DNA of 64,000 nucleotides from Kaistella faecalis (GTDB taxonomy: Bacteria > Bacteroidota > Bacteroidia > Flavobacteriales > Weeksellaceae): positions 62,001 to 126,000 of the forward strand of contig NZ_CP078067.1 of the NCBI RefSeq assembly GCF_019195395.1, in the 5' to 3' direction. Shown here piece by piece: positions 1 through 64,000 of the stretch. A model generated the notes under the pieces. That model was not told where the DNA came from. It ran no database searches and was given only the letters and a program-made list of their open reading frames with translations. Numbering within the stretch: position 1 is the first letter of the stretch; every line of letters begins with the position of its first letter. The position numbers were made by a program, and so were the translations under genes.

Positions 1-121
1 AGTAATAATTTTCATAAGGTGGGTGTTCGGAAGGATGAGTTCAAAACTCTGAATCTTTTTAAATTTTATTTTGGGTGAGCAATGAGTATATCAAAATCCG
101 GTCAGAGCATATTTTATCCGA

Positions 122-733
122 TTAAATCTCTCCTTTGCCCTGTCTGATGATTTCGGGTTCACCGCTCGTTAAATCTACGATGGTAGAGGCAACATTATCC
201 CCATAACCTGAATCAATGACGATATCGACCAGATGGTCGTATTTCTCTGCAATCAATTCCGGATCCGTAGAATATTCGATGACTTCATCGTCATCTTTAA
301 TGGAAGTTGAGGCGATGGGGTGGCCCAGTTTTTCCACGATCAGTTGTGGGATGGGGTGGTCGGGAACCCGTATCCCTACTGTTTTGTTTCCTTTGTAGGC
401 AAGTGGAAGACTTTTATTCGCTTCGAGGATGAAAGTATAAGGACCGGGAATTTTACTCTTTAAAAACCGAAATGCCGGAGTGTCAATAGCACGTGTAAAG
501 CTTGATAAATGGCTTAAGTCGTTACAGATAATAGAGAACTGCGCTTTCTCGAGTTTTATTTTTTTGATCTGGGCGAGTTTCTCCATAGCTCTGATATCGA
601 AAATATTGCATCCCAAGGCATATACTGTATCCGAAGGATAGATAATGATTCCGCCGTTGTTCAGTGTTTTAACCACCTCAGCAATAAGGTTTTCCTGAGG
701 ATTATCCGGATATATTTTTAAGATTTTAGCCAT
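122..733 (-). CDS. yciO: YciO/Sua5/YrdC-family protein
   Basis: A 203-residue protein of the Sua5-YciO-YrdC family, whose best known members make threonylcarbamoyl-AMP for the t6A modification of tRNA. The whole chain follows the YciO pattern: an N-terminal IYPDNPQ, the nucleotide-site stretch GGIIIYPSDTVYALGCN near residues 28-44, PGPYTFIL, VGIRVPDHPI and a C-terminal ASTIVDLTSGEP. There is no C-terminal Sua5 domain. I chose the MAKILK start rather than the ATG two codons upstream. Known of the family: YciO members are less certain than TsaC as t6A enzymes, so the cellular role is inferred. It is a single gene facing away from the tRNA pair. Confidence 0.85.
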   Translation of the reverse strand: MAKILKIYPDNPQENLIAEVVKTLNNGGIIIYPSDTVYALGCNIFDIRAMEKLAQIKKIKLEKAQFSIICNDLSHLSSFTRAIDTPAFRFLKSKIPGPYTFILEANKSLPLAYKGNKTVGIRVPDHPIPQLIVEKLGHPIASTSIKDDDEVIEYSTDPELIAEKYDHLVDIVIDSGYGDNVASTIVDLTSGEPEIIRQGKGEI

Positions 734-803
734 ACACAAAGTTATTAAAATATGATGAAATAAAAATTATGGTGCGAAGACTTGCGCGGAATCAAAATAT
801 TCG

Positions 804-811
804 TATATTTG
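804..811 (+). promoter_or_regulatory. -7 promoter box (TATATTTG) of the tRNA pair
   Basis: TATATTTG fits the Bacteroidota TAnnTTTG box and lies 12 bases upstream of the first initiator tRNA. It is the only good candidate in the gap between the divergent yciO gene and the tRNAs. Confidence 0.6.
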
Positions 812-822
812 CAATCCAATAT

Positions 823-895
<73 letters not shown>

Positions 896-951
896 CTAAG
901 TTTAAGTTTTCTGCAAGGCAACGCGAGCCGCAGAAATTTCTGAAGGTACAT

Positions 952-1024
<73 letters not shown>

Positions 1025-1027
1025 CTA

Positions 1028-1060
1028 AGAGAGAATTACGAAAGTGATTCTCTTTTTTTT
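1028..1060 (+). terminator. Rho-independent terminator after the tRNA pair
   Basis: AGAGAAT and ATTCTCT form a stem over a short loop, followed by an eight-T run. It closes the tRNA transcript. Confidence 0.85.
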
Positions 1061-1192
1061 GTGGCTGGTGGTGCAGGTTTTTAGAGATCATAAATGAGAA
1101 TTTTTATACATCAGTCACATGGGAACAGCTATTATATAAAAGGATAAGGTTGCATCAGTATTTTACTACAATGTAAATAATGCATGTTTTAA

Positions 1193-1200
1193 TATCTTTG
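1193..1200 (+). promoter_or_regulatory. -7 promoter box (TATCTTTG)
   Basis: TATCTTTG matches the Bacteroidota TAnnTTTG box, 18 bases before the methyltransferase ATG. Confidence 0.6.
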
Positions 1201-1218
1201 TATTAAGAAAATAGAACT

Positions 1219-1911
1219 ATGACCGACCTACCCGGCAAAGCCATCCATGACTTCCATTTTACAGACCGCAGAAAGAAACTTTTTGTTCACGACCAATTTG
1301 GGCCCAAGGTAGAGATGCCTGTTTCCTATTATTTCAGGAATTTCAAAAAAATGCCGGAACTGGAGAGAGTAGCCATAGATAACTGCCTTGGGAAAGTACT
1401 GGACATTGGTGCCGCCGCGGGATCTCATGCCCTTGAGCTTAAAAGAAGAGATTTTGATGTTACAGCGCTTGAAATTTCACCTTTGACGTGTGAAGTGATG
1501 GAAGACAGAGGCGTGCCCAACGTGATATGTGAGGATTTCTTCGTCTTTGAAGGACAGAAATTTGATACTTTACTGCTTCTCATGAACGGTATCGGGATTT
1601 CGTCGACTTTAAAAGGTTTCAGCGATTTTCTGAAGAAAGCTGATACGCTGCTGAATCCCGAAGGTCAGATTATCTTTGATTCCTGCGATATTGCGTATAT
1701 GTACGAAGATGTGCCAATGCCCGTCAGTCATTACTACGGAGAAATAAAAACGCGCTACGAGTTTGACAGGGAACTGACCGAATGGTTCCGGTGGCTGTAT
1801 CTGGATTCTGATACCATGACCCGGATTGCAGGTGAATCGGGCTTTCGGGGTGAGATTATCTTTGAAGATGAAAATGACCAGTATCTGGCAGTTCTGACGA
1901 AGATCTCCTAA
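1219..1911 (+). CDS. Class I SAM-dependent methyltransferase
   Basis: A 230-residue protein with a Rossmann-type SAM site: motif I VLDIGAAAGSHALEL at residues 60-74, followed by the acidic strand end VTALEIS near 81-87 and the motif IV stretch FDTLLLLMNGIG. The first 55 residues form an N-terminal cap that may help bind the substrate, which cannot be named from the sequence. It is a monocistron with its own TATCTTTG box. Its TAA stop overlaps the stop of the convergent GH10-like gene by 4 bp, and I see no terminator between them. Confidence 0.88.
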   Translation: MTDLPGKAIHDFHFTDRRKKLFVHDQFGPKVEMPVSYYFRNFKKMPELERVAIDNCLGKVLDIGAAAGSHALELKRRDFDVTALEISPLTCEVMEDRGVPNVICEDFFVFEGQKFDTLLLLMNGIGISSTLKGFSDFLKKADTLLNPEGQIIFDSCDIAYMYEDVPMPVSHYYGEIKTRYEFDRELTEWFRWLYLDSDTMTRIAGESGFRGEIIFEDENDQYLAVLTKIS

Positions 1912-3491
1912 AGCTTCTGCGCGTCGTAATCGCTTTCATTGCTTAGGCGGTCAATCGCTTTTACCGCTACTGTATTCAGTTTTTTACCGTTTCTTGTCAG
2001 TGGAAGGGCTTTGGCCGTGTTATCGCGGTCCAGGATTTCTGTTTCCCAGGTGTCGCCATATTTCGCGAATAACACCCAGCGGAAGACCTCTGCATTATCT
2101 TTCGTATTCCAGGTCACGTTGTACGCGTCACCAGATTTAGCGACTGACAGGTCAGGTGTCATTAATTTCTTCGTTTTAATCCAGGGTGTTGCCGGTACCA
2201 GTGCATCTTCGCGGTAAAGGTTTTTCACTGCGCTGAGCATTTCCGGATTCTTTTTTAAACCGTCGGTACTGTAATGGATTTCTCCAGCGCCGTTCTTTGG
2301 CAGCATGCGGCGGATGGTGTTCATCTGTCCCGTAATTTCACTTGTTTTATTATCTGCTTTTACCCCTACTGTATTCAGTCCCGGCCAGAGGTGGATGTTC
2401 TTGATGTTTTCGTCTTTCCACCATTTCAGGAGGGCTGAGAAACTCTGGGCACCGCCTTCTTTCCAGTAAAGCTGAGGGGAATAATAGTCGCACCAGCCTT
2501 CATTCAGCCAGAGTTTTGCATCAGCATAGAGTTCATCGTACTGCGAAGAACCGGTTACGCCTGCTGGATAACCCGGTTTCCAGATACCGAAAGGGGAGAT
2601 CCCAAACTTTACGGTCGCTTTCTCCGCATGGATTTCATCGTGAAGCCTTTTAATAATCTTGTTAACGTTAGCCCTGCGCCAGTCTGCGCGGGAAAGGTTG
2701 CCGCCGGAATTTCTATACTGATTCCAGGTTTTGTCATCAGGAAAGTCCCTGCCGCCGTGGTATTCTTTATAGGGATAAAAATAATCGTCGATATGTACAG
2801 CATCGATATCATAGCGTTTTACCAGGTCTTTGATAACGCTGGAGACATGGTTCTGTACCCTTTCATCAGAAGGATCCATCCAGTACATGCCGTTTCTCAG
2901 TTTATATACGCTCTGGGACATGACAGAGGCCATGCTGGAGGAAGTTACGGAACCTCCCGTAGTGTGATGAGCGCGGTAAGGATTCATCCAGACATGAAGT
3001 TCCATGCCGCGTTTGTGGGCCTCTTCAATCCAGAATTCCAGGGGGTCATAATAGGGGGAAGGCGCTTTGCCGGTCTGCCCAGTAAGGAAATAAGACCAGG
3101 GCTCCAGATCGCTTTTGTACATCGCATCAGCGGAAGGGCGCACCTGGAAGATCACCGCGTTGAAGTTCGCTCCTTTAAGCATATCAAGCAACTGAACGGC
3201 CTCATCTTTCTGCTGCTGGGTGGTTAGGTTGTTTCTGGTAGGCCAGTTGATGTTGGCGACTGTAGCAATCCATGCCGCACGGAATTCGCGGTTGATTTCG
3301 GGAAGGTTTACTTTTACTTCCTCTTTTCCGGCAGCAACAGGAGTTGTGGGAGTTTTTGGAGGCACAGGTTTGGTGACCTGGGTCTTTGCAGTTTTACCTT
3401 TGCTCTTCACCTGAGGCTTCTGCGTGGAGCAGGAATTTATAAAAAGAGCCATTGCGGCGATAAGACTATATTTTAAGTTGCGGATGTTCAT
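1908..3491 (-). CDS. GH10-like (DUF187/GHL10) glycoside hydrolase lipoprotein
   Basis: A 527-residue lipoprotein. The signal peptide ends in FINSC with the lipid Cys at residue 21, followed by a Lys/Pro/Thr-rich linker to about residue 60. The GHL10 (formerly DUF187) TIM-barrel domain starts at EFRAAWIATVANINWPTR near residue 69 and runs to about 400. Its signatures FQVRPSADAMY, LHVWMNPYRAH, VDAVHIDDYFYPY-like and KFGISPFGIW are all visible. A fibronectin-like tail covers about 430-527. Known of the family: some members act on peptidoglycan or other glycans at the cell surface, but the substrate here is not determined. Complete and of usual length. Confidence 0.87.
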   Translation of the reverse strand: MNIRNLKYSLIAAMALFINSCSTQKPQVKSKGKTAKTQVTKPVPPKTPTTPVAAGKEEVKVNLPEINREFRAAWIATVANINWPTRNNLTTQQQKDEAVQLLDMLKGANFNAVIFQVRPSADAMYKSDLEPWSYFLTGQTGKAPSPYYDPLEFWIEEAHKRGMELHVWMNPYRAHHTTGGSVTSSSMASVMSQSVYKLRNGMYWMDPSDERVQNHVSSVIKDLVKRYDIDAVHIDDYFYPYKEYHGGRDFPDDKTWNQYRNSGGNLSRADWRRANVNKIIKRLHDEIHAEKATVKFGISPFGIWKPGYPAGVTGSSQYDELYADAKLWLNEGWCDYYSPQLYWKEGGAQSFSALLKWWKDENIKNIHLWPGLNTVGVKADNKTSEITGQMNTIRRMLPKNGAGEIHYSTDGLKKNPEMLSAVKNLYREDALVPATPWIKTKKLMTPDLSVAKSGDAYNVTWNTKDNAEVFRWVLFAKYGDTWETEILDRDNTAKALPLTRNGKKLNTVAVKAIDRLSNESDYDAQKL

Positions 3492-3886
3492 GGGACAAAA
3501 ATACTATTATATCTGAAACTGAAAAATTGATGTTTAGGTATGTGGGGGTTGATGTTTTTTGAAGAGAGAGGATTCCTATGAATATATTTCTTTTTTATTA
3601 TTAAGTTCTTTTGTCTTTAAACAAAAGAACCAAAAGTTCAAGACTGGATCTTTTTGCTAAAAATTATAATCTCTTCTAATAAAATTTCCAAACTCGGGCG
3701 GGAATCAAATGGGTTTTGTTTTATATAATGTATTGCCGCCACTCGAACAGTGGAAATTTTTATGCGGTTTATAAGAGAAGAAGAAGAAGGATGTGAAGAG
3801 ATTACAATTTTATTGACGCAAAAATCTCCTAAGTCGGGTATAATGACCATCAAACATACGTTTTTCATTTGAAATTAAATAATATC
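3492..3886. repeat. AT-rich spacer with inverted repeat and decayed interspersed repeat
   Basis: About 400 bp without a convincing gene. An inverted repeat built on GTTCTTTTGT and ACAAAAGAAC sits near 3605-3632. A 76-codon minus-strand frame (3638-3868) resembles no family I know and looks like translated repeat. I recall similar text as common interspersed sequence in Chryseobacterium genomes, but cannot verify that here. Confidence 0.4.
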
Positions 3887-3917
3887 AAAAAAAAGCACAG
3901 GAGATCCCTGTGCTTTG
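3887..3917 (-). terminator. Terminator of the DUF6266 remnant
   Basis: AGCACAGG and CCTGTGCT pair around a four-base loop, with an A8 run on the plus strand that becomes a T run on the minus strand. The same hairpin follows the intact copy at 6534-6563, showing that gene end and terminator were duplicated together. Confidence 0.75.
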
Positions 3918-3924
3918 GTGTGTT

Positions 3925-4121
3925 TTAGATGATTGTTCCAGCGTAGACGTAGTTGGATACCTCTTCGCCCAGCGTGTCCCGGAAGGCGAGCCAGACGTAA
4001 AGGTCCTGACCTACCATCTGTGGCGGTACGTTTGCGGTATAGGTCCCGGCGTCCCGCATTGCGGCATTTTCGACAAAGGTGGTGAGGGGCTGGTCTTTAG
4101 CCGCAATCAGAATCCGTACCC
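3925..4121 (-). pseudogene. 3' remnant of a DUF6266 gene
   Basis: Read on the minus strand this encodes about 65 codons that match, almost residue for residue, the C-terminus of the intact DUF6266 protein at 6571-7209 (KDQPLTTFVENAAMRDAGTY, then TANVPPQMVGQDLYVWLAFR). Similarity stops abruptly near 4121, and upstream of that there is neither an open frame nor a start. The piece is therefore a truncated duplicate. Together with the intact copy it brackets the beta-barrel gene in direct orientation. Confidence 0.85.
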
Positions 4122-4216
4122 GCTTTTTTTAGGGTTGCACTGTTTTTTATGAAAATAGTGTTGCCCATGTAACATCTCTGCCTGTTTTGCTGTCTAATTG
4201 GTATTAACTGATCACT

Positions 4217-6373
4217 ATGACAAAAAAAATTACCGCTGCTGCTGTGCTTTGTGGCGTCTTTACCTTCGGACAGGAAATAAAGCCGGATAGCTCCAAAACC
4301 CAAAATATTAAAGAGGTTGTAGTTATTGCCCGTAAACCGACGATAGAAAACAAGGCAGACCGTACTGTTTTCAACGTGGCCAACAGTGCCATCCTTACCG
4401 GAAACACGACGTGGGACGTACTGAGGATGACGCCACTGGTTAATATCGACAACAATGATAATGTTCAGGCAGAAGGCAGCAGTGTTACGGTATACATCAA
4501 TGACAGAAAATCAGTCTTCACCGGAAAAGAACTTAAAGAATATTTAAAAACCATCGCTGCAGATAACCTGATGAAAATAGAGGTGATTACCACTCCTTCT
4601 GCAAAGTATGAAACTTCCGGCGCGGTGATTAATATCGTTCTTAAAAAAAATGATAACGAAGGTCTGAAAGGAAGTGTTTCGATGAATAATTCGCAGAGTT
4701 ATAAAAACTCCCAATCGTCCAGTGTCAACCTCAATTACCACAGAAAAAAGTTCACGCAGTCATTCAGCGGAAGCTTCAGCAACAATAATAATGTGATGAA
4801 AGCTTATAATGAAAACCTCATTTACGCTGACAACAGCCTTACCAAAATAACTTCTGAAACCAACAGTAACTGGCAATCGCCTTCTGCTTCGTCGTCTACC
4901 GAATTTGAACTTGACGATAAGAATAATATTGGACTGGTGATGGAATATTACGGATCAAATAACAGTTCAGTTTCTGATGCAAGAGGAGATTTTTTCCTTA
5001 ATGATATGCTGCAGAAATTTTACACCAAAACAGTAGACGGCGAAGGTAAAAACAGGTTTATAGGAAGCAATGTTTTTTATAAATACTATGACAAAGAGAA
5101 GAATAAAATTCTGGATCTGAATGCAGGAATTAATTATGACGGCAACGATAATACCAATATTCACTCGACAATATGGAATGTAAACCCTTTTGAAGGGATT
5201 AAAACAACCGCCGATAACCAGAACCGTGAATATTATCTAAAACTTGATTACTCGCAACCGGTGGGTAAAACCGGTGACCAGCTTGAGTTTGGCGGGAAGA
5301 CTAATTTCAAGAATAATGAAATGCCTTTTCATTACTTCAATTTTCAGAATAATACCTGGGCAGCAGACGGCAGCAGAACCAATACCTTCCGGTATATGGA
5401 AAACCTGAACTCACTGTACGCCAACTTCAGCAAAACCTTTTTTAAGAAGCTGGAAACCAGAATCGGTTTAAGATACGAGTATATCAATTTCACGGTAAAA
5501 CAGGAGGTAGGTTCCGTTGAAAGAAAGGATTCTTATGGTACGCTGATGCCGGATCTGCTTTTGAAATATTCATTTAACGAAAACTATAACTTAACTGCAA
5601 CCTACAAACACAGCCTGTGGAGGCCATGGTATATGGAATTCAATCCTTTTCTGATGCCGACGGAGAACGGGACTTACCGCCGCGGAAATATGGACTTACA
5701 GCCCAACCCCAATGACAGATTCGGCTTGAAACTGGGGCTTTACAAGAAGTATTTTCTTTCTGCAAACTACTCCACGACCAATCAGGATTACTGGACCTCT
5801 TATACCGTAGAAGACGGAAATACTATTGCGATGCCTACCACCTATTACGGAAGGATCAATAATTACTCGCTGTACGCCAATACCAACCAGAATTTCCTGA
5901 AAAACAAACTGAACGTGAACCTTAATCTGGGCGTGAGCTATATTGATAACAGCGACTTTAAAGAACGAAACAATTTTGTAGGGATGAAGGATCATGTCAC
6001 TAATTTCAACGGTTCTACTAACTTTTCCTATACCAACCTTTTTAATCAAAACATTAATCTGAACGGATGGTTTGGGATGCACTCCCAAAACTGGGGTAAT
6101 TCTATGGGGAACAAAATCAATTTCTTTCACAGCTTCGGGGCTACCAAGATCTTCCCAAAAACACAGATGGAAGCCGGAATCCGTTTCAACAATATCTTCC
6201 AGAGGCCCGGAAATGATTTTGTTACTTATTCTCCGATCGGAACGTTCAGGAATGTTAACCAATGGGACTGGTACGGAGTCAACCTATCATTTGTAAAACG
6301 CTTTGGAAACCAAAAGGTAAAAGAAAGCTCGAAAACGAATGTAGAAAAGGAAAGCGGCAGCGCGAAAAATTAG
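4217..6373 (+). CDS. TonB-receptor-like outer membrane beta-barrel protein
   Basis: A 718-residue outer membrane protein. A signal peptide covers about residues 1-19 (ending TFGQ). A plug-like domain follows from about 30 to 150 (EVVVIARKPTIENKADRTVF, then VLRMTPLVNIDNNDNVQAEG and VITTPSAKYETSGAVINIVL). The remainder is a long Asn/Tyr-rich barrel typical of the OMP_b-brl_3 group of Bacteroidota receptors. Known of the family: they import siderophores, peptides or other ligands using TonB. The usual N-terminal carboxypeptidase-like domain is absent and no SusD partner is adjacent, so the substrate is unknown. Confidence 0.85.
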   Translation: MTKKITAAAVLCGVFTFGQEIKPDSSKTQNIKEVVVIARKPTIENKADRTVFNVANSAILTGNTTWDVLRMTPLVNIDNNDNVQAEGSSVTVYINDRKSVFTGKELKEYLKTIAADNLMKIEVITTPSAKYETSGAVINIVLKKNDNEGLKGSVSMNNSQSYKNSQSSSVNLNYHRKKFTQSFSGSFSNNNNVMKAYNENLIYADNSLTKITSETNSNWQSPSASSSTEFELDDKNNIGLVMEYYGSNNSSVSDARGDFFLNDMLQKFYTKTVDGEGKNRFIGSNVFYKYYDKEKNKILDLNAGINYDGNDNTNIHSTIWNVNPFEGIKTTADNQNREYYLKLDYSQPVGKTGDQLEFGGKTNFKNNEMPFHYFNFQNNTWAADGSRTNTFRYMENLNSLYANFSKTFFKKLETRIGLRYEYINFTVKQEVGSVERKDSYGTLMPDLLLKYSFNENYNLTATYKHSLWRPWYMEFNPFLMPTENGTYRRGNMDLQPNPNDRFGLKLGLYKKYFLSANYSTTNQDYWTSYTVEDGNTIAMPTTYYGRINNYSLYANTNQNFLKNKLNVNLNLGVSYIDNSDFKERNNFVGMKDHVTNFNGSTNFSYTNLFNQNINLNGWFGMHSQNWGNSMGNKINFFHSFGATKIFPKTQMEAGIRFNNIFQRPGNDFVTYSPIGTFRNVNQWDWYGVNLSFVKRFGNQKVKESSKTNVEKESGSAKN

Positions 6374-6533
6374 GCCTGAAGATTTAAAGGAAACCGTGAT
6401 ATTCAGGATTCTCTAACTACACAGGTTTTTACTTTTGATGAAATGAAGGGAATCCTAAGCTTTTACACTTTATTTCCCTGAAGCGGAAGATGAACTGAAG
6501 CCAACGGTTCTCATTTCATGATGATAAAAAGCC

Positions 6534-6563
6534 AAAAAAAAGCACAGGAGATCCCTGTGCTTT
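6534..6563 (-). terminator. Terminator of the DUF6266 gene
   Basis: AGCACAGG and CCTGTGCT form a hairpin with an A7 run on the plus strand, 8 bases past the DUF6266 stop. The same hairpin occurs at 3887-3917. Confidence 0.82.
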
Positions 6564-6570
6564 CTTTGGT

Positions 6571-7209
6571 TTAGATGATTGTTCCGGCGTAGACAGAGTT
6601 GGATACCTCTTCGCCCAGCGTGTCGCGAAAGGCGAGCCAGACGTAAAGGTCCTGACCTACCATCTGTGGGGGTACGTTTGCGGTATAGGTGCCGGCGTCG
6701 CGCATTGCGGCATTTTCGACAAAGGTGGTTAGGGGCTGGTCTTTGGCCGCAATCAGGATCTGTACCCAATCGGTTTCACGGTTTGGGTTACCGGCAGAAT
6801 TGTCCTGCCAGGTAACGGTAAGGGTTTCCGGAGTGGGAAGGCTCAGGGTTAGGGGTACCGCTGCAAGCAAGGTTCCTTTGGAAAAGGAGATGGCAGGGTA
6901 CTGAGGCGTAATGGTTCCCGCTACAAAATCGATGGTGAAATTGGTCATCAGATTGGTCATGGCGAGGTTGTAACAGGATTTCATCCCGATGCGTTTACCG
7001 AAATGATCACAGGCGTAAGGGCGGTAAGACTGCATGAATTCTGCGCTTAATCTCATGCGCTGGTAAATGAGCAGCTGTTTTGCGCTTGGTGCTGAAGTTC
7101 TTTTGCGTGGACGGATTTTAGTGAATTCGTTTCCGAACATGTTTGCCACTACGATTCGGCCGGTTCGGCCCGAGGTTCCTGATAACAGGGAGTCATAAAT
7201 TTTACCCAT
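6571..7209 (-). CDS. DUF6266 family protein
   Basis: A 212-residue protein of the DUF6266 family, which I recognise from its N-terminus (MGKIYDSLLSGTSGRTGRIV), its middle (PSAKQLLIYQRMRLSAEFMQ) and its beta-rich C-terminal half ending LGEEVSNSVYAGTII. These proteins occur in Flavobacteriia, often in several copies per genome; no function is known to me. An upstream extension to 7299 is possible, but MGKIYDS is the conserved start. There is no signal peptide. A truncated duplicate of its 3' end, with the same terminator, lies 2.6 kb away. Confidence 0.85.
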   Translation of the reverse strand: MGKIYDSLLSGTSGRTGRIVVANMFGNEFTKIRPRKRTSAPSAKQLLIYQRMRLSAEFMQSYRPYACDHFGKRIGMKSCYNLAMTNLMTNFTIDFVAGTITPQYPAISFSKGTLLAAVPLTLSLPTPETLTVTWQDNSAGNPNRETDWVQILIAAKDQPLTTFVENAAMRDAGTYTANVPPQMVGQDLYVWLAFRDTLGEEVSNSVYAGTII

Positions 7210-7439
7210 GGTTTTGGTTTTTGATTGTTTATTGATGTAAAGTTGAAGATTTCCGGAACGTGTTTTAAAAACGGGGAAAAAGTTTCCAAAATTTTCCATT
7301 CATTTCCTTAAAAGTCAACATAAGGGCAGATTTATCCATTAAAGGGATTTGTTTCTAAAGTGTTCCGCAGGAGGTAAACGCCTTTTATCAGGAGGTTTTG
7401 AGCGTCAACATGAGGTGCTGATGAAAAAAATACAATTAC

Positions 7440-7527
7440 TTTTCTATATCCTTTGTCTATCCTTTGTCTAACCATTGTATATCCATTCTATATCCGCTGT
7501 ATATATACTGTCCGTATACTGTATATC
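7440..7527. repeat. Degenerate tandem array, 11-bp period, 8 units
   Basis: Eight consecutive 11-bp units can be laid out without gaps; the clearest are CTTTGTCTATC, CATTGTATATC, CATTCTATATC and TACTGTATATC. The rest of the 7210-7655 gap shows no gene. A related 11-bp array lies at 26242-26285, on the far side of the main cassette array. Confidence 0.8.
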
Positions 7528-7573
7528 CTTTGGCTTAGTTTAGATGATGTGGAGACTGTTCTGAATCTGCACC

Positions 7574-7603
7574 AAAAAAATCCCCATTTAGAAATGGGGA
7601 TTC
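7574..7603 (-). terminator. Terminator of the HTH gene
   Basis: ATCCCCATTT and AAATGGGGAT make a strong stem with an A7 run on the plus strand, that is, a T run after the hairpin on the minus strand. It lies about 50 bp past the HTH gene stop. Confidence 0.85.
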
Positions 7604-7655
7604 ATTCTGAAACACTTTGTGTAAAGTGCAGGGTTTTATTTTGAATCTGAATCTG

Positions 7656-7922
7656 TCAGTCGTTATAGACCTGAATAAGATTGAGGATAAAGATCTGGCG
7701 GATGTAGTAATAGCGGCCGCCGAGGCGGGAATAGCGGATCTTGTCTTCGCGGCAGAATTTCCGGAGGGTCTTTACGGAGATTTTCAGGTAATCGCAGACA
7801 TCCTGATCGGTAAGGATGTCGGATTTCTGGATGTTTAAGAGGGCAGGGAATTCAGCAAATACCTGTTCATAATAGTTTTGCAGATCGTTGTAGTGGAGGT
7901 GGGGGAATAAATTTTTTGACAT
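7656..7922 (-). CDS. Helix-turn-helix (excisionase/MerR-like) DNA-binding protein
   Basis: An 88-residue protein with a winged helix-turn-helix of the HTH_17 type in its second half: ILTDQDVCDYLKISVKTLRKFCREDKIRYSRLGGRYYYI, written here only as family text and located at about residues 36-74. Known of the family: such proteins are excisionases or small regulators and are common on Bacteroidota integrative elements. I chose the MSKNLF start; an ATG ten codons upstream is also in frame. It is divergent from the recombinase stump and cassette array and ends at its own terminator. A role in the neighbouring recombination system is conceivable but unproven. Confidence 0.75.
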   Translation of the reverse strand: MSKNLFPHLHYNDLQNYYEQVFAEFPALLNIQKSDILTDQDVCDYLKISVKTLRKFCREDKIRYSRLGGRYYYIRQIFILNLIQVYND

Positions 7923-8000
7923 GTTGTGGTTATTTATTGTGTTTTTAGTCATTCGAAATTATAAAAACAGCAGCTTAGCGGGAGGGGTGATTTTACGGTT

Positions 8001-8174
8001 TTTTCAGGGGTATTTTCACGGAATTTTATTTACAGGCCTGAGGGAGAGCCGGAATATCTGGATAATTTTGAAAGGACTTCATTAAAATCCTAACCTCTCA
8101 TTATCTTTTTGGTCTTCGGAATTTCGAACTGTTATCTTCTTTGTTACTTCGGGAATTAACTGTAGATGTGTTGG
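8001..8174 (+). repeat. Imperfect 170-bp repeat, copy 1
   Basis: This stretch, which holds no gene, aligns with 20659-20827. The best-kept part is TTACTTCGGGAATTAACTGT followed by AGATGTGTTGG, and a second anchor is GACTTCATTAAA. In both places the repeat lies shortly upstream of an attI-like cassette junction, so it may be part of the integron platform rather than a cassette. Confidence 0.7.
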
Positions 8175-8311
8175 ATAGTTGTGTGACAGGCATTGAAAGC
8201 CGGCAGGTAGAACAGGATTGATTTTGTTGAGGGTCTCTTTGCCAAGGTTTTTCGGTTTGAAGGTAAGGAGCGGGAGAGTATGTATTCTGCAAAAAGTCAT
8301 CAGAGTGTACT

Positions 8312-8431
8312 GAAAGCGGCACAGACCTGCGTTATATTCAGGAGCTATTGGGACATAACAGCAGCAGAACTACGGAAATCTATACGCATGTGAATACAAA
8401 GAATCTGCAGCAAATAAAAAGTCCGTTTTGA
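8312..8431 (+). pseudogene. 3' stump of a tyrosine recombinase (integron-integrase candidate)
   Basis: About 39 codons encode the C-terminus of a XerC/D/IntI-type recombinase: [20 protein letters not shown], then TEIYTHV, ending KSPF before TGA. The second catalytic His/Trp-box residue (LGH) and the nucleophile Tyr (IYTHV) are present. The upstream Arg, Lys and HxxR residues are missing: 5' of GAA-AGC the frame reads into unrelated sequence. It points toward the cassette array and ends 115 bp before the first cassette joint, where an integron integrase gene would be expected. It cannot encode an active enzyme. Confidence 0.85.
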
Positions 8432-8546
8432 TGATTTATAAAGAAAAAAAATATATCTTAGAGGACAGAAATATGTCTCATGACTTTCAGACCAATCCCT
8501 ACAAAACATGTTGTATTTGTCTGACAAAGTAGGACATATATACAAG
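8432..8546 (+). other. attI-like primary recombination site
   Basis: The 115 bp between the recombinase stump and the first cassette end in ATATATACAAG/TTATCTGC. The G at 8546 is the joint, because cassette 1 starts TTATCTGC and its own attC opens GCAGATAAC. Two direct repeats, AGGACAGAAATA at 8462 and AGGACATATATA at about 8530, resemble integrase-binding repeats of known attI sites. Inference from position and pattern. Confidence 0.65.
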
Positions 8547-8585
8547 TTATCTGCAAGTAAATCGAAACAACCCGAAATTAATAAT

Positions 8586-9032
8586 TTGAAAAATAAATAT
8601 CTTATATTAACATTTTCTTTACCATTTTTAGCGCTATTTTTTTACTTTTTTGTTTTAAATTCTCCTGAAAGACAAATTAAAAAAACTGTTGATAAATATT
8701 GGACTTGTATAGAAAATAATGAATTTAACAATTCACTAGAATTATTTGAGGATGGACAAGTATATTCAGGAGCAATGCATATGTATTTCTACAAACTACG
8801 GAAAAATTACTCAACAATTAAACCCCAAATAACTCCTATAGACAGAATTCAAATTAAGGACACAATAATTTTTGGAACTGAAAAAAAATATGTAAAATAT
8901 GAGTTTAATAATAAGAACGCAGAAATAAAGCCAATTGTTTTAACTTTTATATTTTGGAAAAAAACAGGCTTTGACAAAATTGACAACCCAACCTACCTTA
9001 AAAACTTTTTGGATTGGGATAAAAAACAATAA
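8586..9032 (+). CDS. Cassette 1: membrane-anchored small protein
   Basis: A 148-residue protein of no family I can name. One N-terminal membrane helix (about residues 4-24, LILTFSLPFLALFFYFFVL) is followed by a soluble part beginning RQIKKTVDKYWTCIENNEFN, which resembles the DUF4878/NTF2-like pattern of small envelope proteins. The best start inside the cassette is TTG at 8586. An ATG at 8508 is in frame but lies in the attI region outside the cassette, so it would give a protein fused across the joint. Very AT-rich compared with the core genes. Confidence 0.65.
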   Translation: MKNKYLILTFSLPFLALFFYFFVLNSPERQIKKTVDKYWTCIENNEFNNSLELFEDGQVYSGAMHMYFYKLRKNYSTIKPQITPIDRIQIKDTIIFGTEKKYVKYEFNNKNAEIKPIVLTFIFWKKTGFDKIDNPTYLKNFLDWDKKQ

Positions 9033-9041
9033 AAAATGCCT

Positions 9042-9175
9042 GCAGATAACAAGCTATTTCTATTAGCGGGGTTGAAGTTTACATCATAAAGATTTTCGCA
9101 AATTGGTCATTTTGTTATATCTATAAAAATCAATTATAATAATCCCCGCCAACAGAAATACCCAATCGTTAGCCG
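9042..9175 (+). repeat. attC site of cassette 1 (family A)
   Basis: Opens GCAGATAAC, the reverse complement of cassette 1's left end GTTATCTGC, and closes GTTAGCCG. Arms CTATTTC/GAAATAC and GCGGGG/CCCCGC. The joint is G at 9168. Confidence 0.88.
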
Positions 9176-9594
9176 CAATTGCTCGCCCCCGTTATATGAT
9201 AAATAGGATTAAAATTCAACCTGGAAATGGAAAGAGTTAAGGGACGTAAAATAGGATCTTTTTCGTCAAGCCTTGCAAAGTTGGATTTGCTGAAAGTTAA
9301 CTTTCAAAGCGGAGCCGCTTAAAAGGCTTGCCAAAGTTATAAGAAAAAATTGATAAAGTCAAGTTTTTTATTATGTAACTGACTTAACTCTAAAGTGTTG
9401 CAGGAATTTTAACGCTGAGATTTTATAAAGCTGCGCCTATCATTACGGTCTGATAGGAGACAATTTTCTAAAATCATTTATCCGGATTCCGAAGTCGGCA
9501 ACTGTAAACTGTTTTTGTTATCTTAGCAGAGAACAAGCAACAGCGCACAACAAGTGATAGGCGCCATTGCAAGCAACGGCGCCTATCACCAACC
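9169..9594 (+). other. Cassette 2: non-coding cassette, copy A
   Basis: A whole cassette without an open frame of useful length on either strand. Positions 9174-9594 match 12830-13250 over 421 bp with two substitutions and no indel. It contains a palindrome GAAAGTTAACTTTC, the inverted repeat AAGCGGAGCCGCTT, and a second copy of the attC arm text (GCGCCTATCA). Its left end reads GTTAGCCGC, not the GTTGTGCGC expected from its attC and present in the other copy. A structured RNA or a promoter-carrying cassette is possible. Confidence 0.8.
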
Positions 9595-9602
9595 GTTACA
9601 GG
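9543..9602 (+). repeat. attC site of cassette 2 (short, perfect arms)
   Basis: A 60-bp site: GCGCACAAC, then GTGATAGGCGCC and GGCGCCTATCAC as a perfect 12-bp inverted repeat around a 12-base loop, then GTTACAGG. Unrelated in sequence to families A and B. Confidence 0.88.
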
Positions 9603-9632
9603 CAATTTTAAACAGACACATCACGACAGAAT

Positions 9633-10304
9633 ATGGGATTAGATATGCGACCAATGGGGAAACCCAAACCAGGCTTTGAAAAACGTTTCATTGAAATTTT
9701 TGAAATGGTATCACAGGACAAAATTCCTCAACCAACATTCTTTGACAAGTTGAAAGGAAAAAAAATTGCAACAAAAGAAGATTTGTTGGAAGAGTGGTTT
9801 GCAAATCAAATTCAAACTTACGAGACAATAAAAGCACCAAGAGTTGGACGAGACAAAGAAGCGGACGAATGGATTAGAAACAAATATGACGAACTTGAAG
9901 AAAAACCACCACTTGACCAATTCTTGAAAGATTATGAAGGATATTATGTAATTGAATTGGCAAAAGAACAAGATGGTGTTCCTGTTTATATTGCACTTGG
10001 ACAAGACGAAAATGTATTTCGTGGTGAATTTCTTCGGGACTGCGAAGATATAATCGGAGAAGATTTGGTAAGCGAAGCGTGGAACACAAAAATGGCAAAC
10101 GAAACATTGGACTATGGAAACAGACTAATGGACATAGCAGACAAATTAGCCAAACAACATAACTTAGAATACTTAAAATCACAGCGACTTCCGCCTGACA
10201 CAGACGAAGACACTATTGAAAGCAAATTGCATATTTTGTTTTCCTTAGCGAAATGGCTAATTTTCTACGGTAAAAACGGACACGGATATGAAGCCGATTT
10301 CTAA
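9633..10304 (+). CDS. Cassette 3: uncharacterised acidic protein
   Basis: A 223-residue soluble, charged protein that I do not recognise. It has no signal peptide and no membrane segment. The N-terminus MGLDMRPMGKPKPGFEKRF is Met/Pro/Lys-rich; a middle portion (FLKDYEGYYVIELAKEQDGV, about residues 98-117) has the look of a small alpha/beta domain. The ATG is 38 bp inside the cassette, and the gene ends 10 bp before its attC, so it fills the cassette. It could be an immunity-like or house-keeping accessory protein; nothing in the sequence decides. Confidence 0.7.
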   Translation: MGLDMRPMGKPKPGFEKRFIEIFEMVSQDKIPQPTFFDKLKGKKIATKEDLLEEWFANQIQTYETIKAPRVGRDKEADEWIRNKYDELEEKPPLDQFLKDYEGYYVIELAKEQDGVPVYIALGQDENVFRGEFLRDCEDIIGEDLVSEAWNTKMANETLDYGNRLMDIADKLAKQHNLEYLKSQRLPPDTDEDTIESKLHILFSLAKWLIFYGKNGHGYEADF

Positions 10305-10314
10305 AACAAAAACT

Positions 10315-10511
10315 GCCTGTAACAAGGGCTTGGCGCAATGGCGGTTTAAGGCTATAATTGGAAGTTTCGGCTTTCTATTCCGCAAAAAGCCAATTATATT
10401 AACTTTTTTCTTAAATTTATTCAATTAATTGGCTTTTGCTTACTGTGTCGCTAAATTGAAACTTTTCGCTTTAATTTCCGCCACTGACGCCAAGCCTCAA
10501 AACGTTATGCG
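10315..10511 (+). repeat. attC site of cassette 3 (long type)
   Basis: A 197-bp site opening GCCTGTAAC (matching its cassette's left end GTTACAGGC) and closing GTTATGCG. Terminal arms GGCTTGGCG and CGCCAAGCC pair perfectly, with a further AAGCCAATTA/TAATTGGCTT stem inside. Confidence 0.85.
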
Positions 10512-10536
10512 ACATAATATAAAAACAGATCAGAAA

Positions 10537-11241
10537 ATGAAATTTACTACAACTATTTGCACATTTGTACTTTCCACAACCACTCTACTTGCACAAAATT
10601 CTCAAATCAATAAATCAAATGAAATTGTTGAAAAGTCAATCCAAGCACAAGGCGGAAAAAAATTACTTGAAAATATAAAAACTTTATATACTAAATCTGA
10701 AACGGTGATGGATGGTAGAAATGTTTTTTGGATTACAAAAGAAATGGAACCAAACAAAGGCAGTTTCGAAATTGAATATCAAGGAAGAATTGTTTATAAA
10801 TCTTTTTATGATGGAAAAATCGGTTATGATGTTGTAAATGGTCAGAAAACTGTTGCTGACCAAGAACAATTTAAGGACAAAAATTATCGAAACCAAATTA
10901 TAAATTCTTTGGACTATATTGATACATCTCTTTATACTTTGGAATTTATTGGGGAAGAAAAAGCGAACAATAAAGATTGCTACAAAATCAAAGCAACTTT
11001 AAGTAATGGAAAAGTGACTTATTTGTACTATGACAAAACCTCAAATTTATTAGCAAAATCGGAAGTTGTAAAAAATCCTGAAAAAAATTCATTCTCAACT
11101 GTGCTTTATGACGACTACAAAAAGTTTGGTGATTTGACATATGAAACTAAGCAAACTTTTGTTTCTGAAGATGGTAACCAAGTCGCAAAAATTGTTGATT
11201 TATACTATAATAAAAAGATTTCAGAGAAAGACTTTAAATAA
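10537..11241 (+). CDS. Cassette 4: LolA-like exported protein
   Basis: A 234-residue protein with a signal peptide (MKFTTTICTFVLSTTTLLAQ, residues 1-20). The mature part begins with the helix IVEKSIQAQGGKKLLENIKT, the entry motif of Bacteroidota LolA-like/outer-membrane-lipoprotein-sorting relatives, followed by alternating beta-strands. Known of the fold: a periplasmic half-barrel that binds lipids or lipoprotein acyl chains. Which ligand is bound is unknown. I chose ATG 10537 because it begins the signal peptide; an upstream ATG at 10429 lies inside the preceding attC and is rejected. Confidence 0.75.
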   Translation: MKFTTTICTFVLSTTTLLAQNSQINKSNEIVEKSIQAQGGKKLLENIKTLYTKSETVMDGRNVFWITKEMEPNKGSFEIEYQGRIVYKSFYDGKIGYDVVNGQKTVADQEQFKDKNYRNQIINSLDYIDTSLYTLEFIGEEKANNKDCYKIKATLSNGKVTYLYYDKTSNLLAKSEVVKNPEKNSFSTVLYDDYKKFGDLTYETKQTFVSEDGNQVAKIVDLYYNKKISEKDFK

Positions 11242-11245
11242 TTAC

Positions 11246-11380
11246 GTCGCATAACAAAGTATTTCTATTAGCGGGGTTGAAGTTTACATCATGAAGATTT
11301 TCGTTTGTTGTTCTTTTTGTTATATTTACAAAAAGCAGTTATAATAATCCCCGCCAACAGAAATACCCAAACGTTGTACG
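11246..11380 (+). repeat. attC site of cassette 4 (family A)
   Basis: Opens GTCGCATAAC, exact complement of its cassette's left end GTTATGCGAC at 10504, and closes GTTGTACG with the joint at 11373. Contains GTATTTC/GAAATAC and GCGGGG/CCCCGC. Confidence 0.9.
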
Positions 11381-11400
11381 CAATATTTTCACAACTGCCG

Positions 11401-11973
11401 ATGATTGAATCACTACTCCAAAATATTGAGAACGTAATTAAAGTTTCCGAAGACTTAAAAGCAAGAATTATATCAATATCGAAAGCTGAAATTGTAAAAA
11501 AAGACAAATTCATACATCGTCCAAACAAAGTATGTGATAAAACATATTTCATAAGCTCTGGACTAATCCGAATTTATTATGAAAAAGGAGAAAAAGAAGT
11601 AACAGACAATTTTGCCGCAGAAAACGAGTGGATTACTTCTATTTATAGTTTTATGAAAAATGTTCCTGACAACTGTTACATTCAAACATTAGAAGATTCC
11701 GAGCTTATCGTAATCAATATTTACGAACTCGAAAAATGTTTTGCGGATTTTCCTGAAATGGAAAGATTTGGAAGAATACTTATCTCTAAATATTTTGTTG
11801 AACAATCTGAAAGAATAATTTCCTTACAATTTCATACTGCAAAGGAGAGATACGAATATTTTTCAAAACAATCGGCGAATAAATTAGGTAGAGTTCCTTT
11901 GGGAATGCTTGCAAGCCACTTGGGAATTACACAAGAAACATTGAGCCGAGTAAGAGCCGAAATCACTTTTTGA
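11401..11973 (+). CDS. Cassette 5a: Crp/Fnr-family transcription regulator
   Basis: A 190-residue regulator. Residues about 15-120 form the cyclic-nucleotide-binding-like beta barrel (KTYFISSGLIRIYYEKGEKE, then AAENEWITSIYSFM), and the C-terminus carries the winged helix (RVPLGMLASHLGITQETLSR). There is no Fnr-type Cys cluster. Known of the family: many flavobacterial members bind no cAMP and their effector is unknown. I chose ATG 11401; the longer frame starts inside the attC. It is followed after 54 bp, with no attC between, by a DUF998 membrane protein, so the two share one cassette and probably one transcript. Confidence 0.85.
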   Translation: MIESLLQNIENVIKVSEDLKARIISISKAEIVKKDKFIHRPNKVCDKTYFISSGLIRIYYEKGEKEVTDNFAAENEWITSIYSFMKNVPDNCYIQTLEDSELIVINIYELEKCFADFPEMERFGRILISKYFVEQSERIISLQFHTAKERYEYFSKQSANKLGRVPLGMLASHLGITQETLSRVRAEITF

Positions 11974-12027
11974 TAAACATCAAATTGACTTATTTAATTT
12001 ACCGTTAAATTTGTTTCAAAAAATGAA

Positions 12028-12630
12028 ATGAATAATAAAGGATTTGCATTTTCAGGAATTGCTTCTGCATTTTTGCTTGGGACTACTTACTTTGTAATGG
12101 CAAATATGCGTCCTGAATACAGTTTTAAATATAAAGCAATCAGTGAATTAGGCTCTCTCGATGCTCCTAATTTATGGTTTTGGAATATTTTGGGATATAT
12201 CATTCCCGGACTATTAATTGCAATGTTTTCAATCGGACTTTATAAATATTCTGCCAAAAATAATAGTTCAAAAATCCCTTATTATGGTCTTATTTTAAGT
12301 GGTCTATTTATGACTCTTTCCGGAATTTTCCCCGCTGATATGGAGAACAGAAAATCAACTACAACTATATTGCATATGATTGGGAGTTACGGAAGTTATA
12401 TTTCATTTCTTTTTACGGCATTTACTTATCCCAAAATATGGAAGAAAAATACGAATTGGCAACCTCTTATAAAACCTACACTAATTTGTGTTTGGCTGAC
12501 TATAGTTTTTGGTTCTTGGTATCTCTTTTTTCCAAACATTCCGTCTGTAGGACAAAGAATTGTTTTCCTATTTTATTTTCTATGGATTGTTATATCTGCA
12601 ATAAGATTATACAAAACAAAAACACAATAA
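12028..12630 (+). CDS. Cassette 5b: DUF998 membrane protein
   Basis: A 200-residue integral membrane protein with about six hydrophobic helices. The conserved DUF998 features are visible: ISELGSLDAPN after helix 1 and GIFPADMENRKSTTTILHM in the middle, both usual in this family. Its function is unknown. It shares a cassette with the upstream Crp/Fnr gene, so the regulator may control it or sense its state; that is inference from context only. The stop lies 4 bp before the cassette's attC. AT-rich like its neighbours. Confidence 0.82.
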   Translation: MNNKGFAFSGIASAFLLGTTYFVMANMRPEYSFKYKAISELGSLDAPNLWFWNILGYIIPGLLIAMFSIGLYKYSAKNNSSKIPYYGLILSGLFMTLSGIFPADMENRKSTTTILHMIGSYGSYISFLFTAFTYPKIWKKNTNWQPLIKPTLICVWLTIVFGSWYLFFPNIPSVGQRIVFLFYFLWIVISAIRLYKTKTQ

Positions 12631-12634
12631 TACT

Positions 12635-12831
12635 GCGTACAACATATTATTTGCAAAAGGCGGGGTTGAATTCATAATAGAAAAACCCGATGCATTTAGT
12701 CGCAACTTGCTTTTTCATATTACTTTTTTTTGTAATTTGTTAATCTGAAAAAGCAATTTGCTTCGTTCGGTCGAAATTGAACTTTTCGTTCCATTTAGCC
12801 CGCCCTTCGCAAATACTTTTTCCGTTGTGCG
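12635..12831 (+). repeat. attC site of cassette 5 (long type)
   Basis: Opens GCGTACAAC (complement of left end GTTGTACGC at 11373) and closes GTTGTGCG, joint at 12824. Arms ATTTGC/GCAAAT and GGCGGG/CCCGCC; about 197 bp, similar in length to the site at 10315. Confidence 0.85.
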
Positions 12832-13250
12832 CAATTGCTCGCCCCCGTTATCTGATAAATAGGATTAAAATTCAACCTGGAAATGGAAAGAGTTAAGGGA
12901 CGTAAAATAGGATCTTTTTCGTCAAGCCTTGCAAAGTTGGATTTGCTGAAAGTTTACTTTCAAAGCGGAGCCGCTTAAAAGGCTTGCCAAAGTTATAAGA
13001 AAAAATTGATAAAGTCAAGTTTTTTATTATGTAACTGACTTAACTCTAAAGTGTTGCAGGAATTTTAACGCTGAGATTTTATAAAGCTGCGCCTATCATT
13101 ACGGTCTGATAGGAGACAATTTTCTAAAATCATTTATCCGGATTCCGAAGTCGGCAACTGTAAACTGTTTTTGTTATCTTAGCAGAGAACAAGCAACAGC
13201 GCACAACAAGTGATAGGCGCCATTGCAAGCAACGGCGCCTATCACCAACC
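12825..13250 (+). other. Cassette 6: non-coding cassette, copy B
   Basis: The second copy of the gene-less cassette (12830-13250 versus 9174-9594). Here the left end GTTGTGCGC is exactly complementary to its own attC opening GCGCACAAC, so this copy keeps the ancestral ends. The two differences between copies are A/C in the CCCCGTTATNTGAT stretch and A/T in the central palindrome. No open frame of note. Confidence 0.82.
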
Positions 13251-13258
13251 ATTGTACG
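13199..13258 (+). repeat. attC site of cassette 6, joint base changed
   Basis: Same 60-bp palindrome as 9543-9602, but the closing core reads ATTGTACG instead of GTTGTACG. The G that integrase normally cleaves after is replaced by A at 13251. Confidence 0.82.
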
Positions 13259-13284
13259 TCATTTTATAAAAACACCGCGAAGAA

Positions 13285-13791
13285 TTGAATATAAAAATTG
13301 ACAAGAGAGAAATTATCTCTTTAAAAGGTTTTGAATTAGGATGGAGATTCGATAAAATTCATAACTCTGAAATTTTAGAAACTGAAAAGAAGGAAATTTT
13401 TCCTTTATCGAAGGACGAATCAAGAAGGTTGAACAAAGTGATTGACTTTTTTGAAATTGAATCAAATAGATTAGGAAAATATATGGAAACTGATTGGTTT
13501 TCTGCAAATGCAGAGAATAACGAAAAAATTGAAAAATTTAAATTAAAATTAGAAAATTATCTAAAACTATTTGACGAAGATTTAATAATATCTTGGGAAA
13601 GAAAAGTAACATTAAAAACTTCTAAAGAAATATTTCTAAAATATTGGACTGACTTTTTGTATCCAAGTTCAGATGATGTTACAATAATTTCTGAAAACAC
13701 AAATTGGATATTATTTTATCACCATGTTGAAGTTGCAAATCTTTGGATAAAAAATAACTTCAATGAAACAAAAATGGAAAAAACAACGTGA
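13285..13791 (+). CDS. Cassette 7: uncharacterised protein
   Basis: A 168-residue soluble, Lys/Glu/Asn-rich protein of no family I recognise, apparently mostly helical, with conserved-looking aromatic positions (FELGWRF, MEITDWF-like, WERKVTL, NTNWILFYHHVEVANLW). No signal peptide or membrane helix. The start is TTG (MNIKIDK), about 33 bp inside the cassette; no ATG is available upstream. It ends 10 bp before the attC. An immunity-type function would fit its size and context but nothing specific shows it. Confidence 0.65.
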   Translation: MNIKIDKREIISLKGFELGWRFDKIHNSEILETEKKEIFPLSKDESRRLNKVIDFFEIESNRLGKYMETDWFSANAENNEKIEKFKLKLENYLKLFDEDLIISWERKVTLKTSKEIFLKYWTDFLYPSSDDVTIISENTNWILFYHHVEVANLWIKNNFNETKMEKTT

Positions 13792-13801
13792 GTAAAAAAA
13801 C

Positions 13802-13936
13802 GCCGTACAACAAAGTATTTCTATTAGCGGGGTTGAGGTTTACATCATGAAGATTTTTGGTAGTTGTTCTTTTTGTTATATTTACACAAACCAGCTATCA
13901 TAATCCCCGCCAACAGAAATCCCCAAACGTTAGCAG
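13802..13936 (+). repeat. attC site of cassette 7 (family A)
   Basis: Opens GCCGTACAAC, complementary to the cassette's left end over GTACAAC, closes GTTAGCAG with the joint at 13929. Family A arms throughout. Confidence 0.88.
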
Positions 13937-13954
13937 CAATATTATCCCAACAAT

Positions 13955-14812
13955 ATGTTTAAAAATTTATTTTCAAGTAAAAAAACTAAAAGTATTTTTC
14001 TAGTTCTACCGGAAATAAACTTTGAAAGCGAAGATGAATATTTTGATATCCTAAAAACTCATTCTGTAAGCAAAGAAACCGCATTAAAATTTGATGAATT
14101 TCGGGAATTAATTTTTGAGGATGAAAAGTTGACTAAAATGTTTGATTATAAAAATCAGGAAAAACATAATAGAATTTTATTGAAAAATGAGAAAAATCTC
14201 ACTTTCAGAAAATTTAAAGAACATACATTTTCTACTATTAATCCTTCAGAGAATGGAATTAATCAACTTGGAGGAATACAACCACCTGAAATTTCTTTTA
14301 TAAATAATTCAAGTGTCAAATTTCAATATTTAGGTTTTATCAGTCCAAGAAACAAATATTTGGATTATTTGACTTCACCATTACACCTTTTTGTTCCAGT
14401 TTACACAGATTTTACAAAAATTTATTTGGACTACAGTAAAGAGAATGTAATTTCAATTCTAGATACAGCTGATGAATTGGAAGAAATAGAATATCTATAC
14501 GAAGAATTAGAAGATAACGATGAAAATGTAATTTACAAAACTTTAAAATTCAATTTCCAGGAATCTGATGAATTAGGGGAAATTGGTCATTCGGGAATTC
14601 CACTATGGGTGCAATATCCTGAAATTCCAAAATGTCCAAAAACTAATGAAACCATGAATTTTATAGTACAATTGAATAGCGGCCCCAAAATTACTAGTTC
14701 TCCTGAAAATTTTCCTGAAGAAAATCTTGAATTCGGCGGTGGAAATGGAAATTTGTATGTTTTTTACTCACCAAAATCTAATATTGCTTGTTATCTTTTT
14801 CAAGGTAGTTAA
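13955..14812 (+). CDS. Cassette 8: DUF1963 (YwqG-like) domain protein
   Basis: A 285-residue soluble protein. The C-terminal part shows the DUF1963/YwqG pattern: LGGIQPPEIS near residue 107, a Pro/Cys segment WVQYPEIPKCPKTNETMNFI near 217-236, then VQLNSG and a Gly-rich GGGNGNLYVFYSPK near 264-277. Known of the family: YwqG-like proteins occur beside toxin systems and some act as immunity proteins, though most are untested. No toxin gene is adjacent. ATG 13955 is 25 bp inside the cassette. Confidence 0.72.
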   Translation: MFKNLFSSKKTKSIFLVLPEINFESEDEYFDILKTHSVSKETALKFDEFRELIFEDEKLTKMFDYKNQEKHNRILLKNEKNLTFRKFKEHTFSTINPSENGINQLGGIQPPEISFINNSSVKFQYLGFISPRNKYLDYLTSPLHLFVPVYTDFTKIYLDYSKENVISILDTADELEEIEYLYEELEDNDENVIYKTLKFNFQESDELGEIGHSGIPLWVQYPEIPKCPKTNETMNFIVQLNSGPKITSSPENFPEENLEFGGGNGNLYVFYSPKSNIACYLFQGS

Positions 14813-14820
14813 AAAATACT

Positions 14821-14954
14821 GCTGCTAACATGGTATTTCTATTAGCGGGGTTGAAGTTTACATCATCAAGATTTTCGCTTATTGTTCATTTTGGTATATT
14901 TACAAAAACCATTTATCATAATCCCCGCCAACAGAAATACCGGCGAGTTATGCG
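14821..14954 (+). repeat. attC site of cassette 8 (family A)
   Basis: Opens GCTGCTAAC, complement of left end GTTAGCAGC at 13929, closes GTTATGCG, joint at 14947. Confidence 0.88.
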
Positions 14955-14977
14955 ACATTTTATAAAGCAACGCTAAA

Positions 14978-15523
14978 TTGAAAATTTCAGAATTAAAACA
15001 GAACAAAACCATTCACAGACCTACTCAAAATTTTGATGAATTTGGACATAGAATTTATCAGGGATTTGAATACGGTTTTAACTTTGACACGCATTCTGAA
15101 GAAGTCTATTCGGTCAGATTCTTTGCGAAGATTATTGATATAATCCCTGTTTTCTTAACTTTCAGATTTTTATTTCACCAAACAGTTTTGTTAAGTATTA
15201 TTTGTGCTATTCCGACAGTTATGATTTTAAATTCAATATTAGAATGGAGAACTGGACAAACCCTCGGAAAGAAAATTTTCAAACTTAAGGTAGTTGATGA
15301 TTTTGGGAATTGTCCAAAGATTATGAAATCGTTAAAACGTAATTTCCTGAGCTTAATTAATCTATTTCCAAGTTTTTATGACATTCAAGATAGAGCTGGT
15401 GTTTGGGGAACCGGAATGCACTTTAACATGCAATTAAATAATAAATTTTGTGAAACCTACGTAATCAAAGACAAAATTTATTTTAAAATTAAAACACTGT
15501 TAGAAAGCAAAAACGTCGCATAA
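14978..15523 (+). CDS. Cassette 9: RDD-family membrane protein
   Basis: A 181-residue membrane protein of the RDD family. The namesake region reads RFFAKIIDIIPVF near residues 48-60, with a second helix about 67-85 and the conserved WRTGQTLGKKIFKLKVVDD near 91-110, then KSLKRNFLSL. Known of the family: some RDD proteins are ion antiporters, most are unassigned. The start is TTG (MKISELK). The TAA stop lies inside the first bases of the attC (GTCGCATAAC), so the gene uses the site for its end. Confidence 0.78.
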   Translation: MKISELKQNKTIHRPTQNFDEFGHRIYQGFEYGFNFDTHSEEVYSVRFFAKIIDIIPVFLTFRFLFHQTVLLSIICAIPTVMILNSILEWRTGQTLGKKIFKLKVVDDFGNCPKIMKSLKRNFLSLINLFPSFYDIQDRAGVWGTGMHFNMQLNNKFCETYVIKDKIYFKIKTLLESKNVA

Positions 15524-15650
15524 CAAAGTATTTCTATTAGCGAGGTTGAAGTTTACATCATGAGGATTTTCGCTAGTTGTTCTTTTTGTTATATTTATAA
15601 AAAACCTGTTCTAATAATCCCCGCCAACAGAAATACCCAACCGTTACCTG
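15515..15650 (+). repeat. attC site of cassette 9 (family A)
   Basis: Opens GTCGCATAAC, complement of left end GTTATGCGAC at 14947, closes GTTACCTG, joint at 15643. Inner arm reads GCGAGG against CCCCGC, one mismatch. Confidence 0.87.
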
Positions 15651-15671
15651 CAACTTTAAAAAATCGCTCGA

Positions 15672-16145
15672 ATGAAACCAAATCCAGTTTTAATAATTTT
15701 TGCAGTTATTTATAGCATAATTACTGGAGTTTTTATTCTTAATATATACAATGACCAAAGTTCATCTTTAGGATACGTATTAATATACTTTCCTATTTTT
15801 TGGATAATTTCAGGTATAATTCTCTTTCTTCTATTCAAACAAAAAATTGTAAATTTCCTTGGAATTACTGACAAGATTCTTTTCTTTTTTTCAACACCTT
15901 TAGCTTTAATATTATTTTATTTTGTGTATGTACAATTGACAGATGCATAATATATTATTGGTTCCCGTGAATATGATAAAGGAAATCACCGCTATAAAGA
16001 AGTTACTTATGACTATGAAGTAGCTGGACAAAATCAAAGAACGGAATTTTACATTTTAAATGATGGATGGACAAAAGATAGTATTTGGACTTTCTATAAT
16101 AAAGATGGTAGTATAAAAAAAACTGAAGATTACCGGAAAAAATGA
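15672..16145 (+). pseudogene. Cassette 10: membrane protein gene interrupted by an in-frame TAA
   Basis: The first 92 codons (15672-15950) encode three hydrophobic helices and end in TAA. The same frame then stays open for another 64 codons (YIIGSREYDKGNHRYKEVTY onward, ending DYRKK) up to 16145, just before the attC. The downstream part has ordinary protein composition and no start of its own other than ATT codons. The simplest reading is one 158-codon gene split by a single nonsense change. Alternatives are a sequencing error or translation of the short form only. I do not recognise the family. Confidence 0.7.
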
Positions 16146-16161
16146 AATTATAGAGAAAGCT

Positions 16162-16293
16162 GCAGGTAACTCGGTATTTCTACAAGCGGGTATGAAGTTT
16201 TCAATTGAAGATTTTAGCGGTTAATGAAGTTTTTAGCAAGTAGAATGTTTTCGTATTTTTAGCCCGCCTGCAGAAATACCCAACCGTTATGTG
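16162..16293 (+). repeat. attC site of cassette 10 (family B)
   Basis: Opens GCAGGTAAC, complement of left end GTTACCTGC, closes GTTATGTG, joint at 16286. Interior differs from family A: CTACAAGCGGGTATGAAG and TAGCCCGCCTGCAGAAATAC. Confidence 0.88.
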
Positions 16294-16322
16294 CAAGAAC
16301 TTTAAAGACCGAAACTGTAAAG

Positions 16323-16712
16323 ATGACATTTAAAAATTTAGTTAATCATGCAATTGAACTTAAGTATAAAGTTGTCCCGCAAGAAAATTTCAGTAAAGTA
16401 ATCCTTGAAATTAATAACGCAATTGAAATAGAATTATCATTTCCCGATGACAACATTGAATTTTTTTTAAATGATTCTGTAAACATCGATTGGGAATATA
16501 GTATTGTCAACAAATTGAATGGAGAAAAAATTCATAGTGAATGGTTTGACTACTATAAGGGAACTACAGAAATAAAACTTCAGGATATGAAAAAAGATAT
16601 TTGGGAATTTATGGACAACTTTGCAAAGAAAAAATTTAGAATTGTTGAAAAATCTGTTTTTTCTTTATTTGGAAGGAAATTTTTAAAATTTAAAGAATTG
16701 GAATTCGAATAG
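16323..16712 (+). CDS. Cassette 11: uncharacterised small protein
   Basis: A 129-residue soluble protein that I do not recognise. The predicted order is a helix (MTFKNLVNHAIELKYK), beta strands (SKVILEINNAIEIELSF, then FFLNDSVNIDWEYSIV) and C-terminal helices ending KFKELEFE, an alpha+beta layout often seen in single-domain immunity or adaptor proteins. No export signal. ATG 16323 is 36 bp inside the cassette, and the stop is 8 bp before the attC, so the gene fits the cassette exactly. Confidence 0.7.
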   Translation: MTFKNLVNHAIELKYKVVPQENFSKVILEINNAIEIELSFPDDNIEFFLNDSVNIDWEYSIVNKLNGEKIHSEWFDYYKGTTEIKLQDMKKDIWEFMDNFAKKKFRIVEKSVFSLFGRKFLKFKELEFE

Positions 16713-16720
16713 TTGTTCCT

Positions 16721-16854
16721 GCACATAACAAGCTATTTCTATTAGCGGGGTTGAAGTTTACATCATAGAGATTTTCGCAAGTTGTTCTTTTTGTTATATT
16801 TACAAAAACAAGTTATCATAATCCCCGCCAACAGAAATACCCAACCGTTATCTA
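16721..16854 (+). repeat. attC site of cassette 11 (family A)
   Basis: Opens GCACATAAC, complement of left end GTTATGTGC, closes GTTATCTA, joint at 16847. Confidence 0.88.
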
Positions 16855-16879
16855 CAATTTTACAACCATAATTTTTAAA

Positions 16880-17473
16880 ATGAGATTAGCATTTTTTTTG
16901 ACAATTATACTTCTCCTTTCTGGTTGTTCCAAAAAGCAAAATGACGACGGCTCAAAACTATTGGTGCATAACAATTATTTTAGCGTTTCTGAAAATAATA
17001 GAAAATTAGACAGTATTAAAAACAATCTACAATCAGATTCATTGGAAATAATTGAAATACATAAAGACAAAAGATACAACGATGACTATCATATTGGAGC
17101 GATTCATTTTATGATTTCTGACAGTTCTAAATCATACTATTTAATCAATTATCTAGAAAATCCTGTTCTAATGTGTGGAAATTTGACAGCACTTTCTAGA
17201 GAGGATTCAATTAAAATAGTTAAAAAAAATATTTTAAAAATTCAGAAAAGCACTGCAATTAAGACGAATGATATCATTCAAATTTTAAAAAAATACAAAG
17301 CAAATATTGTCAATAATTCACAGATCCCTTTACAAATTACATTCGCTTTAAAAAATGATACGCTTAAAGGAAATGCAATTTATAACATCATAAATTTTAT
17401 GGAAAATAATAAAATGTCGGTGTACGAAATTAGGACAATGAATGAACAGGAACGAGAAAAAATTAGTAAATAA
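16880..17473 (+). CDS. Cassette 12: lipoprotein
   Basis: A 197-residue putative lipoprotein. The signal peptide MRLAFFLTIILLLSG ends in the lipobox LLSGC with the lipid Cys at residue 16, and is followed by SKKQNDDG. A lysine/acidic stretch after the Cys resembles the export signal that sends lipoproteins to the cell surface in Capnocytophaga and Flavobacterium (known there, inferred here). The mature part is helical in its second half. No family recognised. The gene starts 32 bp inside the cassette and ends 5 bp before the attC. Confidence 0.72.
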   Translation: MRLAFFLTIILLLSGCSKKQNDDGSKLLVHNNYFSVSENNRKLDSIKNNLQSDSLEIIEIHKDKRYNDDYHIGAIHFMISDSSKSYYLINYLENPVLMCGNLTALSREDSIKIVKKNILKIQKSTAIKTNDIIQILKKYKANIVNNSQIPLQITFALKNDTLKGNAIYNIINFMENNKMSVYEIRTMNEQEREKISK

Positions 17474-17478
17474 AAACT

Positions 17479-17609
17479 GTAGATAACATGCTATTTCTAC
17501 AAGCGGGTACGAAGTTTTCATCGAAGACTTTAGCGGTTAATTAAGTTTTTAGCAAGTAGAAAGTTTTCGTATTTTTAGCCCACCTGCAGAAATACCCAAC
17601 CGTTGTACG
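17479..17609 (+). repeat. attC site of cassette 12 (family B)
   Basis: Opens GTAGATAAC, complement of left end GTTATCTAC, closes GTTGTACG, joint at 17602. Confidence 0.88.
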
Positions 17610-17627
17610 ACATTTTATAAATCAGCC

Positions 17628-18188
17628 ATGAATAGAATAGTTCCCCTAATTTTCACTTTATTCTTTTTTTTGAGTTGTAAGAAAAATGAAAAAATCCAGA
17701 GAGAATATTCCATTAAGAACACGAATTTTAATTTTCAAAGAAAATTCGCAGAAGAAATTGGTACAATAGAAGACCAAAATAAGGGAATTCAAGTGAGAAA
17801 ACCATATAAGATGACATTAGGTGAATCCTATTTTCCTGATATTAAGAAATATGAATTTGAACAACCATTTGTTTTTTGGAGAGATACAGCAAATTTAAAA
17901 AACACTATTTCTTACTTTTTCACAAAAAAAGATAGCGTAGTTAGAGTTATTGAATATGCCTGGAGTAAACCTAAAGACAATGATTCCATAATTTCTAAAA
18001 TTTACAAGAATAATATCAAACTTATTTCGAAAAAATTAAATCAAAAAGGAAAAATAATTAATGAATCTAAAGATTCTTGGAAGCAGCAAATAATAAGTTG
18101 GGAAAATGACTCAATTTATGTTTGGAGCTATATTTTCAGCAATAAATTACCGCAGAGAACTCGAGTTATAATTCGACAAAAAAAATAA
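17628..18188 (+). CDS. Cassette 13: lipoprotein
   Basis: A 186-residue putative lipoprotein. The signal peptide is MNRIVPLIFTLFFFLS with the lipid Cys at residue 17, followed by KKNEK, again a basic/acidic run after Cys. The mature protein is rich in Lys, Asn and aromatic residues and appears as alternating strands (FEQPFVFWRDTANLKNTISY, then VRVIEYAWSK). I do not recognise the family. It is the only gene in its cassette, starting 25 bp after the joint and stopping 14 bp before the attC. Confidence 0.72.
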   Translation: MNRIVPLIFTLFFFLSCKKNEKIQREYSIKNTNFNFQRKFAEEIGTIEDQNKGIQVRKPYKMTLGESYFPDIKKYEFEQPFVFWRDTANLKNTISYFFTKKDSVVRVIEYAWSKPKDNDSIISKIYKNNIKLISKKLNQKGKIINESKDSWKQQIISWENDSIYVWSYIFSNKLPQRTRVIIRQKK

Positions 18189-18201
18189 ATCTTAAAAAAA
18201 A

Positions 18202-18334
18202 GTCGTACAACAAGGTATTTCTACAAGCGGGTATGAAGTTTTCATCGAAGATTTTAGCGATTAATTAAGTTTTTAGGAAGTAGCAAAGTTTTCGTATTTT
18301 TAGCCCGCCTGCAGAAATACCCAAACGTTAGCTG
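18202..18334 (+). repeat. attC site of cassette 13 (family B)
   Basis: Opens GTCGTACAAC, complement of left end GTTGTACGAC, closes GTTAGCTG, joint at 18327. Confidence 0.88.
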
Positions 18335-18365
18335 CAAGTTTATAAAAAACGTTATCCAAAGGAAA

Positions 18366-18677
18366 ATGCCAGATAAAAACGAAATTGAAAGAAGAAAACA
18401 AATCAAAAAAGAATTGAGAGAAAAAGCAAAACTTGAATTTGAAAATTCGCTTCCAATTTCAAGAGAAAAATTCACTCAGTTATTTGACTTTTTGGATGAA
18501 AAACTTGGTGAATATGATTGTGATGATTCGTTAAAATTAACAAATGAATTTTTGCAAGAATACAAAATAGAAAACATTCAGGAAGTCAAAAATTGGCTTC
18601 AAGAAAATGGAGGTTATTGTGATTGCGAAGTCTTAAATAATGTTGAAGAAATGTTTGACGATGATGCAATCTTATAA
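18366..18677 (+). CDS. Cassette 14a: DUF2695 family protein
   Basis: A 103-residue soluble protein. The C-terminal two thirds match DUF2695: FTQLFDFLDEKLGEYDCDDSL near residues 36-56 and the closing ENGGYCDCEVLNNVEEMF near 80-97, with the CDC pair typical of that family. The N-terminus (IERRKQIKKELREKAKLEFE) is a charged helix. Function unknown. Its stop lies 14 bp past the likely start of the next gene (17-bp overlap), so the two are probably translationally coupled and form a two-gene cassette. Confidence 0.8.
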   Translation: MPDKNEIERRKQIKKELREKAKLEFENSLPISREKFTQLFDFLDEKLGEYDCDDSLKLTNEFLQEYKIENIQEVKNWLQENGGYCDCEVLNNVEEMFDDDAIL

Positions 18678-19134
18678 TTCTGAAAAGATTTTAGTTCGAT
18701 ATTTTAGTGACGTTCTCGACGAAATTGTCGTTGAAACTCTTTGGACAGAAATTATAGATGCTGAAAAAGGACTTTATAAAATTGATAATATTCCTTTTTA
18801 TGGGCCAAAATTTTCTTGTGGTGATATTGTATACGCAGAATATGACAATTATGAAGAACGATTGACTTTCAGAAAAGTTGTTGAACCAAGTGGAAACTCA
18901 ACAATTCAAATAATTCTGATAGACGAAAACCTGGATTCCCAAGATTTGCGTGATGAATTCAAAGATTTAGGGTGTGAAAGCGAAGGGGCGGGAGGAAATT
19001 ATTTTGTTATGGAAATTCCTTTTGAAAAAAATTATAATGAGATATTTATTAAATTAACTGAATTGGAAAATAACGGAACTATTGGATTTGCTGAACCAGT
19101 AATTTCTGACAAACATTATTCTGAAAAATTATAG
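18661..19134 (+). CDS. Cassette 14b: DUF4265 family protein
   Basis: A 157-residue soluble protein matching DUF4265: VVETLWTEIIDAEKGLYKID, then YGPKFSCGDIVYAEYDN, and a C-terminal half with GCESEGAGGNYFVMEIP. Known of the family: small proteins often found with, or fused to, immunity-type domains; no activity is established. I chose the ATG-ATG pair at 18661; a longer frame from 18640 is possible. It overlaps DUF2695 gene 14a by 17 bp, and the pairing suggests a joint function. Confidence 0.78.
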   Translation: MMQSYNSEKILVRYFSDVLDEIVVETLWTEIIDAEKGLYKIDNIPFYGPKFSCGDIVYAEYDNYEERLTFRKVVEPSGNSTIQIILIDENLDSQDLRDEFKDLGCESEGAGGNYFVMEIPFEKNYNEIFIKLTELENNGTIGFAEPVISDKHYSEKL

Positions 19135-19141
19135 AAACACA

Positions 19142-19274
19142 GCAGGTAACAAAGTATTTCTATTAGCGGGTTTGACGTTTACATCATAAAGATTTTTGCT
19201 AATTGTTCTTTTTGTTATATTTACAAAAAGCAATTCTAATAAGCCCGCCAACAGAAATACCCGAACGTTACCTG
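19142..19274 (+). repeat. attC site of cassette 14 (family A, mismatched end)
   Basis: Opens GCAGGTAAC and closes GTTACCTG (joint 19267). The opening should complement this cassette's left end GTTAGCTGC but instead complements the next cassette's left end. Confidence 0.85.
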
Positions 19275-19298
19275 CAATTTTAAAAAGACACAGCACAA

Positions 19299-19925
19299 AT
19301 GAAATATATTCTACCAAAATCGTTAGAGAATTCTTTTACCTGTCCTCACTGTGGAGTTCTAGCAAAACAAGAATGGCAAACAAGAGATATGAAATTTGAC
19401 AACTGGGCACAAAAATCGTTAAATATTTTAGGTTCTGCTACTTGTCAACATTGTAATGAAACTTCAATTTGGATAAAAGACAAGATGTATTTCCCTACAA
19501 CTGGCAGTTCACCATTCCCAAATACTGAAATGCCTCAAAATGTAAAAAACTTATACCTTGAAGCTGCATCAATTAGTAATAAATCACCACGAGGTGCAGC
19601 TGCATTATTACGACTTTCAATTCAAGTTTTATGCAAAGAACTTGGAGAACAAGGAGAAAATATAAACACAGATATAAAGAACCTTGTTAAGAAAGGACTT
19701 CCCCAAATTGTTCAACAATCACTTGATGTTGTTCGTGTAACAGGAAATGATGCTGTTCATCCAGGACAAATAGATACAGATAATCCTGAAACAGTTTCTC
19801 AATTATTCGATTTGATAAATGTAATAATTGAATATATGATTGCATTACCTAATAAAGTAAGTGGAATATATGCAAATTTGCCTTCTAATAAAATCGATGG
19901 AATTAATAAGCGCGATGAAAAATAA
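19299..19925 (+). CDS. Cassette 15: DUF4145 protein with zinc-ribbon
   Basis: A 208-residue soluble protein. Two CxxC pairs, CPHCG near residue 15 and CQHCNE near 49, form a probable zinc ribbon. Residues about 85-185 are a DUF4145 helical domain (AASISNKSPRGAAALLRLSI, then VTGNDAVHPGQI). Known of the domain: DUF4145 occurs alone and fused to restriction or other defence nucleases; its biochemical role is unclear. It may be an accessory of a defence system, but no nuclease is adjacent. The Cys pairs suggest nucleic-acid contact (inference). Confidence 0.82.
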   Translation: MKYILPKSLENSFTCPHCGVLAKQEWQTRDMKFDNWAQKSLNILGSATCQHCNETSIWIKDKMYFPTTGSSPFPNTEMPQNVKNLYLEAASISNKSPRGAAALLRLSIQVLCKELGEQGENINTDIKNLVKKGLPQIVQQSLDVVRVTGNDAVHPGQIDTDNPETVSQLFDLINVIIEYMIALPNKVSGIYANLPSNKIDGINKRDEK

Positions 19926-19930
19926 AAACT

Positions 19931-20064
19931 GCCTATAACAAAGTATTTCTATTAGCGGGGTTGACGTTTACATCATGAAGGTTTTAGCTAATTGCTCCTT
20001 TTGTTATATTTACAAAAAGCAATTATAACAAGTCCCGCCAACAGAAATACCCAAACGTTAGCTG
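19931..20064 (+). repeat. attC site of cassette 15 (family A, mismatched end)
   Basis: Opens GCCTATAAC, which does not complement the cassette's left end GTTACCTGC, and closes GTTAGCTG, joint at 20057. Arms are normal, with a G-T pair in the GCGGGG/GTCCCGC stem. Confidence 0.85.
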
Positions 20065-20102
20065 TAATAGCAGCCAAAATTGTGCTTAAACATAAAAAAT
20101 AA

Positions 20103-20490
20103 ATGAAATTTTTAAATATAATATTTCAAAGTAAATTCTATTTGGTAATTCTGATTATGATTATTTGTTATTTTTTATTTTTTTGCTCCAAATGGATTTA
20201 ATCATACAATTTCTTGGGGAAGATTGAACAAACTAAATCACTTTACAAAGTTATATTTCCCAATTATTCTAATATTTTACTTTTTAGGTTATGGAATTCT
20301 TTCTCTTTTAAGGACTAATACAAATAAAATCTTATCAATAACCCAAATGATATTGATATGTGGAACAATGATATTGATTAAACAAAAAAATGATGAATTT
20401 CTTCTACCCTTTTCGATACTTTCAATTTGTTCATTTTTAGCTAATACTATTTTTAGCTTATACAAAAAAATGACTACAAAAAAAAATTAA
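20103..20490 (+). pseudogene. Cassette 16: small membrane protein gene with a frameshift
   Basis: ATG 20103 opens MKFLNIIFQSKFYLVILIMI and reads through a membrane helix, but the frame stops at 20201. The +1 frame continues APNGFNHTISWGRLNKLNHF and then two further hydrophobic helices to 20490. The switch fits a one-base change in the T run at 20178-20184. Joined, they make one three-helix protein of about 128 residues. A TTG at 20224 would give only the C-terminal 88 residues. Possible causes: a real mutation, slipped-strand phase switching or a sequencing error. Confidence 0.65.
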
Positions 20491-20503
20491 AAAAATTACA
20501 ACT

Positions 20504-20513
20504 ACAGCTAACA
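20504..20513 (+). repeat. attC opening of cassette 16, rest of the site missing
   Basis: ACAGCTAACA complements the cassette's left end GTTAGCTGT, but none of the normal arms follows. The array is broken here by unrelated sequence up to the junction at 20847. Confidence 0.6.
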
Positions 20514-20658
20514 TATTCTATGACAAAAAGCAAGCAAAAAGCGATAAAGTTAGGCGGCAAATTTATGCAGGTTCACAAAGTTTGATTTGCGTTGTACTAC
20601 TGCAAAGATTCTGTACACCATTTTACATTTTATGTTGTTTAAGACGAGCATGGTATGC

Positions 20659-20827
20659 TTTCCCTGGGTTTTCCCGCAAATTTGTACTGACCTCAGGGAA
20701 AACCGGAACATTTGGATGGTTTTTAAACTGACTTCATTAAATTAAATAATATCATCATCTCCTCCGTCTTCTGATTTTGAATTGCAATCTTCTTTGTTAC
20801 TGAGGGAATTAACTGTAGATGTGTTGG
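20659..20827 (+). repeat. Imperfect 170-bp repeat, copy 2
   Basis: Aligns with 8001-8174, including ATCTTCTTTGTTACT, GGGAATTAACTGTAGATG and GACTTCATTAAA. It stands directly upstream of the attI-like joint at 20847 and holds no gene. The 20514-20847 interval has nothing else that I can identify. Confidence 0.7.
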
Positions 20828-20836
20828 TTAAATGCG

Positions 20837-20855
20837 TATATTTGGAGTTAGCTGT
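20837..20855 (+). promoter_or_regulatory. attI-like junction with -7 box
   Basis: TATATTTG (20837-20844) is a good -7 box and ends 2 bp before the joint GTTAGCTG (20847). The same text GCGTATATTTGGAGTTA recurs at 26491. A promoter here would start transcription just inside the cassette, 20 bp before the ATG at 20869. Confidence 0.65.
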
Positions 20856-20868
20856 AATATTATAAAAA

Positions 20869-21690
20869 ATGCGGAAACTCTTTACAATTTTATTTTTAGG
20901 AACAATATTTTTATCCTGTTCAAGAGATGAAGAGCCAATTCTTGATGAAACAACAAACCCTTTAATAACAAATATTAAAATTGATTTAAATAAATCAGGT
21001 AATTGGATAAATACGAATGAAATAGATTTTTATTTTGAATATGATCATCAAGAAAAATTAGTAAAAAAAATTGGAGGATTTGTACCCATCTCTAGTTCAT
21101 CGGGATTTAACGGAGCCTTTTCGAAAAATGTTTTTACAACTTTAGTTTATTCAAATCAAAATGTTTTAGTTGAAAATTTTTCGTCTTCAGCAGAGTTTTC
21201 TGTTCTTAAAGAAACCAAGAATTACTCGTTAAATCCGCAAAACCAAATTTTGACAAAGGAGATTCCTTCGGCACACCATTTTCTAAATAAAAAATTAAAC
21301 TTCACTTACGCAGATAATAAGCTTGTAGAAATTATCACTACATTTCCCAATATGCCTTATGATCCGAACGATCCTAATGATTATATCTGGACGTATATTG
21401 AAAAATTTTATTATGATTCTAAAGATAATCTAATAAAGACTGAATTTTTTAATCAGAATAACGGAACAAATGTTGGCGAGAAAATAACCCGAACATTTGA
21501 AAATTATGATTCTTCAATAAATCCAACTAAAAAGTTTTTTTTATTGGATGAGTATTTCTACCGAAGTCTCTCAAAAAATAATTTTAGAAAATATACTGAG
21601 AAGCGTTATAATTATGATGAATTAGTTTCTACAAGTGAAATAATCTGGGGATTTAATTACGATAGTAATGGAAATATTATTGTGAATTAG
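20869..21690 (+). CDS. Cassette 17: lipoprotein
   Basis: A 273-residue putative lipoprotein. The signal peptide ends in IFLSC with the lipid Cys at residue 17, followed by SRDEEP, a run resembling the flavobacterial surface-export signal. The mature part is a series of beta strands with repeated Y/F-Y-D-x-K/N patterns (FYFEYDHQEKLVKK, FYYDSKDNLIKTE, GFNYDSNGNIIVN) like Rhs/YD-type or DUF4595-like envelope proteins. Function unknown. Its stop runs directly into an attC whose opening AAC has been lost. Confidence 0.72.
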   Translation: MRKLFTILFLGTIFLSCSRDEEPILDETTNPLITNIKIDLNKSGNWINTNEIDFYFEYDHQEKLVKKIGGFVPISSSSGFNGAFSKNVFTTLVYSNQNVLVENFSSSAEFSVLKETKNYSLNPQNQILTKEIPSAHHFLNKKLNFTYADNKLVEIITTFPNMPYDPNDPNDYIWTYIEKFYYDSKDNLIKTEFFNQNNGTNVGEKITRTFENYDSSINPTKKFFLLDEYFYRSLSKNNFRKYTEKRYNYDELVSTSEIIWGFNYDSNGNIIVN

Positions 21691-21816
21691 ACAGTGTATT
21701 CTATTGGCGGGATTGAAGTTTACTTTATCAATATTTTCAGCAGCTGTTCCTTTCGTTATACTTACAGAAACCAGTTATCATAATCCCCACCAACAGAAAT
21801 ACCCAAACGTTGTACG
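21690..21816 (+). repeat. attC site of cassette 17 (family A, damaged opening)
   Basis: The opening reads TTAGACAGTGTATTC instead of RYYYAAC, so it cannot pair with the left end GTTAGCTGT. The closing end is normal (GTTGTACG, joint 21809). This cassette is probably fixed in place. Confidence 0.75.
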
Positions 21817-21849
21817 CAATTTTTCGCAAAGCCATCTAACAAATTCTTA

Positions 21850-22365
21850 ATGAGAAAATTCACATTACTACTTATCATATTTTCGTCATTTTCATGTAAT
21901 AAAAAAGACAATCTAGAACCTGTCGTTGTGCAATTTCAAGAATTTAAAAAATCAGACACTTTAGAAGAAAGAAACTATATTGCCGTTTTTGATGATAAAA
22001 CAGAGAAAAAGACGACATTATCAAAATCGGAATTGAAAATTATCAATACGAATTTGGTTGAAGCTGTAAATAAATTCAATAATGAGTTAAAACTTAAGAT
22101 TGAAAAATGGAATAAGGAAAATGAATCTAATAAAAGGAATTTTAATGACGAAAAAATTGACTTAAGATATTATTTCCGCCAATACTCAGTTTTAATAAAT
22201 GAAAATGGAGAAAAAATAATTAATGTATTTTGTTTTTGTGGTTATATGAGCGATTGGAGAGAAGAAAAAATCCATGTAATGGATGGGGGAGATTGCTATT
22301 TAAATTCTAGAATTAATATTTCTAAAAAAATTGTTGAATATTTCGGAACTCATGGACTTGCATAA
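21850..22365 (+). CDS. Cassette 18: lipoprotein
   Basis: A 171-residue putative lipoprotein. The signal peptide MRKFTLLLIIFSSFS precedes the lipid Cys at residue 16, followed by NKKDN. A charged helical middle (VEAVNKFNNELKLKIEKWNK near 75-94) leads to a compact C-terminus with a Cys-rich INVFCFCGYMSDW segment near 129-141 and GGDCYLN. I do not recognise the family, although the C-terminal pattern recurs in small Bacteroidota envelope proteins. It starts 40 bp inside the cassette. Confidence 0.7.
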   Translation: MRKFTLLLIIFSSFSCNKKDNLEPVVVQFQEFKKSDTLEERNYIAVFDDKTEKKTTLSKSELKIINTNLVEAVNKFNNELKLKIEKWNKENESNKRNFNDEKIDLRYYFRQYSVLINENGEKIINVFCFCGYMSDWREEKIHVMDGGDCYLNSRINISKKIVEYFGTHGLA

Positions 22366-22368
22366 TAA

Positions 22369-22500
22369 AACTGCAACAAGGCATTTCTACTAGCGGGGTT
22401 GAAGTTTACATCATAATGATTTTCGCGAGTTGTTCTTTTCGTTATATTTACAAAACAAGTTATAGAAGCCCCGACAAAAGAAATACCCAAACGTTAGCCG
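22369..22500 (+). repeat. attC site of cassette 18 (family A, 4-bp deletion)
   Basis: The opening reads ACTGCAACAAGG; the expected complement of the left end GTTGTACGC would read GCGTACAAC. The loss is consistent with a deletion of four bases (GTAC). Closing GTTAGCCG, joint at 22493. Confidence 0.8.
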
Positions 22501-22517
22501 ATATTAAAAAGAAAAAA

Positions 22518-22868
22518 ATGAAAAAGATTATTTACTTGCTTTCCATATTTTCCCTGGTTGCGCTGTTAACCATAAGTTGCAGTAGAGATGAAGATACCGG
22601 CAACATTTCGACTGTTACTGCGACCGTACATGACAAATATGTAGACTACGCCATTCCACCTGACTTTGAACCGATCAAAGCCATGAAAATAAAAGAGTCG
22701 AATTCCCAGGAATGGACCAAAGTGGTGAGCATAGAAGGATTTGATTATGAAGAAAACTTTGAATATCAACTTAAACTCAGAAAAACTTATACAGCCAATC
22801 CTCCATTAGATTCATATAGTCATAACAGCTATCAACTGCTAGAAATTTTGGCTAAAACACCGAAATAA
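22518..22868 (+). CDS. Cassette 19: DUF4377-like lipoprotein
   Basis: A 116-residue putative lipoprotein: signal peptide ending in TISC with the lipid Cys at residue 21, followed by SRDEDTG. The mature chain fits DUF4377: KAMKIKESNSQEWTKVVSIE near residues 53-72, GFDYEENFEYQLKLRKTYTA, then NPPLDSYSHNSYQLLEIL. Known of the family: small envelope proteins, one branch fused to META/HslJ-type domains; no activity assigned. I chose ATG 22518; the longer frame starts within the upstream attC. It is the last cassette of the main array. Confidence 0.78.
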   Translation: MKKIIYLLSIFSLVALLTISCSRDEDTGNISTVTATVHDKYVDYAIPPDFEPIKAMKIKESNSQEWTKVVSIEGFDYEENFEYQLKLRKTYTANPPLDSYSHNSYQLLEILAKTPK

Positions 22869-22870
22869 AC

Positions 22871-22990
22871 CGCTGGTTCTATAAGCGGGGTTGAAGTTTA
22901 CGGGATGGAGAGTTTTGCTAATTGTTCTTTTCGTTATATTTACAAAACAAGTTATTATAAGTCCCGCCAACAGAAATCCACGGACGTCAC
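22871..22990 (+). repeat. Decayed attC at the array's end (family A)
   Basis: The core GCGGGGTTGAAGTTTAC and GTCCCGCCAACAGAAAT survive, but the opening AAC is lost (CCGCTGGTTC) and the closing core reads GACGTCAC. Base composition rises to core level directly afterwards. Confidence 0.78.
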
Positions 22991-23091
22991 TCCACAGCTC
23001 CTTCGTTCGCAACTCCTGACCGACAGCTGTTCTTTTTCCATCATGGTGGGGCAAATTATTATAAAATCAGACAACCCATTAAAATATCAGG

Positions 23092-23661
23092 ATGAGAAAT
23101 ATAATTTCATTTATGCACATTTCCCTCGACGGTTTTGTGGCGGGTCCCGAAGGGGAGATGGACTGGATCAAAGCTGATGAGGAAATATTTGATCATGTGG
23201 GTCATCGTATAAGCCAGACCGACACTGCGCTGTACGGCCGCAAAACCTATGAGATGATGGAAGAGTATTGGCCCGATGCCGCTGCGCAGCCCAATGCATC
23301 CAGACACGACACCGAACATTCAGCATGGTATAAAAGCGCCCATAAACTGGTTTTGTCTAAAACAATTCGTGACGCTGAACGGCCAGAAACCACCTTCCTC
23401 AGCGATCAGATAGGGGAACTGTTACTGGACATTAAAAACAAGCCGGGAAGTGAAATTTTGCTGTTCGGAAGCCCTACGGCAACCCATTCGCTTCTGTCAT
23501 TGAACCTGATTGACGGATACTGGCTGTTTGTGAATCCTATACTCCTTGGTACAGGGATCCGCCTGTTTCCTGAATATGGGCAACAGACGAAACTCGATTT
23601 ATTATCTACAAATCAATTCAAGAATGGAGTAGTGGAACTTAATTATGCTGTTCAAAAATGA
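23092..23661 (+). CDS. Dihydrofolate-reductase/RibD C-terminal family protein
   Basis: A 189-residue protein of the RibD C-terminal/DHFR-like superfamily. Visible marks: the N-terminal strand ISFMHISLDGFVAGPEGEMD, the nucleotide-site TALYGRKTYEMMEEYWP near residues 44-60, KLVLSKT near 83, and EILLFGSPTATHSLLSLNLI near 123-142. Known of the family: NADPH-dependent reductases of pterin or riboflavin-type substrates; these short members are not true FolA and their substrate is unknown. It is outside the cassettes, with normal base composition, directly after the decayed attC. Confidence 0.85.
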   Translation: MRNIISFMHISLDGFVAGPEGEMDWIKADEEIFDHVGHRISQTDTALYGRKTYEMMEEYWPDAAAQPNASRHDTEHSAWYKSAHKLVLSKTIRDAERPETTFLSDQIGELLLDIKNKPGSEILLFGSPTATHSLLSLNLIDGYWLFVNPILLGTGIRLFPEYGQQTKLDLLSTNQFKNGVVELNYAVQK

Positions 23662-23851
23662 AAACCGCGACGGCCCCTGTTTCCCTGACCACCGCTCTAC
23701 GGACACCCACTGGAACACCAGTCATCTCACTGATCATCGGTAGTTTCGGCGGGCGCGGTTATAAAAGTAAAAGTTTAACCCACTTCAATGGAAATAACAA
23801 AAAGCGCTTTGTTAATTCAACTCCTGAAGTATTAAAAATACATGCTGCCCG

Positions 23852-24541
23852 ATGAGGACGTCAGCTGTTTTTGGCCAAATGGCTGAAATACCCAAAGGAA
23901 GTATTGAGCTGCGTGATGACAGAACCAAAGCGCGATGGACGGTTGGTATCGAACCCTTTCTGCTTTCCAGATATCTTGTGACCCAGGACTTATATTCTGA
24001 GGTTACCAATGAAAATCCAAGCACTTTTAAAGGAGGTGATCTGCCTGTAGAAACCGTAACTTTTAAGGATGCGGTGCTGTTCTGCAATAAACTTTCGGAT
24101 CAGAATGACCTGAAACCCTGTTATGCAACTGATGATGAAAGCGGAGAAATCATCTTTGATGCATCAGCAAACGGCTTCCGCTTACCCACAGAAGCCGAAT
24201 GGGAATATGCCTGCAAAGCAGGGACAAAAGGAATACGGTACGGTGAACTGGAATCAATTGCCTGGTATAAAGAGAACTCAGAAAACAAAACCCATAAGGT
24301 GGGAAAGAAGGAACCCAATGCCTGGGGACTCTATGATATGCTGGGCAATGTGTGGGAATGGTGTACAGACCTTTACGACACCGAAGTTTATGGCTCTTAC
24401 CGTATTTTCCGTGGGGGAGGTTTTTGTGACGCAGAACGCAGCGTAATGTCGACCACCCGCAGACGGAGTCACCCATTGAAATTTAAAATTGATGATCTTG
24501 GTTTCAGAATAGCACAAAACAGGCCGCATCGCGAACCGTGA
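23852..24541 (+). CDS. SUMF1/FGE-type (formylglycine-generating enzyme family) protein
   Basis: A 229-residue protein with the FGE-sulfatase fold signatures: a TQDLYSEVTNENPSTF segment near residue 47, the classic GFRLPTEAEWEYACKAG near 107-123, GNVWEWCTDLY near 163-173 and RIFRGGGFCDAERS near 182-195, ending DDLGFRIAQ. Known of the family: FGE oxidises a sulfatase Cys to formylglycine, but many bacterial members do other oxidations or only bind. No sulfatase is nearby. It starts at ATG 23852 or 23879 (MAEIPKG). It has no signal peptide and is shorter than typical exported family members. Confidence 0.85.
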   Translation: MRTSAVFGQMAEIPKGSIELRDDRTKARWTVGIEPFLLSRYLVTQDLYSEVTNENPSTFKGGDLPVETVTFKDAVLFCNKLSDQNDLKPCYATDDESGEIIFDASANGFRLPTEAEWEYACKAGTKGIRYGELESIAWYKENSENKTHKVGKKEPNAWGLYDMLGNVWEWCTDLYDTEVYGSYRIFRGGGFCDAERSVMSTTRRRSHPLKFKIDDLGFRIAQNRPHREP

Positions 24542-24702
24542 GCGTCTTTTGGCTGAGCGGCAGGTTAGTGGAAGATCTTTATTTCCCTTCAACTCAGGTA
24601 GACGCTTGTTGTGATGGGTTTTTACTTCAACCTCTTCACCAGACCTGAAATACAAATTTTAATACAAAAGCAGAGACCTGCTTCGGGACTGGATTTTTTC
24701 TC

Positions 24703-24710
24703 TATATTTG
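24703..24710 (+). promoter_or_regulatory. -7 box (TATATTTG) before the riboswitch
   Basis: TATATTTG fits the Bacteroidota -7 box and directly precedes the conserved riboswitch core, so the leader RNA would start at about 24716. Confidence 0.7.
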
Positions 24711-24815
24711 CAGCCTGTAAAGGGTGAATCGTGTGTAACTCACGAACTGTCGCGCAACCGTAATCTGCTTTAGGAGTAAGTCGGATCCCCAAAAAACTTT
24801 CGCGATCTGAAGTAA
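24711..24815 (+). promoter_or_regulatory. Cobalamin riboswitch
   Basis: The core motifs of the cobalamin element occur in order: AAAGGGTGAAT, the CGTG-TGTAAC-TCACG stem-loop, the signature GAACTGTCGCGCAACCGTAA, and the closing AGTAAGTCGGATCCCC. Known of the element: it binds adenosyl- or methylcobalamin and lowers expression of the gene downstream. Here the next gene, 50 bp on, is a thioesterase rather than a cobalamin transporter or B12-dependent enzyme. Confidence 0.87.
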
Positions 24816-24865
24816 AATCTCCAGGATTTTATTCATTTCAATGTTTAATTATAAAATATACAGAG

Positions 24866-25270
24866 ATGAATTACGAAGACCAAATTAAATCTTCTGAAAC
24901 TCACGTTTTTAAAGTCGTTTTTCCCAACACCACCAATCATCACAACACGATGTTCGGAGGCAAAGTTATGGAAATGATGGACGAAGTTGCCTTTATGACG
25001 GCCACGCGCTTTGCACGCAAATCTTTTGTTACTGTAAGCTGCGACCGCATCGATTTCAAAAAACCTATTCCTGCAGATACACTGGTTGAACTTATTGGCC
25101 GTGTGAAATATGTAGGAAACAGCAGCCTGAAGGTTTCTATCGATATTTACATTGAGGAAATGTACAGGGATATGAGAGAAAAGGCGGTGAGCGGCGATTT
25201 TACGCTTGTTGCAATCGGCGAGGATAAGAAGCCTGTGAAGATTTTTGAAGCACAGGAACTGTCTGTTTAA
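24866..25270 (+). CDS. Acyl-CoA thioesterase (hotdog fold)
   Basis: A 134-residue single hotdog-domain thioesterase of the YciA/BFIT type. The motif VFPNTTNHHNTMFGGKVMEMMDEV (residues 18-41, read here as family text) holds the conserved N, GG and catalytic Asp, followed by DRIDFKKPIPADTLVELIG. Reaction known for the family: hydrolysis of acyl-CoA to free CoA and acid, with broad chain preference. It acts in the cytoplasm. It lies 50 bp after a cobalamin riboswitch, so B12 should control it, which is unusual for this family. Confidence 0.88.
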   Translation: MNYEDQIKSSETHVFKVVFPNTTNHHNTMFGGKVMEMMDEVAFMTATRFARKSFVTVSCDRIDFKKPIPADTLVELIGRVKYVGNSSLKVSIDIYIEEMYRDMREKAVSGDFTLVAIGEDKKPVKIFEAQELSV

Positions 25271-25456
25271 CTTCAGCGAAACCCTTGATCTTATTAGCAT
25301 TATACACCCGTCATTGTAAATGGGTGAAAACACGCAGTGCTTTTTTGAGGTGTTTTTGTAATTTCACGGTATTGAAAAAGGGAGGTTGTTTCTTCTTCCA
25401 GTCTGGACTGATTACTTATTTCACCGGGGAACCGACTCCCTATAAAAAACACTGCC

Positions 25457-26146
25457 ATGAAAAAAATTCTGATCCTTATGTTGTTCTCCGCATCATTAAG
25501 TATGCATGCGCAAGGGAAAATGTTTAAACTTTACCACGACGCTGCAGCACTCACCGCTGATGCCAATACTGTCGTTAAAGATTTCACGGTTAAAGTGAAT
25601 GCCATCGCACCGGTGATTGTCGTGACGCCGTCGGCCATTGTGAATACGCAGCCTTATCTGATCTTTTACTCAAGCAAAAGCAATCAGGTGAATCTTCCGG
25701 TGTGGCGTGAGGTTATTCCTGAGCAGAAGGCCTTTTTCGCCAAACTGGCGGGCAGCGCTGAAGAAGGGGAAAAGATGTTTGGGTATTTTTTCAACGGCTT
25801 TTATGTGGCTCACGAAATGGGACATGCGCTGCAGCATGCCTCAGGGAAATCTGACCCCAACCTGTACCGCAATGAGTACACTGCCAATACCATTGCCATC
25901 CTGTACTGGAGGAAAACCGGGCATACGCAGGAGCTGAAACAGTGCTACGACTATGCAAAGAAAATGGTAAAACAGCTGCCTAATCCGGTTCCGGAGGGAG
26001 AGGATCCCGTTCAATATTTCAATGACCATTATGAGGAACTTGGTGCAGATCCGTACAAGTACGGTTTTTACCAGTTTGCGCAGTTTGCGAAAATCTATGA
26101 GGATCAATCGCTGGGTGATTTCGATTCTTATATCAAAAACTTTTAA
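25457..26146 (+). CDS. Secreted HEMGH zinc-metallopeptidase-like protein
   Basis: A 229-residue exported protein: signal peptide MKKILILMLFSASLSMHA, then a compact domain containing FYVAHEMGHALQHASGK at about residues 118-134. HEMGH is a textbook HExxH zinc site, and a later NEYTANTIAILYW (near 141-153) supplies an acidic residue as third ligand, in gluzincin fashion. The family is not one I can name, and no prodomain is visible. It may be an envelope peptidase; activity is inferred only from the zinc motif. Monocistronic. Confidence 0.72.
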   Translation: MKKILILMLFSASLSMHAQGKMFKLYHDAAALTADANTVVKDFTVKVNAIAPVIVVTPSAIVNTQPYLIFYSSKSNQVNLPVWREVIPEQKAFFAKLAGSAEEGEKMFGYFFNGFYVAHEMGHALQHASGKSDPNLYRNEYTANTIAILYWRKTGHTQELKQCYDYAKKMVKQLPNPVPEGEDPVQYFNDHYEELGADPYKYGFYQFAQFAKIYEDQSLGDFDSYIKNF

Positions 26147-26490
26147 GGTGAGTGGGGAGAGCGTGTAGACGGCAGAATAATCCGGCTGTCGGATTTCAGT
26201 TCAATGACTAAAAATGTATCAGCCGCTACACTGTTCAGTTTCATACACTATCCATACACTATCCATACACTATCCATACACTATCCTGCAATAGGCCATA
26301 AAGTAGAACGAAAAACATGGGATCGTGTTTGCTTATGGTAGGGATGGCTGCGGACGTTACAGGTGATGGAATAATTATATTCGCATTATGGATAACTCAT
26401 CATTTAATTTATTCATCATACGCAATGGTTTTGTGTACACAAACATCTGATAATGAGTAAAAACCATGATTCGTGGTTATGGATTAATTG
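26147..26490. other. Gene-free spacer before the second cassette cluster
   Basis: No open frame worth calling. It contains the 11-bp tandem array at 26242-26285 and ends at the attI-like joint. The last 100 bp become AT-rich, approaching cassette composition. Confidence 0.6.
26242..26285. repeat. Perfect tandem repeat, 4 x 11 bp (CATACACTATC)
   Basis: Four head-to-tail copies of CATACACTATC without interruption. Period and sequence resemble the degenerate array at 7440-7527 (for example CATTGTATATC). One unit equals about one helical turn, as for a protein-binding iteron. Confidence 0.92.
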
Positions 26491-26510
26491 CGTATATTTG
26501 GAGTTATCTG
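26491..26510 (+). promoter_or_regulatory. attI-like junction with -7 box, second cluster
   Basis: GCGTATATTTGGAGTTA is identical to the text at 20835-20850. TATATTTG is at 26493-26500 and the joint GTTATCTG at 26503. The following cassette's attC opens GCAGATAAC, the exact complement, which supports the joint. Confidence 0.7.
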
Positions 26511-26655
26511 CAATTCCCCTACTCGAAAACGAAGTTGTTTTTAGCCGCTAACGAATAAAATTTCACTATTTTTAAATATAAAATTTTGAAAATATAACTA
26601 ACTGATTATCAATGTTTAAATTTAACGTTAGTCAGAATTACATAAAGACACTGCA

Positions 26656-27156
26656 ATGAAAGAACTTTTGATAGCAATTTCAATATTTTCAGTTAAAATT
26701 GGAGAAGCAAATGAAACCGCAACTAAATTTCAGATTGAAAATAATTGGCTAGGTTTTGAGCCTATCAAAAATGAACAAATCCAAAATGTTGAAAAAAGAC
26801 TTGGAATTATTCTTCCCGAAGACTACAAAGAGTTTTTAAAAATTTCTAATGGTTTTAGTGCTCCAAACAATGTTGAACCTACGTTTCATAAAGTTGAACA
26901 AATTGATTATTTAAGAAATATTGAAAAGCATACCATTGAATCTTACAACTATTTACCTGAACTTGAAAATAGTATTCTAATTGCAGGAAAAGACGAAGAA
27001 CAATATTTTCTTTTAATTCCACCTAAAAATGTAAATGAAAAATGGAGATATTGGAAATTTGCAAATTGGTATCCTGGAGAACATGAGTTTTCAGGTTTGT
27101 CTGAATATTTCAAAGAAACTAAAAATTATCTTGAAAAAGAATACGCGGAAAAGTAA
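26656..27156 (+). CDS. Cassette 20: SMI1/KNR4 (SUKH) family protein
   Basis: A 166-residue protein whose central part is a SUKH/SMI1-KNR4 domain: NEQIQNVEKRLGIILPEDYKE near residues 40-60, FLKISNGFSAP near 61-71, and a C-terminal WRYWKFANWYPGEHEF segment. Known of the family: bacterial SUKH proteins often neutralise secreted or contact-delivered toxins, so an immunity role is plausible; no toxin gene lies nearby. The first ~20 residues are hydrophobic (LLIAISIFSVKIG), possibly a weak signal or anchor. The gene lies 153 bp inside the cassette. Confidence 0.82.
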   Translation: MKELLIAISIFSVKIGEANETATKFQIENNWLGFEPIKNEQIQNVEKRLGIILPEDYKEFLKISNGFSAPNNVEPTFHKVEQIDYLRNIEKHTIESYNYLPELENSILIAGKDEEQYFLLIPPKNVNEKWRYWKFANWYPGEHEFSGLSEYFKETKNYLEKEYAEK

Positions 27157-27158
27157 CT

Positions 27159-27289
27159 GCAGATAACAGTGTATTTCAATTAGCGGGGTTGAAGTTTACA
27201 TCGAAGATTTTAGCGATTTACTAAGATTTTAGCAAGTAGAAAGTTTTCGTATTTTTATCCCGCCAACAGAAATACCCAACCCTTAGCAG
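27159..27289 (+). repeat. attC site of cassette 20 (A/B chimera)
   Basis: Opens GCAGATAAC (complement of left end GTTATCTGC). The first half is family A text (GCGGGGTTGAAGTTTACATC), the second half is family B (GAAGATTTTAGCG, then AGTTTTCGTATTTTTA). The closing core is CTTAGCAG, with C in place of the cleaved G. Confidence 0.85.
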
Positions 27290-27316
27290 AACGACTTACC
27301 AAACACTACTCCACAA

Positions 27317-28231
27317 ATGAAACACAGAATTTTAATACTAGTTCTTCTTATTTTTACCTTGAGTATTTTCGCTCAGAAAACAGAGAAGATTAAATTAGAA
27401 AATCCTGATGATTATTACCTGAAAATAGTTCCGAAGAAAAAACCAACTGCTATTTTATTTTTATTTCACGGAGGAGGTGAAACACCTGAAGATGTATTAA
27501 AGCAAATCGACCTGCCTAAATTTGCTGTAAAAAATAATTTCATAGTTATTTTACCGCATTTCTCGGATGGTTCCACAAAAATGATAGAAGAATTAGATAA
27601 AACCAACAGAATAGCCATTCATTTGATGAAAGAATATACTATTTCAAATGATAAAATTGTTTTAGGGGGTTTTTCCGGTGGAGGAATGCTTTCAGTTACT
27701 TTTGCAGAAAGAGCGGTAAGAGATAAAAACACCTCATTTATTCCAAAAGCAATTTTTGCAGTTGATGTTCCACTCGATTTTGAACATATGTATCAAAGAG
27801 CGGCAAGAGAAATTAAACGGGATTTTTCGGAAGTTGGTGTTGGCGAAGCCAATTGGGTAATTAATGATTTCAATACTACTTTTGGAGGAAGTCCAACTGA
27901 TTTACCGGATGAATATGAAAAATACTCTATGTTCACTTATCGGAAAGAAGATGGAGGCAACGCAAAATATCTCGCAAATATCCCCATCTTAATTTATACC
28001 GAACCGGGCGTCGAATGGCAATTAGAAAACAGGCATCGAGATCTTTATGATTTAAACTGTACAAATATTTCCGCAATGATCAATATGCTTCAACTGAAAG
28101 GAAACAAAAATGCAGAAGTAATTACCACATTTAAGAAGGGGAAACGATTAAATGGATCAATACATCCTCATTCCTGGAGCATTATGGATTCTAAAGAAAC
28201 TATGAGTTGGATTCTCAAACAAATTAGATAA
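27317..28231 (+). CDS. Cassette 21: secreted alpha/beta hydrolase
   Basis: A 304-residue protein with a signal peptide (MKHRILILVLLIFTLSIFAQ) and an alpha/beta-hydrolase domain: LFLFHGGGETPED near residues 48-60 (oxyanion region) and the nucleophile elbow VLGGFSGGGMLS near 116-127 (Ser in GFSGG). A C-terminal HPHSWSIMDS supplies the likely catalytic His. Known of the fold: esterases, lipases or feruloyl-esterase/PHB depolymerase-like enzymes; the substrate is unknown. The cassette's own ends match (TTAGCAGA and TCTGCTAA). At 304 residues it is the longest cassette gene here. Confidence 0.82.
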   Translation: MKHRILILVLLIFTLSIFAQKTEKIKLENPDDYYLKIVPKKKPTAILFLFHGGGETPEDVLKQIDLPKFAVKNNFIVILPHFSDGSTKMIEELDKTNRIAIHLMKEYTISNDKIVLGGFSGGGMLSVTFAERAVRDKNTSFIPKAIFAVDVPLDFEHMYQRAAREIKRDFSEVGVGEANWVINDFNTTFGGSPTDLPDEYEKYSMFTYRKEDGGNAKYLANIPILIYTEPGVEWQLENRHRDLYDLNCTNISAMINMLQLKGNKNAEVITTFKKGKRLNGSIHPHSWSIMDSKETMSWILKQIR

Positions 28232-28239
28232 AAAGTCCC

Positions 28240-28374
28240 TCTGCTAAAAGGGTGTGGCAATAGCCGGCGGGAAGTTTTCAGATAAAAAATTTGTGCTTCG
28301 GTAGAAATTTATATTTCAGTCGAAAGTTTCAGCCACGAAAAGCCCGCTTTCGGCAAGCACAGAAACGTATAGCC
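28240..28374 (+). repeat. attC site of cassette 21 (separate, degenerate type)
   Basis: Opens TCTGCTAAAA, which complements the left end TTAGCAGA but has AAA for AAC. Arms GCGGG/CCCGC and AGCCG/CGGC pair; the closing core reads GTATAGCC. Probably inactive. Confidence 0.65.
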
Positions 28375-28400
28375 AAAATTATCTGCAATAAAAAAAACAT

Positions 28401-28534
28401 CGCCAAACAATACATTTCTATTAGCGGGGTGGAAGTTTTACCTCATAAAGATTTTCGCTAACTTTTGTTTTTGTTATATTTACAAAGATCAGTTATAAAA
28501 GTCCCCGACAACAGAAATACCGAAACGTTAGGCG
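28401..28534 (+). repeat. attC site of a gene-less mini-cassette (family A)
   Basis: Opens CGCCAAAC and closes GTTAGGCG (joint 28527), with GCGGGG/CCCCGA arms. Only about 30 bp separate it from the preceding attC, so no gene fits between. Confidence 0.75.
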
Positions 28535-28629
28535 AGATAAATCAGAAAAAGCATTTTGCTCCGGGCGGTTTTATTTTCCAATTTTGGTTTGCATCAGCCT
28601 GTTCTTCTTAATAACTGTATTATAAGCTT

Positions 28630-29136
28630 ATGGAAAAAGGCGACCAACATCCGGGACACTTCAGTATTTTTGAAGACGCGAATGTTTCTGAAAGAGAAAA
28701 ATATAAGTACTACATTCAGAATGATGGTGAGACACGGGAATTGCGGGAAAAAGTGAGAAAAGTTGTTGCCGGGAAAGGTCTGAGCGCTGTAATGAATGAT
28801 ACCAAATGGCTGGAGCTACAAAGTGCAGTAGCAAAATTACCATTTGCGCCACCCTATGTTGAAAAATTAATACTGGAAAATAAAACTTTCGCAGAAGTTC
28901 AGATCGATCATCAACCCCATTGGTTAGGTGACTGGAATCCCTTTTACAAGGAAGGAATGTCGCTGTTTTTTGCGATTGAATATATTAAAGTTAGGCCTCA
29001 GTTTGCTGAGTACCAGGGCCGTTTGGTTAGTCCCAAAATCCATGACGCGACCGATGCATTTGAACAGCTATTAAATGAACTGAACATCCCGTATGAAGAA
29101 GATAACGGGACATTTACCATATATGGATACAGATAA
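28630..29136 (+). CDS. DUF6678-like protein
   Basis: A 168-residue soluble protein. The C-terminal 115 residues fit DUF6678: LSAVMNDTKWLELQSAVAKL near 55-74, PHWLGDWNPFYKEGMSLFFA near 100-119, IEYIKVRPQF, and the end PYEEDNGTFTIYGYR. The first 40 residues (MEKGDQHPGHFSIFEDANVS) look like an added leader not usual in the family. Function unknown; members are found among immunity-like genes. It follows the last recognisable attC but has no attC of its own, so it may be a former cassette gene or the first flanking gene. Confidence 0.72.
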   Translation: MEKGDQHPGHFSIFEDANVSEREKYKYYIQNDGETRELREKVRKVVAGKGLSAVMNDTKWLELQSAVAKLPFAPPYVEKLILENKTFAEVQIDHQPHWLGDWNPFYKEGMSLFFAIEYIKVRPQFAEYQGRLVSPKIHDATDAFEQLLNELNIPYEEDNGTFTIYGYR

Positions 29137-29186
29137 AAGCAATACCTAACTACCTTTTTACCTTCGCAGATTATAAATTTTATTAT

Positions 29187-29702
29187 TTGAAAAATACAAT
29201 ACCATTACCGAAATCAATTTTCAGCGAAAGGCTGTTATTAATTCCGTTTACAATGGAAATTTGCGCAGAAATTCTGAATGAAAACTACGATATCCTTGAA
29301 AGAATGGGATTACAAAAAGGCAGAAACTGCCCGGATTCAGAAACTTTAGACATACCAAGAATAATAGCAAATTTATCAAAAGTAAGTTCTCCAACAGGCT
29401 TCGAATCCTGGATGGTCATCAAAAAAGAAACTGAGGAAATCATTGGAGATATTGGGTTTAAAGGCTTTGATCATTTAAATAACAGTTGCGATATTGGCTA
29501 TGGATTTATAGAAGCCGATAGAGGAAGGGGATATGCAGAGGAAGCAGCAAAATGTTTGATTAATTGGGTTTTAACTGTTGATCCGTCCGTCAATATTACA
29601 GCAGCTACGCTCAAAGAGAACAGTTCTTCAATAAAATTGCTGCAAAAATTAAACTTCATTGAAACCAAACGTGATGCAAATTTTATTTACTGGAAGCTTT
29701 AA
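29187..29702 (+). CDS. GNAT N-acetyltransferase (RimJ/RimL type)
   Basis: A 171-residue GNAT protein. The N-terminal strand SERLLLIPFTMEICAEIL (residues 13-30), GDIGFKGFDHLNNSCDIGYG near 92-111, the acetyl-CoA loop ADRGRGYAEEAAKCLINWVL near 114-133, and ENSSSIKLLQKLNF near 148-161 are all present. Reaction of the family: transfer of acetyl from acetyl-CoA to an amine, for RimJ/L relatives often a protein N-terminus; the substrate is unknown. The start codon is TTG. It lies 50 bp after the DUF6678-like gene. Confidence 0.85.
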   Translation: MKNTIPLPKSIFSERLLLIPFTMEICAEILNENYDILERMGLQKGRNCPDSETLDIPRIIANLSKVSSPTGFESWMVIKKETEEIIGDIGFKGFDHLNNSCDIGYGFIEADRGRGYAEEAAKCLINWVLTVDPSVNITAATLKENSSSIKLLQKLNFIETKRDANFIYWKL

Positions 29703-29737
29703 CTGCAAGGAAATAAGAAATGCGGAAGCTAAATAAA

Positions 29738-29833
29738 AGATTTAATAAAAACGAAAGACTCAACGGCACTCAGCATCCTCATTCCTGCGAAATGATGGAT
29801 TCAAGACACCATGTGGGGTGCATTTCAAAATAA
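29738..29833 (+). pseudogene. C-terminal remnant of an alpha/beta hydrolase
   Basis: About 31 codons read NERLNGTQHPHSCEMMDSRH before a stop, which mirrors the C-terminus of the cassette 21 hydrolase (KRLNGSIHPHSWSIMDSKE). No start or hydrolase core precedes it. It is a leftover of a second, related gene, about 1.6 kb from the intact one. Confidence 0.65.
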
Positions 29834-29857
29834 TAACTATAAAAACACTTTCAGCAG

Positions 29858-30622
29858 ATGAATAAATTACTTTATTTTCTCATCATCACGCTTTTTGCAG
29901 GTTGTTCAACGTCCGGGAACTCTGTTGCAGACCAACCCCAATTTAAGTACCGTCTGGATACTTTGACCTTATACGACCAAAGCAGACAGAGAGCCATTCC
30001 TGTTGCTGTGTATAAACCGGCTTCCAAAGTATCCGGAAAACAGAAACCGGTCATTTTCAGTCATGGTTATGGGCAGAATAAAGGTGGCGATTATTTGGCG
30101 TACACCTATCTGACGGAATTTTTGGCAAGAGAAGGATTTTTCGTGGTAAGCATCCAGCACGAACTTAAAACTGACAGTTTAATCCCTTTAACAGGAATTC
30201 CGCAAACTGTAAGAAGGCCGTTCTGGGATCGTGGTGCAGATAATATTTTATTCGTTATCAACAGACTCAAAACCACAAATCCGGAATTAGATTTCAAAAA
30301 CATAACACTTATCGGACATTCAAACGGCGGGGATATGACCGCGCTTTTCCCGCAGAAATATCCGGGAACAGTTAAAAAAATAATAACATTAGACAACCGG
30401 AGAATGCCTTTGCCAAAATCAGAAAAGGTCAGGGTGTATTCATTGCGGTCAAGCGATCAACCGGCAGATGAAGGGGTGTTACCGACCGGGAAGGAAACTG
30501 AAAAGTATAAAATAAAAACAGTAAAATTGGCCAATACCATCCATAATGAAATGGACGACAAGGCTAATGAAAGGCAGAGAATAGAAATTCAAAATTATAT
30601 ACTAAAGTTCTTAAGAGACTGA
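29858..30622 (+). CDS. Alpha/beta hydrolase lipoprotein
   Basis: A 254-residue putative lipoprotein hydrolase. The signal peptide ends in LFAGC with the lipid Cys at residue 16. The hydrolase domain shows VIFSHGYGQNKGGDYLAYTY near 65-84 (HG oxyanion motif) and the nucleophile elbow ITLIGHSNGGDMTALF near 149-164, with NTIHNEMDD giving a candidate catalytic His. Known of the fold: esterase, lipase or acetylhydrolase. Substrate unknown. Core-like base composition. It lies just after the hydrolase remnant, but is a different subfamily. Confidence 0.82.
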   Translation: MNKLLYFLIITLFAGCSTSGNSVADQPQFKYRLDTLTLYDQSRQRAIPVAVYKPASKVSGKQKPVIFSHGYGQNKGGDYLAYTYLTEFLAREGFFVVSIQHELKTDSLIPLTGIPQTVRRPFWDRGADNILFVINRLKTTNPELDFKNITLIGHSNGGDMTALFPQKYPGTVKKIITLDNRRMPLPKSEKVRVYSLRSSDQPADEGVLPTGKETEKYKIKTVKLANTIHNEMDDKANERQRIEIQNYILKFLRD

Positions 30623-30726
30623 AAAAAAGAACAGACCATGTATAAAAAGGCAGGATTTATGCTGCTGTAAAAGTGCGGAGCAAAATCAGACCGTTTTTGA
30701 GGCTTCAGCACATAAAAAATATTGAA

Positions 30727-31512
30727 ATGACAAGTGGATATTCCGTGGTGAACGGACTTCAAATGTATTACGAGATTTATGGCGAGGGAAAACCTATCGT
30801 TTTAATTCACGGTGGCGGTTCCACGATTCAGACTAATTTTGAGAAACTCATTCCCTTGCTCTCCAGGAAAAGAAAAGTGATCGCAGTCGAATTGCAAGCC
30901 CATGGCAGAACAGGCGACCGACATGCAGACCTGACCTTTGAACAGGATGCAGACGATGTTGCCACCCTTCTAAAAAACTTAAACATCAACAGAGCTGACT
31001 TTCTTGGATTCAGCAACGGTGGAACAACGACTATGCAGATTGCCATAAGACATCCTGAAATTGTGGGCAAGATTATTTTAGGTTCGCCACTTGCCAAACG
31101 CAACGGCGTTCCAGAGTGGTTTTGGGATTTTATGAAGCAGGCTACGCTCGATAATATGCCTGCACCACTGAAAGCCGGTTATAAAAAAGTGGCAGCTGAC
31201 CCTAATGGCTTACCGATAATGCACGACCGGGATGTAAAGAGAATGCTGAACTTTAAAGACATTCCCGACGCGCCCATTAAGTCCATACAGGCACCAACCC
31301 TTATTATAATTGGAGACAGGGACGTCATTACTCCAGAACATGCTCTGGAACTTCACAGAAAGATTGCCCATTCAGAATTAGCTATAATTCCAGGCGGACA
31401 TGGACAGTATATCGGAGAAATTACTACACTGACACCGGACTTTAAAGAAAGTAATCTTGTTGTTCCGATGATAGAGACTTTCCTTGACAGGAAAACCGAA
31501 CAGGGAAATTAA
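30727..31512 (+). CDS. Alpha/beta fold hydrolase
   Basis: A 261-residue cytoplasmic alpha/beta hydrolase of the soluble-esterase/haloperoxidase-like class. PIVLIHGGGSTIQTNFEKLI is near residues 22-41, the nucleophile elbow DFLGFSNGGTTTMQIAIRHP near 98-117 (Ser in GFSNGG), the acidic residue in IIIGDRDVITPEHA near 197-210, and the catalytic His in IPGGHGQYIGE near 224-234. Substrate unknown. I chose ATG 30727 (MTSGYSV) because the homologous part starts there; a GTG at 30673 would add 18 residues. Confidence 0.85.
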   Translation: MTSGYSVVNGLQMYYEIYGEGKPIVLIHGGGSTIQTNFEKLIPLLSRKRKVIAVELQAHGRTGDRHADLTFEQDADDVATLLKNLNINRADFLGFSNGGTTTMQIAIRHPEIVGKIILGSPLAKRNGVPEWFWDFMKQATLDNMPAPLKAGYKKVAADPNGLPIMHDRDVKRMLNFKDIPDAPIKSIQAPTLIIIGDRDVITPEHALELHRKIAHSELAIIPGGHGQYIGEITTLTPDFKESNLVVPMIETFLDRKTEQGN

Positions 31513-31732
31513 AGACCAAACAGAGAAAACGGAGCGCTGACAGGTTTGTAAAAATCAATCTTTTTGCTCAATCCTGAAGTGATGATAAAATCCGGGTAAA
31601 AAGCGTACGCTACGGTAATGCTGGACGATTATAAAGTTGAGCGACTTTAGAGGTAGAATTAAGCCAACTTACAGATCAGACGATTGTTATAATAGATAAT
31701 ATTCGCGGGGGACCGCTTAACGGTGAAGAACA

Positions 31733-32134
31733 ATGAAAATTTCAGCATGCATAACCAATTCCTTTCGGAGTAACGAAATTACCGTCAGCACTGAAGCTAA
31801 TCTGAAAGATATGACCATCGATACAAAGGCGGACGGCTATGGTCTTTCGGTTAATGGTGGCGAACTTTTATTCCTTTCTCTGGCCACCTGTTTTTGTAAT
31901 GATTTGTATCGCGAAGCTAAAAAGGAAAATGTAGAAATCTCGGCAGTAAAAATATCAGTTTCCGGAGAATTCGGGGGCGAAGGCGAATCTGCCAGGAATA
32001 TTTTTTACGAAGTTTCCGTCGAGGCGCCTGCAATGACGCCCGAAGAGATTTCCGCTCTCATCAAAAAGGTCGATCAGATTGCAGAAATACACCATACTCT
32101 GCGAAAAGGTATTGAGGTAAAACTGCTGTCTTAA
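31733..32134 (+). CDS. OsmC-family protein
   Basis: A 133-residue OsmC/Ohr-family protein. Family features: GLSVNGGELLFLSLATCFCNDLYREAK near residues 36-62 with the conserved Cys in the LATCFCND stretch, and an alternating-strand C-terminus. Known of the family: thiol-dependent peroxide reductases acting on organic hydroperoxides, though members with one conserved Cys may do other chemistry. It is a single gene; 220 bp before it hold no other gene. Residues after the Cys pair are as expected for the general OsmC group, not Ohr. Confidence 0.85.
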   Translation: MKISACITNSFRSNEITVSTEANLKDMTIDTKADGYGLSVNGGELLFLSLATCFCNDLYREAKKENVEISAVKISVSGEFGGEGESARNIFYEVSVEAPAMTPEEISALIKKVDQIAEIHHTLRKGIEVKLLS

Positions 32135-32290
32135 CAACTGCTAAAACCGCATTTACCATAGCTGTTCTGTCTGGGGTAAGTATTGTAACCTGCGGGTCAA
32201 TAAGCAGCTGATTCTTTTATTCAAATTTTCAAACCTCTTGCGTTCTTCCCAAACCGTGTTTTCACCCGAAACCGGTTGGTGGTAATTTTT

Positions 32291-32298
32291 TATATTTG
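32291..32298 (+). promoter_or_regulatory. -7 box (TATATTTG) of the macro-domain gene
   Basis: TATATTTG lies 35 bp before the ATG at 32334, in a spacing usual for flavobacterial promoters. Confidence 0.65.
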
Positions 32299-32333
32299 AT
32301 TTGTAAAAAAACCTTAAGATCTTCAATAATCAC

Positions 32334-32870
32334 ATGATCCAGTCAACTTCCAAAATAGAAATTATCAAAGGAGACCTCACCCAAGTTCCTGCGGATGCGG
32401 TGGTAAATGCCGCCAATACTTCGCTGTTGGGCGGCGGCGGGGTAGACGGAGCTATTCACCGTGCCGGCGGAAAAGAAATCCTGGAGGAATGCCGGAAGAT
32501 TGTAGCAAAACAGGGTGGGTGTAAAATAGGTGAAGCGGTGATTACCACTGCGGGAAAGCTGGCCGCAAAATATGTCATTCATACGGTGGGCCCGGTCTGG
32601 AATAACGGAAATCGCAACGAAGAAGAAAAACTGGCGCAGTGTTATACGTGCTCACTGGAACTCGCGGTGGAATACGGATGCCGCACGGTGGCTTTTCCGG
32701 CGATCAGTACAGGAGTTTACCGGTTTCCGAAAGACAAAGCCGCAAAAATTGCAGTAGCGACCGTAGCACGCTTCCTGGAAGGGCAAACTGCGGTTGAAAA
32801 AGTAATGCTGGTAAGTTTTGATGAAGAGAACTACGAACTTCTGACCTGTGAACTGAATGCACTCCAATGA
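32334..32870 (+). CDS. Macro-domain O-acetyl-ADP-ribose deacetylase
   Basis: A 178-residue single macro domain. It starts [39 protein letters not shown], the ADP-ribose-binding signature at about residues 8-46, followed by [20 protein letters not shown] and [20 protein letters not shown] near 121-140. Reaction known for the YmdB/MacroD type: hydrolysis of O-acetyl-ADP-ribose and removal of mono-ADP-ribose from proteins. The conserved Asn in VVNAAN and the GVDGAIH loop are intact, so it should be active. Monocistronic with its own promoter. Confidence 0.93.
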
Positions 32871-32948
32871 CGAAGTCGGGCAATACTATTATTCCGTGAA
32901 TGAATCCGCCTGTACCGCTGCGTTTGGTTTGGACTGAGCAGCCTTTAT

Positions 32949-32956
32949 TATATTTG
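32949..32956 (+). promoter_or_regulatory. -7 box (TATATTTG) of the SDR gene
   Basis: TATATTTG lies 38 bp before the ATG of the following SDR gene. Confidence 0.65.
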
Positions 32957-32994
32957 TTGCCACTTGATCATTTACGCATACCAAAATACAGATC

Positions 32995-33795
32995 ATGAAA
33001 AATTCAAAAGAAAACGTCGTATGGATTACCGGTGCCTCGTCGGGCATCGGCAAAGCACTGGCGCGGGAATGGGCGGGACTGGGCTACAAAGTGGTGCTCT
33101 CCGCCAGGCGCAGGGACCTTCTGGAAGAATTGGCAGCAGAAATTGCAGCATCCGGCGGTGAGGCCCTCGTAATACCGTGCGACATTCTGGATGAATCTGG
33201 CATTGAGATGGCGGTGGAGCAGCTGATTCTGGCTTGGGGAAGGATGGATGTGGTGATGGCGAATGCGGGCTTCGGCGTTTTCGGAAGCATAGAAAATCTG
33301 ACCGCTAAAGACTGGAGCAGGCAGTTACAGGGGAATGTAACCGGTTTAGCGCTAACCGTGAAATACGCACTGCCGCATTTAAAGAAGACAGGAGGAAGAA
33401 TCGGTCTTGTAGGGAGCGTGGGTGCTTTTCTTCCCAATCCCAATCTGAGTGCGTACGGCGCCTCAAAAGCGGCAGTACATTCCATCGGACTCAGTCTTCA
33501 GGTGGAGCTGATGGGTACAGGAGTGAGCTGCACGACGCTGCATCCGGGATTCGTGGCTTCTGAAATTGCAAGGATGGATAATGACGGCGTATGGCATCCC
33601 GAGAGGACAGATCCGCGTCCGGCCAATTTAATATGGCCCGCTGAGAAAGCCGCAAAAGTAATGGTAAGGGCGGTGATCAGACGAAAAAGAAATTACGTGT
33701 TCACGGCGCACGGCAGACTTTTCGTAGGTCTGCAGCGGTGGCTGCCGGGTGTAATGAGAACCATTATATCTAAAAGTCCCAAGCCGGATTCTTGA
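32995..33795 (+). CDS. Short-chain dehydrogenase/reductase
   Basis: A 266-residue classical SDR. The cofactor motif WITGASSGIGKALA is near residues 10-23, NAG near 92-94 (VMANAGFGVFG), and the catalytic set Ser (VGSVGAF near 141) with YGASK near 155-159. The C-terminal tail (RRKRNYVFTAHGRLFVGLQR) is basic and hydrophobic, resembling DltE/YqjQ-like SDRs. Reaction: NAD(P)H-dependent oxidoreduction of an unknown substrate. Monocistronic; it converges on the minus-strand FG-GAP gene and its terminator. Confidence 0.88.
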   Translation: MKNSKENVVWITGASSGIGKALAREWAGLGYKVVLSARRRDLLEELAAEIAASGGEALVIPCDILDESGIEMAVEQLILAWGRMDVVMANAGFGVFGSIENLTAKDWSRQLQGNVTGLALTVKYALPHLKKTGGRIGLVGSVGAFLPNPNLSAYGASKAAVHSIGLSLQVELMGTGVSCTTLHPGFVASEIARMDNDGVWHPERTDPRPANLIWPAEKAAKVMVRAVIRRKRNYVFTAHGRLFVGLQRWLPGVMRTIISKSPKPDS

Positions 33796-33861
33796 ACTAA
33801 AGGCGCAAATTTATTTTGAAATTGGAAAAGCTCCAGGTCTGTCGGTAATCTGATTAAAATT

Positions 33862-33897
33862 AAAAAACCTCTCAATTCCAAAAGGACTGAGAGGCTA
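33862..33897 (-). terminator. Terminator of the FG-GAP gene
   Basis: CCTCTCA and TGAGAGG form a stem, with an A6 run on the plus strand (T run on the minus strand), about 50 bp past the FG-GAP stop. Confidence 0.8.
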
Positions 33898-33944
33898 AAA
33901 CTGTAGTAACGTTCAAGCTCATCTGAGCCGAAATCCTTGAAATT

Positions 33945-35720
33945 TTATTTGGCAATAATCAGCTTCTGTGAAACACTTTCTTCATGATTGAAAGTGGTGA
34001 CGATATATACTCCCGGCTGTAATAATCCCAGGTTTACTTCTTTGCTTTTTCCGCTCTCCAGTTTAACCTTGAGGGTTTTCAGGCGCTGACCTGCATAATT
34101 AGTAACAGTTAAATCATAGGCACCTGTTTTCATGGATTTTACATAGATATTTCCATCAGCTTTTGCCGGATTCGGGAATATTGTAAGCGATTTGCTTTTG
34201 AAGTTTTCATGTGTTGCGAGAGCAGCGGTTTCCACAATATTATAGATCTGATTAGGTTGCGGATTAGTAATAATCTGGCGGATTCCTGAAGGCCATTCGA
34301 TGTGAATGGTATCAATTGTGGTGGCTGCCCCAATTCCGAAGGTTTGCACCAAACTGCTGCCGGTATATTGTCCGGAAGTGGAAGAAACCTCACGGGTTTG
34401 CATCATTCCGTTGGCATAGCAATAAACCCGGGCTCCAATCCCTGAACGATTAGATTCAACTCCCTGTAAGCGCAAACTGATCCAGTTATTGGTACCTCCG
34501 TTATTTTTGTAAAGACCATGCTGTAGTGCTGGGGAGTAGGATGGAGTAAAAATATCCGGATATCCATCATTATTATAATCTGAAATTGTCGTGGCATAAT
34601 CACGGATTGGCGTAAGCGTTGTAACGTCTGAAGTCTGATTGGTGAAAGTTTCGTCACCATTATTTTTGTAGAGATAATTCAGGCGCAATGCAGTTCCCCC
34701 GTTATTGGAAACACTGAGATCGAGGTATCCATCATTATCCATATCAAGCCATGCAGAGCCGAATGCGACCCCTCCGTCAATAGAAGGGGCGGAGTTTACG
34801 AGTTCGAAATTACCGTTACCGGTATTCTTGTAAAGAAGATGGTGCTTTACATCCGCGAAATGGTTGACAGTCATGTAGAGATCCATTAATCCGTCATTAT
34901 TGAAATCTCCCCACGAGGCACCCTGGGTAAGCGCCGAATCGTTGGCAATAACAGAAGTTGTATTTTTGGTAAAAGTTCCGTCGCCATTATTGCGGTAGAG
35001 ACAGTTATTCTGTCCGGGCAGCGTATCGCTGAAATAATTCACCACGTATAAATCCTGCCAGCCATCATTATCATAATCTACCCAAGAGGCACCGTAGGTG
35101 TCATTCACATCGGTAACCACCGCACCGCTGGTGATTTTTGTGAAAGTGCCGTCTCCATTATTGTGGTATAGCCTGTTTGGTCCGGTGTAGTTGGCCACAT
35201 ATAAATCCAGGAAACCGTCTTTATCATAATCTGCCCAAGCAGCGCTCAGGGACCAGTCGGTATCATTCACGATATCGCCTTCCGTAATACGGGTAAAAAC
35301 ACCATTTCCATCATTACGGTACAAGAAGTTTTTTGCCATTGCCGGGCCGCTATTTGCTGTATTACAGATGAACAGATCAATATTCCCGTCATTATTATAA
35401 TCGCCCCATGTAGCGGCGATAGAAGTTCCGGTGGTGGTATAAATCACATTGCCGGTCTCGGGGGTGAAAGTACCGTCCCCGTTATTTTTATACAGTGTGG
35501 AGGGGGAATCTAAATTCCCCACAATAAGCATATCGTCAAAACCGTCGTTATTATAATCGGCCCACGAAGCACTGTAGGTTTTGATTGGTGTATTCACCAT
35601 TGTTCCTGTGGTCACTTTTGAAAAATACTGTGCCGACAAAGATGAAGCAGCCGCAAAGCTGAGCATGAGCCCACATAAAAGGGCACCATGTTTTTTGTTA
35701 AATAAGGAGTTTTTTTTCAT
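33945..35720 (-). CDS. FG-GAP/VCBS repeat protein with T9SS sorting domain (CRTAC1/ASPIC type)
   Basis: A 591-residue secreted protein. The signal peptide runs to about residue 30 (ASSLSAQ). About seven FG-GAP-type blade repeats follow (ASWADYNNDGFDDMLIV, ATWGDYNNDGNIDLFIC and so on), each with a calcium-loop DxNxDGxxD. Near 410-480 is a UnbV/ASPIC segment (GGTNNWISLRLQGVESNRSG). The last ~80 residues form a type A T9SS C-terminal domain (SLTIFPNPAKADGNIYVK to the KLIIAK end). Known of the group: beta-propeller cell-surface proteins exported by type IX secretion. Ligand unknown. Confidence 0.9.
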   Translation of the reverse strand: MKKNSLFNKKHGALLCGLMLSFAAASSLSAQYFSKVTTGTMVNTPIKTYSASWADYNNDGFDDMLIVGNLDSPSTLYKNNGDGTFTPETGNVIYTTTGTSIAATWGDYNNDGNIDLFICNTANSGPAMAKNFLYRNDGNGVFTRITEGDIVNDTDWSLSAAWADYDKDGFLDLYVANYTGPNRLYHNNGDGTFTKITSGAVVTDVNDTYGASWVDYDNDGWQDLYVVNYFSDTLPGQNNCLYRNNGDGTFTKNTTSVIANDSALTQGASWGDFNNDGLMDLYMTVNHFADVKHHLLYKNTGNGNFELVNSAPSIDGGVAFGSAWLDMDNDGYLDLSVSNNGGTALRLNYLYKNNGDETFTNQTSDVTTLTPIRDYATTISDYNNDGYPDIFTPSYSPALQHGLYKNNGGTNNWISLRLQGVESNRSGIGARVYCYANGMMQTREVSSTSGQYTGSSLVQTFGIGAATTIDTIHIEWPSGIRQIITNPQPNQIYNIVETAALATHENFKSKSLTIFPNPAKADGNIYVKSMKTGAYDLTVTNYAGQRLKTLKVKLESGKSKEVNLGLLQPGVYIVTTFNHEESVSQKLIIAK

Positions 35721-35846
35721 AATAATTTTTAGTTAGATATTGAAAATAAAAGATTAGTGATTGCAATCATGTGATTTATAATGGCGAAGTTAAATTTTTT
35801 GGCTGCGCCGCGTTAGCGTATTTTTACGTGATTTTAGATTCTCTTT

Positions 35847-36245
35847 TTACGGCATTTTTATTTCAGCAGGAAAGTAAGACCCGCCACTCATTACTGTATC
35901 ACAGGCATCCCTAAGTTCTTTGAGCCCCGGCGGCTTGGGCAGAAAACCTTTTACTCCTGCTTTTCTCGCTTTCTGAACATATTGGTCCTCCGGAAACATA
36001 ATCAGCATAATAATATGCAGCAAAGGCTTTTTGGCCAATGCGATTATGGCGGTCTCTATACCGCTTCTATCGGGCAGTCTGCTATCGATGATGACGAGGT
36101 CTGGGGAAATTTGGTCGAGGTCTGAAACAAACTGTTGACTGGTTTCGACACCAGTAATCTGAATTTCGGCTAGAAATTCATGAAGCATCATCCCTAAGCT
36201 ATCCCGAAAAGCGGGATGCGGATCTACTATTGCGATTTTTGTCAT
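35847..36245 (-). CDS. Stand-alone response-regulator receiver, partly degenerate
   Basis: A 132-residue protein that consists of a receiver domain only. The phospho-acceptor Asp is kept (IIDSRLPDRSG, D54) and the Lys is kept (GFLPKPPG, K104). However, the N-terminal acidic pair is reduced to one Asp (IVDPHPAF) and the conserved Thr/Ser after strand 4 is Ile (MLIMFPED). Without an output domain and with a changed switch residue it may act as a sink or partner rather than a normal regulator (inference). It sits 125 bp from the NarL-type gene of the kinase pair. Confidence 0.82.
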   Translation of the reverse strand: MTKIAIVDPHPAFRDSLGMMLHEFLAEIQITGVETSQQFVSDLDQISPDLVIIDSRLPDRSGIETAIIALAKKPLLHIIMLIMFPEDQYVQKARKAGVKGFLPKPPGLKELRDACDTVMSGGSYFPAEIKMP

Positions 36246-36370
36246 AGATTAAACTTGTACAATGTGAAATTAGTACAATAAGAAAAATCAGGTCAGCGTA
36301 AAAATACCTGTCGCAAAAAAATGTTTGGAAGATCTGCTACGAAAATGATAAAATAAGACCTCTTTTTTCT

Positions 36371-37027
36371 CTAAACAATAGCAAGGCGGTTTCGGATGGC
36401 GTAAATAACTAGGTCTACGACATTTCTGGTCCCGGTTTTCAGAATAAGGTTTGCACGATGGCCTTCCACGGTTCTTTTACTGATAAATAACCGGTCGGCA
36501 ATTTCCTGAGTGGAGAAGCCTTTAACAATGTACTGCAGTACATCAAGTTCACGCTCGGTAAGCCTTTCATTTACATCTTTCAGATAGATTCCGGATGATT
36601 CTACCGGGTCGGACTCTGCAATCTCGCCGAGTAACTGAGGAGAAAAATAAGTTTTACCGCTGCTTACGGTATTGATGGCCAACTCCAGCTCGGTCTTGCC
36701 GATACTTTTAAGAATAAATCCACTGGCTCCCGCTTCTGCCATGAGACGCATATATTTGAGGTCACTGAACATGGTAAGTGCCATGATTTTTAGATGAGGA
36801 TATTTTTCGACTGCTGCTTTTGTTGCCTCAACGCCGTTCATCACGGGCATTTTAATATCCGTAAGTATAATATCCGGACTTATCTGGTCTAAAAGGTCTA
36901 AAAGTTCCCGACCATTAGAAGCTTCTCCAATTACTTTAAAATTACTGCATTCATTAACCATCATGCGCAGTCCTTTCAGAAAAATGGCATGATCGTCAGC
37001 TAAGATTATTTTTATAATGTCTGTCAT
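36371..37027 (-). CDS. NarL/FixJ-type response regulator
   Basis: A 218-residue response regulator. The receiver (residues 1-120) has the acidic pair in ILADDHAIFLKG, D56 in IILTDIKMPVMNG, Thr in ALTMFSD and Lys in FILKSIGK, all intact. A LuxR-type helix-turn-helix occupies about 150-215 (LTERELDVLQYIVKGFSTQE, then IADRLFISKRTVEGHRANL). Its start codon overlaps the stop of the upstream sensor kinase by 4 bp (ATGA), so the pair is translationally coupled and forms a two-component system. The target genes are not evident. Confidence 0.92.
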   Translation of the reverse strand: MTDIIKIILADDHAIFLKGLRMMVNECSNFKVIGEASNGRELLDLLDQISPDIILTDIKMPVMNGVEATKAAVEKYPHLKIMALTMFSDLKYMRLMAEAGASGFILKSIGKTELELAINTVSSGKTYFSPQLLGEIAESDPVESSGIYLKDVNERLTERELDVLQYIVKGFSTQEIADRLFISKRTVEGHRANLILKTGTRNVVDLVIYAIRNRLAIV

Positions 37028-39636
37028 GTATTTAATGAAGTTTGAAGTGGATGCTCTTTTTCGACAAGGGCCGAAAGGGTGATTTCTGTCCTGAAATACT
37101 TACCCGGAACGGAAGAAAAGTTACACTGCCCGTTTATCGATTTTACGCGCGACATGATGTTCGACAGGCCCAATCCTTTCGTGGGCGAAGAAAGTATTTT
37201 GTTTATGTCGCACCCAATTCCATTATCCGAATATTTAATCTCTATTTGCTCACTGCTTGCGTGAAGTTCCATTTCAATTTTGGTTGCTGCGGAGTGTTTC
37301 AGTGAATTATTCAGCAGTTCAGATAAAATTCTGTAGAGTGCCACGCCTATCTGTTTCGGTAAATCAGGAAAACCTTCATCAATAGTAAGATTGACAGCCA
37401 CAGTATTCATTTTATTGATTTTGTCGGCATACACCCGAAGCGCCTCAATCAGTCCGAAATCATTTAATAAATTGGGTGCGAGATTATTTGCAATTTCCCG
37501 GGTGCTTCTGATGGATTCATGCAGAAGATCATCGGTCATTCTGATAAATTCCTGTTGCTCTACAGGTTTTTCCATTCTGGCAGAAATAAGTTCAAGGTAA
37601 ATTTTTGCGGTAGAGAGCAGTGGTCCTAAGCCATCATGTAAATCTTCAGAAAACCGCTGTCTTTCGCGCTCTTCTGTTTCGATGGTATTCCGCAAAATGC
37701 GCTGTTCTACCTCTTTCCGGTCTGTAATATTCCTTACAACGACAATAAAGCCAATGGGTTTTCCTTCCGAATCGCTGATTTTTGCGGTCCGCAGCTCCCC
37801 AGAGAACGTGCTTCCATCTTTCCTCTGTAAAGTAACGTGAAGATCTCTGCCCGTATTCTGTGGGCTTTCGAGTTTGAAATTCTCACTTACCCGAAAGTGG
37901 TCAGTTTTAGCGATCCATTTATCAATATGGGTTCCGGTGATCATACTTTCGTCAGAAATCCTGAAAAGTTTTTTACTCTGCTGACTGGCAAAAACAATGA
38001 GTCCGTGGGCATCAATTTGAAAAACGGCATCCGGTGAAGCACTGATAAGCTGGCGGTATAACTGTTCACTTTCGATGAGGGCCAGTTCTGCCAGCTTACG
38101 TTCGGTAATATCCTGAATGTTTCCCTGAATCAAAGTAATGTTTCCTGCAAGGTCTTTCGTTATTTCGGCATACACACTGACGTACTTTTTTACGCTGCGG
38201 TGTGCTATCGTTCTGAAATCGAATACCAGATTTTGATCATAATCATTAAATTTCTTTCGGATGATATCCAGGATTCGGGGACGGTCGTCGGGATGGATGG
38301 TTCGCAATACCGCAATCCAGTTAAGGTCTTTATTGTTTTGACCTAAGATCACAGGAAGCTCATCGGACCAGCTCAGGTGATTATTTACAAAATCCCAGTC
38401 CCAACTGCCGGATTTCCCGATTCTTTGTGCTTCCGTGAGTTTGGATTGATTGACAAGCAACTCGTGCGTTCTTTTCTTCACCAAAACTTCAAGATCTGAG
38501 CTTAGTTTTTTCTTCACCTGAAACCTGAAGAATAGAATTACCACAATAATGAGAACAAGTATGGAAAGGAAAATAAATGAATTTTTTAAACTTCTCTGTT
38601 TCGCAATCTGGAGTTTTTGTAGCGCATTTTCCTTTTCTTTTCTTTCTGTTTCATATTTCACCTGCATCTCTGCGATAGAGCTGGTGTTCTGGTTGGTAAA
38701 AATGGCATCTTTCGTTTCTTCGTATTTGTGAAAAAAGTTATCAAACTGAGCGTAATTTCCTACAGCACTGTAATATTTAGTCAATGAACGGTAGCTGAAA
38801 AGCAGGATGTCGCGGTTCTGCAGTTGTTCTGCAGTCCGCAGCGCTTCATTGAAATATTCATAAGCTTTGTTATAGTTTTTCATCAGTAAATAGGTTTCTC
38901 CGATAGAATTAGAGATATAGGAAATTTCCCATTTCCTGCCCATTTGTTTATTGATTTTCAGCGCTTTTTCATCATACTGCAAAGACTTGGTGTATGCCCC
39001 GTTTTTACGGTAGAGTTGCGCCAAATTATTATAAGAACTGCTTAAAGTAGGCGAATCCCGAAGATGCTCAAGTAAGGCGACAGATTGATTTAACAGTACA
39101 TATGCAGTATCAACCCGGTTATTGGAAACATATAGACTGCCCATATTGTTAAGAATGGCTGCTTCCCTTTTTTTATCACGGTTTTTACGGGCAAGTGCCA
39201 GCGCCCTTTTGTAATAAATCAGTGCTTCTGAAACATTGTTAAGATTATAATACACGTTCGCAATGCTGTTCAGCGTATGACCAATTTTCTCGGGGTCGGC
39301 CATTTTCTCCCGAATTTTCAAAGACTGGTATAAATAATCTAAAGATTTTTTGAAGTCATTACCATAGAAATAAGAGATTCCTAAGTTCTGAAGGGCGTCG
39401 CCTTTTTCAATCTGTGAGTTCTGGGAATCTGCAAGTTTTAGGGCCTGTGTCGCGTAGAAAATACTACTGTCTGGAGCTATCTTTCTGTACGATAAACTTA
39501 ACTGGTTGTATATGGAAATCTGTGTTTGATCATCTTGCTTTTTACGCTGTAATTCTCTTTTTAAACTGTCTATTAAATATCTAGTGTCCGGAGATTTCGC
39601 CCACAAAAAATTGGTTATGAGTAAACACATTACCAT
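37024..39636 (-). CDS. TPR-PAS sensor histidine kinase (NarX/DesK-type catalytic core)
   Basis: An 870-residue sensor. A signal peptide (MVMCLLITNFLWAK) leads to about seven TPR repeats (roughly 30-330), then a membrane helix (FIFLSILVLIIVVILFF), two PAS/PAC units (one with SGSWDWDFVNNHLSWSDELP, one with SPDAVFQIDAHGLIVFASQQ), the HisKA_3 phospho-His in RFSEDLHDGLGPLLST and a HATPase with DNGIGCD and GLGLSNI. The start at 39636 is chosen because it begins the signal peptide; the longer frame adds an unlikely leader. Coupled with the NarL-type gene downstream. Signal unknown. Confidence 0.9.
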   Translation of the reverse strand: MVMCLLITNFLWAKSPDTRYLIDSLKRELQRKKQDDQTQISIYNQLSLSYRKIAPDSSIFYATQALKLADSQNSQIEKGDALQNLGISYFYGNDFKKSLDYLYQSLKIREKMADPEKIGHTLNSIANVYYNLNNVSEALIYYKRALALARKNRDKKREAAILNNMGSLYVSNNRVDTAYVLLNQSVALLEHLRDSPTLSSSYNNLAQLYRKNGAYTKSLQYDEKALKINKQMGRKWEISYISNSIGETYLLMKNYNKAYEYFNEALRTAEQLQNRDILLFSYRSLTKYYSAVGNYAQFDNFFHKYEETKDAIFTNQNTSSIAEMQVKYETERKEKENALQKLQIAKQRSLKNSFIFLSILVLIIVVILFFRFQVKKKLSSDLEVLVKKRTHELLVNQSKLTEAQRIGKSGSWDWDFVNNHLSWSDELPVILGQNNKDLNWIAVLRTIHPDDRPRILDIIRKKFNDYDQNLVFDFRTIAHRSVKKYVSVYAEITKDLAGNITLIQGNIQDITERKLAELALIESEQLYRQLISASPDAVFQIDAHGLIVFASQQSKKLFRISDESMITGTHIDKWIAKTDHFRVSENFKLESPQNTGRDLHVTLQRKDGSTFSGELRTAKISDSEGKPIGFIVVVRNITDRKEVEQRILRNTIETEERERQRFSEDLHDGLGPLLSTAKIYLELISARMEKPVEQQEFIRMTDDLLHESIRSTREIANNLAPNLLNDFGLIEALRVYADKINKMNTVAVNLTIDEGFPDLPKQIGVALYRILSELLNNSLKHSAATKIEMELHASSEQIEIKYSDNGIGCDINKILSSPTKGLGLSNIMSRVKSINGQCNFSSVPGKYFRTEITLSALVEKEHPLQTSLNT

Positions 39637-39779
39637 AATACTTCTACAACGGTTCTCTTGACAATCGAACGAAAGACGGTTACTTTTTAACACAACGCAT
39701 AATTGGCCGGCTAATATTACATAAAAATTAGTCAAGGTGCAATCTTATTTTTTGTATAAATAACACCTGCTTTTTCCCT

Positions 39780-39812
39780 AAAAAAACCGCTTCAATCTAT
39801 TGAGGCGGCTTC
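39780..39812 (-). terminator. Terminator of the M49 peptidase gene
   Basis: CCGCTTCAAT and ATTGAGGCGG form a stem with an A6 run on the plus strand, 5 bp beyond the peptidase stop. Confidence 0.82.
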
Positions 39813-39816
39813 ATAT

Positions 39817-41856
39817 TTAATTATGGTCGGGCAGGAAACTGTATTCTTTAGAATATCGCAGCATCTGTTCCGCAAATGTCTGGGGATATTTTAAGATATA
39901 GTCGGTAACTTGACCACCGGCGTTTTTAACAGGCGTAATGTAAGGATTGACAAATCCCCGGTAAGGCGCTTCCTTATATTGGGCATTACGCGCCAGAACC
40001 TCTTTGTGCATCTCCTGATCTACTTTTACACCGTAGTTTTCAACCAGATTTTTGGCGGCATTATAGTCTCCTTCAGATTTGATGCGCTGGGTTTCGCGCA
40101 GCAGCTGCCCGAAAAGATCGTGAAGTTTGTCGTAATCGGTGATATTGAAATAGGTTTTCCCGTTACGGGTCATCTTTTCGATGACATTGTCCTTCATCCC
40201 TTTTTCAAAGACCCAGGCGCTGACCCACTGGCGGTTCCGCATGTGCGATTCTTCGATATCGGCTCCGGGATCCAGCCGCACCAGCTGCATCATCAATCCG
40301 TTACGGATATAGTTGTCGTAAGCTGCTTTACCAACCCCTTTCCAGTCATCGGTCAGGCCAAGTTCCTGCAGTTTAGGGTTATAGAGGAAATAAAGACCCA
40401 CGAGGTCCGCGCGGCCTTCCTCCATGGTGGAGGCATAACTTTTCAGCGTTTCTTTCGGTGTTCCCACACCCGGATTGATCTGTCCTGAGGCGTGTCCTAT
40501 AACCTCATGCAGCGCGGTGTGCAGTTTGCTTGCCAGCTCACCATATTGCTTCGCCAGACGGAGTTCTTCGTCGTCATTAACAAATTCTTTGAGACGGCCC
40601 GAACCGGCAGCTTTATCGTAGGCATCGATGATATTGCCCAGCGAAATGGATTTGGAACCGTGCTCAGCGCGGATCCAGTCAGCATTGGGAAGGTTGACCC
40701 CAATCGGGGTGCTGGGAGATGAATCGCCCGATTCTGAGGCAACGATCACGGTTTTATAGCTGACGCCTACCACGTTCTTTTTTTTGTGTTGAGTCAGGAG
40801 CGGAGAGTTGTCTTCAAACCACTGTGCCTGCTTCGAAAGGACTTCCATCTTTTTAGACATGTCGAAGTCTTTGATCTGCACTACGCTTTCATAGGAGCCT
40901 TTGTGGCCAAGCGGATCGCTGTAGACTTCGATGAAGCCGTTGATATAGTCGATATTTCCCTCGGTAGCATCTACCCAGGCTACGTTGTAATCGTCCCAGG
41001 TTTTGAGGTCGCCGGTTTTATAGTATTTGATCAGCAAGGCTAAAGCGTTTGCCTGCTTCTGGTTTTCGGTTACGGTTCTGGCTTTTTCGAGCCAGTAGGT
41101 AATCTGGTCGATTGCCTTGCCGTACATTCCACCGCTTTTCCAGACTTTTTCTGTCACCTTACCGTTTTCTTTAACCAGCTTTGAGTTCAGGCCGGTTGAA
41201 AGCGGACGCTTTGGATCAGTACTTTTCATATTGGCGTAAAAACGGTCAGCTTCATCTGCCGTAACGCCGTCACCGTAGAAATTAACGGCGGAGCCTTCCA
41301 AAAGGCCTTTGTTCAGATCGAGATTGACTTTTTTACTGTCTTTATCATTAAAAAGCATATCAGCCACGGTGGCGTTCAGGGGTGTGTTTGTGTCTTTTAA
41401 AAGCTGGTCTAAATAGGCTCTGGAAAACGCAGGTTTCATCTTTTCGTTGGAGTAGTGATGGTGAATGCCATTTGCGAACCAGATGCGTTTGAGGTAAATT
41501 TCGAAATTCTGCCAGTCCTGCGTGGTTTTGTTACCGCTGTAATTCTGATAAATATGCTCAAGGGCACGGCGGATGGTCAGGTTGTTCTCATAGTTCTGAT
41601 CCCAGGTAATATCGCGGCCTGAATAGCCGGCCTGGCTAAGGTAATAGACATATTCTTTTTCTTTTAAAGTCAGATTGTTCCAGCCCGGGACGTCGTAGTG
41701 AAGTACCTCAATGTCGGCAAAACGATCAATGCTGTTCTGTCCCTGCGACGCGGTCTGTTCCTGAGATGTGTTTTCAGTGGTGGCATTCTGCTGTGCCGTG
41801 CAGGAAAACAGCATCGTGGCAGCCAGCGCTAAAAGCGTAAATTTGGTTCTTTTCAT
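39817..41856 (-). CDS. Dipeptidyl-peptidase III-like metallopeptidase (M49), lipoprotein
   Basis: A 679-residue putative lipoprotein (signal ending MLFSC, lipid Cys near residue 19). The zinc site HEVIGH is at residues 450-455 and the second site EEGRAD at 479-484, the two hallmarks of peptidase family M49 (HExxxH with EExRAE/D). Known of the family: removal of dipeptides from peptide N-termini. Bacteroidota versions are often predicted to be exported, as here. Downstream terminator visible. No partner gene adjacent. Confidence 0.92.
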   Translation of the reverse strand: MKRTKFTLLALAATMLFSCTAQQNATTENTSQEQTASQGQNSIDRFADIEVLHYDVPGWNNLTLKEKEYVYYLSQAGYSGRDITWDQNYENNLTIRRALEHIYQNYSGNKTTQDWQNFEIYLKRIWFANGIHHHYSNEKMKPAFSRAYLDQLLKDTNTPLNATVADMLFNDKDSKKVNLDLNKGLLEGSAVNFYGDGVTADEADRFYANMKSTDPKRPLSTGLNSKLVKENGKVTEKVWKSGGMYGKAIDQITYWLEKARTVTENQKQANALALLIKYYKTGDLKTWDDYNVAWVDATEGNIDYINGFIEVYSDPLGHKGSYESVVQIKDFDMSKKMEVLSKQAQWFEDNSPLLTQHKKKNVVGVSYKTVIVASESGDSSPSTPIGVNLPNADWIRAEHGSKSISLGNIIDAYDKAAGSGRLKEFVNDDEELRLAKQYGELASKLHTALHEVIGHASGQINPGVGTPKETLKSYASTMEEGRADLVGLYFLYNPKLQELGLTDDWKGVGKAAYDNYIRNGLMMQLVRLDPGADIEESHMRNRQWVSAWVFEKGMKDNVIEKMTRNGKTYFNITDYDKLHDLFGQLLRETQRIKSEGDYNAAKNLVENYGVKVDQEMHKEVLARNAQYKEAPYRGFVNPYITPVKNAGGQVTDYILKYPQTFAEQMLRYSKEYSFLPDHN

Positions 41857-42026
41857 TATTGAATATTTAAATAAAGTTATTGAATTCTGGTGATGTACTG
41901 GCAGGCGTCTTATAACAAGAACGGATTGACCGACAGGAGTACACGAACAAGCAACAAAATTCGCACCGCTGTACTTCTGAGAAATTTTGATTGTAAAAGA
42001 TTGATGATCACAAACAGTACGGCTAA

Positions 42027-42055
42027 TAAAAAAGCCCCGTAAAAACGGGGCTTCT
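42027..42055 (-). terminator. Terminator of typA
   Basis: GCCCCGT and ACGGGGC form a strong stem with an A5-A6 run on the plus side, 20 bp past the typA stop. Confidence 0.88.
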
Positions 42056-42074
42056 GCTTTATATAAAAAAGGAA

Positions 42075-43880
42075 TTATCCTTTTGCACCTCTTTCGATAC
42101 GCTTTCTTTCGTTTTCAGAAAGAATCTTTTTACGCATTCTGATGAAGTTTGGAGTTACCTCGATGGCTTCGTCGCCCTGGATGTATTCCATACATTCTTC
42201 CAGAGAGAATAAGATTTTCGGAGCAATACTTCCGTCTTTATCCTTCCCTGATGCACGCATGTTGTTCAGCTGCTTGGCTTCCACGATATTCACAATCAGA
42301 TCGCCAGGTTTGTTCTGCTCACCGATGATCATACCTTCGTAGATTTCCTCGCCCGGATCAACAAAAAACTTTCCTCTGTCCTGAAGTTTAGCGATAGAGT
42401 ATTCTGTAGCCGGTCCCTGACCTTTACTTACCAATACGCCTACCAGTCTTCCCGGGATTGCTCCTTTGAAAGGCTTGTAATCTACAAAACGGTGTGCCAT
42501 AATTGCTTCACCCGCTGTTGCGGTAAGCATTTGAGAACGCAGTCCGATCAAACCACGTGAAGGAATTTCGAATTCCATGTGCTGCATTTCACCTTTGGTT
42601 TCCATGATATGAAGATCACCTTTACGCTGAGTCGCCAAATCGATTACTCTGGAAGCGTACTCTTCCGGAACATCGACAACCATAGATTCATAAGGCTCAC
42701 ATTTAACACCGTCAACTTCTTTCAGAATTACCTGCGGCTGACCGATGGTCATTTCGTAACCTTCTCTTCTCATGGTTTCAATTAAAACCGAAAGGTGAAG
42801 AATACCACGTCCGAATACCAAAAACGTATTTGCATCTTCAGTTGGCTCAACTCTTAAAGCTAGGTTTTTCTCCAGTTCCTTCATCAGCCTTTCTTTCAGG
42901 TGATTTGAAGTTACATATTTACCGTCTTTTCCGAAGAAAGGGGAGTTGTTGATAGAGAAAGTCATGTTCAAGGTCGGCTCATCGATTGCTGTACGCGGCA
43001 ATGGATCCGGATTCTCAAGATCTACGAATGAATCCCCAATCTGGAATTTATCGAAACCTACGATTGCACAGATATCTCCGGCTTTTACTTCCTGAACTTT
43101 CTTTTTACCAAGACCTTCGAAAACGTATAATTCTTTTACTTTTCCTTTGATGATGTTGCCGTCTTCCTGAGCAAGACCTACCCATTCAGATTCTTTTACA
43201 GAACCCTGGGTGATTTTTCCGATCGCGATTCTTCCCAAGAAAGAAGAGAAATCGAGTGAAGTAATCTGCATTCTCAGCGGACCTTCTTTAGCTTCCGGAG
43301 CAGGAACGTGTTCTAAAATCCCATCCAATAACGGGAAGATATTTTCGGTTTGCTCTAATGAAGAGTTAAACCAGCCCTGTTTAGATGAACCATAGAACGT
43401 AGGGAAATCTAACTGCTCTTCGGTTGCGTTAAGGTTGAAGAACAGATCGAAAACCTGATCATGAACTTCGTCCGGACGGCAGTTAGGTTTATCAACTTTG
43501 TTGATGACCACAACCGGTCTTAATCCTAATTCCAAAGCTTTCTGAAGTACGAAACGCGTCTGAGGCATTGGTCCTTCGAAGGCATCTACCAAAAGCAGAA
43601 CCCCATCAGCCATTTTCAATACTCTTTCCACCTCACCACCGAAATCGGCGTGACCTGGAGTATCGATTACATTAATTTTGGTGTCTTTATAAGTTACCGA
43701 AATGTTTTTTGATAAAATGGTAATTCCACGCTCTCTTTCAAGGTCATTATTGTCCATGATAAGATCACCTGATTCCTGATTTTCGCGGAATACACTGGTG
43801 GCGTGAATGATTTTGTCGACCAATGTAGTCTTTCCGTGGTCAACGTGCGCAATGATTGCGATATTTCTAATGTTTTGCAT
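42075..43880 (-). CDS. typA: Ribosome-associated GTPase TypA/BipA
   Basis: A 601-residue translational GTPase. G1 AHVDHGKTT is near residue 9, G2/G3 RERGITI and DTPGHADFGGEV near 50-80, G4 NKVD near 130. Domains II, III, the V-like region (EFEIPSRGLIGLRSQMLTAT) and the BipA-specific C-terminal domain follow. Known role: binds ribosomes and assists assembly of the large subunit and growth in the cold or under stress. I chose ATG 43880 (MQNIRN); the longer frame lacks homology. Confidence 0.96.
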   Translation of the reverse strand: MQNIRNIAIIAHVDHGKTTLVDKIIHATSVFRENQESGDLIMDNNDLERERGITILSKNISVTYKDTKINVIDTPGHADFGGEVERVLKMADGVLLLVDAFEGPMPQTRFVLQKALELGLRPVVVINKVDKPNCRPDEVHDQVFDLFFNLNATEEQLDFPTFYGSSKQGWFNSSLEQTENIFPLLDGILEHVPAPEAKEGPLRMQITSLDFSSFLGRIAIGKITQGSVKESEWVGLAQEDGNIIKGKVKELYVFEGLGKKKVQEVKAGDICAIVGFDKFQIGDSFVDLENPDPLPRTAIDEPTLNMTFSINNSPFFGKDGKYVTSNHLKERLMKELEKNLALRVEPTEDANTFLVFGRGILHLSVLIETMRREGYEMTIGQPQVILKEVDGVKCEPYESMVVDVPEEYASRVIDLATQRKGDLHIMETKGEMQHMEFEIPSRGLIGLRSQMLTATAGEAIMAHRFVDYKPFKGAIPGRLVGVLVSKGQGPATEYSIAKLQDRGKFFVDPGEEIYEGMIIGEQNKPGDLIVNIVEAKQLNNMRASGKDKDGSIAPKILFSLEECMEYIQGDEAIEVTPNFIRMRKKILSENERKRIERGAKG

Positions 43881-44029
43881 AATCGTTTTTTGACGGTGCA
43901 AAAGTAAACTTTTTTGTCGGATAATTTGCAAAGTGATATAGAATTAACAGAAATTAATACAGAAAATTATAGAAAGTTTAATTCTGTCCGGCAAAAGATT
44001 GTGTTTTCGGGAATCCGGCGCGTATTATT

Positions 44030-44635
44030 TTACTTCTCCGAAGTGCTTATTACGGTGATTGCTTTTACAAATCTTGCTGTATAATGAGGAGAAGAAAGGC
44101 TGGAAACTGTGACACCATTTGCTTTCCCACTGGAAGCATGTATAAAATCGGAGTTGCTGCCGGCAGCCCGTGAAACGATACCGATATGACCAACTTCCGG
44201 AGTCTGTAGGTCGGTGCCGTAGAAGATGAGTAAATCACCAACCTGCACATGATCAACAGAGATTTCCTGCCCGAAATGGAGGAATTCTTTTGAAGACCTC
44301 GGGACTTCAAATCCAAAATGCCTGTACACATAATATATAAAGCCTGAACAGTCGAAACCGGTGTTGGGATCTGCCGCCGCATAAACATAAGGAGTTCCGA
44401 GATAGCGGTACGCGAATTTCACCACGCCTTTGCGTTGATTATCATTACCAGGGTTGCTTTTGGGCGTGGTTTTGATCACAGGATTTGTAACAGTTTCAGT
44501 AACTGCAGTATCTGTGTCTGTTTTCTTTTTTCTAAACATATCCCAATATTGGTTTTTTACCTCAGTAAAATCCTGTTGATCAGAACAGGAAAGGAGGAAG
44601 AACGGTATGATTAAAAAGTATTTCAACAGATCCAT
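44030..44635 (-). CDS. NlpC/P60 (C40) peptidase lipoprotein
   Basis: A 201-residue lipoprotein: signal peptide MDLLKYFLIIPFFLLS, lipid Cys at residue 17, followed by a linker with Lys/Thr and the NlpC/P60 domain from about 75. Catalytic residues: Cys in NTGFDCSGFIYYVYRHFG (near 103-120), His in EVGHIGIVS (near 155-163), and a third polar residue in DFIHAS. Known reaction: cleavage of cell-wall peptide bonds, typically gamma-D-Glu-diaminopimelate. I chose the start that begins the signal peptide; an earlier ATG adds ten residues. Confidence 0.9.
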   Translation of the reverse strand: MDLLKYFLIIPFFLLSCSDQQDFTEVKNQYWDMFRKKKTDTDTAVTETVTNPVIKTTPKSNPGNDNQRKGVVKFAYRYLGTPYVYAAADPNTGFDCSGFIYYVYRHFGFEVPRSSKEFLHFGQEISVDHVQVGDLLIFYGTDLQTPEVGHIGIVSRAAGSNSDFIHASSGKANGVTVSSLSSPHYTARFVKAITVISTSEK

Positions 44636-44663
44636 TTCCCGAGTATACAGAAAATAAGGTGCC

Positions 44664-44690
44664 AAAAAAGCGGCTTTTTGAGCCGCTTTG
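44664..44690 (-). terminator. Terminator of the YdcH-like gene
   Basis: GCGGCT and AGCCGC pair, with an A6 run on the plus strand. It lies 23 bp past the YdcH-like stop and just before the NlpC/P60 gene. Confidence 0.82.
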
Positions 44691-44712
44691 GAATATATGA
44701 TGGTATGTCATT

Positions 44713-44949
44713 TTAGTTTTGCCTTAAGTAGGAATAAAGATTGTCTTTTAAATGAACCCTTTTTTTGCGTAAATCGGTTAAGTGTTCGTCGGTGGTGTGA
44801 TTTTGTTCTCCTTCTTCATAATGCTGAATGAGCGCGTTTACTTCCTCATAATTCACATACATTTTCTTAAAATCGTTGTCATTCAGCTTCAGGACATTGA
44901 TTCTGTCTTCGTATTCAGGAAATTCGTGGGTAAGGTTGTGGTTTTCCAT
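44713..44949 (-). CDS. YdcH/DUF465-like small protein
   Basis: A 78-residue soluble, charged helical protein matching the DUF465/YdcH pattern: HEFPEYEDRINVLKLNDNDF near residues 8-27, then FKKMYVNYEEVNALI and the closing LRKKRVHLKDNLYSYLRQ. Known of the family: small coiled-coil proteins of unknown function, recurrent in Proteobacteria and Bacteroidota. There is no export signal. The gene is separate, with a terminator behind. Confidence 0.85.
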   Translation of the reverse strand: MENHNLTHEFPEYEDRINVLKLNDNDFKKMYVNYEEVNALIQHYEEGEQNHTTDEHLTDLRKKRVHLKDNLYSYLRQN

Positions 44950-45037
44950 GACTTTAAAATTTTAGGAATTTTGATAGATTAAAGTTAGGGAAAATATTAT
45001 TTAAAGCTCATATGAAAGTTGTCAGGAATTCAGAAAG

Positions 45038-45901
45038 TCACTTCAGCAAATCGACTTCAATGACATTATTGTCTTTCGCATTTTTTGATTTCGCGTTTTG
45101 TTCTCTGTTTTTGATCATTTGGGCCGGGGGAATAACATTCCCGCTCTGATCGGTAAACTTCAATGCCGCGCCGTTAGCCATTGCCTGCTTAATCACTTTT
45201 GCCGGATCATTGCGGTCTTCCAGATACAGTTTTCTGTACTGAAGCCGGTTAATTTCGATGACCTTATTTCCTCCTCCAAAACCTGAAAAATTTTCAGGTG
45301 ATTCTGTAAATTTCGAAATTCCTGCCAATTCAAACTGATGCGTTCCGGTATGATCCTGAAGTTTAATAATCAATCCGGGCAATCCGTGGAATTTGTAAGG
45401 CCCGTCCTGAAACGGAAGTTCCGAAGAAAACCAGGCTTCCCATTTTCTCCCTGCAAATTCCGTGGTGGCTTTCTGTGCATTGAAGTCCCCAATTTTTTGC
45501 CTGTCGGGGAGTATTTTCCAAATTAATTTACGGTCATCTGATACTTTGTAGTAATCCATTCCGATATTCAGCACTGACGCGATCTTAAAATCGGGATACT
45601 CTTTAATAATCCGGTACTTTACTGTTCCTTTTCTCTGCGACATCATTCTGGTGTCAACATTCATTGAGCCGGTGGTTTTAATCTGCTTTTCGAAATAAGC
45701 TGTCATTGTAGAGTCCGAGACATGCACATCGTGGCTGTAAAATGCCGAACCGTTTTTAGTGATATCAAGATTCATCAGTTCTTTCGTAACTTCCTGGGTG
45801 TTTAAGGTATCTTTCACGAAAGAATAGTAGTAGCTGAAACGCTGGTTCTGCGCAAAAGACAGGTTACAAAATAGTAAGAAGAGGGGAATTAATATTCTCA
45901 T
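45038..45901 (-). CDS. GLPGLI family protein
   Basis: A 287-residue exported protein: signal peptide MRILIPLFLLFCNLSFAQ, then a beta-rich chain with the namesake GLPGLIIKLQDH-type segment (about residue 171-182) and the usual FAGRKWEAWFSSELPFQDGP before it. Known of the family: GLPGLI proteins are found in Bacteroidota, often beside outer membrane receptors or M56 genes; the function is unknown. Here it lies just downstream of the M56/BlaI pair, separated from it by a terminator. Confidence 0.9.
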   Translation of the reverse strand: MRILIPLFLLFCNLSFAQNQRFSYYYSFVKDTLNTQEVTKELMNLDITKNGSAFYSHDVHVSDSTMTAYFEKQIKTTGSMNVDTRMMSQRKGTVKYRIIKEYPDFKIASVLNIGMDYYKVSDDRKLIWKILPDRQKIGDFNAQKATTEFAGRKWEAWFSSELPFQDGPYKFHGLPGLIIKLQDHTGTHQFELAGISKFTESPENFSGFGGGNKVIEINRLQYRKLYLEDRNDPAKVIKQAMANGAALKFTDQSGNVIPPAQMIKNREQNAKSKNAKDNNVIEVDLLK

Positions 45902-45920
45902 TGATGATTTTTATAGGATT

Positions 45921-45955
45921 AAAAAAATTGCCCAAGGGTTCATACTCGGGCAATC
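45921..45955 (-). terminator. Terminator of the M56/BlaI operon
   Basis: ATTGCCC and GGGCAAT pair, with an A7 run on the plus strand, 10 bp past the M56 stop. Confidence 0.85.
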
Positions 45956-45964
45956 GTTACGTTT

Positions 45965-47686
45965 TTATTTTTTCGTGGTGATGCGGATCTCTCCGGAATT
46001 TGTTCCTTCATATCCTTTTTTAATCACATTCATTTTTTCGATGCGGTCTGGCGATAGCTGATTCATTTCTTCTTTGCTGACCTGTTTGCCGTCAATGAAT
46101 ACTTTTACCTCGCCACCGCCCTCTGCTTTCAGGATATTGGCTGAGAAAGAGGCTTTAGCCGCCTTTTCTGCTGCGATTTCGGCGTCTTTAATCCGCTGCT
46201 GGAATTCCGGTGAACTGATTTTTAACTCAACTTCTCTGGCGCGTTTTTCTGCTTCTTCAATTTGCTTTTTGAACTCCGGGGAATTCACTTTCTTTTCCAT
46301 TTCCTTTGCTTTGCGCTCAGCTTCCTGAATCTTTTTCTTGAATTCCGGTGAGTTATATAGCTGGTAGGCTGCTTTGGCCTGGTTTTCTGCCGCTTTAATC
46401 TTCATTTTAAAATCTTCAGAATTATAGAAACTGTCGAGCTGTGCATATAGTTTATCCATTTCAACCTGTTTCAGTTCCAGCTTTTTCATATTGATTTTAA
46501 AGTCTTCCGAATTGAAAAGCTGATCCATTTTCCCGCTCAGCTGGCCCATTTCTTTTTCCAATTCTTTGAACTTAGGACTGTTGAAGTCGTTTTTCTTCGC
46601 TAATTTTTCGAGCTTTTTGCCTGTAAGACTCATCTCTTTGCTTAATTTTTTAGCCTCTTCATTATTCTTAATCAGGGCATCGTTCAGCGGTTTAAGCTCC
46701 TCATTCTTCAGCTTTATTTCTTTCTCTATTGCAGGCGGAACCGGGGGAACCGGCGGTGCGGTTAAGGTATCTTTTTGTTCGATGGCAATAAACTTTTCAA
46801 TTTCCAGGTTGGTTTCTTTTATTTCTCTGTTTTTTGCGTTAACAAGGTAGGCGAACGTAAGGATAAACAGAATGGGCAATGCGAACAGACGACGCGCATA
46901 GCTGTATTTGGTTTTTGATTTGGTAAGCATTGTGATTCTTTTTTTAAGGTTGGAACTAAGGAACGGACTCGCGGCGGGTAAGTGTTTTCCGGAAAACTGA
47001 CTTGCCAGAAGCATCTGCGCAAATGCTTTCGTGTCCGAGTTTTTGATGGCTTTTTTATCAGCCAGATATTCATGAATTAATGTAATTTCTTTTTTGATAA
47101 GGTAGAAGAAGGGATTGAACCAAAATACCGCGGTAATGATTTCGGTGAAGATTTTATCCCGGGAATGCTTCTGCTCGATATGTACCATTTCGTGCTTCAG
47201 AATCTGTTGTCCCAAATCTGAATTCAAGGCGATGGAATCTTTCCAGAACAGATTTCTGAAATAGGAAAACGGAGCTTCCGGCAGATTGGTGTGGTAGAAG
47301 CTGATGTCCTCAATCTGTTCTCTCCGGTATTTTCTCTTAAGCAGTTGGATGGAAATCATCCCATAAATCAGCCTGCTGAGAAAAAGGAGAGCAACCAATC
47401 CAAAAGCGTAAATAAAATATGTAAGATAAATGAAATCATGGCTTAAAGTTTTAGATTCATTAAAATACTGTAATCTGTTTATCAACAAATAAATACCGCT
47501 GTTTACTTCAACTGTAAAATAATCTACTTTCAGCAACGGCAGCAGAAGACTTACCAACAATACGATGAGCAGATAGAATCTGTTGTAGTGATGAAAAGTC
47601 CTGTCTTTTAAAAACAACCGGTAGTAGCAAAACATTACACCCGATGTTAAAATAACTTTTGCCAGATACAGAATAAGTGTTTCCAT
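45965..47686 (-). CDS. M56 (BlaR1-like) membrane metallopeptidase with repeat-bearing C-terminus
   Basis: A 573-residue membrane protein. The N-terminal half (about 1-290) has four or so membrane helices around the zinc motif HEMVHIEQKHSRD near residue 165, as in BlaR1/M56 peptidases. After the last helix comes a long charged segment with six repeats that begin NSPEF, NSEDF, NSPKF or SSPEF, mostly 23 residues apart. The end resembles a receptor plug strand (VKVFIDGKQVSKEEMN, then GEIRITTKK). It shares an operon with the BlaI repressor (6 bp gap). The input signal is unknown; beta-lactam sensing is possible only by analogy. Confidence 0.88.
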   Translation of the reverse strand: METLILYLAKVILTSGVMFCYYRLFLKDRTFHHYNRFYLLIVLLVSLLLPLLKVDYFTVEVNSGIYLLINRLQYFNESKTLSHDFIYLTYFIYAFGLVALLFLSRLIYGMISIQLLKRKYRREQIEDISFYHTNLPEAPFSYFRNLFWKDSIALNSDLGQQILKHEMVHIEQKHSRDKIFTEIITAVFWFNPFFYLIKKEITLIHEYLADKKAIKNSDTKAFAQMLLASQFSGKHLPAASPFLSSNLKKRITMLTKSKTKYSYARRLFALPILFILTFAYLVNAKNREIKETNLEIEKFIAIEQKDTLTAPPVPPVPPAIEKEIKLKNEELKPLNDALIKNNEEAKKLSKEMSLTGKKLEKLAKKNDFNSPKFKELEKEMGQLSGKMDQLFNSEDFKINMKKLELKQVEMDKLYAQLDSFYNSEDFKMKIKAAENQAKAAYQLYNSPEFKKKIQEAERKAKEMEKKVNSPEFKKQIEEAEKRAREVELKISSPEFQQRIKDAEIAAEKAAKASFSANILKAEGGGEVKVFIDGKQVSKEEMNQLSPDRIEKMNVIKKGYEGTNSGEIRITTKK

Positions 47687-47691
47687 GACTG

Positions 47692-48051
47692 TTATTTTTT
47701 AAGTTCGTTCAGCAGCATTTCCAAGTCCTCCACACTCATCTCGTTTTTTTCTACAAGGAATGAAACCGCGTTTTTGTAAGATCCTTCAAAGTAATTTTTC
47801 ACCAGACTTTTCATCGATTTTCCGCTGTATTTTTCTTTGGAAACGAGAGGAAAATACTCGTGCTGTCTTCCATGGACCTCATAATTGACAAAATCTTTTT
47901 CCTTCAACACTTTCAAAATCGTTGAAACGGTATTGGTGTGCGGCTTAGGGTCAGGGAAAAGTTCCAGGATATCTTTCAGAAAACCTTTATTTATCTCCCA
48001 GAGATACTGCATTACCTGTTCTTCGGCTTTGGTTAATTGAGCAATCTGCAT
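47692..48051 (-). CDS. BlaI/MecI/CopY-type repressor
   Basis: A 119-residue winged-helix repressor: LTKAEEQVMQYLWEINKGFL near residues 5-24, recognition region KPHTNTVSTILKVLKEKDFV near 33-52 and a C-terminal dimer helix. Known mechanism: the partner membrane peptidase cleaves the repressor in response to signal. The 8-6-8 palindrome at 48051-48072 just upstream overlaps the promoter, a plausible autoregulatory operator. First gene of the two-gene operon. Confidence 0.93.
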   Translation of the reverse strand: MQIAQLTKAEEQVMQYLWEINKGFLKDILELFPDPKPHTNTVSTILKVLKEKDFVNYEVHGRQHEYFPLVSKEKYSGKSMKSLVKNYFEGSYKNAVSFLVEKNEMSVEDLEMLLNELKK

Positions 48052-48072
48052 ATCACTATGTATTTAGTGATA
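48051..48072 (-). promoter_or_regulatory. Operator palindrome of the BlaI-type gene
   Basis: TATCACTA-TGTATT-TAGTGATA is a perfect 8-6-8 inverted repeat between start codon and -7 box. A half-copy (ATAGTGATAT) lies at 48111-48120. Likely bound by the adjacent repressor. Confidence 0.75.
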
Positions 48073-48080
48073 CAAATGTA
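48073..48080 (-). promoter_or_regulatory. -7 box (TACATTTG) of the BlaI/M56 operon
   Basis: On the minus strand TACATTTG fits TAnnTTTG and directly abuts the operator, so a bound repressor would cover the transcription start. Confidence 0.65.
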
Positions 48081-48220
48081 GGAATAAATCCCACTCTTAC
48101 AACTATTTTTATAGTGATATTTTTGATTTAAGTATAACGTGTTGATTTTCAGCTGAAAAACTTTTAATTACGATGAATAATCAGAAAGATTAAATTGCTT
48201 CAGGTTTTGTTCAAAAACAT

Positions 48221-48228
48221 TATCTTTG
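48221..48228 (+). promoter_or_regulatory. -7 box (TATCTTTG) of ychF
   Basis: TATCTTTG lies 57 bp before the ychF start, with TTG at 48195 as a possible upstream element at 23 bp spacing. Confidence 0.65.
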
Positions 48229-48285
48229 CACACCTTTAATTTAAACTGCAACGCGCCAAAAGTGTCTTGCTAAAAGCAAAAATTT

Positions 48286-49377
48286 ATGAAATGTGGAATC
48301 GTAGGTTTGCCCAATGTAGGTAAATCAACCCTTTTTAACTGTCTGAGCAACGCTAAAGCACAGTCTGCCAACTATCCGTTCTGTACGATTGAACCCAATC
48401 TGGGAACCGTTTCCGTTCCGGATCAGCGTTTATTCGAACTTGAAAAACTGGTAAACCCTGAACGTGTTTTACCGGCCGTAGTAGAAATTGTAGATATTGC
48501 CGGACTGGTGAAGGGCGCAAGTAAAGGGGAAGGTCTGGGAAATCAGTTTCTGGCAAATATCCGCGAATGCGAAGCGATAATCCATGTTTTAAGATGTTTC
48601 GAAAACGGAAACATCATTCACGTAGAAGGAACTGTTGATCCGCTGCGTGACAAAGAAATCATCGACATCGAACTGCAGCTTAAAGATATGGAGGCGATAG
48701 GTAAAGCAGTTGATAAAGCTAAAAAGTTCATTAAATCCGGTAAAAAGGAAGATGTTTTAACTTATGAAACCCTTCAAAATCTACAGAAATTTGTAGAAGA
48801 CGGTAAAAATGCGAGAGAATTTCAAATGGATGATTTTGCACAGTCTGTGATTTCTGAAATTCAGCTTCTCACCAACAAACCGGTTCTTTATGTTTGTAAT
48901 GTGGATGAAAATTCCATTAAAAACGGCAACGAATGGATCGCCAAAATCGAGGAAATGGCAGCGAAAGAAAACGCTGAAGTGGTTGTTTTGGCTGCACAGA
49001 TCGAAGCCGACATCAACGAACTGGAAACTTTCGAGGAAAGACAGATGTTCCTTGAAGAACTTGGGCTGGAAGAACCTGGCGTTAACCGACTCATCAGAAA
49101 AGCTTACGACCTGCTGAAACTTCAGACCTATTTTACAGCGGGAGTGAAGGAAGTTCGTGCCTGGACCATCGGTCAGGGTTGGACAGCACCACAGGCGGCA
49201 GGAGTGATTCATACCGATTTCGAAAAAGGATTTATCCGTGCTGAAGTGATCGGCTATGAGGATTTCCTCAATTTCGGTTCTGAAGCCAAAGTAAAGGAAG
49301 CCGGTAAAATGAGGGTAGAAGGAAAAGAATACATCGTTAAAGACGGTGACGTGATGCATTTCAGATTTAATGTATAA
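48286..49377 (+). CDS. ychF: Redox-regulated ATPase YchF
   Basis: A 363-residue Obg-family P-loop protein, full length. G1 GLPNVGKSTLFN is near residue 7, G3 DIAGLVKGASKGEGLG near 68-83, the YchF version of G4 (NVDE, near 204) and the TGS domain at the C-terminus (TIGQGWTAPQAAGVIHTDFE, then EGKEYIVKDGDVMHFRFNV). Known: binds ATP rather than GTP, associates with ribosomes, and influences oxidative stress response. Monocistronic with a terminator after it. Confidence 0.97.
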   Translation: MKCGIVGLPNVGKSTLFNCLSNAKAQSANYPFCTIEPNLGTVSVPDQRLFELEKLVNPERVLPAVVEIVDIAGLVKGASKGEGLGNQFLANIRECEAIIHVLRCFENGNIIHVEGTVDPLRDKEIIDIELQLKDMEAIGKAVDKAKKFIKSGKKEDVLTYETLQNLQKFVEDGKNAREFQMDDFAQSVISEIQLLTNKPVLYVCNVDENSIKNGNEWIAKIEEMAAKENAEVVVLAAQIEADINELETFEERQMFLEELGLEEPGVNRLIRKAYDLLKLQTYFTAGVKEVRAWTIGQGWTAPQAAGVIHTDFEKGFIRAEVIGYEDFLNFGSEAKVKEAGKMRVEGKEYIVKDGDVMHFRFNV

Positions 49378-49417
49378 AGTAATATTTGCATACCATCACT
49401 TACAGTATAATTCAAAG

Positions 49418-49441
49418 CAGGCAATTAAGCCTGTTTTTTTT
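49418..49441 (+). terminator. Terminator of ychF
   Basis: CAGGC and GCCTG make a short stem, followed by an eight-T run, 40 bp past the ychF stop. Confidence 0.8.
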
Positions 49442-49497
49442 ATGTCTTAAAATCTGTTAAATTAACATATATCAACGTTTTAAGATTTTAGTTGACC

Positions 49498-49505
49498 TAA
49501 ATTTG
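49498..49505 (+). promoter_or_regulatory. -7 box (TAAATTTG) of the SDR gene
   Basis: TAAATTTG lies 66 bp before the ATG of the following SDR gene. Confidence 0.55.
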
Positions 49506-49571
49506 TAAGAAACTCCAAGATCTTCAGGGACACAGAAATTACTTCAATTTAAATTTTTAAATATAAAACCT

Positions 49572-50327
49572 ATGAAAAAGCTAGAAAACAAAGTAGCGAT
49601 CATTACAGGCGCAGGTTCCGGAATCGGAAAAGCTACCGCAGTACTTTTTGCCAAAGAAGGCGCTAAAGTTGTGGTGAGCGACATCAACGAAGAGCATGGC
49701 AAAAAAGTTGTGGAAGAAATTAATAGCAGCGGCGCAGAAGCCATTTTCGTGAAAGCAGATTCGTCCAGCCCGGAAGATAACGAAAGACTTGTTGAAGAAA
49801 CGCTGAAAGCATTCGGCAAGCTTGATGTTGCGGTGAACAACGCCGGAATCGGCGGCGAAGTTAACAAAGCAGGTGATATGTCTGTGGAAGGCTGGAAAAA
49901 AGTAATTGATATCAATCTTTCAGGAGTTTTCTACGGCGTGAAATACCAGGCTCCCGCAATGGTAAAAAACGGTAGCGGCAGCATCATTAATATCGCGTCT
50001 ATCCTCGGTCAGGCAGGTTTCGCAACCTCATCCGGTTATGTGGCCGCAAAACACGGTGTCGTAGGGCTTACCAAATCAGTTGCGTGGGAATATGCTAAAG
50101 ATAATGTGCGCATTAATGCAGTAGGACCGGGATTTATTTACAGCGGAATGGTGAACGAAGAAGCGATGGGCAGAGAAGCACTTGACTTCCTCGAAACCAA
50201 ACATGCTTTCGGCAGATTGGGCCAACCTGAGGAAATCGCGGCAATGCTGCTTTTCCTGGCTTCAGATGATGCTTCTTTCGTGACCGGATCTTATTATCCT
50301 GTAGACGGCGGATATCTGGCAGTTTAG
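49572..50327 (+). CDS. SDR-family oxidoreductase
   Basis: A 251-residue classical SDR. Cofactor motif IITGAGSGIGKATA near residues 9-22, DINEEHGKK near 38 after strand 2, NNAGIGG near 88-94, catalytic Ser in NIASILG near 138-144, YVAAKHG near 155-161 with Tyr and Lys, and C-terminal FVTGSYYPVDGGYLAV. It resembles glucose/3-oxoacyl reductase types; the substrate is not determined. Two genes with similar redox roles are adjacent (this SDR and the FMN reductase), possibly under one control. Confidence 0.9.
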   Translation: MKKLENKVAIITGAGSGIGKATAVLFAKEGAKVVVSDINEEHGKKVVEEINSSGAEAIFVKADSSSPEDNERLVEETLKAFGKLDVAVNNAGIGGEVNKAGDMSVEGWKKVIDINLSGVFYGVKYQAPAMVKNGSGSIINIASILGQAGFATSSGYVAAKHGVVGLTKSVAWEYAKDNVRINAVGPGFIYSGMVNEEAMGREALDFLETKHAFGRLGQPEEIAAMLLFLASDDASFVTGSYYPVDGGYLAV

Positions 50328-50395
50328 GGAATTTTAAATTATATGTGGGTGATTTAAAGGTTTAAATTCATCTAATCTTAACACTAAAAATTATT

Positions 50396-50941
50396 ATGGC
50401 AAAAAAAATTGCAGTGCTTGTAGGCTCATTAAGAAAAGATTCATACAACAGAAAGATCGCTAATGAATTGATCAGGCTTTCGCAAGGAAATCTGGAAATG
50501 GAAATTGTTGAAATTGGAAATCTTCCGCTATATAACGAAGATCTGGATCAAAGTCCTCCGCCGGAATGGACAGATTTCCGCGCTAAAGTTAAAGCCGCTG
50601 ATGGTGTTCTATTTGTCTCTCCAGAATACAACCGGACCATTCCCGGCGCTTTAAAAAACGCCATCGACGTTGGTTCACGGCCCTATGGCAGCAGCGTTTG
50701 GCAAAGCAAACCGGGAGCTGTTGTTACCGCTTCCCCAAGCTCATTGGGCGCGTTTGGTGCCAACCATAATATCCGTCAGGCCGTTGTGTTTCTGGATGTT
50801 TATATGATGGCGCAGCCCGAAGCTTATATCGGTAATGCCGCTGAAATTTTTAAAGAAGATGGAACAACCGTGGTAGAAGCTACCGAAAAATTTCTGAAAA
50901 GTTTTGTCGAAAGCTATCAGAAATGGGTCGAAAAATTTTAG
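50396..50941 (+). CDS. NADPH-dependent FMN reductase-like protein
   Basis: A 181-residue flavodoxin-like protein: KIAVLVGSLRKDSYNRKIAN near residues 3-22 (phosphate loop of FMN), SPEYNRTIPGALKNAIDVGS near 79-98, and KPGAVVTASPSSLGAFGAN near 107-125. Known of the family: NAD(P)H-dependent FMN or quinone/azo reductases. It directly follows the SDR with a 68-bp gap and has a terminator after it. Substrate unknown. Confidence 0.9.
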   Translation: MAKKIAVLVGSLRKDSYNRKIANELIRLSQGNLEMEIVEIGNLPLYNEDLDQSPPPEWTDFRAKVKAADGVLFVSPEYNRTIPGALKNAIDVGSRPYGSSVWQSKPGAVVTASPSSLGAFGANHNIRQAVVFLDVYMMAQPEAYIGNAAEIFKEDGTTVVEATEKFLKSFVESYQKWVEKF

Positions 50942-50956
50942 ATAAAACCATTTTAT

Positions 50957-50988
50957 TAAAACCTTTTCATTTTGGAAAGGTTTTTTTT
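50957..50988 (+). terminator. Terminator after the FMN reductase gene
   Basis: AACCTTTTC and GAAAGGTT pair over a short loop, followed by eight Ts. Confidence 0.83.
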
Positions 50989-51068
50989 GTGTCTTAAAGT
51001 GGCGCAGGAGTATGTTCTTAAAGGAATTATGCTTAAATTTAGGTGTCTGTAAAACATAAAATAATACC

Positions 51069-53726
51069 ATGTGGTTTACCAAATCGATCAATGAAACTTT
51101 AGATAATCTTAAAGTAAACCCCGAGAAAGGCCTGACTGAAGATGAAGTGGTACTCCGAAGGAATAAGTTCGGAGAAAATAAACTTCAGGCGAAGAAAAAG
51201 AAAACTGTTTTTCAGATCTTTCTTTCGCAGCTCAACGACTGGCTGATTTATGTACTTTTTGCCGCAGTAATGATCACTTTACTTATGGGCGAGTATGTGG
51301 ATTCGGTGATCATTGTTTTGGTTATTATGATTAATGCCGGAATTGGCGTTTATCAGGAAGTAAAAGCCGGAAAAGCGATTGAAGCCCTGATAAAAATGTC
51401 GTCGCCAAAAGCACTGGTGAAAAGAGATGCTCATACCAAAGAAATCGACAGTGCCGAACTTGTTCCAGGCGATATTGTAATTCTTGAAGCCGGACGAATT
51501 ATTCCCGCCGACCTTCGACTGATTGAAACTGCCAATCTTCAGACCGAAGAATCGGCCCTTACCGGTGAATCTGTACCCGAAAACAAAAAGGCTGAAGATA
51601 TTTATGATGATCCAAATACGCCGATTGGTGACCGTGAAAACCAAGCTTTCATGACTTCAGTCGTGACTTACGGACGGGGCGTAGGCGTTGTTGTAGAAAC
51701 CGGAATGAAAACCGAAGTGGGAAAAATTGCACACCTTATTGATAACGAAGAATCTACCAAAACTCCGCTGGAGAAAAGACTTAATGATCTTGGTAAAATG
51801 CTCGGAAAGGTTGCGGTGGCCATCTGCGCTTTTATTTTTGTTTTAGCATGGTTTCAGGGCAGGGATTTGGCTGAAATGTTTCTTACTGCTGTATCGCTGG
51901 CAGTAGCTTCTATTCCGGAAGGATTGGCGGCCATTGTAGCGGTGGTACTTTCGATAGGCGTGACTTCTATGTCGAAGAAAAATGCGATCATCCGCCGCCT
52001 TCCCGCAGTGGAAACGCTGGGTTCGGTTAATGTCATCTGTTCCGATAAAACAGGGACTTTAACCATGAATAAAATGACGGTTACTCAGATTTTTACCTCC
52101 GATGGTCTGATTGATCTGGATGATGACAAGACACATGAAATTCCAAACTCTGCAAAATTTCTTGCCAAAGGCATGATCCTGTGTTCTGATGCAACACTCG
52201 AAAACGGCAGTTCGACCGGAGATCCCACCGAAATTGCACTGTTGGCGCTGGGAGACACTATTAATCTGGACAGAAAAGATTTGAGCAGAAACACCAAAAG
52301 AATCAATGAAAAAGCTTTCGACAGTGACAGAAAAATGATGTCGGTTCTGGTGAAGGAAGAAGATGGGGATTATAAGGTTTTCACGAAGGGAGCATTGGGA
52401 AGTCTGAAAAAAGTCTGTACTAAAATATTTATTGCCGGTGAAATCCGGGATGTTAGAGCCAGTGATTTGGAAAATTTCAGCAATGCAGCACGGCAAATGT
52501 CGGATCAGGCATTGCGGACATTAGCTTTGGCATACAAAACCGCCGCAAAAGATACTCAACCCGGAGAAATGGAGCAGGAGCTGGTACTTCTTGGTCTCGT
52601 AGGCATGATTGATCCGGCGAGAGACGAAGTGAAACCTTCCATCGCACTTGCCAAAAATGCAGGAATTAAGACAGTAATGATTACCGGTGATCACAAAAAC
52701 ACAGCCTTTGCCATTGCGAAAGATCTGGAAATCGCACAGCATCCCGACGAAGTCATTACCGGTCCCGAACTGGATGATTTAAGCGAAGAAGACTTAAAGA
52801 ATAAGGTGGATCAGTACCTCGTATATGCCCGTGTGTCGCCTGAGCACAAAGTAAAGATTGTACGTGCCCTTAAAGCCAACGGAAATATTGTTTCCATGAC
52901 GGGCGACGGGGTAAATGATGCCCCGTCATTAAATGCTGCAGACATTGGGGTAGCCATGGGAATTACCGGTACAGACGTTGCAAAAGGCGCTTCTGACATG
53001 ATTCTGACTGATGATAATTTTTCCACCATCGTAAAAGCTATAGAGCAGGGCAGAAATATTTACAGCAATATTAAAAAGTCGGTGATATTTCTGCTTACCT
53101 GCAATCTGGGTGAAGTGGTTTTGATGGTTATAGCTTTGCTTATAGGTTGGGCGTCGCCGCTCATTGCCACACAGCTTTTATGGATTAATTTAATCACCGA
53201 TTCTCTGCCGGCCATTGCGTTGGGAATGGACCATGGCGACCCTGAGGTAATGAATGAAAACCCTCGTGATCCGAAAGAAAATTTCTTTTCTCATGGGGCA
53301 GGTCTGCAGGCTGTTTTGGGCGGTCTCTTTATCGGGCTTATCTGTATTTTCGCGTTCTGGTTCGGATATTACGAGATGGGATATTCGCCCTCAGATAGAA
53401 ATGTCCCGGACGAAGTAGTAAAAAATGCGAGGACTTTGGCTTTTATGGTGTTGGTATTTGCTCAGCTTTTCTACTCTCTGGGATTAAGAAATATGAAAAA
53501 GAGTATTTTCGAAGTTGGGTTTTTCAGCAACAAATACCTGATCGGTGCTATTGTTTTGGGAATTCTGCTTCAGGTTCTGGTGCTTTTTGTTCCACTACTT
53601 CGGGATGCTTTCAAGCTTCATATGTTGGACCAGAAGGGATGGATCATGGCGGCAATACTTGGTTTAATGCCACTCACCGCGCACGAACTCTACAAAATGC
53701 TGTTTAAGCGGCACGCTGATAATTAA
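51069..53726 (+). CDS. Calcium-type P-type ATPase (P2A/P2B-like)
   Basis: An 885-residue P-type ATPase. It carries the TGES dephosphorylation motif at residues 165-168, SIPEGL in helix M4 near 281-286 (calcium site motif), phospho-Asp in DKTGTLT at 326-332, and TGDGVNDAPSLNAADIGVAM in the P domain; about ten membrane helices are visible. The N-terminal cation-ATPase domain and the C-terminal four-helix block are complete. Likely exports Ca2+ (or Mn2+) from the cytoplasm. Next to an AI-2E transporter gene; the spacing is short (30 bp), so an operon is plausible. Confidence 0.92.
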   Translation: MWFTKSINETLDNLKVNPEKGLTEDEVVLRRNKFGENKLQAKKKKTVFQIFLSQLNDWLIYVLFAAVMITLLMGEYVDSVIIVLVIMINAGIGVYQEVKAGKAIEALIKMSSPKALVKRDAHTKEIDSAELVPGDIVILEAGRIIPADLRLIETANLQTEESALTGESVPENKKAEDIYDDPNTPIGDRENQAFMTSVVTYGRGVGVVVETGMKTEVGKIAHLIDNEESTKTPLEKRLNDLGKMLGKVAVAICAFIFVLAWFQGRDLAEMFLTAVSLAVASIPEGLAAIVAVVLSIGVTSMSKKNAIIRRLPAVETLGSVNVICSDKTGTLTMNKMTVTQIFTSDGLIDLDDDKTHEIPNSAKFLAKGMILCSDATLENGSSTGDPTEIALLALGDTINLDRKDLSRNTKRINEKAFDSDRKMMSVLVKEEDGDYKVFTKGALGSLKKVCTKIFIAGEIRDVRASDLENFSNAARQMSDQALRTLALAYKTAAKDTQPGEMEQELVLLGLVGMIDPARDEVKPSIALAKNAGIKTVMITGDHKNTAFAIAKDLEIAQHPDEVITGPELDDLSEEDLKNKVDQYLVYARVSPEHKVKIVRALKANGNIVSMTGDGVNDAPSLNAADIGVAMGITGTDVAKGASDMILTDDNFSTIVKAIEQGRNIYSNIKKSVIFLLTCNLGEVVLMVIALLIGWASPLIATQLLWINLITDSLPAIALGMDHGDPEVMNENPRDPKENFFSHGAGLQAVLGGLFIGLICIFAFWFGYYEMGYSPSDRNVPDEVVKNARTLAFMVLVFAQLFYSLGLRNMKKSIFEVGFFSNKYLIGAIVLGILLQVLVLFVPLLRDAFKLHMLDQKGWIMAAILGLMPLTAHELYKMLFKRHADN

Positions 53727-53755
53727 ATGTTTTTTTAAGTAAAAATCCGGGAAAC

Positions 53756-54835
53756 ATGCAAAAACTGTTTGAGAAAATCAATGTTCAGAAAGCCATTTTA
53801 TTCATCGCGCTTCTGCTTATTCTGATTATTTTGGTTGAACTGAAGTATTTTATATCAGGTTTGCTGGGTGCGATCACGCTGTATGTACTTACCCGAAAGT
53901 TTTATCTGAGACTTGTTGAGGAGAAAAAACGCAATAAGAACCTCTCGATCACGCTGATTATATTTTTAATCATTATCACTTTTGCCATACCGCTCTGGAT
54001 CATTCTGGAGATTCTGATACCCAAAATTAATGAGTTTCTCAGTGACCGGGATGCAATTCTGGATAAATTCAATTCAATCCGCATACTGATTGAAAACAAT
54101 GAATTCCTAAAACGTTTTGATCTTACTTTTTCGGATGAGAAGGTCCTGCAGCTGTTGAATAAAATTGTTTCCTATATTCCCTCAACGGTGCAGTGGGTAG
54201 GGCAGACTTTTGCCAATATTTTCACAGCGCTTTTCATCCTTTATTTCATGCTCATCAACGCCAGAGTGATGGAGGAAAGATTCAAAGAACTGCTGCCGGT
54301 TTCTAAGGAAAGTAAAAAGTTTTTTCTCCGGGAAAATGCCGATCTCATTACCTCGAATGCGTACGGGATCCCTATTTTAGGGTTTGCACAGGGAGTGATC
54401 GCGATGATCGGATATTCAATTTTTGGTGTCCACAATGCGATTTTTTGGGGATTATTAACAGGTGCGGCCTCTATTGTTCCGGTTTTAGGAACCATGTTTA
54501 TTTATATTCCTGTATGTGTTTATCAGATTGCGAGTGGAGACGTAAGCGGCGGGTTATTCCTTACTTTATACTGTCTGGTTCTTGTGGGCGGCATTGATAA
54601 TGTTTTACGTTTTACCCTGTTGAAAAAAATGGCAGATATTCATCCTCTTATTACAGTTTTCGGAGTGGTTTTAGGGCTGAAAATCTTTGGGGTAATGGGT
54701 CTCGTTTTTGGTCCAGTTTTGCTTTCCCTGCCGGGAATTCTTTTTAAAATCTACAAGATTGAAAAAGGTCTGGGAAAAAAGGAAAATTCAGCGGAAACGG
54801 ATGAAATGATAATCCCTGCAGACCCGGAAATCTAA
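53756..54835 (+). CDS. AI-2E family (YdiK/PerM-like) transporter
   Basis: A 359-residue membrane protein with seven or eight helices. The family pattern is clear: an N-terminal double helix (AILFIALLLILIILVELKYF, then LGAITLYVLT), a soluble helical stretch about 95-150, PSTVQWVGQTFANIFTALFI, and the conserved GAASIVPVLGTMFIYIP near 238-254, GGIDNVLRFTLLKKMADIHP and GLVFGPVLLSLPG. Known of the family: transport of signalling molecules or ions across the inner membrane, including sodium/proton exchange in some; the substrate here is unknown. Confidence 0.9.
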   Translation: MQKLFEKINVQKAILFIALLLILIILVELKYFISGLLGAITLYVLTRKFYLRLVEEKKRNKNLSITLIIFLIIITFAIPLWIILEILIPKINEFLSDRDAILDKFNSIRILIENNEFLKRFDLTFSDEKVLQLLNKIVSYIPSTVQWVGQTFANIFTALFILYFMLINARVMEERFKELLPVSKESKKFFLRENADLITSNAYGIPILGFAQGVIAMIGYSIFGVHNAIFWGLLTGAASIVPVLGTMFIYIPVCVYQIASGDVSGGLFLTLYCLVLVGGIDNVLRFTLLKKMADIHPLITVFGVVLGLKIFGVMGLVFGPVLLSLPGILFKIYKIEKGLGKKENSAETDEMIIPADPEI

Positions 54836-54959
54836 GCTGAACTTTATCATCATCTACTGAACTTCTATCAGCATTAATCCAAGAATTTAACATTTCGGAT
54901 TCAATATGATACGCATCAATTATTTTTCCACAAAATTTTATATATAAATTTAGTTTCGC

Positions 54960-54967
54960 TATTTTTG
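54960..54967 (+). promoter_or_regulatory. -7 box (TATTTTTG) of parE
   Basis: TATTTTTG fits TAnnTTTG, 36 bp before the parE ATG. Confidence 0.65.
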
Positions 54968-55003
54968 TGAGTTACTGAATTTTAAAAGCATTCTGCGAAA
55001 ACC

Positions 55004-56887
55004 ATGAGCGAAAACACCACTGTAAATTATTCCGAAGATAACATCAGAACCCTCGACTGGCAGGAACATATCCGGATTCGTCCCGGAATGTACATCGGAA
55101 AGCTGGGCGACGGCTCTTCAGCAGACGACGGGATTTATATTTTGCTCAAAGAAATCATCGACAATTCCATTGATGAGTTCGTAATGAAATCCGGTAAAAG
55201 GATCGAAATTAAAATTGATGAAGGTAAAGCAACCATCCGCGATTTCGGACGAGGGATTCCTTTAGGGAAAGTAGTTGACGCCGTTTCTAAAATGAATACC
55301 GGAGGAAAATACGACTCCAAAGCTTTTAAAAAATCAGTCGGGTTAAATGGGGTAGGTACGAAAGCGGTAAATGCACTTTCTGAATATTTCCGTGTAAAAT
55401 CGGTACGTGAAGGGAAAGTAAAAGTTGCTGAGTTTTCTAAAGGAATGATCACCAACGATAATGCCGAAACTGAAACATCAGACCGAAACGGTACCGAAAT
55501 CACTTTTATTCCCGACGGAACTATTTTTACCCATTTCAAATTCAGGAAAGAGTATATCGAAAAGATGCTCAAGAATTACTGTTACCTGAATCCCGGACTG
55601 AAAATTATCTTCAACGGGGAAACGTATTTTTCCGAAAACGGACTGAAAGACCTTTTACAGGAAGAAATTGAAGGTGAAATCTTATATCCCATCGTTCATT
55701 TGAAAGATGAAGACATTGAGGTTGCGATTACCCATTCGGATAAATCCCAGTCTGAAACTTATTTTTCTTTTGTCAACGGGCAGAATACAACACAGGGTGG
55801 AACGCATTTGAATGCCTTCCGCGAAGCCTACGTAAAAACCATCCGTGAATATTTCAATAAAAACTTCGAAGCGGCTGATATCAGGAAGTCTATTATTGCT
55901 GCCATTGCCATTAAGGTAATTGAGCCGGTATTCGAATCACAGACTAAAACAAAATTAGGTTCCAACGAAATGGAGCCAGGAAAGGAAACCGTAAGAACTT
56001 TCATTACCAACTTTTTAAAGAATAAACTGGATAATTTCCTGCACCAGAATCAGGAGATTGCAGAAGCAATTCACCGTAAAATTATTATTTCTGAAAGGGA
56101 GAGAAAAGAACTTTCAGGGATTCAGAAACTGGCGCGCGAAAGAGCAAAAAAGGTTTCGCTTCACAACAAAAAACTCCGCGACTGCCGCGAACATTATAAC
56201 GACCAGAAAGCCGTAAGAAAAGGGGAAACCATGATCTTCATTACCGAGGGTGATTCCGCTTCCGGCTCTATTACCAAATCGCGGGATGTGGAAACCCAGG
56301 CAGTTTTCTCGTTAAAAGGTAAGCCTCTGAACTGTTACGGACTCACCAAAAGAGTAGTTTACGAAAACGAAGAATTCAATCTCCTTCAGGCAGCACTGAA
56401 TATTGAAGATTCGCTGGAAGATTTGCGCTACAACCACGTGATTATCGCTACCGATGCCGATGTGGACGGGATGCACATCCGCCTGCTCATGATTACCTTC
56501 TTCCTGCAGTTTTTTCCCGATTTAATCAAAAACGGACATCTTTATATTTTGCAGACTCCATTGTTCCGCGTAAGAAACAAGAAAGAAACCCGCTACTGTT
56601 ACTCCGAGACTGAACGGATAAAAGCCTTAAATGAACTCGGGAAGAATCCTGAGATTACCCGCTTTAAAGGTCTTGGGGAGATTTCTCCGGACGAGTTCAA
56701 GCATTTTATCGGCAAGGATATCCGTCTTGAACCGGTGGTTTTAGGAAAAGACCAGACCATCGAACAGCTTCTGGAATTCTATATGGGTAAAAACACACCC
56801 GACCGGCAGACATTTATCCTGCAGAATCTGGTGGTCGAGGATCCCGATATCGATAAGAAAGAAATCCTAACCCACGCCGAAGTGTAA
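55004..56887 (+). CDS. parE: DNA topoisomerase IV subunit B (ParE)
   Basis: A 627-residue type IIA topoisomerase ATPase subunit. GHKL residues: EIIDNSID at 50-57, DFGRGIP at 80-86, [13 protein letters not shown] near 113-125. QTKTKLG near 313-319 contacts ATP. TOPRIM: EGDSAS at 415-420 and DADVDGMH near 484-491, and the end RFKGLGE. The length and lack of an insert between TOPRIM and C-terminus fit ParE rather than GyrB, and parC is just downstream. Known role: ATP-driven decatenation of sister chromosomes. Confidence 0.94.
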
Positions 56888-56905
56888 GAAACCTTAGAAT
56901 ACGAC

Positions 56906-57388
56906 ATGAGACTCAATAACCGAAACAAAGCAGGTTTCTATAATTTTATAAGCACTACAATTCTACTGATTTTCGTATTTGGCTGTGGAGCATTCTTTAT
57001 GGAACTTTTTAAATTTGATTTTTTAGGTAAAGGCACAACTGCCTTGCTCATTATCATTCCCAGTTTTCTAGGTTTGATATTTTATCTCAGAGGTCGGCAG
57101 ATCTTCGAATACGACAGCGATGGTGAAGCTCTGAATTTCAAAAACCGCAATGTTTTATTTTACGAGAAGGCTATCAGCGACGAATTTCCCAAGTATAAAC
57201 TCGTCAGCTACGAAATCATCGATGTCCTTATTTTCCGAAAACTCTATATTAGCGTTTCCAGCAAAAAAAATAAGGTAATCACCTTAAAATACGATATATC
57301 TTACCTGAGTAAAAAGGAACTGAAAGACCTGAAATTCTCGTTAAGCAAAGTCATTAAAGAAAACCAAGAAATTAAGAGAGAGCAATAA
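56906..57388 (+). CDS. Small membrane protein between parE and parC
   Basis: A 160-residue protein with two N-terminal membrane helices (about 14-35 and 43-62) and a cytoplasmic PH-like beta region (RQIFEYDSDGEALNFKNRNV near 69-88, FRKLYISVSSKKNKVITLKY near 111-130). I do not recognise a named family. It sits 18 bp after parE and 4 bp before parC, so it is in the same transcript, but the sequence shows no topoisomerase link. Confidence 0.82.
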   Translation: MRLNNRNKAGFYNFISTTILLIFVFGCGAFFMELFKFDFLGKGTTALLIIIPSFLGLIFYLRGRQIFEYDSDGEALNFKNRNVLFYEKAISDEFPKYKLVSYEIIDVLIFRKLYISVSSKKNKVITLKYDISYLSKKELKDLKFSLSKVIKENQEIKREQ

Positions 57389-57392
57389 GTTG

Positions 57393-60002
57393 ATGGAAGA
57401 ACAAGAAAATCACCACGAAGAATCCCTGAAAAAAGTTTCCGGTCTGTACAGAGATTGGTTTTTGGATTACGCATCCTACGTTATTCTCGACAGGGCCATT
57501 CCTTCTATTTTTGATGGATTCAAACCGGTGCAGCGCCGGATCATGCATTCCATGCGGGAACTTGAAGACGGGCGTTACAATAAAGTTGCAAATCTTGTAG
57601 GGAATACCATGAAATATCACCCCCATGGTGATGCTTCCATTACGGATGCGATGGTGCAGATCGGCCAGAAAGAACTTTTGATCGATACCCAGGGAAACTG
57701 GGGAAATATTTTTACCGGCGATTCTGCTGCAGCAGCAAGATATATCGAGGCGAGGCTTACTCCTTTCGCCCTGGAAGTGGTCTTCAACCCTAAAACCACA
57801 GAATGGTCCAAATCTTACGACGGCAGAAACAATGAACCGATTGATCTTCCGGTAAAGTTTCCCTTGCTTTTGGCATCCGGTGTTGAGGGGATTGGCGTAG
57901 GACTTTCGACTAAGATTATGCCTCATAATTTCAATGAACTGATTAATGCCTCCATTGCACATCTGAAAGGTAAAAAATTCGAACTTTTCCCGGATTTCCT
58001 TACCGGCGGAATGCTTGATGTTTCCAACTACAACGACGGTGAACGCGGCGGAAAAATACGTGCACGAGCCAGAATCATTCAGAAAGAAAAAAATACGCTC
58101 TGCATTACAGAACTTCCCTTTGGTAAAAATACCGGCGATCTCATCGATTCCATTATTAAAGCCAACGAAAAAGGGAAGATTAAAATCAAGAAAATTGAGG
58201 ATAATACTTCTGATACGGTTGAAATCAATATTCATCTCAACAATGATGTTTCGCCGGATAAAACGATTGATGCACTTTACGCATTTACCGATTGTGAAAT
58301 TCCGATTTCACCTAACGCGTGCGTAATTGTTGGCGATAAACCGGAATTTTTAACGGTTTCAGAAATCCTGAGACGGAATACCGACCACACCGTTGCGCTG
58401 CTCAAAAAAGAACTTGAGATCGAACTGCACGAACTTCAGGAAAAATGGCATTTTGCAAGTCTGGAGAAGATTTTTATTGAAAACGAAATCTATCAGGAGA
58501 TCAAAGGTAAATCTTCTAAGGAAGAAGTATACGAAGCGGTTGACAAAGCCCTGAAACCATTTACAAAAAACCTTCTGCGTGCGGTAACAACTGATGATAT
58601 TATTAAACTGACAGAACTTCCGTTTATGCGGATTTCGCGTTACGACCAGGATAAGGCCATCGAAAATCTGCTGAATCTCGAAGGAAAAATCGAGCAGGTA
58701 AAACATCATCTGGCAAATCTTGTTGCTTACGCGATTGATTATTTTCTCAATATCCAGAAGAAATACGGAAAAGGCAAGGAAAGAAGAACTGAACTGAGGA
58801 TTTTTGATACGATCGATGCCACCAAAGTTGCGGTAGCCAACGAAAAATTCTATGCTAATTTTGAGGAAGGATTTATCGGAACTTCTTTAAGGAAAGACCA
58901 GTATTTATTCGACTGCTCAGATATTGATGACATCATTACCTTCCAGAAAGACGGCACCATGAAGGTGGTGAAAGTGGAAGCTAAAACCTTTATCGGCAAA
59001 AACATTGAACACGTGGCAGTCTGGAAAAAGAATGACAAACGTACAGTTTACAACATGATTTACCGCGAGGGCAGAGACGGCGCTTATTACATGAAAAGAT
59101 TTTCGGTAACCGGTGTTACCCGAAACACGGATTACAAGTTGGCTTCGGAGAAAAAAGGTTCAGAAATGCTGTATTTTTCCGCGAATCCAAATGGTGAAGC
59201 TGAAGTGGTAAGCGTTTTACTGAAGCCTAACGCAAGAATCCGGAAAAATAAAATGGAGATCGATTTCTCGGATCTCGCCATTAAAGGCCGTGATTCGAAG
59301 GGAAATCTGGTGACAAAATATGCCATCAAGAAAATCGATATGAAAGAGGAAGGTCATTCTACTTTGGCGCCGAGAAAAATCTGGTTCGATGATACCGTGA
59401 GGAGACTTAATGCTGATGCCCGCGGAACTTTGCTTGGAAATTTTAAAGGTGATGATAAAATCCTTACCGTGAATGCGCAGGGCGAGGCAAAATTGGTGAC
59501 TTTTGACCTGATGAACCGATTCGACGATGAGTATCTGATCCTGGAAAAATGGAATCCCGAACAGCCAATCACGGCGATTTATTTCGATGGGGAGAAGCAG
59601 ATGTATTTTATTAAGCGGTTTTTACTCGAAAACAATACAAATATTCAGAGTTTTATGCCTTCTGAACATCCAAAGTCATTTATTGAGCAGGTAATTGTCT
59701 CCAATAATGCTACAGCTGAAATCGTTTTCGCGAAAGACAAGGGCAAAGAAAAAGATCCCGAAACCATCAGTATTGATGACTTTATCGCGGTAAAAGGGAT
59801 AAAAGCGATAGGAAATCAGCTTACAAAAAGCAAGGTAAAGACCATCAACATTACCATTCCGGAACCTGCTGAAGAGATAAACCCAGGTTTTGATGTGGTG
59901 GAATCTACGGAAGGTCACATCAGTTTTATTGATGAAGATGTGAAAGGCGACGCTGATTTTCCGGATGAGGGAACGATTGGCAGCCTTTTCGACGAAGGAT
60001 AA
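57393..60002 (+). CDS. parC: DNA topoisomerase IV subunit A (ParC)
   Basis: An 869-residue type IIA topoisomerase DNA-cleavage subunit. The catalytic Tyr is in ARYIEARLT near residue 117; GFKPVQRR near 43 and HPHGDAS near 76-82 form the active site. The C-terminal propeller blades (from about 500) bind DNA and end in an acidic tail. I chose ATG 57393; a TTG directly before it is also in frame. Together with parE, and separated from it by a small membrane gene, it encodes the chromosome decatenase. A shared terminator follows. Confidence 0.94.
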   Translation: MEEQENHHEESLKKVSGLYRDWFLDYASYVILDRAIPSIFDGFKPVQRRIMHSMRELEDGRYNKVANLVGNTMKYHPHGDASITDAMVQIGQKELLIDTQGNWGNIFTGDSAAAARYIEARLTPFALEVVFNPKTTEWSKSYDGRNNEPIDLPVKFPLLLASGVEGIGVGLSTKIMPHNFNELINASIAHLKGKKFELFPDFLTGGMLDVSNYNDGERGGKIRARARIIQKEKNTLCITELPFGKNTGDLIDSIIKANEKGKIKIKKIEDNTSDTVEINIHLNNDVSPDKTIDALYAFTDCEIPISPNACVIVGDKPEFLTVSEILRRNTDHTVALLKKELEIELHELQEKWHFASLEKIFIENEIYQEIKGKSSKEEVYEAVDKALKPFTKNLLRAVTTDDIIKLTELPFMRISRYDQDKAIENLLNLEGKIEQVKHHLANLVAYAIDYFLNIQKKYGKGKERRTELRIFDTIDATKVAVANEKFYANFEEGFIGTSLRKDQYLFDCSDIDDIITFQKDGTMKVVKVEAKTFIGKNIEHVAVWKKNDKRTVYNMIYREGRDGAYYMKRFSVTGVTRNTDYKLASEKKGSEMLYFSANPNGEAEVVSVLLKPNARIRKNKMEIDFSDLAIKGRDSKGNLVTKYAIKKIDMKEEGHSTLAPRKIWFDDTVRRLNADARGTLLGNFKGDDKILTVNAQGEAKLVTFDLMNRFDDEYLILEKWNPEQPITAIYFDGEKQMYFIKRFLLENNTNIQSFMPSEHPKSFIEQVIVSNNATAEIVFAKDKGKEKDPETISIDDFIAVKGIKAIGNQLTKSKVKTINITIPEPAEEINPGFDVVESTEGHISFIDEDVKGDADFPDEGTIGSLFDEG

Positions 60003-60018
60003 TTCAATGACTTAAAAT

Positions 60019-60052
60019 TAAAAGACGCTCCATTAAAGAGCGTCTTTTATTT
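60019..60052. terminator. Bidirectional terminator between parC and the M28 peptidase gene
   Basis: AAAAGACGCTC and GAGCGTCTTTT form an almost perfect stem with A and T runs on both sides, so it can stop both convergent transcripts. Confidence 0.9.
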
Positions 60053-60064
60053 GTCAGGGATTTC

Positions 60065-62287
60065 TTAGAACTTCACATTTAGTGTCATTTCTTTACCGTC
60101 ACGAATAACGGTTACCGGAAGTTCGTCACCTGAATTTATTTTCGAAAGACAATCCATATAACTGTAGACTTCTTTAACTTCACAAGTGCCAATCTTCTTA
60201 AGAATGTCGCCAGCTTTAATTCCCGCCAGATCTGCCGGCCGTTTTTCCGTAACACCGTCGATGTGCAGACCATCTTTGGAGTCTGCATAACTTGGCATAA
60301 TTCCCAGCGTTACTTTGTATTTTGGAACTGCTTTGCTCTGCGAAATTTTGGTTTTGGTGAAAGGAATATTTTCTTTTTCAGACAAACCGCTTACTAAATT
60401 GAAAACGTAATTGGTAATATTGCGCAATCCTGTGAAATTAATGCGCTCAGTATCGTCAGTAGGTTTATGATAGTCGGTATGCGTTCCGGTAAACAGAAAT
60501 AAAACCGGAATATCCTTCAGATAAAAACTCGTATGATCCGACGGACCCACACCGGCGCTGTCAATCGCCAGATTAAAGCCTGAAGGTTTATATTTACTGA
60601 TCATTTCTCCGAAAATGGGTGAGGTTCCTACGCCGCCCACCGTAAGATCTTTGTCTTTGTTCAAGCGCCCAATCATATCCAGATTAATCATTGAAATCAC
60701 GTTCGGATATTTAGTTTTTACCTCTTCAGCGAATTTCTTGGAGCCCATTAAACCATCTTCTTCGCCAGAGAACAGCGCGAAAACATAGTTTGCTTTTTCT
60801 TTTGTTTTATTTTGCGAAAACGTTCTGGCGAGTTCCAATACTGCGGAAACTCCGGAAGCATTATCATCCGCGCCGTTATGGATTTGGCCGTCGGAATTCA
60901 TCAGAGTAGAGTTGTGGTGCTCATTGAGTCCCAAATGATCATAATGCGCGCCGATTACAATTGTTTTAGAAGCTTTATTATCAAGATAACCGATTACGTT
61001 ACGGCTGTTAATTTTCACAGCAGAACTTTCCTCGTGCGGATTAAGTTTAACATCGTAACTGAAATTCTGGGTAAAGTTTTTTCCGTCAATCGTGTTAAGT
61101 TTAAGATTTTTAAATTCTCTGGAGATAAATTCCGCTGCTTTTTTTTCACCTTCACTTCCAGCCAAACGTCCTTTCAGATCGTCCGATGCCAGATAAGAAA
61201 CGGTTTTTCTGAGATTTTGTTCTGATATTATTTCGCGCTGGTCTGTTTCAACCCAATCTGCGATAAAAACATTGGTTTCATGAGCTTTTCCCGCCTGTCG
61301 GTTGCTTGAGAAGACGAGTTTCTTTCCGTCATGTGAGAACATGGGAAAAGCGTTGAACTCGCTTTCATAAGTAATTTGTGTAAGATTACTTCCGTCTAAA
61401 TCAATGGAATAAATCTGGAAATCGTAACCTCTTGTTGAATGGTGGTTCGATGAAAATAAAATCTTTTGATCCGACGGATGAAAGTAAGGCGACCAATTCG
61501 CTTTGCCGAGATTGGTAATCTGTTTCAGGCCGGTACCATCGATATTCATGGTGTAAATCTCCATGTTGGTAGGCGCCACCAGGTTTTCTGCGAGAAGATC
61601 TTTGTATTCCTTAATTTCCGCTGCTGTGGTAGGTCTTGACGAACGGAAGACCAGTTTTTTGGAATCATGAGAGAAAAAAGCGCCGCCATCATAACCCAGC
61701 CCGAAAGTCAGCTGCTTCAGATTTTTTCCGTTGATATCCATTCGCCATAATTCCAGGTCACCGCTTCTTGAGGAAGTAAAGACAATATATTTTCCGTCCG
61801 GTGAAACCACTGCCTCAGCATCGTAACCGGGTGAATCGGTAAGTTTTTTAGTTATTTTACCGTTTAAATCCGCTTCGTAAATATCGAATTCAGCATAAAC
61901 CGGCCACAGATATTTTCCGTCTGTGCGAGGTTTGGGTTTTGGTGGGCATTCCTTATTCGCTTCGTGGGTGGAGGCGTAGAGAATATGCTTACCGTCGGGC
62001 ATGAAAAAAGAACAGGTTGTTCTACCCGTTCCTGTTGAAATAAGATTTAAATTTTTCGTCGAAATATCTTTCTGATTTAAATCTAACAGATAAATCTGAT
62101 CACAGTGTGCGCCGATTGCTGGATTGGTAACCTGCAGCGTTAGTTTTTTTCCGTCAGGGGAAAAATAAGCTTCAGCATTATCGCCACCGAATGTTAGTTT
62201 CTGAATGTTTCTGAGATTTCTCTCCTGAGAGAAAAACAGAGCGGAAGCGGCGATAAACGCAACGCAGAATGACCTTTTTGAATTCAT
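60065..62287 (-). CDS. Exported TolB-propeller/M28 aminopeptidase with PDZ domain
   Basis: A 740-residue exported peptidase. Signal peptide (MNSKRSFCVAFIAASALFFS); residues about 30-340 form a TolB/WD40-like propeller with repeated SPDGKYIVFTSSRSG- and SHDGKKLVFSSNR-type blades; then an M28 zinc-peptidase domain with metal ligands in VIGAHYDHLG, GADDNASG and SGEEDGLMGS; finally a C-terminal PDZ domain (GIKAGDILKKIG). Known of the fold: release of N-terminal amino acids from peptides. Start chosen to begin the signal peptide. Complete. Confidence 0.9.
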   Translation of the reverse strand: MNSKRSFCVAFIAASALFFSQERNLRNIQKLTFGGDNAEAYFSPDGKKLTLQVTNPAIGAHCDQIYLLDLNQKDISTKNLNLISTGTGRTTCSFFMPDGKHILYASTHEANKECPPKPKPRTDGKYLWPVYAEFDIYEADLNGKITKKLTDSPGYDAEAVVSPDGKYIVFTSSRSGDLELWRMDINGKNLKQLTFGLGYDGGAFFSHDSKKLVFRSSRPTTAAEIKEYKDLLAENLVAPTNMEIYTMNIDGTGLKQITNLGKANWSPYFHPSDQKILFSSNHHSTRGYDFQIYSIDLDGSNLTQITYESEFNAFPMFSHDGKKLVFSSNRQAGKAHETNVFIADWVETDQREIISEQNLRKTVSYLASDDLKGRLAGSEGEKKAAEFISREFKNLKLNTIDGKNFTQNFSYDVKLNPHEESSAVKINSRNVIGYLDNKASKTIVIGAHYDHLGLNEHHNSTLMNSDGQIHNGADDNASGVSAVLELARTFSQNKTKEKANYVFALFSGEEDGLMGSKKFAEEVKTKYPNVISMINLDMIGRLNKDKDLTVGGVGTSPIFGEMISKYKPSGFNLAIDSAGVGPSDHTSFYLKDIPVLFLFTGTHTDYHKPTDDTERINFTGLRNITNYVFNLVSGLSEKENIPFTKTKISQSKAVPKYKVTLGIMPSYADSKDGLHIDGVTEKRPADLAGIKAGDILKKIGTCEVKEVYSYMDCLSKINSGDELPVTVIRDGKEMTLNVKF

Positions 62288-62376
62288 AGGGTTGATATTG
62301 GTTGATATCAAATATAATAAAAATTGCCAAAATATTCTTTGGCAATTTTATGGATATCAATGATTTGTAAATTTTG

Positions 62377-63090
62377 TCAGTTGACAATTTTGAAAGAAAC
62401 AAGACGGGTTTCAAGATAATCTAGACCATATACAGCATGACAGATTTCTTTAACCAAACCTAAGCCTTTTTTGTACGAAATGTCCTGCGTTTTGGGTAGA
62501 AGACCATTGGTTGTCGAGAGAGGTGTAAATAACCCTTTATAAGGGAATACCGTATAATTTGTTCCTTCTACAGTAATATTAGTTTCGCTTTGCAACTGAT
62601 ATAATACATTGCCTATAAGGGGAGATCCCGGCCCATCGAGTATTGGATTGTTATAAGTGAAGTTAAAATCGTTACCGGGATGTAAAACGTGCCCTCCAGT
62701 TTCAGTAATTTCAATATTATCCGAAACAGGGTAAGAAACCAAATGTCCTTTTGTGTTTACCCGCAGATATCTGTAACTTACGTTTCCATTTAAATTTGAA
62801 TATGGGAAGTGAATTTTAGTCCGCTGTTTTGCCAATGTAAAACCCTGGATGTTTGTTGTACTGACAATACTTACAGAATCAACTCTTCCGGTAAATGTTG
62901 CAACACTTTGTGGATTTGTGAAGTCAGGATTGTTATAAGTTTTGTAAACCCATTGATTACCAACATTAAGGTTAAAAAAAGGATCCTCGGCAACGTCAAG
63001 CGTTGGCGTTTCGTCTGTTCTGCACGATACCGCTGCTAAAAGAACAGTGATAAGCAGTAAGTTTAATGTTAATTTCATAGTTTTTTTCAT
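62377..63090 (-). CDS. Uncharacterised lipoprotein
   Basis: A 237-residue putative lipoprotein: the signal peptide ends in LLAAVSC (lipid Cys at about residue 23) followed by RTDETPT. The mature chain is beta-rich (FFNLNVGNQWVYKTYNNPDF near 38-57, which is typical of DUF-type Bacteroidota proteins with a NVGNxW-Y motif). No family name that I can assign. Acidic residues after Cys resemble the surface-export signal (inference). It sits between the M28 peptidase and a BamA-like barrel on the same strand but with no clear coupling. Confidence 0.78.
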   Translation of the reverse strand: MKKTMKLTLNLLLITVLLAAVSCRTDETPTLDVAEDPFFNLNVGNQWVYKTYNNPDFTNPQSVATFTGRVDSVSIVSTTNIQGFTLAKQRTKIHFPYSNLNGNVSYRYLRVNTKGHLVSYPVSDNIEITETGGHVLHPGNDFNFTYNNPILDGPGSPLIGNVLYQLQSETNITVEGTNYTVFPYKGLFTPLSTTNGLLPKTQDISYKKGLGLVKEICHAVYGLDYLETRLVSFKIVN

Positions 63091-63159
63091 TTTTAACGTA
63101 AATAAATATTAATTATTTTGTTAAATTAATAGAAAATACGCAAAATAAAAAAATTACCA

Positions 63160-64000
63160 TTAAAAAGGATATCCGAAAGCAAAATTCAGTACCGGTTTCC
63201 AGGTGCTTCCTAAAACCCATCGGTTACCAACCGGTTGGTTTGGATCGTAAACTTTATAAGCAGCATCAAGCCTTAGCGTGATGTAGGCTACATTTACTCT
63301 AAGTCCAAGCCCTGTCCCAACTCCCATCTGGGATAAAAACTTATTGAACTTAAATTCGTCTCCAAAACCGCTGTCTTTTAAACTCCAGATATTCCCAGCA
63401 TCGATAAACGCCGCTCCTTCGAACATAGGTGTAAAAGGCATTCGATACTCAATGTTTGTGGTAAGCTTCACATTATCCATAACATACGAACGTATTTTCT
63501 CGTCGAGTTGCGAATCAGCAGGACCAAGTCCGCCAAAAACTCTCCAGGCGCGTATATCATTGGAGCCGCCGTTAAAATATGATCTTACAAATGGCATTGT
63601 AGATGAGTTTCCGTAGGGAATTCCGACACCAATAAACTGACGCAAGGCTAAAGTGTGCTTATCATTAAAAAATGTAAAATACTTCCGAACGTCAACGTCA
63701 AACTTCACGAACTGAGAATACGGAATATCAAAAATCTTCTTCGTCTCTCCCGACACAACTCCGGCCACTTTCGGGCTGCTGCTGAAGAGATCAAGAGCGT
63801 TGCCGGCCACTTCGAACTTAGCATTTAAATAGAACGGATTAGGTCTGTCTTTCTTTCCGATTTCATTATAAATTACATTATAAATCATGGAAGAAATAAG
63901 TACGTCCTGCGTTTGGCGGTCTTTATTAATAAGTGACTGTCGGAAGGTATTGTAAAGCGAAAGTTGATCTCCGGCCAAAGAATTCTGGTAATTGGTATCG
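63160..64000 (-). CDS. BamA/TamA-family outer membrane protein, cut by the window edge
   Basis: The C-terminal ~280 residues of a larger BamA/TamA-type (Omp85) barrel. Visible are the YFNGGSNDIRAWRVFGGLGP stretch (the conserved G-x-R-(A/G)-(W/F) loop-6-type motif), EYRMPFTPMFEGAAFIDAGN near the end, and a final beta strand ending in Phe (LNFAFGYPF), as needed for barrel recognition. The frame continues past 64000, so the POTRA-like part is not seen. Known role of the family: insertion of barrel proteins or lipoprotein-linked assembly at the outer membrane. Confidence 0.88.
   Translation of the reverse strand, partial: DTNYQNSLAGDQLSLYNTFRQSLINKDRQTQDVLISSMIYNVIYNEIGKKDRPNPFYLNAKFEVAGNALDLFSSSPKVAGVVSGETKKIFDIPYSQFVKFDVDVRKYFTFFNDKHTLALRQFIGVGIPYGNSSTMPFVRSYFNGGSNDIRAWRVFGGLGPADSQLDEKIRSYVMDNVKLTTNIEYRMPFTPMFEGAAFIDAGNIWSLKDSGFGDEFKFNKFLSQMGVGTGLGLRVNVAYITLRLDAAYKVYDPNQPVGNRWVLGSTWKPVLNFAFGYPF

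Follow-up and report, generated by a model that had tools for sequence, protein, structure and literature searches.

A probable degenerate chromosomal integron with the remnant of a non-IntI integrase in Kaistella faecalis

Sedentary chromosomal integrons, e.g., the Vibrio superintegron, have arrays whose cassettes all point the same way, hairpin attC sites with AAC/GTT cores that form a homogeneous family within a genus, and an attI site heading the array with the integrase adjoining, and their cassettes are exchanged as exact units. The system described here shares all of these traits. It differs in that its integrases fall outside the IntI clade, lack the IntI-specific insertion and carry an extra N-terminal domain, that one of its two integrase families (family A) runs in the same direction as the array, and that the attC stem is fully paired on the bottom strand, where two G.T wobbles are invariant. 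According to Messier and Roy (2001, cited in PMC9668308), activity depends on the IntI-specific domain; in a survey, conservation of the insertion across the integron-like recombinase subgroup was incomplete (PMC8138268). A complete integron from Bacteroidetes, that of Salinibacter ruber, was reported with IntegronFinder 2.0 (PMC9024848). The program recognises IntI by the IntI-specific insertion and should therefore miss the integrases of both families, A and B. CALINs, for which at least two attC sites are required, resemble the present locus (19 cassettes) in having sites and no intact integrase, and differ from it in that here an integrase remnant and attI remain and the integrase belongs to another family. 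XerA functions in chromosome dimer resolution and is not known to serve cassette arrays; the A and B integrases differ from XerA in their extra N-terminal domain and in adjoining attI and arrays. No prior description of the system was found in the open-access literature.

The DNA analyzed here (the window, 64,000 nucleotides) covers positions 62001-126000 of a 2.66 Mb single-contig genome. Very probably, the array region represents a degenerate chromosomal integron whose type is specific to Bacteroidota, laid out as decayed integrase, attI and 19 cassettes (Table 1).

Cassette inventory and attC-type sites

Nineteen plus-strand cassettes were counted across 8547-22995 with a covariance model and by eye, and an attC-like palindrome terminates nearly every one. 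This agrees with an earlier note on the window, which had seen about 19 consecutive palindrome-ended units on that strand. Two cassettes have no ORF and are ~98% alike, and two carry two genes each. The products belong mostly to unknown or DUF families, again as the note had said; others include a cNMP-binding regulator and an RDD membrane protein, and those of a second, short array (26491-28536) include a SUKH protein. The feature extends beyond the interval that the note had outlined, taking in the integrase remnant, the attI-like site up to 8548 and the short array, and an attI-B relic lies inside that interval as well. A suspected riboswitch near 24720 had no Rfam match.

Table 1. Positions in the window of the integrase remnant, attI-like sites and cassettes.
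Feature	Position	Strand	Evidence and remarks
Decayed family-A tyrosine recombinase, C-terminus	8252-8431	+	PF00589 match 8299-8397; tblastn 86% identity to the K. soli gene
Candidate attI-A-like site ending at CATATATACAAGTT	8432-8548	+	conserved behind family-A genes up to AAGTT
Cassette 1	8547-9168	+	attC 9041-9177, model R1 156 bits
Cassette 2, no ORF	9169-9595	+	short attC ~9546-9600 (by eye); 98% repeat of cassette 6
Cassette 3, gene 9633-10304	9596-10504	+	variant attC ~10310-10510 (by eye)
Cassette 4, LolA-like gene	10505-11373	+	attC 11246-11382; 99.9% copy in G158
Cassette 5, cNMP-binding regulator and DUF998 gene	11374-12824	+	variant attC 12634-12833, 38.7 bits
Cassette 6, no ORF	12825-13251	+	variant site ~13205-13255 (by eye)
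Cassette 7, DUF2947-like gene	13252-13929	+	attC 13802-13938
Cassette 8, gene 13955-14812	13930-14947	+	attC 14820-14956; 97% copy in G145
Cassette 9, RDD-family gene	14948-15643	+	attC 15515-15652
Cassette 10, gene 15672-15950	15644-16286	+	attC 16161-16295
Cassette 11, gene 16323-16712	16287-16847	+	attC 16720-16856
Cassette 12, gene 16880-17473	16848-17602	+	attC 17478-17611; 99.3% copy in G118, exact ends
Cassette 13, gene 17628-18188	17603-18327	+	attC 18202-18336
Cassette 14, DUF2695 and DUF4265 genes	18328-19267	+	attC 19141-19276
Cassette 15, DUF4145 gene	19268-20057	+	attC 19930-20066
Cassette 16	20058-20505	+	attC truncated past left core (~20505), read by eye
Candidate attI-B relic, GCGTATATTTGGAGTT type	20835-20849	+	matches conserved end of the stretch that separates divergent family-B genes from first cassettes
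Cassette 17, gene 20869-21690	20850-21809	+	attC 21683-21818
Cassette 18, gene 21850-22365	21810-22493	+	attC 22368-22502
Cassette 19, DUF4377 gene	22494-22995	+	attC 22861-22995, right core degenerate
Second candidate attI-B relic, heads short array	26491-26505	+	same attI-B comparison
Short-array cassette, SUKH gene	26506-27291	+	attC 27158-27291
Short-array cassette, esterase-like gene	27292-28536	+	followed by attC 28399-28536

The covariance model R1 was built from 35 Kaistella sites, some of them from the window. In the window it matched 16 sites with scores of 82-156 bits, plus one longer variant (~200 bp) with 38.7 bits; three further variant sites were read by eye (Table 1). DNA folding, named beforehand in the earlier note as one of two tests that could refute its integron reading, made the bottom strand more stable than the top at 14 of the 16 sites. 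The sites have RYYYAAC/GTTRRRY cores and fold on the bottom strand, as integron attC sites do. Among the 35 aligned sites, two G.T pairs in the inner stem are invariant on the bottom strand and correspond to A.C mismatches on the top, and the two pairs between these wobbles covary (TA,TA in 24-25 sites; CG,AT in 10). The motif with which the sites were collected fixed one base of one wobble and left its partner and the other wobble free. A largely independent set, taken downstream of family-A integrases and mostly from outside Kaistella, had 194 A.C and 70 G.T stem mismatches on the top strand; 76 sites leaned to A.C and seven the opposite way. The inner stem of the bottom strand is fully paired, asymmetry is found only in the unpaired spacer, and no extrahelical bases of the classical attC kind are obvious in the stem.

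If the array is an integron, the sequence past G/TT belongs to the next cassette, so the start of a cassette should pair with its own 3′ end. For 47 cassettes in the genus, this own-cassette complementarity averaged 4.81 of 6 informative positions; comparing the two ends of a single site gave 2.66, and shuffled pairs gave 2.89 (maximum of 3000 shuffles, 3.62). The match spans ~15 nt, and its position 11 is almost always A.C (G.T on the bottom strand). Whole cassettes also recur elsewhere. Positions 10503-11375 of the window are found in genome G158 at 99.9% identity and positions 16846-17604 in genome G118 at 99.3%; in both copies identity ends at the GTT core on both sides, and the 60 nt beyond it are only 20-32% identical. 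The ORF-less cassettes are present in G158 and G026 in other orders. Exact GTT ends and own-cassette complementarity are what insertion and excision as units, with breakpoints at core sites, leave behind in integrons, and the near-identity of cassettes found in other species implies that they moved recently. The reading of the note, attC-type cassettes in a flavobacterial chromosome, is borne out by bottom-strand folding and by the second of its tests, cassette-precise presence in relatives, which was seen in different contexts.

These results also bear on another reading of the palindromes, as transcription terminators or REP/IS200-like repeats lying by chance between small genes. They are hairpins, they stand behind genes, and a few solo copies occur elsewhere in the genome. 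The exact exchange of whole cassettes between unrelated flanks contradicts this explanation, and neither own-cassette complementarity nor strand-asymmetric wobble pairs would be expected under it; we give it next to no credence.

The head of the array and its integrases in relatives

The integrase remnant at the head of the array is 94-96% identical in DNA to the K. soli gene, has an internal deletion of ~80 bp and has lost the N-terminal three quarters. Behind family-A genes at most loci, a conserved sequence stops exactly at AAGTT, where the variable cassettes start; a few loci have a diverged sequence in the same layout. We read the conserved sequence as attI-A from its conservation and position only. 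At both A and B loci, sequence conserved up to GTT precedes the variable cassettes, as would be expected of an attI site heading an integron array. Within attI-B lies a promoter-like TATATTTG that might drive the array. At the threshold used, no intact gene of either family was matched in the present genome; its other recombinases are XerC/XerD-like or of three phage or transposon types. To this extent the array is "integrase-less," as the earlier note had called it. The term does not suit an array headed by a decayed integrase and attI, and it fails beyond the present genome, since intact cognate integrases, which are not IntI, are present in relatives.

In a search with a family-A protein, 29 of the 36 Kaistella genomes had A or B. 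Model R1 was run around all 39 integrase matches in the genus and the positions were tabulated by hand. Five genes lie at contig ends; beside 32 of the 34 assessable integrases the array has the expected place and orientation. For family A it is downstream and in the same orientation at all 14 assessable genes (one 7.5 kb away), and for family B upstream and divergent at 18 of 20; the site model detected no array for two Kaistella family-B genes. Intact relatives pair the attC type with A or B, each with its own attI type. Another possibility is that A and B are bystanders and that host XerC/XerD mobilises the cassettes at attC-like sites. The genome does retain XerD and a gene like XerC, and at the threshold used neither A nor B was matched in seven Kaistella genomes, most of which do have sites. 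A and B keep a fixed place and direction with respect to the arrays, conserved attI sequences adjoin them, and a decayed A gene heads the window array; all three argue against the Xer explanation, which we consider very improbable.

Family A extends well beyond the genus. A scan of named genomes gave 80 family-A loci, e.g., in Flavobacterium, Lutibacter, Saprospiraceae, Chitinophagaceae, Paludibacter and Daejeonella, and the site-model matches at these loci fall downstream of the integrase. A model-free hairpin search near family A found 112 sites in 234 kb downstream vs. 12 in 396 kb upstream; reversed control DNA gave 12. Evenly drawn Bacteroidota genomes carried family A in 39 of 396 cases (~10%), and the Kaistella-trained site model matches 28 other genomes of the class. 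Plasmid NZ_CP041688.1 of the fish-derived Chryseobacterium sp. SNU WT5 bears an intact family-A gene and six sites. Restriction of the site to Kaistella and close genera, as suggested by BLAST with one attC, was overturned by the covariance model and by the family-independent hairpin search. The system looks widespread across Bacteroidota.

Relationship to IntI and Xer recombinases

The distance between the GKGxKDR and HxLRH motifs is 66 residues in A, 65 in B and 107 in IntI1; the genome's own XerD (73) and XerC-like protein (69) were measured in the same way. Aligned to IntI4 (2a3v), A and B have no counterpart of the IntI-specific insertion region, i.e., they lack the additional domain that marks the integrases of IntI integrons. 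Their TIGR02249 scores are 196-208 bits, under the NCBI cut-off of 265. In the tree, family A forms a clade of its own (100/100), separate from both IntI (100/99) and Xer. Support for a single family-B clade is weaker (57/92), and long branches restrict how far the deep order can be read. The best sequence and structure matches of both families are XerA-type tyrosine recombinases (NF040815, 4a8e, 5hxy), with NF040815 scores of 208-223 bits around a cut-off of 220. The PGAP name for such proteins, "site-specific tyrosine recombinase/integron integrase," is that of a broad XerA-type model. Housekeeping Xer proteins that resolve chromosome dimers at dif are a poor fit, A and B being sporadic and separate from XerC/D in the tree.

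Two other candidates were rejected. The extra N-terminal domain of A and B was considered as a ssDNA-binding, HARP-like domain; Pfam gave nothing beyond a weak DUF5710 match below threshold, and the Foldseek matches were general tyrosine recombinases (model pTM 0.52); we make no claim for such a domain. The top Kaistella TIGR02249 match (147 bits, beside attC in G114), which had the look of an intact IntI, is the recombinase of an IS91-like element.

The locus could also be an ordinary CALIN, a classical attC cluster produced by a standard IntI that was lost or acts from elsewhere. The general anatomy is alike (RYYYAAC, GTTRRRY, hairpin, cassettes), and clusters without an integrase are common in other phyla. 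TIGR02249 exceeded its cut-off in none of 150 genomes of the bacterial family, however. Nor are the window's remnant and the genes next to intact arrays IntI; they are members of families A and B. The site model had no match in two class 1 integron loci; the Kaistella sites are not shared with them. With a decayed integrase and attI at its head and non-IntI integrases in relatives, the locus is not an ordinary CALIN of classical integrons, and we hold that origin to be unlikely. The CALIN reading of the earlier note stands as the description of an attC cluster without an intact integrase, and gives way to a relic of a Bacteroidota integron lineage as to origin.

A Bacteroidota integron system

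Judged from sequence, this is an integron-type system with non-IntI integrases, and it is integron-like in every respect that sequence makes visible. Strict membership among IntI integrons fails because the integrase is not of the IntI type. The integrase would act on the bottom strand of attC folded as a hairpin, with the choice of strand aided by the two invariant G.T wobbles (A.C on the top strand) and the asymmetric unpaired spacer. Cassettes would be excised as circles, which would be inserted at attI or between cassettes, at G/TT. With the integrase lost, the array in the present genome is probably static, frozen unless an outside integrase acts on it.

It is fairly likely that Bacteroidota hold their own widespread integron lineage or lineages, with two non-IntI integrase families, folded attC sites and no IntI-specific domain. 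If so, the integron principle would either be a case of convergence or have greater age and breadth than IntI, and such integrons would have escaped surveys in which IntI is a requirement. Bacteroidota had looked almost empty of integrons, yet family A alone occurs in about a tenth of the genomes sampled. A non-IntI system makes it testable whether the IntI-specific domain is needed for recombination of hairpin attC sites, and whether integrons originated more than once. The cassettes of Bacteroidota arrays are an unexamined pool of mobile genes.

Integrases and integron heads

The integrases of family A (L091 and L189, loci from relatives) and family B (L089 and L090) have in common an extra domain in the N-terminal 75 residues, which includes an RWSxxKKxWHIPD-like motif. 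Its sole match, a weak one, is to DUF5710. The domain is a candidate substitute for the IntI insertion, which both families lack. A 64-bp repeat, 84% identical between its two copies, is found once ahead of the family-A remnant and once ahead of the first attI-B relic, and suggests fusion or duplication of A-type and B-type integron heads.

Mobile elements

A family-A integrase and array are also plasmid-borne, with a group II intron and IS elements breaking up the locus. In several Kaistella genomes, an IS91-like element adjoins the left core of attC sites; a tyrosine recombinase of its own is linked to it. The end GGTTTAGTTCAAC is common to L064, L066 and L072. The element may target attC, or may itself be carried as a cassette.

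Locations of the features discussed
Feature	Sequence	Positions
Repeat before family-A remnant	window	8121-8184
Repeat before first attI-B relic	window	20774-20837
Plasmid integrase and array	NZ_CP041688.1 (L266)	17025-32413
IS91-like element at attC	L086	9954-12051
IS91-like element at attC	L093	9510-10140
attC loop (example)	window	16770-16830
attC-like sites	G000:C1 (source contig)	3398, 225002, 531430, 2624391, 2646178

attC sites

Isolated or partial attC-like sites occur beyond the window in the source genome. The attC loop is ~80 nt long and in Kaistella is conserved far beyond what pairing requires (TTGTTATATTTACAAA). The conserved loop may conceal a promoter or a protein site.
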